A stretch of 37,874 nucleotides of DNA from an uncultured Lachnospiraceae bacterium (GTDB lineage: Bacteria > Bacillota > Clostridia > Lachnospirales > Lachnospiraceae): the NCBI GenBank assembly GCA_947175175.1, contig CAMWLV010000021.1, positions 1-37,874 on the forward strand. Direction: 5' to 3'. Below, piece after piece: positions 1 to 37,874 of the stretch. Numbering within the stretch: position 1 is the first letter of the stretch; each line of letters begins with the position of its first letter. The translations under genes and the position numbers were made by a program. Below the pieces are notes generated by a model. It was given only the letters and a program-made list of their open reading frames with translations, was not told the origin of the DNA and searched no databases.

Positions 1-229
1 CACTGAAAATTTGCATAATGTCATCGTATTCCAAATGTTGATTGGTTCAAACTAAATTCTTTTGTGCAATCCTCAGATTTGCTCATTTATAGTATTTATA
101 TAAAAATCTAGAAGTATTTGATTATCTTTCAAATTACCAACAACCAATATAACATAATAAGTTAACATAAATTATAACATATATTGCACTCCGTTTTAAA
201 CATACAATATGCTTAGATGGAGGTGTAAT
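1..229. other. AT-rich region without a recognisable gene
   Basis: This is the upstream flank of the first gene. It is very AT-rich and contains several TATAA-like words, but I could not pair any of them with a convincing -35 element. No open reading frame with a ribosome binding site is visible on either strand. Confidence 0.5.
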
Positions 230-433
230 ATGCAGAATGAAAACTTAGTGAAAAAACCTAAGAAAGCGAAAGGAGAAGATGGATACAAGGTCTTTTCAAT
301 CAGAGTCAAAGAAGAAGTTGTTGCAAAGATAGAAGACATCTCTGCCAGAACAGGACATAGCAGGAATGAATTGATCGGAACTTTTTTAGAATATGCTCTG
401 GATAAGTGTGTGGTTGAAGAGGAGAAAGACTGA
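230..433 (+). CDS. Small ribbon-helix-helix (CopG/Arc-like) DNA-binding protein
   Basis: A 67-residue basic protein. Residues ~20-60 fit a ribbon-helix-helix fold: a short beta strand (YKVFSIRVKEE), a helix (VVAKIEDISARTG), a turn and a second helix (SRNELIGTFLEYAL). Proteins of this size and fold normally dimerise and bind operator DNA through the beta strand; the specific target is unknown. The start at 230 is chosen because GGAGGTG lies just upstream; an in-frame start 21 bases earlier would put that site inside the gene. The N-terminal ~18 residues are lysine-rich (VKKPKKAKGE) and probably flexible. It stands alone, about 150 bp before a set of unknown genes on the same strand. It could be an orphan antitoxin-type regulator, but no toxin partner is next to it. 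Confidence 0.7.
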   Translation: MQNENLVKKPKKAKGEDGYKVFSIRVKEEVVAKIEDISARTGHSRNELIGTFLEYALDKCVVEEEKD

Positions 434-480
434 TGGGGGAATGACAGATTGACTTTTCGCGGCAAAATTCCCCCAACAGG

Positions 481-507
481 TTGATTTTTTCCAATACAGA
501 CCGATAT
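481..507 (+). promoter_or_regulatory. Possible SigD (flagellar sigma) promoter
   Basis: ACCGATAT at 500-507 differs by one base from the B. subtilis SigD -10 consensus GCCGATAT. The expected -35 position 15 bases upstream is TTGA, a poor match to TAAA. It lies 80 bp before the gene at 587 and resembles two better sites at 4570 and 25348, which is the main reason to list it. Confidence 0.35.
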
Positions 508-586
508 AACATATAGAGAATCATATTGTTGTGTGATTATGGAAACTTGTAATTTCAATGATACGAGAAAGTGATAGGGGTTTAGT

Positions 587-1162
587 ATGAATATTTCAAT
601 GGCGAACAGCCCGCTTTCAGTCCTGACACAGCACTGCGGGAAAGGGTTGAAAAGCACAGAGGAAAAAATCGAGAGATTCCAGAAGACGCAGTCGCAGATT
701 GACTTTTTTGAAGGAAAGAAGGCAGAACTCAAAAATAAACATTGTACGACGATGGAAGAGATTGAGGAAAAGCTGGAACTCTTTAACAATTATAATGATC
801 AGATTGATGCGGTGAAGAAGCAGTTCAATCAGGAGCAGGTAATGCACTGTATGGACGAGGCGAAGGAGCTCGGCGAGAAGATTGCCGAGGCAGCTGAGAA
901 GCTTGAGCCCAAGACAGCCGAAGAGCGGCGCAAGGAGCTTGTCGAGGAGGCACTCGGTATTGAGGATGAGGGTGGTATTCTTGACGAACTGCTTGAGGAT
1001 ATGCCAGAGGAGGCACTTCAGGAGACGCTTGACGAGATGCTCACAGACGGCATGGTGGTCAAGGAGGAGCTTGACGAGGAACTGCCAGAAATCGTGGAGC
1101 AGGAGAAGTTGACTCAGATGTATCTCGAGCGTCAATACACTCCCATTGACATTAAGGCATAA
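587..1162 (+). CDS. Acidic coiled-coil protein of unknown function
   Basis: A 191-residue protein that I do not recognise. From residue ~20 onward it is almost entirely predicted helix with heptad-like spacing (KSTEEKIERFQKTQSQID, then KLELFNNYNDQIDAVKKQF), and residues ~105-170 are very rich in Glu and Asp. There is no signal peptide or membrane segment, so a cytoplasmic location is likely. The start is supported by AGGGG nine bases upstream. It is followed after 14 bp by the gene at 1177 and then by the gene at 1702, suggesting an operon. A SigD-like -10 box at 500-507 hints at expression with motility genes, but this is inference. It could be a structural or chaperone-like helper, and nothing in the sequence suggests an enzyme. 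Confidence 0.75.
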   Translation: MNISMANSPLSVLTQHCGKGLKSTEEKIERFQKTQSQIDFFEGKKAELKNKHCTTMEEIEEKLELFNNYNDQIDAVKKQFNQEQVMHCMDEAKELGEKIAEAAEKLEPKTAEERRKELVEEALGIEDEGGILDELLEDMPEEALQETLDEMLTDGMVVKEELDEELPEIVEQEKLTQMYLERQYTPIDIKA

Positions 1163-1176
1163 GGCGAGTTGATTGC

Positions 1177-1638
1177 ATGCTAAAAGAAGATCATAAGGAC
1201 TCGGATGTCAGATACAAAAATCCATCTGAATATGAGAAGTATGTCAGGAAACACTTTGAGTGTATGAAGGCGGACGGATATCAGGTAAAGATCAGCGAGC
1301 GGCTGTACTACAGGGCGACGAAGGATAAAAAAATCGAGCAGTGGCTTGAAAAGAATCTAACTATGCTGCCGTATTGTATGAAAAGTCTGAGTGATATCAT
1401 CAATGTCACGGGAGGGCATATCGTAAGCTGCATCTGTCGTATGAATAACTATAACAATATCAGCACCGAAATCCGCGCTGCAGACCAGTTCAGTGAGCGG
1501 GGAGCATTATGCAGTAAAATGGCAAACCAATCCATTATAAGAACAACAAATGTCAGCGAGATTGAGGAGCAGATAAAATATAACAGTATATTCTGGACGC
1601 CCGAGGCGGAGAGCGCAGGCTTTAAGGCGAAGGCGTAA
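1177..1638 (+). CDS. Hypothetical protein
   Basis: A 153-residue soluble protein with no family I recognise. It has a charged N-terminal third (KNPSEYEKYVRKHFECMKAD) that looks helical, a central segment with several Cys residues, and a short basic C-terminus. No membrane segment or signal peptide is apparent. The start follows the upstream stop codon by 14 bp, with only a weak Shine-Dalgarno (AAGGCGAG), so translation may be coupled to the preceding gene. The arrangement with the genes at 587 and 1702 suggests co-transcription. Function cannot be predicted. Confidence 0.65.
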   Translation: MLKEDHKDSDVRYKNPSEYEKYVRKHFECMKADGYQVKISERLYYRATKDKKIEQWLEKNLTMLPYCMKSLSDIINVTGGHIVSCICRMNNYNNISTEIRAADQFSERGALCSKMANQSIIRTTNVSEIEEQIKYNSIFWTPEAESAGFKAKA

Positions 1639-1701
1639 AGGTACGGGCTGAAACGGATTTTAGCCACAGAATATCATACAAAAATCAAGGAGGGATCAAT
1701 T

Positions 1702-2538
1702 ATGAGTACCATTTCTGCGGGTACACCCGCTGTTGCAGAGAGCGTTTCTGCTTACTACAACACATCAAAAACAAACAAAAAAACAAACGAGAAAACGGAA
1801 GACATCGCGATCACTAAGTCGGATGGCTCCACGGAAACCGCCAAAAAGACAAAGGTCAATGGCAGGACGATTGGCAGCCCAGAGCTGACGGAAGAGGCAG
1901 CAAAGTATTACGAGCAGTTGAAAAAGAAATACGGCAATCTGGATTTTATTCTCGTAAGCAAAGACCAGAAGGAATATGCCAAGGCTAATGCCTCAAAATA
2001 TTCCAATCCAAACAAGATGGTAGTCTTGATTGACGAGGAGAAGATTGAGCGCATGGCGGTGGACGAAGACTACCGCAAGCAGTATGAGAATGCAATCTCA
2101 CAGGGCGCGAGCGGACTGAACCAGTTAAAGACCAAACTTGCCAACATGGGGCTGAATGTAAAGAGCTGCGGCATGAATGTGTATGACAATGGCGCGACAT
2201 CGTTCTTTGCGACGATGGATCAGTCGTTCAAGGCACAGAACAAGACTGCACAGGAGAGACTGGCAAAGAAGAAGGCAGCGAAAAAGGCAGATGAGAAGAA
2301 AGCTGCAAAGAAGGCGGAACAGAAGAAACAGCAGGAGAAGCTGGAGGAAGACCGCGCGGAACGCAGGGAGATCCGGGAGGAATTCTACGAAAACGATGGT
2401 GATGATGAAGTGACATTCACCGCTGATTCCATTGAAGACCTGATCAGCCAGATTGAGAATGCGGATTATCTCATTAGAAGGGACATTCGGTCAAACTACG
2501 AGAGACAGGTTGGACAGAAGTTTGATTCTGCCATTTGA
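1702..2538 (+). CDS. DUF6033-like protein with lysine/alanine-rich coiled coil
   Basis: A 278-residue protein. The N-terminus (MSTISAGTPAVAESVSAYYN) is small-residue rich. Residues ~60-170 look globular (SPELTEEAAKYYEQLKKKYG, then FILVSKDQKEYAKANA), residues ~185-225 are a highly charged Lys/Ala/Glu helix, and an acidic tail (YENDGDDEV) leads to a short terminal helix. The pattern matches the DUF6033 family that I recall from Lachnospiraceae, but I cannot confirm this without a profile search. The Shine-Dalgarno AAGGAGGG sits nine bases before the ATG. It closes the 587-2538 gene group and is followed by the hairpin-rich non-coding stretch. No catalytic motif is visible. Confidence 0.7.
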   Translation: MSTISAGTPAVAESVSAYYNTSKTNKKTNEKTEDIAITKSDGSTETAKKTKVNGRTIGSPELTEEAAKYYEQLKKKYGNLDFILVSKDQKEYAKANASKYSNPNKMVVLIDEEKIERMAVDEDYRKQYENAISQGASGLNQLKTKLANMGLNVKSCGMNVYDNGATSFFATMDQSFKAQNKTAQERLAKKKAAKKADEKKAAKKAEQKKQQEKLEEDRAERREIREEFYENDGDDEVTFTADSIEDLISQIENADYLIRRDIRSNYERQVGQKFDSAI

Positions 2539-2565
2539 CAGAAACAGATTATTGTTACAGTTTAG

Positions 2566-2733
2566 CCTAGTACTCCATCCAGACAGAAATTGGAGTTGTG
2601 GGCTGTATGGTTCGTGCCAGTGCTAGGCAAAATTTCGACGGCGATGCGGTGGCATCGTCTAGAAATTTTAACGACGCAATGGTACGAAACAGGCGGTTCA
2701 CAATTCTAATTTCTGACCGGATAGAGTACTAGG
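2566..2733. repeat. 168-bp long imperfect inverted repeat (MITE-like hairpin)
   Basis: The outer ends CCTAGTACTC and GAGTACTAGG are exact reverse complements. Moving inward, ATCCAGACAGAAATT pairs with AATTTCTGACCGGAT with few mismatches, GGAGTTGTG with CACAATTCT (G-T wobbles), then GGTTCGTGCC with GGTACGAAAC, AAAATTTC with GAAATTTT, and finally CGATGC with GCATCG around a GGTG loop. The whole element can therefore fold into one long hairpin. No reading frame fits. It could be a miniature inverted-repeat transposable element or a structured RNA at the 3' end of the 587-2538 unit. Confidence 0.75.
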
Positions 2734-2757
2734 ACTTTGCACCGCGGTGCAAAGTCC
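2732..2757. repeat. 26-bp perfect palindrome
   Basis: The half-site GGACTTTGCACCG is followed directly by its exact reverse complement. It shares its first two bases with the end of the 168-bp inverted repeat. It has no T-tract on either strand that would make it a classical terminator. It could be a protein-binding site, an insertion target or part of a larger folded RNA. Confidence 0.85.
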
Positions 2758-2781
2758 GTAAGAAAGCGTAGTGGTTGGGAT

Positions 2782-2872
2782 GCATCAAGCCACGGTACGT
2801 GGCTTTGACACCACGAAGTGGTTTTGCATGGCTTAATGCTTGTAACAGGAAGCCGAAGGCAGAACTGTTACA
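2782..2872. repeat. Cluster of hairpins (cloverleaf-like) before the flotillin gene
   Basis: Several inverted repeats follow one another: AAGCCACG-GTA-CGTGGCTT (2787-2805), ACCAC-GAA-GTGGT (2810-2822), an enclosing pair GCATCAAGCCA (2782-2792) with TGGCTTAATGC (2829-2839), and TGTAACAG (2841-2848) with CTGTTACA (2865-2872), the last enclosing GCC-GAA-GGC. It is not a tRNA: there is no acceptor/T-loop consensus and the arm lengths are wrong. Together with the elements at 2566 and 2732 it fills most of the 460-bp gap between genes. Confidence 0.7.
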
Positions 2873-2900
2873 GATAATTTGCAGGATATAGCAATAAAAA

Positions 2901-2929
2901 GTGACAGGAATTTCAAAACATGCTATAAT
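2901..2929 (+). promoter_or_regulatory. Sigma-A type promoter of the flotillin gene
   Basis: GTGACA at 2901-2906 (5 of 6 to TTGACA), a 17-base spacer, and a perfect TATAAT at 2924-2929 preceded by TG (extended -10). It lies 70 bp before the flotillin start. Confidence 0.75.
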
Positions 2930-2998
2930 GTATGTAATGATTTGGGGCAATGCTCTGAATGGTTACATACATTTTTTTATGCGAAGGAGGAGAACGAG

Positions 2999-4531
2999 AT
3001 GACAGGAGCAATAATTGCAGCAGTGGTGGTCGTATTACTGGTCATATTGTTATGTTTGGGATATGTAAAGGCGCCGCCCGATATGGCGTTTATTATCTCA
3101 GGTATCAAGAAAAAGTCGAAGGTTGTGATCGGAAAGGCAAGCATACGGATTCCGTTTTTTGAGAGACTTGACAAGTTAAACCTCAGGCTGATTCCCATTG
3201 ATGTCAAGACAAGCAACGCAGTTCCCACAGCTGATTATATCAATATCAACGTAGATGCCACGGTCAATGTCAAGATCAGCAACCAGCCGGACAAACTGAG
3301 GCTTGCGGCGGAAAATTTTCTGAACAAAAATACAGAATACATAGCAGGCGTGGCAAGGGAGGTTCTCGAGGGCAATGTGCGTGAGATCGTGGGACGCATG
3401 CGTCTCGAAGAAATGGTATCAGACCGCCAGAAATTTGCGGAGCTGGTCAAGGAAAATGCGGAACCAGACTTGGCAGCCATGGGACTGGATATCATCAGTT
3501 TCAATGTACAGAATTTTGTTGACGGCAATGATGTCATTGAGAACCTCGGTATTGACAATATCGTAAAGATCAAGAAGGCGGCAGCGATCGCGAGGGCGGA
3601 GAGTGAGCGCGACATCAAGGTGGCGCAGGCAGCGGCGGACAAGGAGTCGAATGATGCTGCGGTGGCAGCGCAGACTGAGATTGCAAAGAAGCAGAACGAA
3701 CTTGCCATCAAGAAGTCTGAACTCCAGATGGAGGCGGATACCAAGAAGGCAATGGCGGACGCAGCATATGCGATTCAGAAGGAAGAGCAGCGTAAAACCA
3801 TTGAGATTACGACTGCAAATGCGGATATTGCAAAGCAGGAGCGCGAGATTGAGTTAAAGCAGAAGCAGGTTGCAGTCAGGGAGCGCGCACTTGAGGCAGA
3901 GGTGAAGAAACAGGCAGAGGCAGAGAAGTATGCGGCACAGCAGAAAGCAGACGCCGCGTTGTATCAGCGCCAGAAAGAAGCCGAGGCGCAGCAGTTTGAG
4001 GCACAGAGAGAAGCGGAAGCGCGAAAGGCACAGGCAGAGGCAGACCGCTATTCCAAGGAGCAGGAGGCTCAGGGTATCAGGGCATACGGTGAGGCAGAGG
4101 CCGCAGCAGTGCGGGCAAAAGGTGTCGCAGAGGCAGAGGCGATACAGGCGAGAGGGCTTGCGGAGGCGGAAGCCATGGAGAAGAAGGCGGAGGCTTACGC
4201 GAAGTACAACAAGGCGGCAGTAGCTGAGATGATGATCAAGGTGCTTCCGGACATTGCAGGGAAGATTGCAGAGCCATTGTCACAGATTGACAAGATCACG
4301 ATTATCGGCGGAGATAGCGGCTCTAACGGCGTTGACCAGGTGGCAGGGAATGTTCCGGCAGTGATGGCAAAGCTGTTTGAGTCCATGAAGGAGACGACAG
4401 GAATCGACCTTGCGAACATCATCAATGCGGAGTCTTATGATGCCAAAGTTAACAGAAACATTACTGTAAATGGGCTAGAGGGTGTGAATCTGGCAGTAAA
4501 TCAGAAACCAGCAGATGCAGAGATGGAATAA
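2999..4531 (+). CDS. Flotillin-like SPFH/PHB-domain membrane protein
   Basis: A 510-residue protein, the usual flotillin length. Residues ~4-24 form one hydrophobic membrane segment (IIAAVVVVLLVILLCLGYV). Residues ~25-200 are an SPFH/PHB domain, with the typical run KAPPDMAFIISG near its start and FNVQNFVDGN near its end. Residues ~200-430 are a long Ala/Glu/Gln/Lys coiled coil with EAEA-type repeats, and the C-terminal ~80 residues resemble the flotillin oligomerisation tail. Bacterial flotillins (FloT/YuaG) scaffold membrane microdomains and influence signalling and secretion. The start is set by AAGGAGG 8 bp upstream and leaves out a 40-residue upstream extension. The NfeD partner often found beside flotillin genes is not adjacent. 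A strong extended -10 promoter precedes it. Confidence 0.9.
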   Translation: MTGAIIAAVVVVLLVILLCLGYVKAPPDMAFIISGIKKKSKVVIGKASIRIPFFERLDKLNLRLIPIDVKTSNAVPTADYININVDATVNVKISNQPDKLRLAAENFLNKNTEYIAGVAREVLEGNVREIVGRMRLEEMVSDRQKFAELVKENAEPDLAAMGLDIISFNVQNFVDGNDVIENLGIDNIVKIKKAAAIARAESERDIKVAQAAADKESNDAAVAAQTEIAKKQNELAIKKSELQMEADTKKAMADAAYAIQKEEQRKTIEITTANADIAKQEREIELKQKQVAVRERALEAEVKKQAEAEKYAAQQKADAALYQRQKEAEAQQFEAQREAEARKAQAEADRYSKEQEAQGIRAYGEAEAAAVRAKGVAEAEAIQARGLAEAEAMEKKAEAYAKYNKAAVAEMMIKVLPDIAGKIAEPLSQIDKITIIGGDSGSNGVDQVAGNVPAVMAKLFESMKETTGIDLANIINAESYDAKVNRNITVNGLEGVNLAVNQKPADAEME

Positions 4532-4569
4532 TGGGAACGGAATTTTCAGAAAATTTTCCGGCACTATGT

Positions 4570-4596
4570 TAACATTTCAGACAGAAAAGCCGATAT
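4570..4596 (+). promoter_or_regulatory. SigD (flagellar sigma) promoter of the FliD-like gene
   Basis: TAAC at 4570-4573, a 15-base spacer and GCCGATAT at 4589-4596. The -10 is a perfect match to the B. subtilis SigD consensus and the -35 matches TAAA at 3 of 4. It lies 77 bp before the gene at 4674, and the product's similarity to a flagellar cap protein fits this regulation. Confidence 0.6.
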
Positions 4597-4673
4597 ATAT
4601 TACGTAAACAAGGATGGAACCTGACCTTACAAAAAAGCATAGAAATGCGGATAGGAAAGGATAGGAATATAGT

Positions 4674-5441
4674 ATGAATATCAATAGTTCAAGAAATGCG
4701 CTTTTACGTTCAAGAAATTTACGCAGTGCCAGAAGAAGCCGCGCGGGAAAGATCATCAGCAGCCGGACTTCAGGGACAAGCAGCAGGTCAAGATCTAGTT
4801 CAACGAAAAAAACTACTTCGGCATCGGCTTCCTTAACACAGACGAGACAGCTTGCAAAATACGAGCAAGTAGAGAAGTCGGCAAATAGTATACAGGCTAA
4901 TGTAAAGAACATGCTAAAACTTGGCAAGTCGACTTACACAGAGGATGAAACAGGCAAGAAGGCGCAGGAGAACGATAAGAATAACCTGATCAAGTATATC
5001 AAAAATTTTGTTTCAGATTATAATGATGTCTACAATGACTTGGGAGATCTTGGCGGGGCAGCAAATACAGCGTTCAAGAAGAATCTTGACAGTATCTTGT
5101 CAACGAACAAAACAGCCTTAAAAGAGATTGGTATTGCGATTTCAAATTCCGGTGAGCTTACAATCGATGAAAAGACGCTGGAGAACGCTGATTTTGACAA
5201 AGTGAAGGCGTTGTTTGCTAAGGAAGGCGGTTTTGCGGACAAAGTCAGTACAAAGATGGAAAGTATAGAGAGTGCTGCAGTAAACAGCCTTACAACCTTG
5301 AGCAAGCTCTATGGTGCGACTTCCACTTATAATAAATATGGAACAAGCAATTCCTATTTTAATGGATATAACAATTACAGCAGTGGTTACTCGTATTATA
5401 ATTATGGCAATTATGGAAGTAACAGCGGTTGGTATTTCTGA
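4674..5441 (+). CDS. FliD C-terminus-like protein with Tyr/Asn/Gly-rich tail
   Basis: A 255-residue protein. The N-terminal ~55 residues are Arg/Ser-rich and of low complexity. Residues ~55-215 look helical and resemble the C-terminal part of flagellar cap protein FliD, especially the stretch GELTIDEKTLENADFDKV followed by FAKEGGFADKV. The FliD N-terminal domain is missing and the protein is far shorter than FliD (usually 450 residues or more). The last ~45 residues are a low-complexity tail of Tyr, Asn, Ser and Gly. The start follows AGGAAAGGATAGG. A good SigD-like promoter precedes it, supporting a motility-related or surface role. No signal peptide is seen; if exported, it would need a flagellar-type route. 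Function is not established. Confidence 0.75.
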   Translation: MNINSSRNALLRSRNLRSARRSRAGKIISSRTSGTSSRSRSSSTKKTTSASASLTQTRQLAKYEQVEKSANSIQANVKNMLKLGKSTYTEDETGKKAQENDKNNLIKYIKNFVSDYNDVYNDLGDLGGAANTAFKKNLDSILSTNKTALKEIGIAISNSGELTIDEKTLENADFDKVKALFAKEGGFADKVSTKMESIESAAVNSLTTLSKLYGATSTYNKYGTSNSYFNGYNNYSSGYSYYNYGNYGSNSGWYF

Positions 5442-5484
5442 TCTAATGAAGCTCCTAAATAATCCTAAAAATAATTCCTAAACG

Positions 5485-5523
5485 AAAGAGGCAGTTGTGA
5501 TATAGATACAACTGCTTCTTTTG
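5485..5523. terminator. Bidirectional intrinsic terminator
   Basis: The arms AAAGAGGCAGTTGT (5485-5498) and ACAACTGCTTCTTT are nearly exact complements around a ~9-base loop, with A-rich and T-rich flanks. It sits between the plus-strand FliD-like gene and the minus-strand cyclase gene and can serve both. Confidence 0.8.
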
Positions 5524-5525
5524 CG

Positions 5526-7151
5526 TTAACGCTCAAATTTTAAACGCTCTTTTTTCTCTTTTTTGTTTGCGTACATGATTTTATCAGCCCTGTTGTATGT
5601 ATCCTCGAGATTTTTGTCCATATCAGGTGTGTATACGGCGCAGCCATAGGCAATCTGCATCTTAATTTTGGAATCTTTGTTTTCCCGGTTTGAAGCATCG
5701 ACGCTTGATTCGAGCATAGCCATATAATGTGTCATGTCGATGGTAGATGCTTTTTCAATCAATGCCACAAACTCATCACCACCAACACGGTAACACTTTC
5801 CGATTCCGTTGAAAATCTCATGGATAATTGTACCGCAGCTCTTGATGTACAGGTCTCCAGCGCTGTGACCGAAGGTGTCATTTACATATTTCAGGTTGTT
5901 GAGGTCAAAGTCAATGACTGCAATATCTGTTGGATTCTCGGATAATTTGGCAAAGTCTACATTAAAGCAGGTACGGTTATTCATGCCTGTCATCTGGTCT
6001 GTATAGGCAAGTGTCTGATAAGCATTTGCTTCCTGTCCCATTTTCATGAGAGAGGTGGTTTCTCTCGCAGAGGAGATGCCAAGCGCAATGATATAGGTAA
6101 GGAAGCCTAGACGTCCAAAAGTGTTTCCGTCCCATGTACCAGTGTAAAATCCAAACATATCCAGCATGAGCGTCACAACACATATAATAATGCATGCTAT
6201 GTGTATTTTTACCGTGCGGGAGTGAACCCCGTTCTTGACGAGGAGATAAGACTGTATTGTGATGACCACGGCAAGAATGACCATCATGGTATGGGTAGTC
6301 CAAATCGATTCCCTCAGATCCGCAATGCCAGTAACTGCAAGCAGCAGACAGACAGCAATCTGTATCAGATCTACATGACAGAACCAGTTCCAGATTTTGC
6401 TCTCGTCCTCGTAAAAGGTCTGGACAAACATGGCAAACGGAAAGGAGAGCAGCATCAATGACAGAAAAGACAGGTATGAAGTTACCAGATTGTTTTTCAG
6501 CAGTAATGTGGTCAGGCTGCACTCATTGATGGACCATATGGACAAAAATATAGAAAATATCCCCAGTTTTAACAGCTTCCCACTTGTATTGATGTTGCGC
6601 GAGATAAACAAATGGTAAAATGATAATACAATACCAAGTACAAGCATGATGATGCAAAGCGCAAAGGGAAGAATATCCTTCGTTATAATATGAGCGGGGA
6701 GAGAAAAATCATTTCCCATGTAAATTGTTGGTACATTCTTCAGATAGGACTGGTATGGACTGGTAATGACAATTTCTATATCGTTGGTGTTGTAAGGCAG
6801 ATTGATAAAGTTCCAACAGTAACCAGGGGAATCAGATAGCGGATTGTTGTTGACGACAGGATACTCGTAAATAAGCCGGCTGCCTACATAAACTTTGATA
6901 TTCTGGTGAATCGAATAAAAGGCTATTACGTTGCCAATGGAATTGTCTACAGTAATCGTGCCTGACAGGATCGTCTTTTTCATGTTGAATACCGTCCTGT
7001 AGTCTGTCCATTGTGAAACAGCATAGGCAGACTGCTGTTGACGGGTATCGGTCGCCCTGTCATAAAAAAGGATAACAATCAAAAATATGAGAATGGCAAT
7101 ACAAGCCAGAATATATAGTATATTATTTTTTTTCTTGCTGCTTTTATTCAT
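5526..7151 (-). CDS. Membrane diguanylate cyclase (7TM sensor + GGDEF)
   Basis: A 541-residue protein that would make cyclic di-GMP from two GTP. It has a membrane anchor at ~10-30, an extracytoplasmic region at ~30-160, about seven hydrophobic segments from ~160 to ~370 (7TMR-DISM-like), and a GGDEF domain over the last ~170 residues. The signature is intact (RVGGDEF, GGDEF at 457-461), as are the upstream substrate-site residues (DFDLNNLKYVNDTFGH). The product-inhibition site RxxD expected five residues before GGDEF is absent (NGIG), so feedback inhibition by c-di-GMP is probably lacking. The start follows CAGGAG. It is transcribed alone and faces the FliD-like gene; c-di-GMP usually controls the switch between motility and attachment, which suits the neighbourhood. 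Confidence 0.92.
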   Translation of the reverse strand: MNKSSKKKNNILYILACIAILIFLIVILFYDRATDTRQQQSAYAVSQWTDYRTVFNMKKTILSGTITVDNSIGNVIAFYSIHQNIKVYVGSRLIYEYPVVNNNPLSDSPGYCWNFINLPYNTNDIEIVITSPYQSYLKNVPTIYMGNDFSLPAHIITKDILPFALCIIMLVLGIVLSFYHLFISRNINTSGKLLKLGIFSIFLSIWSINECSLTTLLLKNNLVTSYLSFLSLMLLSFPFAMFVQTFYEDESKIWNWFCHVDLIQIAVCLLLAVTGIADLRESIWTTHTMMVILAVVITIQSYLLVKNGVHSRTVKIHIACIIICVVTLMLDMFGFYTGTWDGNTFGRLGFLTYIIALGISSARETTSLMKMGQEANAYQTLAYTDQMTGMNNRTCFNVDFAKLSENPTDIAVIDFDLNNLKYVNDTFGHSAGDLYIKSCGTIIHEIFNGIGKCYRVGGDEFVALIEKASTIDMTHYMAMLESSVDASNRENKDSKIKMQIAYGCAVYTPDMDKNLEDTYNRADKIMYANKKEKKERLKFER

Positions 7152-7184
7152 TTGTAGCTGTTCTCCTGCTCATAAGATATTTTT

Positions 7185-7213
7185 ATTATAGCATATCCAT
7201 AAATATATTCCAT
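7185..7213 (-). promoter_or_regulatory. Possible promoter of the diguanylate cyclase gene
   Basis: On the minus strand a perfect TATAAT (7190-7185) is preceded by TGC (extended -10). The -35 position 17 bases upstream is ATGGAA, a weak match. It lies about 35 bp before the start codon. Confidence 0.4.
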
Positions 7214-7395
7214 TTAATTTTTACAAAAATAGAACATTGAACAAAAAACAACAAAAAAATATGGCAAAATGTACATACAGCTTGTTTTGGTATACAATTT
7301 GACATCTCGTAAAAACGCATGACTGGAAAACTGCTTGCATTAGGAAAATAAATAGGTGATAATGAAAAAGATAACGCATACTTGGAGGAAATTAC

Positions 7396-8733
7396 ATGAT
7401 ATGGAATAAAGCAAGGGAATGTATGAGCCGTGATGAACTGGCTGTTTTACAGGGAAAACGTCTTGTGGAGCTCGTAGGGTATATGTATCATAACGCAGGG
7501 TATTATAAGAAAAAAATGCGGAACCTTGGACTTGAACCAGGCGACATACGGGGAATTGAGGATTTGGAGAAGCTTCCTTTTACAACAAGGGAGGATTTGA
7601 TCGATGCCTATCCGCTGGGAGTATTTGCCATGTCAAACAGTAAGATAATTCGATATCACGCATCAGATCACAGTACTGGATATGCTGGAATGGAAACAAT
7701 GGCTGGATATACACAAAATGATATCGACGTCTGGAAGGAATGCATGGCGCGGTCGGTCAGCATGGCAGGTCTAGGGGAAGGGGATGTTATACAGATTGCA
7801 TATAATTATGGACTATGCACGGATGGTATTAGTGCACATTATGGAGCGGAGAAGGTCGGGGCGGCAGTGATACCGGCAGCGGACTGCAGGCCAACGGCAC
7901 TGATCGCACTGATGCGGAGAATGCAGGCAACAGGAGTGATTAGTACGTCCTCGTATCTGATGCATGTGGCGCAAATGGTGGAGCATAGAGGGCTGAAAAA
8001 CAGTCTGCAGTTAAAGGCGGCGATATGTGGAGGGGAGCCATGGACAGAAAATACCCGGGAAAAAATCCAGGATAAGCTTGGAATCAAGGCCTATGACATA
8101 TTTGGACTAAATGAACTGACGGGACTTGGAGTGGCTTGTGAATGTGAGCGTCAGAGGGGAATGCATATTCAAGAGGATTTTTTCCTGGCAGAGATAGTGA
8201 ATACAAATACGCTGCTTGTTCTTCCGGGTGGAGCCAGAGGGGAACTGGTGTTTACGACACTCCAGAAAGAGGGAATCCCACTGATCAGATACAGGACAAT
8301 GAGCATTACAAAAATAAATTATGAGAAATGTGAATGTGGTAGAACAATGGCGAGAATGGACAGGCTTGATTATGGGACAGATGATATTTTGCAGATTAGA
8401 GGCAACAGTGTGTCTGTATCCCAGATAGAAGCAGCACTTTCTGGGTTACCGGGCATTGAAGCTTCCTATATTATATGTATCAGAAAAGAGCATCACCTTG
8501 ATGTGGTGGATGTCTTTATGGAAGACTTTAGAATGAATGAGACGTTGATGTCAGGGTGTGGGACAGATGTGAAACGTCAGGTAGCAGATGCAGTCCGCAA
8601 CGTTATAGGAGTGGAGCCCAATGTCTATTATGCTGAAAGTGAGAAGATAAAAGCCTTTCGTGGATCTTCCAATGAAGGGTCTGAAATGTATGTGGGGAGA
8701 AAAGTATCAATCGTGGATGGGAGGAAATATTAA
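7396..8733 (+). CDS. PaaK-like adenylate-forming protein with degenerate active-site motifs
   Basis: A 445-residue protein of phenylacetate-CoA ligase/coenzyme F390 synthetase length. Recognisable PaaK landmarks are RNLGLEPGDI near the N-terminus, an FGLNELTGLGVACEC segment, a CECGR motif at ~312-316, and TDDILQIRGNSVSVSQIE. Two catalytic motifs are altered. The ATP-binding A3 motif, normally SSGTTGxP, reads HASDHSTGYAG (from H88), and the normally invariant Asp after RYRT is replaced (RYRTMS, 298-303). Ligase activity is therefore doubtful. The start has GGAGG 9 bases upstream. The solute-binding protein gene starts 132 bp downstream on the same strand, then the chemoreceptor, so it may be part of a sensing unit. 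It could be a substrate-binding or regulatory pseudo-ligase. Confidence 0.8.
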   Translation: MIWNKARECMSRDELAVLQGKRLVELVGYMYHNAGYYKKKMRNLGLEPGDIRGIEDLEKLPFTTREDLIDAYPLGVFAMSNSKIIRYHASDHSTGYAGMETMAGYTQNDIDVWKECMARSVSMAGLGEGDVIQIAYNYGLCTDGISAHYGAEKVGAAVIPAADCRPTALIALMRRMQATGVISTSSYLMHVAQMVEHRGLKNSLQLKAAICGGEPWTENTREKIQDKLGIKAYDIFGLNELTGLGVACECERQRGMHIQEDFFLAEIVNTNTLLVLPGGARGELVFTTLQKEGIPLIRYRTMSITKINYEKCECGRTMARMDRLDYGTDDILQIRGNSVSVSQIEAALSGLPGIEASYIICIRKEHHLDVVDVFMEDFRMNETLMSGCGTDVKRQVADAVRNVIGVEPNVYYAESEKIKAFRGSSNEGSEMYVGRKVSIVDGRKY

Positions 8734-8865
8734 CAGTTTTTGTGTATACATTTCATGCAAAATCGCCTTATAAAGATTAAAATATATTCATTGAAAAAAG
8801 ATTACAGATGGTATAAAATAAAAATAAGGAATTGTCGGAAAATAATATACGAAAGGAGATTTACT

Positions 8866-10149
8866 GTGAAGAAGAAATTATTAGTGGCAATACTATCTGT
8901 TTCTTTATTGACTACAGTACTTGCAGGTTGTGGAAATATGAATGCCAATAATCAAACTGATACGGAAGCGGCGAATGTGGAAAATGATGGAAGCGAACAG
9001 TTGGAATCCGGTAAGGTGGCATTGCGGATATGGGTTGAGGAGGCAAATATCAACAATCTGCAGAAAATGATAGACAGCTTTGAGCAGAAATATGCCGGAC
9101 AGGCTGATTTTGAGATTACGATCGAAGTGTCCGGGGATGCGGATACAAGAACAAATGTTTTAGGCGATATCCATAATGCGGCAGATATTTTCTCCATGCC
9201 AGATGATCAGCTCTACAGTTTGATTGCAGGCGGGGCGCTCTCACCCGTGGAGAACCAGAGTGAGGTGAAGGCGGCAAACCTGACAGATGCAGTGGATGCA
9301 GCCTCTTACAACGGAACTTTGTATGCATATCCGTACTCTGCGGATAATGGCTATTTTCTGTATTATAACAATGAATATTTGTCAGACTCGGATGTGCAGA
9401 CGATGGACAGGATTCTTGAGGTGGCAGCGGAGAACGAAAAGAAGCTGTCGATGGAATTCAATTCCGGCTGGTATCTGTATTCTTTTTACGGAAATACAGG
9501 GCTTGAGTTTCACATCAATGACGATGGAGTGACAAATTACTGCAACTGGAATTCCGAAGAGGGAAGTATCAAGGGTGTTGATGTGGCACAGGCACTACTT
9601 GACATTGCCATGCACCCGGGATTTGTCGCACAGTCGGATGGCAGTTTTGTGGAGGGGATACAGGATGACACATGCATCGCGGGAATCAGCGGTGTGTGGA
9701 ACGCTGTTGCGGTGCAGGAAGCATGGGGGGATAATTATCGTGCGTGCAAACTCCCTACATATACCTGCAATGGACAGCAGATTCAGATGGCCTCCTTCAA
9801 GGGATATAAAATGTTTGGCGTGAATGCCTATTCAGAACATCTGGCATGGGCACATAAACTCGCAGACTGGATTACAAATGAGGAAAACCAGATCCTTCGG
9901 TTCGAGGAGAGAAGTACAGGTCCGTCCAATGTGGTGGCGGCAGCTTCCGATGCGGTTGAGAAGGTGCCTGCTATTGCAGCTGTTATTGAACAATCGCAGT
10001 ATGGCGTGCTTCAGCGTGTGGGAAACAGCTACTGGAATGCATGTACCAGTTTTGCCGACACGATCGCAGCAGGGAATCCCGATAATATGCCGCTGCAGGA
10101 TTTGGTGGACAGGCTTGTGAATGGAATCACTGCTTCGGTAGTACAATAA
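8866..10149 (+). CDS. Extracellular solute-binding lipoprotein (ABC SBP family 1)
   Basis: A 427-residue lipoprotein. The GTG start at 8866 is chosen because AAAGGAG lies 8 bp upstream and the product then begins with a good lipoprotein signal (VKKKLLVAILSVSLLTT) and the lipobox LAGC, with Cys22 as the lipidated residue. The mature part has the hallmarks of sugar-type binding proteins: ALRIWVEEANINNLQKMIDS near the start, NAADIFSMPDDQL, TLYAYPYSADNGYFLYYN and LAWAHKLADWIT. The protein would sit on the outer membrane face and bind a small solute, probably carbohydrate-like. No ABC permease or ATPase is adjacent. The next gene, 12 bp downstream, is a chemoreceptor, suggesting that this binding protein delivers ligand to it rather than to a transporter. 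Confidence 0.9.
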   Translation: MKKKLLVAILSVSLLTTVLAGCGNMNANNQTDTEAANVENDGSEQLESGKVALRIWVEEANINNLQKMIDSFEQKYAGQADFEITIEVSGDADTRTNVLGDIHNAADIFSMPDDQLYSLIAGGALSPVENQSEVKAANLTDAVDAASYNGTLYAYPYSADNGYFLYYNNEYLSDSDVQTMDRILEVAAENEKKLSMEFNSGWYLYSFYGNTGLEFHINDDGVTNYCNWNSEEGSIKGVDVAQALLDIAMHPGFVAQSDGSFVEGIQDDTCIAGISGVWNAVAVQEAWGDNYRACKLPTYTCNGQQIQMASFKGYKMFGVNAYSEHLAWAHKLADWITNEENQILRFEERSTGPSNVVAAASDAVEKVPAIAAVIEQSQYGVLQRVGNSYWNACTSFADTIAAGNPDNMPLQDLVDRLVNGITASVVQ

Positions 10150-10161
10150 GGAGGGAACAAA

Positions 10162-11895
10162 ATGAATGGTAAGAAACGGTTGAGCATCACAATAGTCATT
10201 TTAGTTCCAGTTTTCATACTTGGAATATTAGCAATTTATTCCAATATTGCAGCAATCAATAATCTGAAAAGGGTAAATACGACTGCAGTGGTGATCTCTG
10301 ACGAGCACATGGTAAACATCTCACAGCTCAGCAATATTGAAAAGGAGATGCAGGAAATTCACAAGAAAGCACTCTCCCATATCATAGCGACAGACCTTGA
10401 CACCCTGATTGCAACGGTCGCTGAGGTTCGTGCTGAGGAGGAAATACTTGATACTTATCTGGTGGAGTACAAGGACAGTCTGGTGGAGGCAAATGCCTCT
10501 GCATATAACGCACTTGTATCCAACTATGAGACGATGAAATATGAGATTGCCAACCTGATGGCATACAGTGGAAATGCAGAGAAAGAATTGGCATTCGCAC
10601 TTGCAAACGGAACGATCAAGCAGTGCAGCAACGAGATGCAGCGCCAGGTTGAGATCATGATGGAGAGCGCGCAGGAGAGTGCGACACAGGCAAGTGATGC
10701 GCTGACGTCTGAATATAACAGGGCAGTGTTTAAAAATATGACTATCGTCGGACTCAGTGTGGTTGCGTTGCTGATAACACTGTATGGTGTATTTGTCCTG
10801 ATCATCAGAAAGCTGATCGTTGCCAATCGCGAGATCAATGATATCATCAATGGTATCGACCAGAGCCAGGGTGACTTGACCAAGCGAATCAGCATTTTGT
10901 CCAACGACGAGATTGCCGATCTGGGAAATGGTATCAATACCTTTATGGGTAAGCTGCAGAGCATTATGAAGATGATCATCGAAAATTCCAGAAAGCTTGA
11001 GGAAGTGGTCAGTGAAGTGCAGGAAAGTGTGCGGACGTCCAATGACAGTGCTTCCGATCTGTCAGCAGTCACACAGGAGCTGTCTGCTACGATGCAGGAG
11101 GTTGGACACTCTGCGACAATCATCAATCAGAATGCGGAGTCAGTGCGCAGCGAGGTTGAGATGATTGCAGATAAGTCAAACAGCATCAACGACTACTCCA
11201 AGAAGATGAAGGAAAATGCGGATATCATGGAGTCAAATGCGAAGGCAAACATGCATGAGACAAGCACAAAGGTACAGGAGATTCTCGAGGTTCTGAACCA
11301 GGCAATCGAGGAGAGCAAGAGTGTCGAGCAGGTTAACGGGCTGACCAACGATATCCTGAGTATTTCCAGTCAGACAAACCTTCTTGCCCTGAATGCTTCG
11401 ATAGAGGCAGCACGAGCAGGGGATGCCGGAAAAGGATTTGCGGTTGTGGCAGATGAGATCAGGCAGCTTGCTGATTCAAGCCGCGCGACAGCAAACCGTA
11501 TCCAGGAGATCAACGGCGTGGTTACGAATGCAGTTCAGAATCTTGCCGGGCATTCCAACAATCTGGTAGAGTATATGACCAATTCGATCTTGCCGGAGTT
11601 TGAGAACTTTGTGAGCAGCGGTGAGCAGTACAGGGATAATGCCACTTACATAGAAGGCGTCATGAATGAATTTACATCGAAGACGGACGACCTAAAGCGT
11701 GCAGTTGACGAGATTGCGGCGTCGATTGAGACGATTACAGACGCGATCGAGGAAGGCGCAAGAGGCGTGACGGGTGCTGCGGAAAGTACGCAGGTACTTG
11801 TTGAGGATATGGAGAATATCAGCAACAGAATGGAGGAGAACCAGCAGATTGCGGCAGCGCTCCAGAAAGAAACAGATGTATTTAAGAATTTCTAG
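10162..11895 (+). CDS. Methyl-accepting chemotaxis protein
   Basis: A 577-residue transmembrane chemoreceptor. Membrane segment 1 is at ~8-30, a helical periplasmic-type sensor region (four-helix-bundle like) spans ~31-190, and membrane segment 2 is at ~193-215. A HAMP domain follows (~216-268, with [19 protein letters not shown]), then a long signalling domain. The conserved hairpin tip ([18 protein letters not shown], from ~415) that contacts CheA/CheW is intact. No C-terminal receptor-tethering pentapeptide is evident. It starts 12 bp after the binding-protein gene with GGAGGG as ribosome binding site, so the two are co-translated. The shared operon suggests that it senses the solute held by the lipoprotein, and signals to the flagellar motor through CheA encoded elsewhere. 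Confidence 0.95.
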
Positions 11896-11922
11896 GGAGT
11901 TTGACCAACAATAAGAAAGAAC

Positions 11923-11959
11923 AAAAGTTCGCCAAAGGCTTGACTTTGACGAACTTTTT
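11923..11959 (+). terminator. Intrinsic terminator after the chemoreceptor gene
   Basis: AAAAGTTCG (11923-11931) pairs with CGAACTTTT, reinforced by CAAAG/CTTTG inside, and ends in a run of T (to 11959). It closes the 7396-11895 unit. The descending arm also contains the -35 box of the next promoter. Confidence 0.85.
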
Positions 11960-11973
11960 CTGTATGATATAAT
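11946..11973 (+). promoter_or_regulatory. Promoter of the thiN unit
   Basis: TTGACG (11946-11951), a 16-base spacer and TATAAT (11968-11973) preceded by TGA (extended -10). It overlaps the preceding terminator. Transcription would start near 11980, so the repeat cassette at 12021 lies in the 5' UTR. The word TATGATATAA around the -10 recurs before the cassette copy at 14916. Confidence 0.75.
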
Positions 11974-12020
11974 TAGTTTGTGTTGTAACAGGCTTTGAGT
12001 TGTAAGGGGAGAGCGGTAAA

Positions 12021-12087
12021 GTTTGAAAGAAGATTACTTTCAAACGATTGATTGGTATGCGTGCTGAAGCACGCAGGGGGTATAATT
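12021..12087 (+). repeat. 5'-UTR cassette repeat, copy 1 (before thiN)
   Basis: Hairpin 1 is GTTTGAAAG-AAGATTA-CTTTCAAAC. A linker (GATTGATTGGTAT) follows, then hairpin 2 GCGTGC-TGAA-GCACGC, and then AGGGGG as Shine-Dalgarno. The repeat ends at the thiN ATG (12088). It is the same element as at 14916, 23720, 23785 and 32413. Confidence 0.9.
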
Positions 12088-12744
12088 ATGAAAAAATGTG
12101 TGATAATCGGAGCAGGGGCGTGTGATACACAAAAACTGAAAAAACAGCTGATATTAAATGAGAAAGATCTGTGCATTGCTGCGGACGGGGGATTGGATTA
12201 TCTGCTCAAAATCGGATTGACACCGGATATTGTATTAGGGGATATGGATTCACTGGAAAATGAAGAGCGGATTGATTCCGCATATGCAGATTTTCTTATA
12301 AAGAGACTTCCAGTTGAGAAAGATGATACAGATATGCTCGCAGCGGTCAAGGAGGGACTGGCAGCAGGGTGTCGGCAGTTTGAGCTTTATGGGGCGCTTG
12401 GCGGGAGACTTGACCATACATTTGCAAATGTTCAATGCTTATTATACCTGTTAAATCGGGATGCGAGAGGCATTATTGTGGGTGATGATGTCACATTGAT
12501 ACTGATTCGAAATGAAAAGATTTCTTTTTCGGCAAGTGACACTAAGAAAGGAAAGCGCGTATCCGTTTTTGCTTTTGCCGGTGATGCACATGGGGTTTCG
12601 GAAAAAGGATTGAAATATCTGCTGGATAATGTTACTGTAAAATCAGAGTTCCCGATCGGCGTGAGCAATGAATTTACAGGAGAGGATGCCGAGATTGAGG
12701 TGAAAGACGGCATGCTTTTGATTTACGTGGAGGGATTACAATGA
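12088..12744 (+). CDS. thiN: Thiamine pyrophosphokinase
   Basis: A 218-residue cytoplasmic enzyme of the ThiN/TPK family that transfers pyrophosphate from ATP to thiamine, giving the cofactor TPP. Motifs seen in order are AADGGLDYLL (~33-42), PDIVLGDMDS (~48-57), KDDTDMLAAVKEGL (~75-88) with the metal-binding Asp pair, and YGALGGRLDH (~99-108). The C-terminal half is the usual beta-rich TPK thiamine-binding domain. The length is normal for the family. The ATG at 12088 is chosen because it directly follows the AGGGGG of the cassette repeat. The next gene overlaps its stop by 4 bp (ATGA), indicating translational coupling. The structured cassette in the leader suggests regulation at translation; no TPP riboswitch was recognised. 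Confidence 0.93.
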   Translation: MKKCVIIGAGACDTQKLKKQLILNEKDLCIAADGGLDYLLKIGLTPDIVLGDMDSLENEERIDSAYADFLIKRLPVEKDDTDMLAAVKEGLAAGCRQFELYGALGGRLDHTFANVQCLLYLLNRDARGIIVGDDVTLILIRNEKISFSASDTKKGKRVSVFAFAGDAHGVSEKGLKYLLDNVTVKSEFPIGVSNEFTGEDAEIEVKDGMLLIYVEGLQ

Positions 12745-13601
12745 TATACACATTTTCAACATGGCTTTTCTTTTTTTATTTCTATTGTTTTCTGGGATGG
12801 ATATGGGAGACCTGTTATGTGTCTGTGTTAAAGGCAAAATGGGTTAACAGAGGCTTTATGAGAGGTCCTTTTCTGCCAATCTATGGATCTGGGGCAATTG
12901 TCGTACTGATCTTTACATTGCCATTCCGCACAAATCCCGGACTGGTGTTTGGAGTGGGAATGGTGAGTGCCACAATATTGGAGTATTTTACCGGAGTGGC
13001 AATGGAGCGGATGTTTCATGTACGATACTGGGATTACAGTAACCAGCGTTTGAACCTAAACGGTCACATCTGTGTGACGTCTTCGCTGGCATGGGGTGTA
13101 TTTTCCGTGATTCTCACGTTATATGGACATACGCCGGTGGAGCGTCTTGTGTCCCGTATGAGCACAAATGTTTTGGAAGTTACTGTTTTTATACTTACAG
13201 CGTATATATCGATTGACATGGCAGAGAGTATCCGTGAGGCGATTAACCTCAAGGAAGTGCTGATGAGTCTCGAGGAGAACAACGAGGACTTTCGGAGGCT
13301 GCAGAAGCATATTGAGGTGGTATCTGCATTTTATGGCGGTGAGCTGAAGGAAAAATCGGAGGCAGGATTGCGAAAGATTAATTCAGCATTGGAATCAGGC
13401 AAGGAAATGTATGGCAGGCTTGGTGAGAGCGGCAGAATGTCCAGGGCAGCACTCATGGAAAGGGTGAACAGCGCAAGGACAAAGAAAGAATACGGACGTA
13501 TGAGTTCGCTGTTAAAACGGAATCCGCGGGCGGTGTCCAAAATGCACGAGGAAGCATTTTCAAGGTTTGTGGAGTTCACAGAGGAAGATACAGATCAATA
13601 G
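12741..13601 (+). CDS. CmpB-like (putative ABC transporter type IV) membrane protein
   Basis: A 286-residue protein. The first ~160 residues hold about five hydrophobic membrane segments with the conserved start FFFYFYCFLGWIWETCYVS and the run NRGFMRGPFLPIYGSGAI, typical of the PF06541 family annotated as putative ABC-transporter type IV. The C-terminal ~110 residues are a charged, helical cytoplasmic tail. Family function is not established, despite its name. It starts inside the thiN stop codon (4-bp overlap), so the two are co-translated; a link with thiamine is only suggested by this position. The Shine-Dalgarno is GGAGGG inside thiN. Confidence 0.85.
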   Translation: MIYTFSTWLFFFYFYCFLGWIWETCYVSVLKAKWVNRGFMRGPFLPIYGSGAIVVLIFTLPFRTNPGLVFGVGMVSATILEYFTGVAMERMFHVRYWDYSNQRLNLNGHICVTSSLAWGVFSVILTLYGHTPVERLVSRMSTNVLEVTVFILTAYISIDMAESIREAINLKEVLMSLEENNEDFRRLQKHIEVVSAFYGGELKEKSEAGLRKINSALESGKEMYGRLGESGRMSRAALMERVNSARTKKEYGRMSSLLKRNPRAVSKMHEEAFSRFVEFTEEDTDQ

Positions 13602-13663
13602 GCATTGATGCTATAAAAAGCAGGTCTAAGGATTGCGGAGTAGTGTCAGGGAAGGGGAAGAGA

Positions 13664-14851
13664 ATGAGTACAATTGATTATGGAAGGTTAACCAAATTGG
13701 GAGAAGTGCTTGAGAAAAGCGTTCAGGCAGGTCAGATTGCGGGTGGTAATCTGTGCGTTCTTCACAAAGGAGAAGAAGTGTACTATGCGGAGTCGGGTTA
13801 TGCGGATATTGCCAGTCAGAAAAAAATAGCAAGAGACAGTATCTTTCGTCTGTATTCCATGACAAAGCCAGTCACAGCGGCTGCAGTGATGTTGTTGATG
13901 GAGCGCGGTGTTATTGACCTGCTTGATCCTGTGTCAAAATACATACCCACCTTTGCAGATATGAAGGTGGCGACACCGGATGGTGATGTGGCAGCAAACA
14001 GACAGGTAACAGTAAAAGACTGTCTGTCCATGACATCAGGGCTTACATATAATTGTGATCCGGATCCTGCAAGCCGCGACGCAGCGCTTGTCTATGATGA
14101 GCTGGACAGGAGGCTGTACTCTGACAATCCGATGACGACTATGGAGATGGCATTGAAAATGGGACAGGGGCGGCTTGCCTTTCAGCCGGGAGAGAGCTGG
14201 CGGTACGGGACGAGCGCCGATATTCTTGGCGCGATTGTGGAGGCGGCGTCTGGTATCAGTTTCGGGGAATTTCTGAAAAGAGAGTTTTTTGAACCATTAA
14301 ATATGAAGGATACCGATTTTAGGCTTGACGCATCAAAGAGGGACAGGCTGACAAAAGTGTATGAGGCAACGGCAGATGGGCTGATTGAGTATCATGGAAA
14401 CCATCTGGGCATCTGCAATCATATGGATGCCGATGTTCGGTTTGAGTCAGGTGGTGCAGGGCTGGTGTCCACGATAGCGGATTATAAACATTTTGCGCAG
14501 ATGCTCATGAACAGGGGAACTTATCAGGGAAGGACATATCTGGCGTCCTCGACTGCTGCATACATGACTGGCTGTCGTCTATACCCACACCAGCAGACTA
14601 TGATGCTGGGGTGGGAGAGTCTTGCGGGCTATAGCTACAGCAATCTGATGCGTGTCATGACAGAACCGTCATTGGCAGTGATGAACGGTTCACAGGGAGA
14701 GTATGGCTGGGACGGATGGCTTGGACCATATTTTACCAATATGCCAAATGATGACACAACTTTTCTGATGATGGTGCAGCTAAAGGATTCTGGAACGTTT
14801 ACACTGACACGAAAATTGAGAAATGTGTTGGCTGCAGCATTGATGCGATAG
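13664..14851 (+). CDS. Serine hydrolase of the beta-lactamase/esterase (class C-like) family
   Basis: A 395-residue protein. The nucleophile motif SxxK is present as SMTK (Ser65-Lys68), followed by a typical helix (PVTAAAVMLLMERG). A Tyr-containing motif WRYGTSADILG takes the place of the YxN motif. The C-terminal GYGWDGWLG-type segment (here EYGWDGWLGPYF) replaces KTG, as in EstB-like esterases. There is no signal peptide, so it is probably cytoplasmic and more likely an esterase or peptidase than an antibiotic-hydrolysing enzyme. The ATG at 13664 has GGGAAGGGG 7 bases upstream; an in-frame GTG at 13643 is a weaker alternative. It follows the CmpB-like gene by 62 bp on the same strand. The substrate is unknown. 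Confidence 0.88.
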   Translation: MSTIDYGRLTKLGEVLEKSVQAGQIAGGNLCVLHKGEEVYYAESGYADIASQKKIARDSIFRLYSMTKPVTAAAVMLLMERGVIDLLDPVSKYIPTFADMKVATPDGDVAANRQVTVKDCLSMTSGLTYNCDPDPASRDAALVYDELDRRLYSDNPMTTMEMALKMGQGRLAFQPGESWRYGTSADILGAIVEAASGISFGEFLKREFFEPLNMKDTDFRLDASKRDRLTKVYEATADGLIEYHGNHLGICNHMDADVRFESGGAGLVSTIADYKHFAQMLMNRGTYQGRTYLASSTAAYMTGCRLYPHQQTMMLGWESLAGYSYSNLMRVMTEPSLAVMNGSQGEYGWDGWLGPYFTNMPNDDTTFLMMVQLKDSGTFTLTRKLRNVLAAALMR

Positions 14852-14866
14852 CTTTTATAAAATGGC

Positions 14867-14894
14867 TTGAAAAAGCTGTGGAATATGATATAAA
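14867..14894 (+). promoter_or_regulatory. Promoter of the coiled-coil gene at 14983
   Basis: TTGAAA (14867-14872), a 16-base spacer and TATAAA (14889-14894) preceded by TGA. The same TATGATATAA context occurs at the promoter before cassette copy 1. Confidence 0.65.
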
Positions 14895-14915
14895 TTAGAA
14901 TCAGTTGGTGGTGAA

Positions 14916-14982
14916 GTTTGAAAGAAGGTCACTTTCAAACTATTGATTGGTATGCGTGCCGGGGTACGCAAGGGGTATATAA
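14916..14982 (+). repeat. 5'-UTR cassette repeat, copy 2
   Basis: Hairpin 1 is GTTTGAAAG-AAGGTCA-CTTTCAAAC. Hairpin 2 is GCGTGC-CGGG-GTACGC, where the changed base converts a G-C pair to a G-U wobble and so keeps the stem. AAGGGG follows, and the repeat ends at the ATG at 14983. Confidence 0.9.
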
Positions 14983-15216
14983 ATGGATAAGGAAATGAAA
15001 TTAATGGTTAATGCAATACTTGAGGAAATGGGGCGTATGGAAAGCCGGATCAATAAGAGAATGGATGAACGTTTTGACAAAATTGAAAAGCGCCTGGATT
15101 CCATGCAGCATGAGCTTAACGCCTGTAAATTGGAGGCTGGAACAGTGGATATACTGATTAAAAAGATAGATCAGCTGGAAAAACGGATTGAAGAATTAGA
15201 GCGAAAAACGGCGTAG
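14983..15216 (+). CDS. Small coiled-coil protein (paralog of the protein at 29790)
   Basis: A 77-residue, highly charged protein that is predicted to be one continuous helix with heptad hydrophobic spacing (MESRINKRMDERFDKIEKRL, then LIKKIDQLEKRIEELE). It shares with the protein at 29790 the start MDKE-K, the central INACKL/LNACKL motif with TVD after it, and the Leu-rich end, so the two are paralogs. It has no membrane segment and no enzyme motif. It is expressed from its own promoter and cassette leader and is followed by a strong terminator, so it is monocistronic. A structural, adaptor or oligomerising role is possible, but no function can be assigned. Confidence 0.8.
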   Translation: MDKEMKLMVNAILEEMGRMESRINKRMDERFDKIEKRLDSMQHELNACKLEAGTVDILIKKIDQLEKRIEELERKTA

Positions 15217-15224
15217 ATATGATA

Positions 15225-15264
15225 AGTATAAAATAAGCAGGCATTTGCCTGCTTATTTTATACT
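15225..15264. terminator. Bidirectional terminator with an 18-bp perfect stem
   Basis: AGTATAAAATAAGCAGGC (15225-15242) pairs perfectly with its complement at 15247-15264 around an ATTT loop. The right arm covers the stop codon of the minus-strand ABC gene, so it serves both convergent genes. Confidence 0.9.
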
Positions 15265-17036
15265 ACATCTTGAAGCTGAGCGGTATAGAGTCTGTAGTAA
15301 GCGCCTTTTTTTGCCATGAGTTCCATGGCATTTCCTTCCTCCACAATCCCCCCATTGTCGATGACAAAGATGCGGTCGGCTTTTTGAATCGTAGACAGGC
15401 GGTGTGCGATGACAAAGGAGGTACGTCCTTTTAACAGGGCTTCAATGCCATTCTGCACCAATAGTTCTGTCTTTGTGTCGATACTTGATGTTGCCTCGTC
15501 CAAGATCAGGATTTTAGGCATACTGACCATAGTCCGGGCGAAAGCGAGCAGCTGCTTTTGTCCAACCGACAGGCCGCCGCCGCGTTCCTCCAGTTTTGTG
15601 TTATATCCGTCAGGAAGCTTTGTGATAAAATCATGCGCGTGAACAGCTTTCGCAGCGGCGATGATTTCCTCGTCTGTCGCGTCTAACTTTCCGTAGGCGA
15701 TATTTTCACGGATTGTCCCTGTAAATAGAAAATTGTCCTGTGTCATAATGCCCATCTGCTGCCGGAGGCTTTCGATACTGACTTTTTTGATATCGTGTCC
15801 GTCGATCTTGATCACACCTTTCTGAATATCATAGAAACGGCTGATTAAATTCACGATGGTTGTCTTTCCTGCGCCAGTAGGTCCCACAAGGGCGATCGTC
15901 TCACCAGGGTTTATGTGGAAATTCACATCATATAGGACATCCGTGTCTTCCTCATAAGAGAAACCGACATGTTCAAAGTCAACTGCCCCGACAATCTCAG
16001 GCATCGGTGTCACGCCTTCGGCGTCCATGATTTCAGCACTGGTATCCAGTATCTCAAAGATTCGCTCTGCACCAGAAATATTGGTGATCAGCTGATTGTA
16101 AAAGTTGCTTAGGTTCATGATCGGCTGCCAGAACATTGATATATATGTACCAAATGCGATAAGTGTTCCTACAGATACATTGTCGACTCCGAGGATCATG
16201 ATACCTGTAAACCACAGGGAAACGTTGCCAAGTCCCCAGCAGAAATCTACGACAGATCCAAAAGAGTCTGCATACAGTACAGCGTCCATGAAAGAGCGCT
16301 GATGCTCGTCGACAAGCGTGCGGAAAGTTTCTTTTGTCTCGTTCTCAGCTGTGAAACTCTGTATAATACGAATACCTGACATATCTTCGTGCACAAAGGC
16401 GTTGAGATTTGAGGATTTTTTTCGAAAGATCTGCCAGCACTTGTGGGAGCGCACCTGTATAAACCATACCCCGGCAATCATGAGGGGAATGCTGATCAGT
16501 GCAGCGGCAGCGAGCCTTGCATTTTTGACAAACATAATGCAGACTACCGCGCAGATCGTGATAAAATCCGGTATCAAGGTCGTGACGCTGTTTGACAGCA
16601 CATCTTTTAGTGAGTTGATGTCTCCTATGATTCGTGCAAGGATTTTTCCGGTCGGCCGGCTGTCAAAGAACTTGAAGTCAAGTGTCTGTATATGTGTGTA
16701 GAGCTGCTGCCGGATTGTGACAAGTACTTTATTGCACACTTTCGCCATGATATACATGCGGGCTTTCACTAAAATGATAAGAATACCATTTAATACAAGC
16801 GCAATCAGAACAAGTCGATACAGCCCTGCATAATCGCCGGTTGCTATGTGGTTATCAATAGCGGATTCTATAATGAGTGGATTTATGAGGCTTACACATA
16901 CACAATACGCCATGATCAGCAGCACCGCAAAGATGGAAGCCTTGTGTGTGAGCAGATAGACGAACAGTCTGCCCAGGGTTTTAATTTTGCTTACTTCATT
17001 TAGGTTTTCGTCTTCTTTAAAGGAATTAATTGCCAT
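15258..17036 (-). CDS. ABC exporter subunit (half-transporter, canonical ATPase)
   Basis: A 592-residue half-transporter: about six membrane helices (~20-320), then an ATPase domain. It has Walker A (GPTGAGKTT), a signature of the form LSVGQKQ, and Walker B with the catalytic Glu (ILILDEATSSID), plus the H-loop (IAHRLST). The start at 17036 is set by AAGGAGGTG six bases upstream and overlaps the upstream ABC gene by 11 bp, so the two are translated together. With the upstream subunit, whose catalytic Glu is Asp, it forms a typical asymmetric heterodimeric exporter (BmrCD or TM287/288 type) for drugs, lipids or peptides; the substrate cannot be inferred from sequence. It is the second gene of the operon. 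Confidence 0.94.
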   Translation of the reverse strand: MAINSFKEDENLNEVSKIKTLGRLFVYLLTHKASIFAVLLIMAYCVCVSLINPLIIESAIDNHIATGDYAGLYRLVLIALVLNGILIILVKARMYIMAKVCNKVLVTIRQQLYTHIQTLDFKFFDSRPTGKILARIIGDINSLKDVLSNSVTTLIPDFITICAVVCIMFVKNARLAAAALISIPLMIAGVWFIQVRSHKCWQIFRKKSSNLNAFVHEDMSGIRIIQSFTAENETKETFRTLVDEHQRSFMDAVLYADSFGSVVDFCWGLGNVSLWFTGIMILGVDNVSVGTLIAFGTYISMFWQPIMNLSNFYNQLITNISGAERIFEILDTSAEIMDAEGVTPMPEIVGAVDFEHVGFSYEEDTDVLYDVNFHINPGETIALVGPTGAGKTTIVNLISRFYDIQKGVIKIDGHDIKKVSIESLRQQMGIMTQDNFLFTGTIRENIAYGKLDATDEEIIAAAKAVHAHDFITKLPDGYNTKLEERGGGLSVGQKQLLAFARTMVSMPKILILDEATSSIDTKTELLVQNGIEALLKGRTSFVIAHRLSTIQKADRIFVIDNGGIVEEGNAMELMAKKGAYYRLYTAQLQDVV

Positions 17037-18798
17037 AATATGCACCTCCTTCTCCGATTACAGCAGATTTGCCAGGATCAGCTGGTTCACCGTACTGCGA
17101 TACATAGGTGGTATAGTATAGCCCTTTTTGGGCAAGGAGTTCGTCATGTGTCCCGCGCTCGGCAATCGAACCGTTTTCCAGGACAATGATTTCATCCGCA
17201 TGACGCACTGCGCTGATACGGTGAGCAATGATCAGCTTTGTAGTGTCAGGCAGCGCTTTCAGCGTCTTCTGAATCTCGTGTTCTGTCTCCATATCCAGCG
17301 CGGACGTTGAGTCGTCCATGATCAGAATTGGTGTATGTTTTGCGAGAGCTCTTGCGATACTGATGCGTTGTTTTTGTCCGCCGGAAAGTCCGACACCGCG
17401 TTCCCCGATGATCGTCTCATACTCATCAGGCATCTTTTCGATAAAGCTGCTCGCCTGTGCATCTCTGGAAGCTTTGCGCACAATTGCCTCATCGATAAAT
17501 TCTTTTTTGCCGAGTTTTACATTTTCATTGATCGTATCCGAGAATAAAAACACATCTTGCATGACAATGGAAATGCTGCTTCGAAGCTGCTTTAAAGACA
17601 GTTTTCTGATGTCAATACCGTCAAGCCGTATATAGCCATCAGTGGCGTCGTACAGCCTTTGCAGCAGTTGTATTACCGAAGTTTTTCCAGCACCTGTGGC
17701 ACCCATGATGCCAATGGTAGATCCAGGAGCGGCCTCAAAAGTGATGTCATGAAGGATTTCATGCATATCCTCTTTATGGAAAGAGACATGTGAAAACTCG
17801 ATTCTGCCTTCTACATGGTCTAAGGTGACAGGGCTCTCAACCTCGGTGATGACAGGTTTCTGCTCATAGATTTTGACAATCTTTTTGTTGGAAGCGATGC
17901 CCGCCGAGAAGTCATTTGACAGCCAGCCGAGCATTTCCATGGGCCATACAATGTTGTTGGAGTATTCGAGAAAGGCTCCCAGTACACCTAATGTAATCGC
18001 TCCCTGGATAACAAGGCGTCCGCCAAGCAAAAGAACAGTCATAGGCAGAAGTTTTGTGATAATCTGCAGGTATGGATAGTAGCGCACAAACACCTTGGAC
18101 TGCTTCATGTTCAGTTCATAGTAGCGCTGGTTGTGCGACAGAAATTTATTGATCTCAAATTTTTCCCTCGCAAATGCCTTTACAGTGCGCACGCCGGCAA
18201 GGTTTTCTTCCGCTACGGTATTGAGCACTGCGTTTTCCTCGCTGATATCCTCGTAAACAGAACCGAGATGACGCTCCATGCTGACAGCAATCAGGGCGGA
18301 CAGAAGCATGGCGATCGTTGGTATGATGGCAAGCGGTGCGTGAAGCCGGTACATGCAGAAGAGTACGATGCATGTGTGAAAAATTACTTCTATGATTAAC
18401 ATGCTTATATAGGACAAAGTGTTCCATATTCTATCCGTATCATCCTTAACGCGTGCCATGAGTTCCCCAGTGTTGGTCTTGTCGAAAAAACTGCTGCTCA
18501 GACTCTGGATATGGTCAAACAGATTTTTCCTCATGTCTGCGCCAATGGACGAACCCACTTTGTCAAAGGTGTATTCCTTTGTATACTGAAAAACACAGCG
18601 GCCGATACCAACAATCAGGATACCGCCCAGTAGGTAAGGCAGAATCGCAAGATTTCCGCCCAGTATCACATCGTCAATGATATGCATGGTGAGCATCGGC
18701 GCCAGCATATCAAGGGAAACGCTGATGATCAGCGATGCAATGGCAAAGAGATAATGCCATTTGTACTCCCAGATGTAAGTTGATAGTTTCTTCCTCAT
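17026..18798 (-). CDS. ABC exporter subunit (half-transporter, degenerate Walker B)
   Basis: A 590-residue half-transporter: six membrane helices (~15-320), then an ATPase domain with Walker A (GATGAGKTSV), a canonical signature (LSGGQKQR) and an H-loop (IAHRIS). The residue after the Walker B Asp is Asp rather than Glu (ILIMDDSTSALD), so its own nucleotide site is probably slow or non-hydrolytic, as in the first subunit of heterodimeric exporters such as TM287 and BmrC. The start at 18798 follows GAGGGAGGG. It is the first gene of a two-gene operon behind a leader peptide and an intrinsic terminator, which suggests induction by translation stress or an antibiotic. Confidence 0.94.
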   Translation of the reverse strand: MRKKLSTYIWEYKWHYLFAIASLIISVSLDMLAPMLTMHIIDDVILGGNLAILPYLLGGILIVGIGRCVFQYTKEYTFDKVGSSIGADMRKNLFDHIQSLSSSFFDKTNTGELMARVKDDTDRIWNTLSYISMLIIEVIFHTCIVLFCMYRLHAPLAIIPTIAMLLSALIAVSMERHLGSVYEDISEENAVLNTVAEENLAGVRTVKAFAREKFEINKFLSHNQRYYELNMKQSKVFVRYYPYLQIITKLLPMTVLLLGGRLVIQGAITLGVLGAFLEYSNNIVWPMEMLGWLSNDFSAGIASNKKIVKIYEQKPVITEVESPVTLDHVEGRIEFSHVSFHKEDMHEILHDITFEAAPGSTIGIMGATGAGKTSVIQLLQRLYDATDGYIRLDGIDIRKLSLKQLRSSISIVMQDVFLFSDTINENVKLGKKEFIDEAIVRKASRDAQASSFIEKMPDEYETIIGERGVGLSGGQKQRISIARALAKHTPILIMDDSTSALDMETEHEIQKTLKALPDTTKLIIAHRISAVRHADEIIVLENGSIAERGTHDELLAQKGLYYTTYVSQYGEPADPGKSAVIGEGGAYYGN

Positions 18799-18860
18799 AA
18801 AAGATAGTTCCCTCCCTCGAATCGTTCTCCAGTGTATTGCCTGAAAGCAAAAAAGGTACA

Positions 18861-18891
18861 AAAAAACCTCATGGTAAAATCACCATGAGGT
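18861..18891 (-). terminator. Intrinsic terminator in the ABC operon leader (attenuator)
   Basis: On the minus strand ACCTCATGGT-GATTTT-ACCATGAGGT forms a 10-bp stem followed by a T-rich run. It lies after the leader peptide and 63 bp before the first ABC start codon, so its read-through would control the operon. TCAAATG just after the leader stop can pair with CATTTGA immediately before this stem, but no clear antiterminator was identified. Confidence 0.8.
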
Positions 18892-18930
18892 CAAATGACA
18901 ATGAAAGCATCATTTATAAAGTACATTTGA

Positions 18931-19017
18931 TCAGATACAATATACCCCGGAGATAATTTTACTATTGAATAACATTATGAATGAATTTGCTGTTACATTT
19001 CTGGTCTTGTTAGACAT
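18931..19017 (-). CDS. 28-residue leader peptide of the ABC exporter operon
   Basis: This short gene has a very strong ribosome binding site (AAAGGAGG, 7 bp before the ATG) and encodes 28 residues (MSNKTRNVTANSF, ending GVYCI). Promoter, leader gene, terminator and exporter genes follow each other in that order. This matches the layout of B. subtilis bmrB-bmrC-bmrD, where a ribosome translating a small leader gene controls terminator formation in response to ribosome-targeting antibiotics. The peptide itself is not similar to BmrB as far as I can judge. It is too short to be recognised as a family. The assignment as a regulatory leader is inference from position. Confidence 0.65.
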   Translation of the reverse strand: MSNKTRNVTANSFIMLFNSKIISGVYCI

Positions 19018-19090
19018 AGTGCTACCTCCTTTCTTCGTTGTGTGCACTTGTTATCATTTCCAACAAATGCAATTAATGGTTACTCTATTT

Positions 19091-19119
19091 AACATACTCT
19101 TATTTTTGCTGGTTGTCAA
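19091..19119 (-). promoter_or_regulatory. Promoter of the leader-ABC exporter operon
   Basis: On the minus strand TTGACA (19119-19114), a 17-base spacer and TATGTT (19096-19091). Transcription would begin near 19084, giving a leader of about 285 bases before the first ABC gene. Confidence 0.65.
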
Positions 19120-19211
19120 CTATTTATTTACAGTTCTTTGTAAAGATGATATCATTAAAAAATATAGGACTGGCGGGAAAAGAGTTTCATACGAAAGGGG
19201 CTGATGGGAAC

Positions 19212-21749
19212 ATGGAGTTTCATTTTCTGGGCGGTGCCATGGAAATTGGCGCAAGCTGTATTTATGTGAAGGCGGCGGGAAAATGCTTTCTTTTTGACAG
19301 TGGAATCCGGCAGTCGGGAGCAAAGGATCCGCTGCCAGATTTCCGCACGATACAGGAGCAGGGAGGGTTGGACGCAATCATTGTCAGCCATGCGCATATG
19401 GATCATATCGGGACACTTCCGATCATCAGTAAGGCGTATCCAGACACGCGGATTTATATGACGGTTATGACAGCTGAGCTGACGCGCGTGCTGCTCTATG
19501 ACAGTCTGAAGATTATGGCATATTGCGAGGATGAAATTCCACATTATACAGAGCAGGATGTGCTCGACATGCTTGGGCGCATCACGCCTGTCCGCTATCA
19601 GACAGAGCAGGTTATAGCAGAGGGATTCAAGTTGACTTTTTATCCGGCAGGACATATAGCAGGAGCGGCATGCGTCTATCTTTCCACAGAGGAGGGGGCA
19701 CTGTTTTATTCTGGGGATTTTGCTGCCTTTTCACAGCGGACTATTGAGGGTATCCATATACCAAAGCTCCGGCCGGATGTTGCTGTTGTGGAGACGACTT
19801 ACGGGAACAGACTCCACGCCAACAGGCAGGTGGAGGAGCGGCGTCTGGTGGAGCTGGTGCGGGAATGCGTCGAAAACGGACAGAAGGTCTTGATTCCTGC
19901 ATTTGCACTGGGGCGGTCGCAGGAGGTGCTGCTGATTCTGCGTGCGGCGATTCAGAATGGGGAAATCCCAGCTGTTCCGGTGTATGTGGACGGTATGGTA
20001 CGCGATATTAACATTGTCTATACCCGCAATCCGACATTTCTGAAAAATGCGCTGGGAAAACGGATTCTGCGGGGCGGTGAGCCATTTTACACGAAAGAGA
20101 TCCAGCCGGTGGTACCCAGAGAGAACAGAGAGGAACTTCTGGACAGGAAAGGGGCAGCAGTCATCGTATCCAGCTCCGGCATGCTGATTGGAGGACCAAG
20201 TATGCAGTACGCAAAAAAGCTGGTACAGTCTGAGAATGCATGTGTTATCATCACCGGATACCAGGACGAGGAGTCGCCGGGAAGGCAGCTGATGAACCTG
20301 CTGGAAGGACAGGAAGAGCGCAAGATTACATTGGATGGGACAACCCTTCCGGTAAAATGCCGCATTGAGCAGGTTGGTCTCTCCGCTCATGGAGATAAAT
20401 CAGAAATCACGGCACTGCTGGAACGGTTGTCTGCACGTCAGGTGTTTCTGGTGCATGGGAATGAAGAGACAGTCCGTGAGTATGGGAAGGAGTTGGCAAG
20501 GGAAGATTACCGCCGCCAGATCTATCTGCCGGAATGCGGGCAGGTCTACCATGTGGAGATACGGAAGAAGCGCCAGCAGCTGGACAATATGTTGCCCCAT
20601 ACTATGCAGAAATCCCTGCCTTTCTCTGCGAATGATGCCAAGCTTTTGTGGGAATACTGGTGTGAACATTACCATGGCAGGAAATTCCCGGTGTCACAGC
20701 TGGCCGTCATCTGGTATGGGCGGCAGCAGGAGGAGGAAGTTCTGCAGAACATGCAGGAGATTTTGTCGGAAAGTCCTTATTTTTCACAAAATATGAGGCA
20801 GCTGTTCTTATTTGAGACAAATTCTCAGGAGGATATTGAAAAGGCACTGGCGCCCAGGGAGCGAACCATACAGGATGTGGAAATGCAGGTACAGGAGATT
20901 TTTGCAGCGTTTACATACCGGAAGATCGGATATTATCCGGAAAGGCGGGAAGTCGGCCTGCAGCTTGACTATCCGGACAGCATAGACAGGGTATTGTTTC
21001 AGAAGGGGGCAGAGGAGTTTCAGGAAAGGACAGGTTGGACTGTCAGTGTCAATCCATCCATGAATCACAGTGCAGCAGGCAGTATGCTGTACGCCGCGTT
21101 TGGGAACAGACTGCAGAAGGTGTCCTATTATGTGGATCGGAAACAGTATGCAGTGACCGTGTCGGCTGCGGAAGACGGGGATTTGGAAGCGGCAGAGGCA
21201 TTTTACCAACTGACTGGATGGAACCTGTATGTGAATGGAAAGTGTCTAAGCGGCGGAAATGCGGAGAAAAATTCCTTGTCTGACAGTGATGCTGCAAAGA
21301 AAAAAGCCGATATGGAATTTATGCCAGGCGATACAGCGATGCAGCCGGTGGAGCAGAATCTTGCCTTTTCTTGTATCGAACAAAGCTTTGAAGGGCTTCC
21401 GGATCAGATTGAAAAGAAAAGCATCAAGCAGGATGATAGGGGAAAATACTTGGAATTTAGCTTTGTCTCTCCCATGGTCGGTCTTCGGTATACAAAAGAG
21501 CTGCAGGAAATAGCGAACCAGATTGGGTGGCGGATTCAGATTGCCGACAAAGTAAATCAGAATGCGCTGTTCCAGATCATCAGGACACTCTGCGCAGAAC
21601 AGGGGGTGGCATTTGCCAAAAATCCGTCTTATATTTCAGAAAGGAGGACTGTCGTGGTGAAAACCACAGGGGAGACCGATACGGAAAAACAGAAGGCGGC
21701 TGCGGAAGCTTTTCAGGCAAAGACGGGATGTGCATGTGAATTTATGTGA
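19212..21749 (+). CDS. Beta-CASP metallo-beta-lactamase RNase-like protein with duplicated C-terminal extension
   Basis: An 845-residue protein. Residues 1-450 are a metallo-beta-lactamase plus beta-CASP fold: the zinc motif SHAHMDH at ~59-65, PAGHIAGAACVY, YSGDFA, ETTYGNR, PAFALGRSQEVLL and a final GLSAHGDKSE. Such proteins (CPSF73/KseA type) process RNA. Typical members end near 530 residues; here another ~300 follow. That extension has two similar units, each with a Phe/Ala...Gly-Trp helix motif (FQERTGWTVSV, FYQLTGWNLYV, IANQIGWRIQI, FQAKTGCACEF) and conserved beta strands. They look like an internal duplication. The start at 19212 has AAAGGGG upstream. It diverges from the ABC operon. 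Substrate and role of the extension are unknown. Confidence 0.88.
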   Translation: MEFHFLGGAMEIGASCIYVKAAGKCFLFDSGIRQSGAKDPLPDFRTIQEQGGLDAIIVSHAHMDHIGTLPIISKAYPDTRIYMTVMTAELTRVLLYDSLKIMAYCEDEIPHYTEQDVLDMLGRITPVRYQTEQVIAEGFKLTFYPAGHIAGAACVYLSTEEGALFYSGDFAAFSQRTIEGIHIPKLRPDVAVVETTYGNRLHANRQVEERRLVELVRECVENGQKVLIPAFALGRSQEVLLILRAAIQNGEIPAVPVYVDGMVRDINIVYTRNPTFLKNALGKRILRGGEPFYTKEIQPVVPRENREELLDRKGAAVIVSSSGMLIGGPSMQYAKKLVQSENACVIITGYQDEESPGRQLMNLLEGQEERKITLDGTTLPVKCRIEQVGLSAHGDKSEITALLERLSARQVFLVHGNEETVREYGKELAREDYRRQIYLPECGQVYHVEIRKKRQQLDNMLPHTMQKSLPFSANDAKLLWEYWCEHYHGRKFPVSQLAVIWYGRQQEEEVLQNMQEILSESPYFSQNMRQLFLFETNSQEDIEKALAPRERTIQDVEMQVQEIFAAFTYRKIGYYPERREVGLQLDYPDSIDRVLFQKGAEEFQERTGWTVSVNPSMNHSAAGSMLYAAFGNRLQKVSYYVDRKQYAVTVSAAEDGDLEAAEAFYQLTGWNLYVNGKCLSGGNAEKNSLSDSDAAKKKADMEFMPGDTAMQPVEQNLAFSCIEQSFEGLPDQIEKKSIKQDDRGKYLEFSFVSPMVGLRYTKELQEIANQIGWRIQIADKVNQNALFQIIRTLCAEQGVAFAKNPSYISERRTVVVKTTGETDTEKQKAAAEAFQAKTGCACEFM

Positions 21750-21767
21750 AGCCATTTCACTTAATTG

Positions 21768-21796
21768 TTGCGTATATCTGGAAAAAAGTGTATACT
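21768..21796 (+). promoter_or_regulatory. Possible promoter of gpmI
   Basis: TTGCGT (21768-21773), a 17-base spacer and TATACT (21791-21796), about 115 bp before the gpmI start. Confidence 0.5.
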
Positions 21797-21912
21797 TGAA
21801 ACGAGTGTATTGGTTTAAATGCATTACAGATTTTGGCACACGCTTCCTTCTATTTTGACGGAAGTGAACAGTAACATTATTAAAATATAGATATGGAAAA
21901 GGAGAATGAGAA

Positions 21913-23454
21913 ATGAGCAAGAAGACAACAGTGTTAATGATTCTTGACGGTTATGGATTAAATGAAAAGACAGAACACAATGCTGTAGCCCTTGGCAAGA
22001 CACCTGTTATGGACAGGCTGATGAAAGAATATCCGTTTGCGAAAGGCAATGCAAGCGGCATGGCAGTGGGACTTCCCGATGGACAGATGGGTAACTCTGA
22101 GGTAGGGCATCTGAACATGGGTGCTGGAAGGATCGTCTACCAGGAGCTGACTAGGATCACGAAGGAAATTCAGGACGGAACTTTCTTTGAGAATCCGGCT
22201 CTTATGGAAGCAGTAGAGAACTGCAAAACAAAGAATTCTGCGCTTCATCTGTTCGGACTTTTATCAGACGGCGGCGTTCATAGCCACAATACGCATTTGT
22301 ATGGTTTGCTGGAACTTGCAAAGAGAAACGGGTTGTCTGAGGTATTCGTACACTGTTTTCTCGACGGGCGTGATACTCCTCCTGCGTCGGGAAAAGGCTT
22401 CGCGGAGGAACTCGAGGCAAAGATGGCAGAGATCGGTGTCGGCAGGATTGCATCTGTTATGGGACGCTATTATGCGATGGACAGGGACAACAACTATGAC
22501 CGCGTGCAGAAGGCTTATGAGGCAATGACAGAGGGCAAAGGCGAGCAGGCGGCGTCAGGTCCGGCAGGAATACAGCAGTCTTATGACAATGACAAGACAG
22601 ATGAGTTTGTACTTCCTACAGTGGTAGTAGAGAACGGAAAGGCGATTACGACGATCAAAGATGGCGATTCGATTATCTTCTTCAACTTCAGACCAGACCG
22701 CGCAAGAGAGATTACCAGAGCTTTCTGCGATGATGATTTCAAGGGCTTTGACAGAAAGAGACTTGACCTGAAATATGTATGTTTCTCAGACTACGATCCA
22801 ACGATTCCAAACAAGTCTGTCGCGTTCCACAAGATCGCCGTGACCAATACTTTTGGCGAGTGGCTTGCCGCAAACAACATGACACAGGCAAGAATCGCAG
22901 AGACAGAGAAGTATGCCCATGTTACGTTCTTCTTTAACGGCGGTGTAGAGGAGCCAAATGAGGGTGAAGACAGAGTGCTTGTGCCTTCTCCGAAAGAGGT
23001 TGCTACCTATGACCTGAAACCGGAGATGAGTGCTTATACGGTATGCGATAAGCTTACGGATGCTATTAGATCCGGCAAATATGACGTGATCATTATCAAT
23101 TTCGCAAACCCTGACATGGTAGGTCATACAGGTGTTGAGGAGGCAGCCATCAAGGCAGTCGAGGCGGTTGACGAGTGTGTAGGAAAGGCAGTCGATGCTA
23201 TTCTGGAAGTGAACGGTACAATGTTTATCTGTGCTGACCATGGCAATGCAGAGCAGTTGGTTGATTATGAGACAGGCGCTCCGTTTACGGCGCATACAAC
23301 GAATCCTGTTCCATTTATCCTGGTGAACTATGATCCGGCATACACTTTGCGCGAGGGCGGATGCCTTGCAGATATCGTTCCTACGCTGATCGAGACGATG
23401 GGAATGCAGCAGCCGGCGGAGATGACTGGTAAGTCATTGCTGGTGCGCAAATAA
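21913..23454 (+). CDS. gpmI: 2,3-bisphosphoglycerate-independent phosphoglycerate mutase
   Basis: A 513-residue enzyme of the alkaline-phosphatase superfamily that interconverts 3- and 2-phosphoglycerate in glycolysis using two metal ions. Motifs in order: the metal-binding start (LMILDGYG), the nucleophile segment GQMGNSEVGHLNMGAGR with the catalytic Ser, HCFLDGRDTPP, NFRPDRAREITRAF, NFANPDMVGHTG and CADHGNAEQ. The length is normal. The start follows AAAAGGAG 9 bp upstream. It precedes eno, the next step of glycolysis, but a terminator and separate promoter region lie between them. Confidence 0.97.
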   Translation: MSKKTTVLMILDGYGLNEKTEHNAVALGKTPVMDRLMKEYPFAKGNASGMAVGLPDGQMGNSEVGHLNMGAGRIVYQELTRITKEIQDGTFFENPALMEAVENCKTKNSALHLFGLLSDGGVHSHNTHLYGLLELAKRNGLSEVFVHCFLDGRDTPPASGKGFAEELEAKMAEIGVGRIASVMGRYYAMDRDNNYDRVQKAYEAMTEGKGEQAASGPAGIQQSYDNDKTDEFVLPTVVVENGKAITTIKDGDSIIFFNFRPDRAREITRAFCDDDFKGFDRKRLDLKYVCFSDYDPTIPNKSVAFHKIAVTNTFGEWLAANNMTQARIAETEKYAHVTFFFNGGVEEPNEGEDRVLVPSPKEVATYDLKPEMSAYTVCDKLTDAIRSGKYDVIIINFANPDMVGHTGVEEAAIKAVEAVDECVGKAVDAILEVNGTMFICADHGNAEQLVDYETGAPFTAHTTNPVPFILVNYDPAYTLREGGCLADIVPTLIETMGMQQPAEMTGKSLLVRK

Positions 23455-23570
23455 ATATAGAATCAAAAAAAGGATTGAAACTTTTCAGGCAATATTTTAT
23501 TTCGTGCCAGTGCCAAAGGCAGAATTTATCGAATATACCAAGAGTGTTAATGGTAGGAAATAAGCGAAAA

Positions 23571-23610
23571 TGCAGGAGACGAATAAAACTGGATCTCCTG
23601 TATTTTTTTT
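23571..23610 (+). terminator. Intrinsic terminator after gpmI
   Basis: CAGGAGA (23573-23579) pairs with TCTCCTG (23594-23600) and is followed by TATTTTTTTT. It lies about 120 bp after the gpmI stop. Confidence 0.8.
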
Positions 23611-23631
23611 GTGTTTCAGGGGATGCTATAG

Positions 23632-23661
23632 TTGACATCTTGATGTACATGGGTGTGATAT
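23632..23661 (+). promoter_or_regulatory. Possible promoter of eno
   Basis: A perfect TTGACA (23632-23637) is followed after 18 bases by TGATAT (23656-23661), a weak -10. The region lies after the gpmI terminator and before the tandem cassette repeats, so a promoter for eno is expected here. Confidence 0.4.
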
Positions 23662-23719
23662 GAGAGTCAAATGACAAGATTTTGATATTTGATTGCGCTC
23701 TGTACATGGAAAGAGTAAA

Positions 23720-23784
23720 GTTTGAAAGAAGGCCACTTTCAAACTATTGATTGGTATGCGTGCCAGAGCACGCAAGGGGTATAA
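23720..23784 (+). repeat. 5'-UTR cassette repeat, copy 3a (tandem, before eno)
   Basis: Hairpin 1 is GTTTGAAAG-AAGGCCA-CTTTCAAAC, hairpin 2 is GCGTGC-CAGA-GCACGC, followed by AAGGGGTATAA. It runs without a gap into copy 3b, with a repeat period of exactly 65 bp. This copy is not followed by a start codon. Confidence 0.9.
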
Positions 23785-25263
<1,479 letters not shown>

Positions 25264-25275
25264 TGTAACCAATTT

Positions 25276-25330
25276 ATGTAAATTCCACAATAATTGTCTG
25301 ACAAATATAGGCAAATTGCGGAATTTACAT
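25276..25330 (+). terminator. AT-rich inverted repeat after eno, possible terminator
   Basis: ATGTAAATTCC (25276-25286) and GGAATTTACAT (25320-25330) are exact complements around a 33-base loop, followed by an A/T-rich run without a clean T-tract. It lies 12 bp after the eno stop and probably protects or ends the transcript. Confidence 0.45.
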
Positions 25331-25347
25331 AAAATTTTTAAATAATA

Positions 25348-25374
25348 TAAAAAATTCCAAAAATTCACCGATAT
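25348..25374 (+). promoter_or_regulatory. SigD-like promoter in the eno-secG gap
   Basis: TAAA (25348-25351), a 15-base spacer and ACCGATAT (25367-25374). The -35 matches the SigD consensus perfectly and the -10 at 7 of 8. The downstream context CCGATATATATTA is shared with the SigD-like site at 4589, which strengthens both. Confidence 0.55.
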
Positions 25375-25380
25375 ATATTA

Positions 25381-25545
25381 TGCGCAGCGAAATATGAGTG
25401 AAAACAGTGATAAGAGATGTGTAACAATACCCTAATATGCCAAAAACAGATCTTAGAACTGTTTGAATGAAGTATTTTCAAGATAGGGTGTCTAATGGTC
25501 TGGAGCAGTATTCAGAGTATTAGATACCCTATTTTGATGTGTTTT
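25381..25545 (+). ncRNA. Candidate SigD-dependent small RNA
   Basis: The 400-bp gap between eno and secG contains a SigD-like promoter and, ~105 bp after it, a strong hairpin AAGATAGGGTGTCTAA (25480-25495) with TTAGATACCCTATTTT (25520-25535) followed by a T-rich stretch. A second hairpin AAACAG/CTGTTT (25444-25464) lies between. There is no credible coding frame: only a 13-codon ATG frame with no ribosome binding site. A transcript of ~165 bases fits. It could instead be the 5' leader of secG read through the hairpin. Confidence 0.4.
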
Positions 25546-25573
25546 TAGGTTAACAATGAAAAGCAAAAAACAG

Positions 25574-25602
25574 TTGAAATATAAATTGATGTGTGTTAAA
25601 CT
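25574..25602 (+). promoter_or_regulatory. Possible promoter of secG
   Basis: TTGAAA (25574-25579), a 17-base spacer and TAAACT (25597-25602), 62 bp before the secG start. Confidence 0.45.
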
Positions 25603-25664
25603 GTTTCTTGTTAGTGGATTTTGGGTACAAAATGTCTACAGGTTATCAACGAGGAGGTGTGAAG

Positions 25665-25901
25665 ATGGCAGCGTTAAGAGTATTTTTAATGTGTATTTTA
25701 ATAATCGTTTCTATTATATTTACAGTGATTGTTTTGATGCAGGAAGGTAAATCCGCGGGACTTGGTGCGATCAGTGGTGCAGCTGAGACTTATTGGGGCA
25801 AGAACAAAGGCCGTTCCATGGAAGGTGCGCTTGTCAAGATTACCAAGGTTTTGGGCGTTGTATTTATGCTGCTTGCAGTTGTTTTAAATATCAATTTTTA
25901 G
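25665..25901 (+). CDS. secG: Preprotein translocase subunit SecG
   Basis: A 78-residue membrane protein, the normal SecG length. It has two hydrophobic segments (~5-26, LRVFLMCILIIVSIIFTVIV, and ~57-76, ITKVLGVVFMLLAVVLNI) and the conserved loop QEGKSAGLGAISG followed by ETYWGKNKGRS. It is part of the SecYEG channel in the cytoplasmic membrane. The start at 25665 follows GAGGAGGTG; a longer frame from 25593 has no ribosome binding site. It sits between eno and rnr, the usual order in Clostridia, and ends in its own terminator. Confidence 0.95.
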   Translation: MAALRVFLMCILIIVSIIFTVIVLMQEGKSAGLGAISGAAETYWGKNKGRSMEGALVKITKVLGVVFMLLAVVLNINF

Positions 25902-25929
25902 TCTATGATATATTTAAGATAAAGCTATG

Positions 25930-25957
25930 AAACACTCTTGTAAAAAGAGTGTTTTTT
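25930..25957 (+). terminator. Intrinsic terminator after secG
   Basis: AACACTCTT pairs with AAGAGTGTT around a short A-rich loop and is followed by a T run. Confidence 0.85.
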
Positions 25958-26016
25958 CGTAATTGTTCGGTATAGGTCTGCGCAGTCGGAATTATGTTTG
26001 AACAGGAGGTGCTTGG

Positions 26017-28185
26017 ATGTCTGATAAGAGAAAAAAGGTGATTATGGATCTGGTGTCGTCGGAGTTTTATGTGCCGATGAAAGAGAAAGAGCTTGCGGTC
26101 ATGCTGCAGGTCTCGAAAGAGGACAGGGGAGAATTAAACCGCATCTTAAACGAACTGCTGGCGGAGGGAAAGCTTTCACTCACCAAGAAGGGAAAATTTA
26201 TCAAAGCAAAATATTCAGAAAAGGAGCTGATCGGAACATTTATCAGTCATCCAAAGGGGTTTGGGTTTGTTGAGATTGATGGCAGAGATGAGGATCTGTA
26301 TATTCCAGAGAATTTTGTAAATGGGGCTTTCCACAAGGATACAGTGAAAGTATCACTTTTATCGGGGCAGAATGGCAGACGTCAGGAAGCACAGGTCACA
26401 GAGATTCTTGCAAGAGGCATGAAGCAGATTGTGGGCATCTATGACAAAAGCAACAAGAATTATGGCTTTGTAATACCAGATAATACGAAAATAAGTGAGG
26501 ACGTCTTTGTTCCGGCGGAACGTTCCAAGGGAGCTGTGTCGGGACACAAAGTTGTCTGTGAGATAACGGACTATGGCAAAAATAACCGAAAGCCGGAAGG
26601 CAGGGTAACAGAGATTTTAGGGCATGTCAATGATCCAGGTGTGGATATCATGTCGATTGTAAAAGGCTATGAGCTGCCGATCGAATTTTCTGAGAAGATT
26701 ATGCATCAGGCAGAGCGGGCAGCAAATGAAGTGTCTGAGGCGGATATGGCGGGGCGGCGGGATCTGCGCGATGTACAGATGGTGACAATCGACGGGGAGG
26801 ATGCGAAGGATCTTGACGACGCAGTCAGCCTCACAAGAGACGGCGCGTTGTATCAGCTGGGGGTGCACATCGCGGATGTGACCAACTATGTGCAGGAGAA
26901 TTCTGCACTGGACTGGGAGGCAAGGGAGCGCGGAACAAGTGTCTATCTGGTGGATAGGGTGATTCCCATGCTTCCGCACAAACTTTCCAATGGTATCTGT
27001 TCACTGAATGCAGGGGAGAACAGGCTGGCGCTGAGCTGTCTCATGACGATCGATCAGAGAGGTGAGGTTATAAGCCATGAGATTGTTGAGTCTGTTATCA
27101 AGGTAGATCGGCGTATGTCCTACACGAGTGTAAAAAAAATACTAGAGGACCAAGATGTGGCAGAGCGCAGAGAGTATGAGGAGCTTGTGCCAATGTTTGA
27201 GCTGATGCGGGAACTTGCGGGAATACTGCGCGAGAAGCGCAAAAAGAGAGGTTCTATCGACTTTGATTTCCCAGAGAGCAAGATCATCCTTGATAAACAG
27301 GGGCAACCGATTGAGATTAAGCCTTATGAGCGCAATGCGGCGACAAAGATTATAGAGGATTTCATGCTGATTGCAAATGAGACAGTTGCGGAGCATTTTC
27401 ACTGGATGGAGCTGCCATTTGTATATAGGACGCATGACAATCCAGATCCGGAAAAGATCAACAAACTCAGTACTTTTATCCGGAATTTCGGATATTCCAT
27501 CAAGAGCAGACAGGAGGAGATTCACCCCAAGGAATTACAGAAACTGCTGGCAAAGATAGAGGATACGCCGGAGGAGGCGCTGATCAGCAGGTTGACGCTG
27601 AGAAGTATGAAACAGGCAAAATACACGATAGACTGTACAGGGCACTTTGGGCTGGCATGTCAGTATTATTGTCATTTCACATCACCGATCAGGCGTTATC
27701 CAGACCTGCAGATTCATCGCATCATCAAAGAACAGATCCGCGGAAAGCTGAATGAGAAGCGCATTGATCACTATAATGAAATCCTGCCGGAAGTGGCGAA
27801 GCATTCTTCCGAGATGGAGCGGCGCGCGGACGAGGCAGAGCGCGAGACTGACAAGCTCAAAAAAGTTGAATTTATGGAGCGTCACATCGGTGAGATTTAT
27901 GAAGGTGTTATTTCATCGATTACAGCGTGGGGCGTGTATGTGGAGCTGCCCAATACGATTGAGGGTATGATTCATGTGTCCATGCTGCCGGGGGACTATT
28001 TCTATTATGATGAGGAGACGTACGAGATGGTGGGGCAGGCAACGGATATTCGATATAAGCTTGGACAAACATTGAAAGTTCGAGTCAATGCGACAGATAA
28101 GATATTGAGGACGATTGATTTTGTCATTCCGCAAAATTGGGAAATGGAAGAGGAAGAAAGAAGGGAATGTAATGGCAAAGAATGA
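26017..28185 (+). CDS. rnr: Ribonuclease R
   Basis: A 722-residue 3'-to-5' exoribonuclease of the RNB family. Domains in order: an N-terminal winged-helix-like segment (~1-65), cold-shock/S1-like RNA-binding domains (~70-210, with [17 protein letters not shown]), the catalytic RNB domain (~240-580), with the Asp cluster [10 protein letters not shown] starting at residue 259 and HIADVTNYV after it, and a C-terminal S1 domain (~625-705, [21 protein letters not shown]). It degrades structured RNA and works with tmRNA/SmpB in quality control. The start follows CAGGAGGTG. Its 3' end overlaps smpB by 14 bp, so they are co-translated. Confidence 0.97.
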
Positions 28186-28642
28186 GGCAATGAAACTGGT
28201 CGCCAACAACAAGAAAGCATATCATGATTATTTTATAGAGGAGAAATATGAGTGCGGTATTGCGCTTCATGGTACAGAGGTCAAGTCACTGCGCATGGGA
28301 AAGTGCAGCATCAAGGAGTCATTTATTCGGATAGAAAACGCAGAGGTTTTTGTGTATGGCATGCACATCTCTCCCTATGAAAAAGGAAATATATTTAATA
28401 AAGATCCTCTGCGCGTGAAAAAGCTTCTGCTGCATAAGCAGGAGATTAACAAGCTATTGGGAAAAATCAAAGAGAAAGGGTACACATTGGTGCCGCTTCA
28501 GGTGTATTTTTCCAATGGAAGGGCGAAGGTGGAGATTGGGCTTGCGCGCGGTAAGAAACTGTACGACAAACGTGAGGACATCGCTAAGAAAGATGCGCGG
28601 CGTGAGACAGAACGCGAGTTTAAAGTGAGGAATTTATATTGA
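28172..28642 (+). CDS. smpB: SsrA-binding protein SmpB
   Basis: A 156-residue protein that binds tmRNA and brings it to stalled ribosomes. Characteristic segments are [23 protein letters not shown] (shortened: [15 protein letters not shown]), [55 protein letters not shown] and a basic C-terminal tail ([16 protein letters not shown]) that reads the empty mRNA channel. The length is normal. It starts within rnr (14-bp overlap), with the Shine-Dalgarno GAAGGGAATG inside rnr. The tmRNA gene itself was not found next to it. Confidence 0.97.
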
Positions 28643-28645
28643 TTT

Positions 28646-28805
28646 AGGAACTGTAGGAAAATAAGTGATACAGATTGCGCAGGATATTTCTTCGAGGATG
28701 TATGTCAAAAAACGTAGGCGTAGCGGGCTACGGCGAGGCTTTTTGACATGCATAATCGGAGAAATAGACAAGTCAAGATGTGTCAGTTATTTTTCTACAG
28801 TTCCT
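28646..28805. repeat. 160-bp long imperfect inverted repeat (MITE-like hairpin)
   Basis: The ends AGGAACTGTAG and CTACAGTTCCT are exact complements. The next parts AAAATAA and TTATTTT also pair, and further in ATGTCAAAAA (28702-28711) pairs with TTTTTGACAT (28740-28749) around a core CGTAG-CGGG-CTACG. The whole can fold as one long hairpin. It begins 3 bp after the smpB stop. No coding frame fits. The plan resembles the 168-bp element at 2566, but the end sequences differ. Confidence 0.75.
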
Positions 28806-28813
28806 TAGCACAC

Positions 28814-28837
28814 AAAAAGGAGCTTTTGCTCCTTTTT
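28814..28837. terminator. Bidirectional intrinsic terminator
   Basis: AAAAAGGAGC-TTTT-GCTCCTTTTT is a perfect 10-bp stem with A and T runs. It serves the smpB transcript and the convergent minus-strand gene, whose stop codon touches it. Confidence 0.9.
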
Positions 28838-29744
28838 AGTCTTCGCGGCTTCTTGCGGTGATGATCCACGGTGCGGGATCGGATTTAAAGGTGTTGTTGC
28901 TGCGGAGCTTTGTCACAGATACCTGTATTGTCTCCACGTCGGCAAGTCCCAGGTCATGCAGTGTATCTGGCAGGGCAGCAGCAGTCTTGAAGTCCAATGT
29001 GTAAATGACCACATTGATATTCGGGTTTCGTTTCGTGAGACATTCAAGCTCCTGTTCCGTACTTGCTGACGCAACCAGGAATACCAGCGAAGGAACCGGG
29101 TATTCTGCCATAGTCTTCTCGTCGACATGGTCGATGATCTTGATATTGTGGAGATCAAAGTGTGATACGTTGTCTTCCAGGGTGGAGCGGTCAGCCCTGC
29201 TGTACTCAACAGCGATGACAGAGCCCTCCGCGGCGATCAATGCCGCCTCGATGGCGATGCTTTCACCGCCGATCACACAGATATCATCCTGCGGATCAAC
29301 CATCATCTTGCTGAGAATAATCGAACGGATCTCACTGCCTACATAGTGAATCGAACCGCGCTGGAGTTTCTCGTTGCTCAGTCCGATACGCGAGGAATTT
29401 CTGGCGTTTGGGTTGATGATGAGCATGCCTGCAGAGGCATTGATACCGCGGTTGATCATATCTTTGATCTGATTATGCAGAATTTCGCCGCTCGGATCAG
29501 AGCCCTCATTGTACCAAACCTCACACTCACCAAGACCTGCATTCCACAGGCGGTAGAAGATGTCATCAATTCCGGCATTGGTAAACACCAGAGTGGTCTT
29601 GTGTGCCTCGACAGTGGGGATTACGTTTTTGTTTTTCTTGGTGATGTCAATAATTTTGACATGCTCCAAGTCAATTGGTGTGTTTTGCGAGTAGTACTGC
29701 AGCCAGCTTAAAATAATCTCATTTGTAAAAATCTGTTTTTCCAT
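28836..29744 (-). CDS. CbiT-like methyltransferase with degenerate SAM motif
   Basis: A 302-residue protein. The C-terminal half resembles precorrin methyltransferase CbiT/CobL: GLSNEKLQRGSIHYVGSEI is close to the CbiT entry motif, followed by DDICVIGGESIAIEAALIAA (~153-172), AVEYSRADRSTLEDNVSHF and KIIDHV. The glycine-rich SAM loop, normally DIGAGTGSVS-like, reads VIGGESIAI, so cofactor binding is doubtful. The N-terminal half (~1-110) resembles the CbiE part of a fused CbiE-CbiT but is short. No other cobalamin genes are nearby. The start at 29744 follows GGAGGC; an in-frame TTG at 29783 is less likely. It is last in a minus-strand run of four genes. Confidence 0.6.
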   Translation of the reverse strand: MEKQIFTNEIILSWLQYYSQNTPIDLEHVKIIDITKKNKNVIPTVEAHKTTLVFTNAGIDDIFYRLWNAGLGECEVWYNEGSDPSGEILHNQIKDMINRGINASAGMLIINPNARNSSRIGLSNEKLQRGSIHYVGSEIRSIILSKMMVDPQDDICVIGGESIAIEAALIAAEGSVIAVEYSRADRSTLEDNVSHFDLHNIKIIDHVDEKTMAEYPVPSLVFLVASASTEQELECLTKRNPNINVVIYTLDFKTAAALPDTLHDLGLADVETIQVSVTKLRSNNTFKSDPAPWIITARSRED

Positions 29745-29789
29745 AGTTCGTGCCTCCTTGTGTTGTTTGGTTAAAAACTGCAATCATTT

Positions 29790-30056
29790 TTATGCTGTAA
29801 GTTTTCGTACTTGTTCTTTTAGAATGTTTACCTCGTTTTCTAGAAGGATAACCTTTTTGAGGAGTAGATCAACAGTATCTAAGTTTAATTTGCAGGCATT
29901 GATTTCATGCATCATTTGTTCGTGCTGGTTTCTGTTTTCTTCTTTGAATGCATTAATACTGGATTGAACAGTATCTATTTTACTGTTTGTCCTTTCCTGC
30001 ATTCTGTCCATTTCTTTGATGAGCGCATTAAATAGTTCTTTGGTTTCTTTATCCAT
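29790..30056 (-). CDS. Small coiled-coil protein (paralog of the protein at 14983)
   Basis: An 88-residue, charged, continuous predicted helix (MDKETKELFNALIKEMDRM, then LLLKKVILLENEVNILKEQ). Shared features with the 77-residue protein at 14983 are MDKE-K at the start, INACKL followed by DTVD in the middle, and heptad leucines at the end. An extra Asn/Gln-rich stretch (KEENRNQHEQMMHE) accounts for its greater length. The start follows GGAGG at 8 bp. Unlike its paralog it has no cassette repeat in front and lies inside a minus-strand gene run, 29 bp after the previous gene. Function unknown. Confidence 0.75.
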   Translation of the reverse strand: MDKETKELFNALIKEMDRMQERTNSKIDTVQSSINAFKEENRNQHEQMMHEINACKLNLDTVDLLLKKVILLENEVNILKEQVRKLTA

Positions 30057-30085
30057 GTTTTACCTCCACAATTATAAGATTAATT

Positions 30086-30868
30086 TCAAAAAATGTTTCC
30101 TAATTTATGTAATAGTCTCTCGATTTTGTATAAAAGCTGGCTATTGTCATTTGTGTTTTCCATAGAGCGAATAATGTCTGGTTTCTGGTCTAAGATCGAT
30201 TGGTCAATATGCGCCGTAATTTTATTCTTTTCAAGAGTGATCGTACCAATCATATCCTGTGCTTTGATCACAAAGTCGACATCAGATTCATTGTCATAGT
30301 AATCAGGGGTAACAGTGTTCACACATAATTCTCCGGCTTCGTTTACAGTCAGCATCAGGTCAGAAACAAAGACCGAGCAGTCAAAAACGGTCACTTTTTT
30401 GTTTGCGGGATCAAAGTATCCTATTTGTGAACGGAGTACGCCGGAACCCCATAAGAAAGTATAGTATAGTTCATACTGACCGTCCTTGTTTAAATCTGCA
30501 AGAGCCATGCCTGCAATATTCGATCTTCCCAAATATTCACCAAGACGGTATATCTGCCCATCATATAGGACAAAGGATTCGTGACACTCTTCGTATTTGA
30601 AAATCGTATAGTCGGAATTGTCTGCAATAAAGTCAGGAGTGATATTATAACATTTGTCTGTATCATATGGCGATTTAAATTCTTTGTTTTGGGCTTCAAA
30701 TGCGGCAACCTGTTTCATAGATGGCGTTATTGTTAATTCAGACTCTGGTGCAAGTGGATTAAGAGCTGCCTGCGTTGAATTTGTGTTCTCTATAAAGACT
30801 GATAAAACAAGTGCAATACAGATGAGTAAGGATATGATATATAATATGTATTTGACTTTTACGGACAC
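30086..30868 (-). CDS. Membrane-anchored protein with EF-hand/FG-GAP-like loop
   Basis: A 260-residue protein with one N-terminal hydrophobic segment (~5-25, YILYIISLLICIALVLSVF) and an extracytoplasmic remainder. A DLNKDGQYELYYTF stretch has the DxNxDGxxE spacing of calcium-binding FG-GAP/VCBS or EF-hand-like loops. The GTG start at 30868 is chosen because GGAGG lies 8 bases upstream; an ATG 15 bases earlier has no ribosome binding site and would include that site in the gene. It is the second gene of a minus-strand run and starts 17 bp after its upstream neighbour. A cell-surface binding or sensing role is possible, but I do not recognise the family. Confidence 0.65.
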   Translation of the reverse strand: MSVKVKYILYIISLLICIALVLSVFIENTNSTQAALNPLAPESELTITPSMKQVAAFEAQNKEFKSPYDTDKCYNITPDFIADNSDYTIFKYEECHESFVLYDGQIYRLGEYLGRSNIAGMALADLNKDGQYELYYTFLWGSGVLRSQIGYFDPANKKVTVFDCSVFVSDLMLTVNEAGELCVNTVTPDYYDNESDVDFVIKAQDMIGTITLEKNKITAHIDQSILDQKPDIIRSMENTNDNSQLLYKIERLLHKLGNIF

Positions 30869-30885
30869 TTCGCCGCCCTCCATAC

Positions 30886-31758
30886 TTATTTCATGATCAT
30901 TCTTCCGACTTTTTGGAACTGTGTTTTCCCCTTTTTTCGTATTTCTTCGTAAAGAATATGTTCCTTACCACTGTCCAGCAGATGATCCAATGTATTTTTC
31001 CACAGGATACAGACACGGCAGTGGTCTGTGTGGTCAAATACAATATGCAGGTGGCAGGGGGACTCATCCTCTAATTTGATGACAGCATGATATTCATTTT
31101 CTGCGGGAGGATTTTTCCGTCCTCCGTCTTCCTCTGGAAACCATTCAATGAATGCTTCGCGGGATCTTGTAAGCCATGCGATATTGAACTCATAAAGTTC
31201 GCTTTTCCTGGGATTTTTGAAACCGTCAAACGCCTCTGCTTTTGTGAGAGAAAACAGAAATCCGTATTCAGGATATTCACGTGATGAAGAATGTCCCGTT
31301 GCACTTTTGCGTGCGTAGCCTTTCACAGACAGCAGATATTTCCCAGAGGGCACATCGTATTTAAAACTTCTATAATAAGTTTTATCGTCCATCGTCTGGG
31401 AGGAGTTTTCATACTTATCCAGTTTCTCTGCGTCATAATAGTCAAGCGGTTCCAGATCGGAGATGCAAAGGCTGTTCTGAATATCGATATTAAATCCTTC
31501 ATACGCTAATTTTAGATTCCACTCCTCGTCAAAAGGTTCATCGTATCCGTCCAGTTTGACGATATATCCGCCAGCATCGATCTTTACAATGGGAAATAGG
31601 ATACCTTGTTCCTGTGTTCTTAAATAAAGTTCCTTGTCCTTCTGTAATTTGGTCAGCAGCTTTTTTGAACGGACTTTTTTGGTTTTCAGAAAATCCTGCA
31701 ATACAGGCAATGAGAATAGGGCAATTCCATAGCCGTAAGCACCTAAGACTCTGTCCAT
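30886..31758 (-). CDS. Hypothetical protein
   Basis: A 290-residue soluble protein that I do not recognise. The N-terminus (VLGAYGYGIALFSLPVLQDF) is weakly hydrophobic but short for a membrane anchor, followed by a basic helix (KTKKVRSKKLLTKLQKDKE). The central part alternates beta-like strands and acidic turns, and the C-terminus is basic. The start follows GGAAAGGAAGG. It is the first gene of the four-gene minus-strand run (31758-28836). The run is divergent from the leuD-like gene at 31945. No catalytic motif is visible. Confidence 0.65.
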   Translation of the reverse strand: MDRVLGAYGYGIALFSLPVLQDFLKTKKVRSKKLLTKLQKDKELYLRTQEQGILFPIVKIDAGGYIVKLDGYDEPFDEEWNLKLAYEGFNIDIQNSLCISDLEPLDYYDAEKLDKYENSSQTMDDKTYYRSFKYDVPSGKYLLSVKGYARKSATGHSSSREYPEYGFLFSLTKAEAFDGFKNPRKSELYEFNIAWLTRSREAFIEWFPEEDGGRKNPPAENEYHAVIKLEDESPCHLHIVFDHTDHCRVCILWKNTLDHLLDSGKEHILYEEIRKKGKTQFQKVGRMIMK

Positions 31759-31944
31759 CTTTTGTTACCTTCCTTTCCTTAGATGTCAAACTTTTTATAT
31801 TATAACTATACCACATCAGAACCAAAAAAACAGCATGATACAATAAAAATAATCCTAGTTTTTTATGGATAAATTTGATACACTATAAAAAGCATAAAGC
31901 GAATTAAGAATTCATTACATTACAGGAAAGGACAGGATATTACA

Positions 31945-32415
31945 ATGGGAAAGATATTTAAGTTTGGGCAGGATGTGGATACAGATCAGATTATCGCCTC
32001 GCAGTATATTATATATCCTACAATTGATGAGATGAAAGTACATACTTTCGAGTCTTTGGATACGGATTTTGCGTCACAGGTGCAGCCGGGGGATTATGTC
32101 GTTGCGTCGGAGAATTTTGGGTGTGGTTCCTCGAGGGAACAGGCGCCAAGTGTGTTGAAGGCGCTGGGAGTCAAGGCAGTGGTCGCGAAGTCTTTTGCGC
32201 GTATCTTTTACAGAAATGCGATCAATATCGGACTTCCGGTGATCGTGTGCAAAGATCTGTATGACAATGTAAATGCAGGAGATGATATGGAACTTTCCAT
32301 GCAGGAGGGTGTGGTGCGTGTAAACGGAAAAGAATATGAGTGCACGAAGCTGCCTGAATATATGCAGGGAATCCTTGACCAAGGCGGATTGATCGCATCG
32401 TTAAATAAGGAATGA
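31945..32415 (+). CDS. Aconitase-family dehydratase small subunit (leuD-like), pair 1
   Basis: A 156-residue small (swivel-domain) subunit of a hydro-lyase of the isopropylmalate-isomerase/homoaconitase type. Typical segments are DVDTDQIIASQYII, NFGCGSSREQAP, VVAKSFARIFYRNAINIG and a short C-terminal tail. The substrate loop after the DTD motif reads QYIIYPT, unlike the usual YLRT/YLNT of isopropylmalate isomerase, so leucine biosynthesis is not assured. The start has AGGAAAGGACAGG upstream. A paralogous small subunit lies at 33750. The stop codon is shared with the 5' end of cassette copy 4, and the large subunit follows after 58 bp. Confidence 0.85.
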   Translation: MGKIFKFGQDVDTDQIIASQYIIYPTIDEMKVHTFESLDTDFASQVQPGDYVVASENFGCGSSREQAPSVLKALGVKAVVAKSFARIFYRNAINIGLPVIVCKDLYDNVNAGDDMELSMQEGVVRVNGKEYECTKLPEYMQGILDQGGLIASLNKE

Positions 32416-32473
32416 AAGTCACTTTCAAACTATTGATTGTTATGCGTGCCGAAGCACGCAAGGGGGTATAAAG
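32413..32473 (+). repeat. 5'-UTR cassette repeat, copy 4 (truncated, inside the operon)
   Basis: The left arm is shortened: TGAAAG-TCA-CTTTCA forms the first hairpin, and the TGA is also the stop codon of the preceding gene. The rest is like the other copies, with hairpin 2 GCGTGC-CGAA-GCACGC, AGGGGG, and the ATG at 32474. It is the only copy between two genes of one operon. Confidence 0.88.
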
Positions 32474-33724
32474 ATGGGAATGACAATAGCAGAAAAAATT
32501 ATTGCGGCAGCAGCTGGAGTGGAGTCCGTAAAGCCGGGAGATATCCATACGGTGGAGCTTGACCGCCTGATGAGTAATGACGGGACGACGCATCTCACGA
32601 TCGATATGTACAATAATCTCAAGAATCCACGAATCGCAGATGTCAATAAATTAGTGTGGATCGTGGATCACAATGTTCCATGCGACAGCGTAAAAACGGC
32701 GGCATCACACAAGAAAATGCGGGATTTTGCAAGGGAGCATGGCATCAAATTTTATGAGGGGGCAGGAGTGTGCCATCAGGTGATGATGGAGAACCATGTC
32801 ACGAGTGGCGAACTGATATTTGGTGCAGACAGCCATACATGTGCTTACGGTGCAGTTGGCGCGTTTGGAACAGGTGTGGGCTGTACAGACTATCTCTATG
32901 CGATGGTGACAGGGAAATCATGGCTTTTAGTGCCTGAAACACTGAAATTTAATCTGACAGGAAAATTGAATGAAGGTGTCTATGCGAGGGATCTGATCTT
33001 GTCCATAATTGGTATGATCGGTGCAAACGGCGCGAATTATATGGCAATGGAGTTTGGCGGCGACGGTTTGAAAACGTTAAATATGAGTGACCGGATCGCC
33101 ATCTGCAATCTCTGCGTGGAAGCCGGTGCGAAGACTGCTTTGATGGAGGTTGATGAGATTACACTCGAATATTTGAAAGCACATGGCAGAGAGCCAAAGC
33201 ACAATTTTAAGAGTGATGCAGACGCGCATTTTGCCAAGGTGTACGATATTGACTTATCAACGATTAAACCAATCGTAGCAAAGCCGCATTTTGTGGATAG
33301 CGTTGTCGATGCGAAGGAATGTGTGGGAACCCATATTGATGAGGCGTTTCTTGGCTCCTGCAATAATGGACGGATTGAAGATCTGAGAGTTGGTGCGGAA
33401 TTGATCAAGGGCAAAAAAGTGCACCCACATGTGCGATTTCTAGTGGTCCCGGCGAGTGCGGAGGTGTATCGGCAGGCGCTTGCAGAAGGGATTATCGATA
33501 CCTTTATGGAGGCAGGAGCGATTGTCATGAATGCGAACTGCAGTGTGTGCTGGGGAAGCTGTCAGGGTGTCATCGGCGAGGGCGAAGTATTGATCAGCAC
33601 TGGAACACGCAATTTCAAGGGACGTGCAGGGCACAAGGACTCATTTGTGTACCTCGCATCAGCTGCGACAGTAACGGCATCTGCAATAAAGGGCGAGATT
33701 GCAACAGCGGATATGATATCATAG
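32474..33724 (+). CDS. Aconitase-family dehydratase large subunit (leuC-like), pair 1
   Basis: A 416-residue iron-sulfur hydro-lyase subunit. Landmarks are DHNVPCDSVK, GVCHQVMMENHVTSG, GADSHTCAYGAVGAFGTGVG and the cluster Cys residues: Cys296 in GSCNNGR (normally GSCTNGR), and Cys356/Cys359 in NCSVCWG, so all three 4Fe-4S ligands are kept. An extra Cys363 (WGSCQG) and the unusual residues around the second pair differ from isopropylmalate isomerase. It would dehydrate and rehydrate a malate-type acid, possibly not isopropylmalate. It starts directly after cassette copy 4, whose AGGGGG provides the ribosome binding site. It pairs with the small subunit at 31945. Confidence 0.87.
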   Translation: MGMTIAEKIIAAAAGVESVKPGDIHTVELDRLMSNDGTTHLTIDMYNNLKNPRIADVNKLVWIVDHNVPCDSVKTAASHKKMRDFAREHGIKFYEGAGVCHQVMMENHVTSGELIFGADSHTCAYGAVGAFGTGVGCTDYLYAMVTGKSWLLVPETLKFNLTGKLNEGVYARDLILSIIGMIGANGANYMAMEFGGDGLKTLNMSDRIAICNLCVEAGAKTALMEVDEITLEYLKAHGREPKHNFKSDADAHFAKVYDIDLSTIKPIVAKPHFVDSVVDAKECVGTHIDEAFLGSCNNGRIEDLRVGAELIKGKKVHPHVRFLVVPASAEVYRQALAEGIIDTFMEAGAIVMNANCSVCWGSCQGVIGEGEVLISTGTRNFKGRAGHKDSFVYLASAATVTASAIKGEIATADMIS

Positions 33725-33749
33725 GGAGTTAAGGAGTTTGAACAAAAAC

Positions 33750-34244
33750 ATGGATAAATTTACAGGAAAAATATGGGTTTTGGGTGATGATATCGACACG
33801 GATATCATTATACCTACAGAGTATCTTGCGTTAAAGACCGTGCAGGACATGGCGCCGTATGCGTTTTCGCCGCTGCGCCCGGAACTTGCAGGGCAGATCA
33901 AAGAGGGAGACATTATCGTTGCCGGGAAGAATTTCGGCTGTGGTTCCTCGAGAGAGCAGGCGCCGGAGATCATTAAGGCGCTTGGCATCAAGTGTGTGAT
34001 CGCAAAGTCCTTTGCACGCATTTTCTTCCGCAATTCTATCAACAATGGCTTGCTGCTGATAGAGAATGATGCGCTTCAGGGTGATGTAAAGGAAGGGGAC
34101 GAGATCACGGTTGCCATCAACGAGTCCATAGAACATCATGGAAAACAGTACCCGATCACATCGCTGCCGCAGAATCTGGTAGATATTCTCAACGCGGGCG
34201 GTCTTGTAAAGGCGATGCAAAAACGAAACAATATCAGGGTATAA
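33750..34244 (+). CDS. Aconitase-family dehydratase small subunit (leuD-like), pair 2
   Basis: A 164-residue swivel-domain subunit. It has the usual WVLGDDIDTDIIIP, NFGCGSSREQAP and CVIAKSFARIFFRNSINNG segments. The substrate loop reads EYLALKT, different both from isopropylmalate isomerase (YLRT) and from the paralog at 31945. The ATG at 33750 gives the standard N-terminus (MDKFTGKIW); an in-frame TTG at 33738 is possible because AGGGAG lies 9 bases before it. It starts 25 bp after the large subunit of pair 1 and precedes its own large subunit by 52 bp, so four genes form one operon of two enzymes. Confidence 0.86.
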   Translation: MDKFTGKIWVLGDDIDTDIIIPTEYLALKTVQDMAPYAFSPLRPELAGQIKEGDIIVAGKNFGCGSSREQAPEIIKALGIKCVIAKSFARIFFRNSINNGLLLIENDALQGDVKEGDEITVAINESIEHHGKQYPITSLPQNLVDILNAGGLVKAMQKRNNIRV

Positions 34245-34296
34245 AGGACAGGCGTTCTTTACATGGAAGAATAAATAGATTTAGGAGAATAGAATT

Positions 34297-35541
34297 ATGG
34301 GTTCAACTATAATAGAAAAAATCGTGAGAAACAATGTCGGAAAAGACGTTCGTCCCGGTGAGATCGTGACCGTCAATGTCGACCGTGTGATGATACATGA
34401 CATCTTTATCCCCTTTGTGGCATCGAAATTCGAGGAGATGGGATTTTCAAAGCTCTGGGACGCGGATAAAGTTGTGTTGATCTATGACCATTTAGTGCCA
34501 GCAAGTCAGGTTGACGACACCAGACACTTTCGTATCGGCAATGAGTTCGCGGAAAAGTATGGCATGACAAATATCCACCGCTCCGACGGAATTTGCCATC
34601 AGCTGATGACAGAGGCAGGCTATGTAAAGCCGGGAAATATTGTGTTTGGCACGGACAGCCACACGACGACTTATGGCTGTGTTGGTGCATTTTCATCGGG
34701 CATCGGCTACACAGAAATGGCAAGCATACTCGGTACTGGTACACTCTGGATCCGCGTGCCGGAGACGATCAAGGTAAACATTACAGGGAAACTGCCTGAA
34801 AATGTTATGGCAAAAGATATTATATTGAAACTGATCGGTGATCTTGGTGCAGATGGCGCTACCTATAAAGCGCTGGAGTTCACAGGTGATACTGTTGAAA
34901 ATATGACAGTCGCGTCAAGAATGTCTATGTCGAACATGGCAATTGAGGCAGGGGCGAAGTGTGCACTCTTTACACCGGACGAAAAGACCGCAGAATACTG
35001 CGGAATAACACTTACAGATAAGGAAAGAGACCTGGTCGGAGATGCAGATGCACAATACTGTCAGGTGATTGAATACAAGGCAGAGGATTTTGTACCAGTG
35101 ATGGCATGTCCTTCCAATGTCGATAATGTAAAACCTGTTTCAGAGCTTGTAGGAAAGGAAATTGATCAGGTATTTATCGGTTCCTGCACAAACGGAAGGC
35201 TCGAGGATTTAATGGCAGCAGCAGAGGTGCTGAAAGGAAAGCACGTAGCGCCTTTTGTGAAGCTCATTGTCACACCGGCGAGCCGCAAGATATATAGGGA
35301 AGCAGATGCCAATGGTACACTGGCAGTCCTGGCAGCGGCAGGCGCGGTCATCACGCACCCCAGCTGTGGTTTGTGTTGTGGCAGGACTGGCGGCATTCTG
35401 ACCGATGGAGAGACCGTCATCGCGACGAACAACAGAAACTTCCTCGGACGTATGGGGACTTCCAAAGTGAATATTTATCTGGCGTCCCCCAGATCGGCAG
35501 CAGCATGTGCAATAGCAGGTAAGATCGCCGCTTTGGATTAA
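34297..35541 (+). CDS. Aconitase-family dehydratase large subunit (leuC-like), pair 2
   Basis: A 414-residue subunit closer to the canonical pattern than pair 1. Landmarks are DHLVPASQVDDTRHF, GTDSHTTTYGCVGAFSSGIG, GSCTNGRLED (Cys297), and HPSCGLCCGRTGG with Cys357 and Cys360 as the other cluster ligands, then NRNFLGRMG and YLASPRSAAA. It is a 4Fe-4S hydro-lyase; candidates are isopropylmalate, citramalate, homoaconitate or 2,3-dimethylmalate type substrates. No leuA or leuB lies in the window. The start follows TTAGGAGAATAG. It is the last gene of the operon and is followed by a terminator. Confidence 0.88.
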   Translation: MGSTIIEKIVRNNVGKDVRPGEIVTVNVDRVMIHDIFIPFVASKFEEMGFSKLWDADKVVLIYDHLVPASQVDDTRHFRIGNEFAEKYGMTNIHRSDGICHQLMTEAGYVKPGNIVFGTDSHTTTYGCVGAFSSGIGYTEMASILGTGTLWIRVPETIKVNITGKLPENVMAKDIILKLIGDLGADGATYKALEFTGDTVENMTVASRMSMSNMAIEAGAKCALFTPDEKTAEYCGITLTDKERDLVGDADAQYCQVIEYKAEDFVPVMACPSNVDNVKPVSELVGKEIDQVFIGSCTNGRLEDLMAAAEVLKGKHVAPFVKLIVTPASRKIYREADANGTLAVLAAAGAVITHPSCGLCCGRTGGILTDGETVIATNNRNFLGRMGTSKVNIYLASPRSAAACAIAGKIAALD

Positions 35542-35572
35542 CCGTCCAATGACAAAATGAAAAAAATAGGAT

Positions 35573-35618
35573 ATCCTCTAATTGATACAATGATAAAAGT
35601 ATCGATTAGAGGATTTTT
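35573..35618 (+). terminator. Intrinsic terminator between the dehydratase operon and the AAA+ gene
   Basis: ATCCTCTAATTGATAC (35573-35588) pairs with GTATCGATTAGAGGAT (35599-35614), 15 of 16 with one wobble, and is followed by TTTTAT. It ends 18 bp before the AAA+ gene start, so it could also act as an attenuator for that gene. Confidence 0.85.
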
Positions 35619-35635
35619 ATGTGAGGAGGAAGGAT

Positions 35636-36742
35636 ATGAAAGCGATCAAGATCGGAACCAAAATTGAAATCTACAATGACACAGTGATGACCTACAATGA
35701 ACTGCCCGCCAGATCATATATTGTAAGGTTTGAGAAAATGGCAGGTTTTTATCTGGATGAGTACACAGATATTCAGGTGAAGGAGGACAAGATCTATGGG
35801 GAACATATGAAAAAGGTACAGAAAGTTCTGCGGACATATGAGAAGTTTGAGAGAAATCTGGGAGTGATTTTAAGCGGGTGTAAAGGAATCGGAAAGTCAA
35901 TGTTTGCAAAGCTCTTGTCGGTAGAAGCCATAAAAGGCAATATTCCGATTATTGTAGTAGACCAGTATATTCCAGGAATCGCATCGTATCTTGAGACGAT
36001 CGACCAGAGTGTCATGGTGCTTTTTGACGAGTTTGACAAGACCTTTTGCGATGTCAAGCCATCGGAGGGAGAGGTTGAGCCACAGGCGGCACTGCTTAGT
36101 TTGTTTGACGGGATATCGCAGGGGAAGAAGCTGTTTGTCATCACCTGCAATGATATTCGCAAACTCAATGATTTCTTTGTAAATCGTCCTGGGCGGTTTC
36201 ATTATCATTTCCGGTTTGAATATCCTTCGGCAGATGAGATCAGGACATATCTCCATGACAAACTGGGAAAAGTACATTATCACGAGATTGAACCAATTAT
36301 CGCGTTTTCTAGAAAGGTAGATCTCAATTATGACTGCCTCAGGGCGATTGCGTTCGAAGTCAATAGCGGGGAAAGTTTTCATAGTGCGATCAAAGATTTG
36401 AATATCATCAACCTGGCACAGGAACATTATGATTTTACCATCTGTTTTGAGAATGCTTCTCCAATGTATGTCAGGAACAGAAATATTGATTTCTTTAACA
36501 ACGAGGAAATCAGTATCTGTTTTGCTGAGGATGACTACAACGAAATCCTGACAGTGGGCTTTTGGATAGAGGACGGTGAGTATAATGTAAAAAACAACTG
36601 TGTGGTGATCGCAGCTGAGAAGCTGAGAATTACATACGATGAAGATTATGACGAAGAGCAGGTCAGAAAGATCAAGGGACTGACCATAGACCATCTGGAA
36701 ATCCAGAAAGTGCGGGAGAAAAACCTGCATTATGCAGTGTAG
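35636..36742 (+). CDS. AAA+ ATPase of unknown function
   Basis: A 368-residue cytoplasmic protein. The N-terminal ~75 residues are an unfamiliar domain. The AAA+ core has Walker A GCKGIGKS (81-88), Walker B VLFDEFDK with Asp131/Glu132, a sensor-1 Asn (VITCNDI), and the Arg-finger-like NRPGRFHYHF. After it come a helical lid and a C-terminal acidic domain (DEDYDEEQVRK). The style is like the stand-alone AAA ATPases found in phages and plasmids, with some BCS1-like features, but no partner is next to it. The start follows GAGGAGGAAGG at 6 bp. It lies directly behind a terminator, so its own promoter is not obvious. Confidence 0.8.
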   Translation: MKAIKIGTKIEIYNDTVMTYNELPARSYIVRFEKMAGFYLDEYTDIQVKEDKIYGEHMKKVQKVLRTYEKFERNLGVILSGCKGIGKSMFAKLLSVEAIKGNIPIIVVDQYIPGIASYLETIDQSVMVLFDEFDKTFCDVKPSEGEVEPQAALLSLFDGISQGKKLFVITCNDIRKLNDFFVNRPGRFHYHFRFEYPSADEIRTYLHDKLGKVHYHEIEPIIAFSRKVDLNYDCLRAIAFEVNSGESFHSAIKDLNIINLAQEHYDFTICFENASPMYVRNRNIDFFNNEEISICFAEDDYNEILTVGFWIEDGEYNVKNNCVVIAAEKLRITYDEDYDEEQVRKIKGLTIDHLEIQKVREKNLHYAV

Positions 36743-36767
36743 GCATTTGGGTCTGCACTGCATAATG
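36728..36767. terminator. 12-bp inverted repeat between convergent genes
   Basis: CATTATGCAGTG (36728-36739) and CACTGCATAATG (36756-36767) are exact complements around a 16-base loop. The left arm overlaps the end of the AAA+ gene, and the phosphatase gene ends 3 bp after the right arm. There is no T-tract, so its role as a terminator is uncertain. Confidence 0.5.
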
Positions 36768-36770
36768 TCA

Positions 36771-37241
36771 TCAGAGTCTATCCCGGTCATTCTCAAGAAT
36801 ATGTTTGAGGAGTCCGCTGCAGCCTTCGGTTACATCTGCATAAGTCACATCAAAATCCCCTGTGTACCATGGATCAGCGACATCTCTGCCAGAACCTGCG
36901 AAAGTCAGAAGCTTATAAATCTTGCCATCATTGTCACCACCTGCGATGCGTGTCATGTTTCTGATGTTGGCGGTATCCATGCCAATCAGATAATCATATT
37001 GGACGTAATCCTGTGCGGTCATCTGTACTGCGTGGTGTGGTATTAGTGGAATCCTGACCTCGCGCAGTTTGCCAACCGTGCCATAGTGGGGAGGATTGCC
37101 AATCTCTTCCCGGCTGGTGGCAGCGGAGTTGATATAGAATGATTTTTCCAGTTTTTGTTGTTTTACTAGGTATGTCATGACGCTTTCCGCCATCGTGCTG
37201 CGGCAGATGTTGCCGTGGCAGACGAATAGAATTTTTATCAT
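36771..37241 (-). CDS. Low-molecular-weight protein-tyrosine phosphatase
   Basis: A 156-residue phosphatase with the CX5R signature at its start: CHGNICRS with Cys8 as nucleophile and Arg14 as phosphate-binding residue. The general-acid loop DPWYTGDF lies at ~120-130, as in the family. It removes phosphate from tyrosine (or arginine) residues. The start at 37241 places the signature at the expected position; an ATG at 37262 would overlap the ribosome binding site GGAGGAA. It follows the XRE regulator gene by 17 bp on the same strand, so the two are probably co-transcribed. Targets are unknown. Confidence 0.92.
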   Translation of the reverse strand: MIKILFVCHGNICRSTMAESVMTYLVKQQKLEKSFYINSAATSREEIGNPPHYGTVGKLREVRIPLIPHHAVQMTAQDYVQYDYLIGMDTANIRNMTRIAGGDNDGKIYKLLTFAGSGRDVADPWYTGDFDVTYADVTEGCSGLLKHILENDRDRL

Positions 37242-37258
37242 AGCAACACATTCCTCCT

Positions 37259-37603
37259 TCATTTAGGGCTTTCGCTCAAAAAACAAATCAATTCCAAGAC
37301 ATGTTTCTTTTTTGCATCGGACAATTCAAAGTACTTTACCAATGCACTGCGCAGTTCCGAGTCATTTTCAATCCTGGAATTCAGACAGCGTTTCTTGTCT
37401 GTGTGCTGATTCGTCTCTCCAGTCATCAGATAATCCAGGCTGATGTTAAAATAATCGGCTATTTTTTGTAATTTTTGAGAATTTGGTGTGCTTTTTTCCA
37501 GTTTGCTGACATATCCACGGCCAAATCCGCAGTCTGACTCGAGCTTGTTCATGGAAACGCCATTTTTCTCGCACAATTCTTTAATCCTGTCTCTCAATGT
37601 CAT
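37259..37603 (-). CDS. XRE-family helix-turn-helix regulator
   Basis: A 114-residue DNA-binding protein. Residues ~5-60 form a Cro/CI-type helix-turn-helix: LRDRIKELCEKNGVSMNKLE, then YVSKLEKSTPNSQKLQKIADYF and SLDYLMTGE. A helical C-terminal tail follows (~75-114) and probably dimerises. The ATG at 37603 is chosen over an in-frame TTG at 37642 because it begins at the normal XRE N-terminus, with GGAG 11 bases upstream. It is the first gene of a two-gene unit with the phosphatase. It may control itself from the region after 37604. Its target genes cannot be named. Confidence 0.88.
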   Translation of the reverse strand: MTLRDRIKELCEKNGVSMNKLESDCGFGRGYVSKLEKSTPNSQKLQKIADYFNISLDYLMTGETNQHTDKKRCLNSRIENDSELRSALVKYFELSDAKKKHVLELICFLSESPK

Positions 37604-37874
37604 TTCACAATTTACTCCATTCTGTTTGTGTTCACTCTCCAATAAAAGTAGTGGGATTACTTACCAAAACCAAGGTTTTTACAGTACAAATTCATTATGG
37701 ACAGAAAAACGTCCAAATATTTGAGTGCGAACAGAAACCTATTCTGAAAAAATCGCAAAAATAAATGCTGATATTCTGAGAACATCGCGTATAATGTAAG
37801 TATAGTTCCGAAAAAATCGCCACCTGTGCGGTTGGAATATAGTTTAGGTTGACAATGAAAAATAAGTATTCATA
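37604..37874. other. Divergent intergenic region at the window end
   Basis: The region holds the (unresolved) XRE promoter on the minus strand and a likely plus-strand promoter for a gene beyond the window: TATAAT at 37790-37795 with CTGATA 16 bases upstream (37768-37773). Two direct copies of GAAAAAATCGC (37746-37756 and 37810-37820) flank that -10 box, and GGAC/GTCC arms around AGAAAAAC (37697-37712) make a small inverted repeat; both could be operators. No complete gene is visible. Confidence 0.45.

Follow-up and report, generated by a model that had tools for sequence, protein, structure and literature searches.

A two-hairpin repeat of about 66 bp that probably inserts at and replaces ribosome-binding sites in Lachnospiraceae

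Described short repeats and structured leaders

RNA thermometers and riboswitches are structured leaders that lie immediately before the start codon, as does the element described here. The small dispersed repeats of cyanobacteria are likewise very small, structured and dispersed, a likeness by description only, and we know of no role for them as ribosome-binding sites. MITEs are defined by terminal inverted repeats and a target-site duplication. According to the sections of a review on which we draw (PMC10969869), MITEs such as RUP and ERIC are, like the present element, small, present in many copies, devoid of a transposase gene of their own and able to alter expression. The element differs from them in that neither terminal inverted repeats (its ends are AAGTTTG...GGGGTATAA by eye) nor a target-site duplication of at least 3 bp was seen, and in that it inserts between a Shine-Dalgarno sequence (SD) and an ATG while carrying its own SD; the terms "Shine-Dalgarno" and "start codon" are absent from the main text of that review. 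The same sections describe Rickettsia palindromic elements of about 150 bp, which insert in frame into coding sequence, as one copy of the present element does; nearly half of them lie in ORFs, whereas here a copy within a gene is the exception.

REPINs, which in the excerpts used here are inverted REP pairs tied to a RAYT gene (PMC3116915), share more features with the element, namely short, non-autonomous, multicopy hairpin DNA, tandem clusters, spread within a genome and a proposed mobility by transposase. In contrast to REPINs, the element has two different hairpins in a fixed order, its own SD and a position adjacent to an ATG, and its own genome is without a Y1 match; "start codon" does not occur in the main text of the REPIN paper. 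Among the matches listed for the open-licence PMC literature, neither the entries nor the openings of their abstracts described a comparable repeat, and the portion of PMC2882425 (group II introns) that was consulted deals with cloning and intron sites and has nothing on SD-targeted repeats. The comparison with Rfam proposed in the first-pass annotation returned no family: the window gave no matches, a search near eno gave one match at E 7.7, far below its threshold, and the loci of 11 relatives gave none up to E 1. One copy used as a blastn query against phages and plasmids gave no match at E 1e-5, and an exact-pattern scan of IMG/VR yielded 0. A broader model found matches in 16 of 397 genomes of the family, including the own genome.

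Copies of the element and their placement

The window analysed is a stretch of 37,874 nucleotides from an uncultured Lachnospiraceae bacterium, in which five copies of a two-hairpin repeat had been noted. The window sequence and covariance-model matches confirmed all five at their places and in their orientation (Table 1). From 5' to 3' the element consists of hairpin 1, a TTGATT linker, hairpin 2, an SD (AAGGGG, in most cases 7-8 nt ahead of the ATG) and TATAA, about 66 bp in all. The claim that each copy stands directly before an ATG holds for three ORFs; the copy read from 23720 abuts the one read from 23785 in tandem, and the latter opens a mini-ORF beside eno instead of directly preceding eno, which keeps its own SD. 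At the eno locus the own genome has two tandem copies, the sister species G017 has one, and G002, G013 and G005 (86% identical eno) have none. The deleted form of copy 5 is identical in kind in G017, and the Pfam matches of the ORF behind copy 2 are all below cut-off. Tandem arrays are present in the own genome (G000), G388 and G419.

Table 1. Element copies and neighbouring features, in window positions
Feature	Position	Strand	Remarks
Probable older SD AAGGGGAGA of the thiamine pyrophosphokinase gene	12004..12012	+	Now 5' of the element; by eye; fits the genome-wide pattern
Element copy 1	12018..12085	+	Hairpin 1 arms 12020-12029 / 12037-12045 with loop between; hairpin 2 12058-12075; covariance-model match
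SD of copy 1, AGGGGG	12075-12080	+	Ahead of ATG 12088, thiamine pyrophosphokinase gene
Element copy 2	14913..14980	+	Ahead of ATG 14983, 77-aa coiled-coil-like ORF; model match
Element copy 3, first unit of tandem pair	23717..23784	+	Covariance-model match
Element copy 4, second tandem unit	23782..23849	+	2 nt before ATG 23852; covariance-model match
9-codon mini-ORF (MKNSSGGQL) opened behind copy 4	23852..23881	+	TGA overlaps likely eno ATG
Enolase gene eno	23878..25263	+	Own SD AGGAGG at 23866-23871; start chosen from relatives
Element copy 5, lacking its 5' part with most of hairpin 1	32406..32471	+	Ahead of ATG 32474, aconitase-family (LeuC-like) gene

The covariance model found 91 matches in the own genome, probably that of an Acetatifactor-like Lachnospiraceae, and 83 in G017, and 67 of the former were taken into the start-codon and SD counts. 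When the distance to the next start codon was tabulated, as had been proposed, an ATG or GTG lay 0-4 nt past the element end in 62 of the 67 copies, 56 of them opening ORFs of at least 50 codons, and only 5 had no start codon in this range. The distance was exactly 2 nt in 40 copies and 3 nt in 14. An ATG followed at 0-4 nt in 58/67 copies versus 351/2680 control positions (13%), which bears out the suspicion that the placement exceeds chance. A start codon likewise followed at 0-4 nt in 43/50 copies of G017 (from 51 of 83 copies read) and, by manual count, in 22/26 of the single-contig genome G419 (39 of 44 copies read). The large number of copies and their narrow start-codon spacing agree with the earlier idea of a portable element with its own ribosome-binding site.

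A native SD (GGAG, GAGG or AGGA) was found at most 14 nt upstream in 40/67 copies compared with 149/1005 control 14-mers (15%), indicating that the element mostly sits between the native SD and the start codon; no SD-like tetramer was found upstream of 19 of the 67 own copies. The distance from the SD-like core to the element varies between 0 and 6 nt, once reaching 10, and no fixed short target motif of the REPIN or IS200-IS605 kind adjoins the element end. In a count made with no control set, 41/66 copies follow a same-strand open frame of at least 100 codons by no more than 100 nt or overlap its end, and many copies therefore lie inside gene runs. The in-gene copy, C327 of G017, is an in-frame insertion of 22 codons within an open frame, with both flanks kept, at GGGACA^AATATGG. 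This is an SD-like/ATG-like site, and selection for start codons does not account for an insertion there.

Empty sites and drift among relatives

The element had been suspected to be mobile, and this is shown by orthologous sites that stand empty in one or the other of two sister species. Between the own genome and G017, 14/18 empty sites could be anchored by script and 4/18 could not; the net insertion at the anchored sites was 66 bp in 6 and ranged from 57 to 69 bp, and is thus not constant. By eye, no target-site duplication of at least 3 bp was seen at these sites, duplications of 1-2 bp being indistinguishable in the A-rich flanks. Two empty sites (#0 and #33) lie at stop codons with no clear SD, and outgroups support gain rather than loss only at eno.

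Both hairpins covary, with 7 pairs changed on both sides in A4 (0/500 shuffles) and 27 cells changed on both sides in A5 (0/500 shuffles); the weaker measures gave 13/500 (A4) and 195/500 (A5) for further pair types and 74/500 (A5) for pairs changed on both sides. Between the copies of 31 own/G017 pairs, the hairpin stems differ by 4.9% and 6.0%, and third codon positions, compared over pairs that overlap these only in part, by 5.2%. The stems thus drift at a nearly neutral rate, which counts against both a riboswitch and a thermometer. The upkeep of structure at each locus that marks a cis-acting regulatory RNA was not found, as 29 single-locus stem differences break a pair and 25 keep it. 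Within these 31 pairs, differences fell in the SD in 3/155 positions versus 113/1935 elsewhere (Fisher p 0.043), and from such comparisons only the SD seems constrained within loci, marginally so.

Of 60 copies that were folded, 78% had an SD predicted to be mostly unpaired; in the consensus the predicted probability of an unpaired SD was 0.74 at 20°C and 0.80 at 50°C. On the strength of this predicted folding, which shifts little between the two temperatures, the RNA thermometer offered by the first-pass annotation was rejected. A translation-control device in general is disfavoured by the exposed SD, by the drift of the stems and by the many pathways that the examined targets span, the last of which accords with the earlier remark that the downstream genes have no common theme. 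The idea that the ATG inside hairpin 2 starts a leader peptide was also dropped, because several other subfamilies lack this ATG.

Explanations for the placement

The element is probably non-autonomous mobile DNA whose insertions target ribosome-binding sites and replace them. Insertions favour a single orientation and fall just ahead of a start codon, usually in the short SD-ATG spacer, which displaces the native SD about 66 nt upstream. The element SD would then take over, so that translation of the gene would continue but is expected to become dependent on the element. The hairpins may be kept for mobilisation and not for the host gene, because they covary across the family and drift at single loci. 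More speculatively, once an element has been excised or copied, its joined ends (...AAGGGGTATAAGTTTG..., as in tandem arrays) might look like a ribosome-binding site and undergo recombination with native sites, so that the native SD would end up on the left and the element SD on the right.

Two covarying hairpins and a conserved linker directly ahead of start codons, together with an SD that may be constrained, are also what a cis-regulatory 5'-UTR RNA (riboswitch, RNA thermometer or protein-binding leader) would present if duplication had carried it to the members of a regulon. We regard this as very unlikely, since the SD is predicted to be exposed almost regardless of temperature, the stems drift within loci, presence differs between sisters, many copies lie inside gene runs and no regulon was seen among targets from many pathways. 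Unselective insertion everywhere, with survival only of copies that restore a ribosome-binding site, would draw on the fact that the element brings an SD and makes SD-ATG insertions tolerable. Other noncoding insertions should then survive too, yet copies lacking a nearby start codon are few and the in-gene copy sits at an SD-like/ATG-like motif, which makes this reading highly improbable.

A SINE-like RNA, in which a leader RNA becomes attached to an mRNA close to its start codon and is then reverse-transcribed into DNA, would account for covariation of the RNA kind, for a start-codon distance (mostly 2-3 nt) tighter than the SD distance and for the branched hairpin 2 variants of G419. The 5'-truncated copy C383 of G017, where the own genome is without the element, resembles a truncated new insertion, and targeting of ribosome-binding sites by a DNA element must invoke a full-length insertion followed by loss there. 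The SINE-like reading is weakened by own copies #83 and #89, which are 5'-truncated while the same genes carry full-length copies in G013 (L040) and G017, respectively, so that truncation can come after insertion; the in-gene copy with both flanks kept also argues against an RNA route, which we consider unlikely. Quite unlikely, too, is a hairpin element of the REPIN/IS200-IS605 type, for which a Y1 (HUH) transposase would recognise the hairpins together with an SD-like target and transfer the element as single-stranded DNA. The two hairpins, strand-specific insertion, lack of a visible target duplication of at least 3 bp and a core sequence of hairpin 1 that does not vary between genera fit, but the variable SD-element distance does not, and none of the copies read shows a gene between its hairpins. 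The own genome, which is 86.5% complete, gave no Y1_Tnp (PF01797) match, nor did G013 (11 element matches) or G005 (6 element matches); G017 has 3 matches, of which two overlap and contain stops, and G022 has 13 Y1 matches and no element match.

Among the five genomes searched for IS110, G182 had none, G000 one weak match below cut-off, and G017, G423 and G388 one or two each above it. Neither IS110 nor the Y1 transposase tracks the copy number of the element, and no mobilising enzyme was found in these two families. The available flanks of 18 truncated or altered copies contained no split (autonomous) copy; of the H1-like matches there, two upstream ones are known copies and a third, near #79, lies in an opposite-strand gene.

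More tentatively, targeting of ribosome-binding sites could define a categorically new class of mobile elements homing to these sites, with SD and spacer as the recombination core, with genes such as gyrase and fatty-acid synthase made dependent through translation addiction, and with several separately amplified subfamilies across Lachnospiraceae. If the element does target ribosome-binding sites, a selfish repeat would have settled where the control of a gene is most sensitive and insertion is nonetheless nearly neutral: the ribosome-binding site is exchanged, the protein is unchanged, and losing the repeat becomes costly. Such insertions would provide a natural route to genome-wide rewiring of translation start sites, call for caution in annotating start sites and leaders of gut Lachnospiraceae, and open a way to a putative target-finding enzyme that recognises SD-ATG sequences. 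Dozens of unrelated genes appear to depend on the element-supplied signal; further targets include the gyrase/topoisomerase IV A subunit, beta-ketoacyl synthase, GreA and HisD, and the DHFR and FeoA genes sit behind 5'-deleted copies.

Copies in the window and in its own genome

The element is a mobile sequence of about 66 bp that carries its own Shine-Dalgarno (SD) sequence, lies mostly next to start codons and has hairpins that are conserved as a family. All five copies proposed for the window by the first-pass annotation are present, and both hairpins are predicted to fold in four of them, with a shortened hairpin 1 in copy 5; the placements of copy 3 and of the eno ATG and the extent of hairpin 1 in copy 5 had to be corrected. 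In particular, copy 4 does not lie directly before the eno start as had been thought (table). A GTG-started short frame similar to the mini-ORF was noticed by eye at the enolase start of the relative G005, which has no element there. Pfam confirmed thiamine pyrophosphokinase, enolase and an aconitase-family (LeuC-like) protein downstream, and the 77-aa ORF behind copy 2 had matches below the cut-off only.

Corrected features in the window
Feature	Position	Remark
Copy 3	23717-23784	copy 4 directly after
Copy 4	23782-23849	tandem with copy 3; ATG behind it opens the mini-ORF
Mini-ORF	23852-23881	9 codons; overlaps likely enolase start at 23878
Copy 5	32406-32471	most of hairpin 1 missing

The suggested genome-wide search was carried out on the genome that contains the window (G000; 4.1 Mb, 249 contigs, 86.5% complete) with a covariance model built from 11 copies. 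Scoring 150 of 2667 first-look candidates gave 91 matches (E up to 0.1), one of them (#90) reading a palindromic tandem pair on its reverse strand. Counts were based on the 71 matches of at least 60 bits; the 20 left out were mostly 5'-deleted copies, and 13 of these, too, are followed by ATG or GTG at 0-4 nt. Sixty-seven of the 71 have no other copy directly behind them, and a start codon follows 62 of the 67 at 0-4 nt (58 ATG, 4 GTG); ATG occurred at 351/2680 control positions. The start codon lies 2 nt away in 40 copies, 3 nt in 14, 1 nt in 5, 0 nt in 2 and 4 nt in 1, and 56 of the 62 start codons open an ORF of 50 codons or more. The five copies lacking such a start codon (#33, #37, #39, #44, #69) were kept in the count. 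Behind #49 and #54 (loci L065 and L069) the ORFs stop after 24 and 27 codons, one of the pair having a GNAT-like N-terminus by eye.

The 14 nt preceding the element include GGAG, GAGG or AGGA in 40/67 copies versus 149/1005 controls, and a motif of a looser SD set in 48/67 versus 225/1005. Therefore, most copies separate an older SD from the start codon and supply another SD, typically 7-8 nt ahead of the ATG.

We chose 23 of the 67 ORFs for recognisable starts, not at random, and 19 of the 20 scanned had Pfam matches at 1e-10. The targets include DNA gyrase/topoisomerase IV subunit A, a RecQ-type helicase and DNA polymerase III delta subunit; histidinol dehydrogenase, a histidine biosynthesis protein, DHFR, beta-ketoacyl synthase and the biotin/lipoate ligase family; GreA/GreB, pseudouridine and dihydrouridine synthases and Thg1; and FeoA, a metal-sensitive repressor, MATE and others. 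No pathway is shared overall in this non-random sample, with two targets in histidine synthesis.

Shared and empty sites in a sister species

G017, a sister-species genome close to G000 (eno 98% identical), has 83 model matches; 51 were inspected, and ATG or GTG follows at 0-4 nt in 43 of the 50 with no copy directly behind. Thirty-eight of the 54 G000 copies that still had no G017 partner were queried, a sample that leans to absent copies. Eight queries gave no locus for comparison; the 30 loci inspected had a common copy in 15 cases, a truncated copy in 3 and no copy in 12 (#58, among the 12, is ambiguous), and #0 is a further empty site. Searching the other way, with 21 G017 copies as queries, gave 13 matches in G000; the 12 inspected comprised 7 sites without a copy, 1 with a truncated copy and 4 not comparable or unclear. 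One G017 copy opposite those 7, on contig C383, is itself 5'-truncated.

A scripted flank comparison of 18 empty sites anchored both flanks in 14 (the other 4 were unanchored on the left), with a net insertion of 66 bp at 6 of the 14 and of 57-69 bp at the others, partly reflecting flank indels. Examples of empty-site forms are GGAGGAGAAAAAGTG, AAAGGAGAAAAACTATG and AAAAGGAGTAAAAATG. At eno there are two copies in G000, one in G017 and none in three relatives at 86% identity, so the change at this locus, the only one at which outgroups were compared, is a gain of the element.

Hairpins, the carried SD and the insertion step

Covariation was tested against shuffles. In an alignment of element copies (A4), both partners changed in 7 pairs and 11 cells, each exceeding all shuffles (0/500), and further pair types gave 13/500. 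An alignment across genera (A5) gave 0/500 for 27 such cells, for pairing percentage and for score, with weaker results for the number of pairs with both partners changed (6; 74/500) and for pair types (195/500). Hairpin 2 varies among GCGTGC, GTCCGC, GTGCGC and ACGCGC forms; the hairpin 1 core is invariant. Divergence was then taken from 31 G000/G017 pairs of full-length shared copies, leaving out truncated and tandem ones. Stems differ by 4.9% and 6.0%, the linker by 4.9%, loops by 5.5% and 12.9%, ends by 6.5% and the SD by 1.9% (3/155), this last being lower than elsewhere in the element at marginal significance (p 0.043). Downstream genes differ by 5.2% at third codon positions (21 pairs, a partly overlapping set), and stem differences comprise 29 pair-breaking versus 25 pair-keeping changes. 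The most economical interpretation is that source copies require their hairpins, with resident copies retained chiefly for the SD, on which host genes would come to depend.

The proposed translation-control leader or RNA thermometer was not supported: folded in context, the SD has a mean P(unpaired) of 0.63 over 60 copies, 78% being above 0.5, and predicted folding of the consensus showed little effect of temperature on SD pairing. We also considered that start-adjacent copies are merely those RBS-restoring insertions that survived. Survival alone does not account for a G017 copy (L240; C327:10118-10186) that lies, in the usual orientation, within an open frame that spans 222 or more codons of the stretch inspected, adding 22 codons in frame relative to the G000 frame at the target GGGACA^AATATGG. 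We therefore infer that the site preference lies in the insertion step itself. Insertion may proceed by recombination through an RBS-like junction of element ends; tandem junctions read GGGGTATAAGTTTG in G000 and GGGAGTTTAGGTTG in G419, another Lachnospiraceae genome.

Relation to known elements and distribution

No such family was found in Rfam, as anticipated, or in the full-text literature searched. Like REPINs and MITEs, the element is small and non-autonomous, but it differs from the former in that its own genome has no Y1 match and from the latter in lacking terminal inverted repeats. The occurrence of Y1 and IS110 families does not follow that of the element in the genomes searched for each. 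There is a real chance that the element forms a new class by virtue of its RBS targeting.

The first model matched 21/98 genomes (G000 included), all of the same genus, and 0/60 outside it. With 12 candidates scored per genome and E up to 1e-5, a second model matched at least 10/397 family genomes and a third at least 16/397, G000 included. Among 33 stretches with the element, named records were Lachnospiraceae or Acetatifactor MAGs and one record titled only 'bacterium'. A closer search (E up to 1e-4) gave 44 matches in G419 (one contig), 50 in G423 and 23 in G388. Of 39 G419 copies inspected, 13 are followed by another copy (manual count), and 22 of the 26 non-tandem ones have a start codon 1-3 nt after their end (20 ATG, 2 TTG) that opens at least 40 codons.

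Three G419 copies (L349, L342, L356) have an expanded hairpin 2, the extra sequence forming two more short hairpins by eye, and a copy in an Acetatifactor MAG (L120:4051-4154) has an extra hairpin-like insert that separates hairpin 1 from the linker. The copies at four G423 loci (L289, L292, L295, L298) belong to another subfamily, GGTTGAAAG...GTCCGC, and are identical or nearly so. This similarity suggests that the element expanded separately and recently in another genus. In G248, contig C32 carries a tandem of two different element subfamilies (L280).
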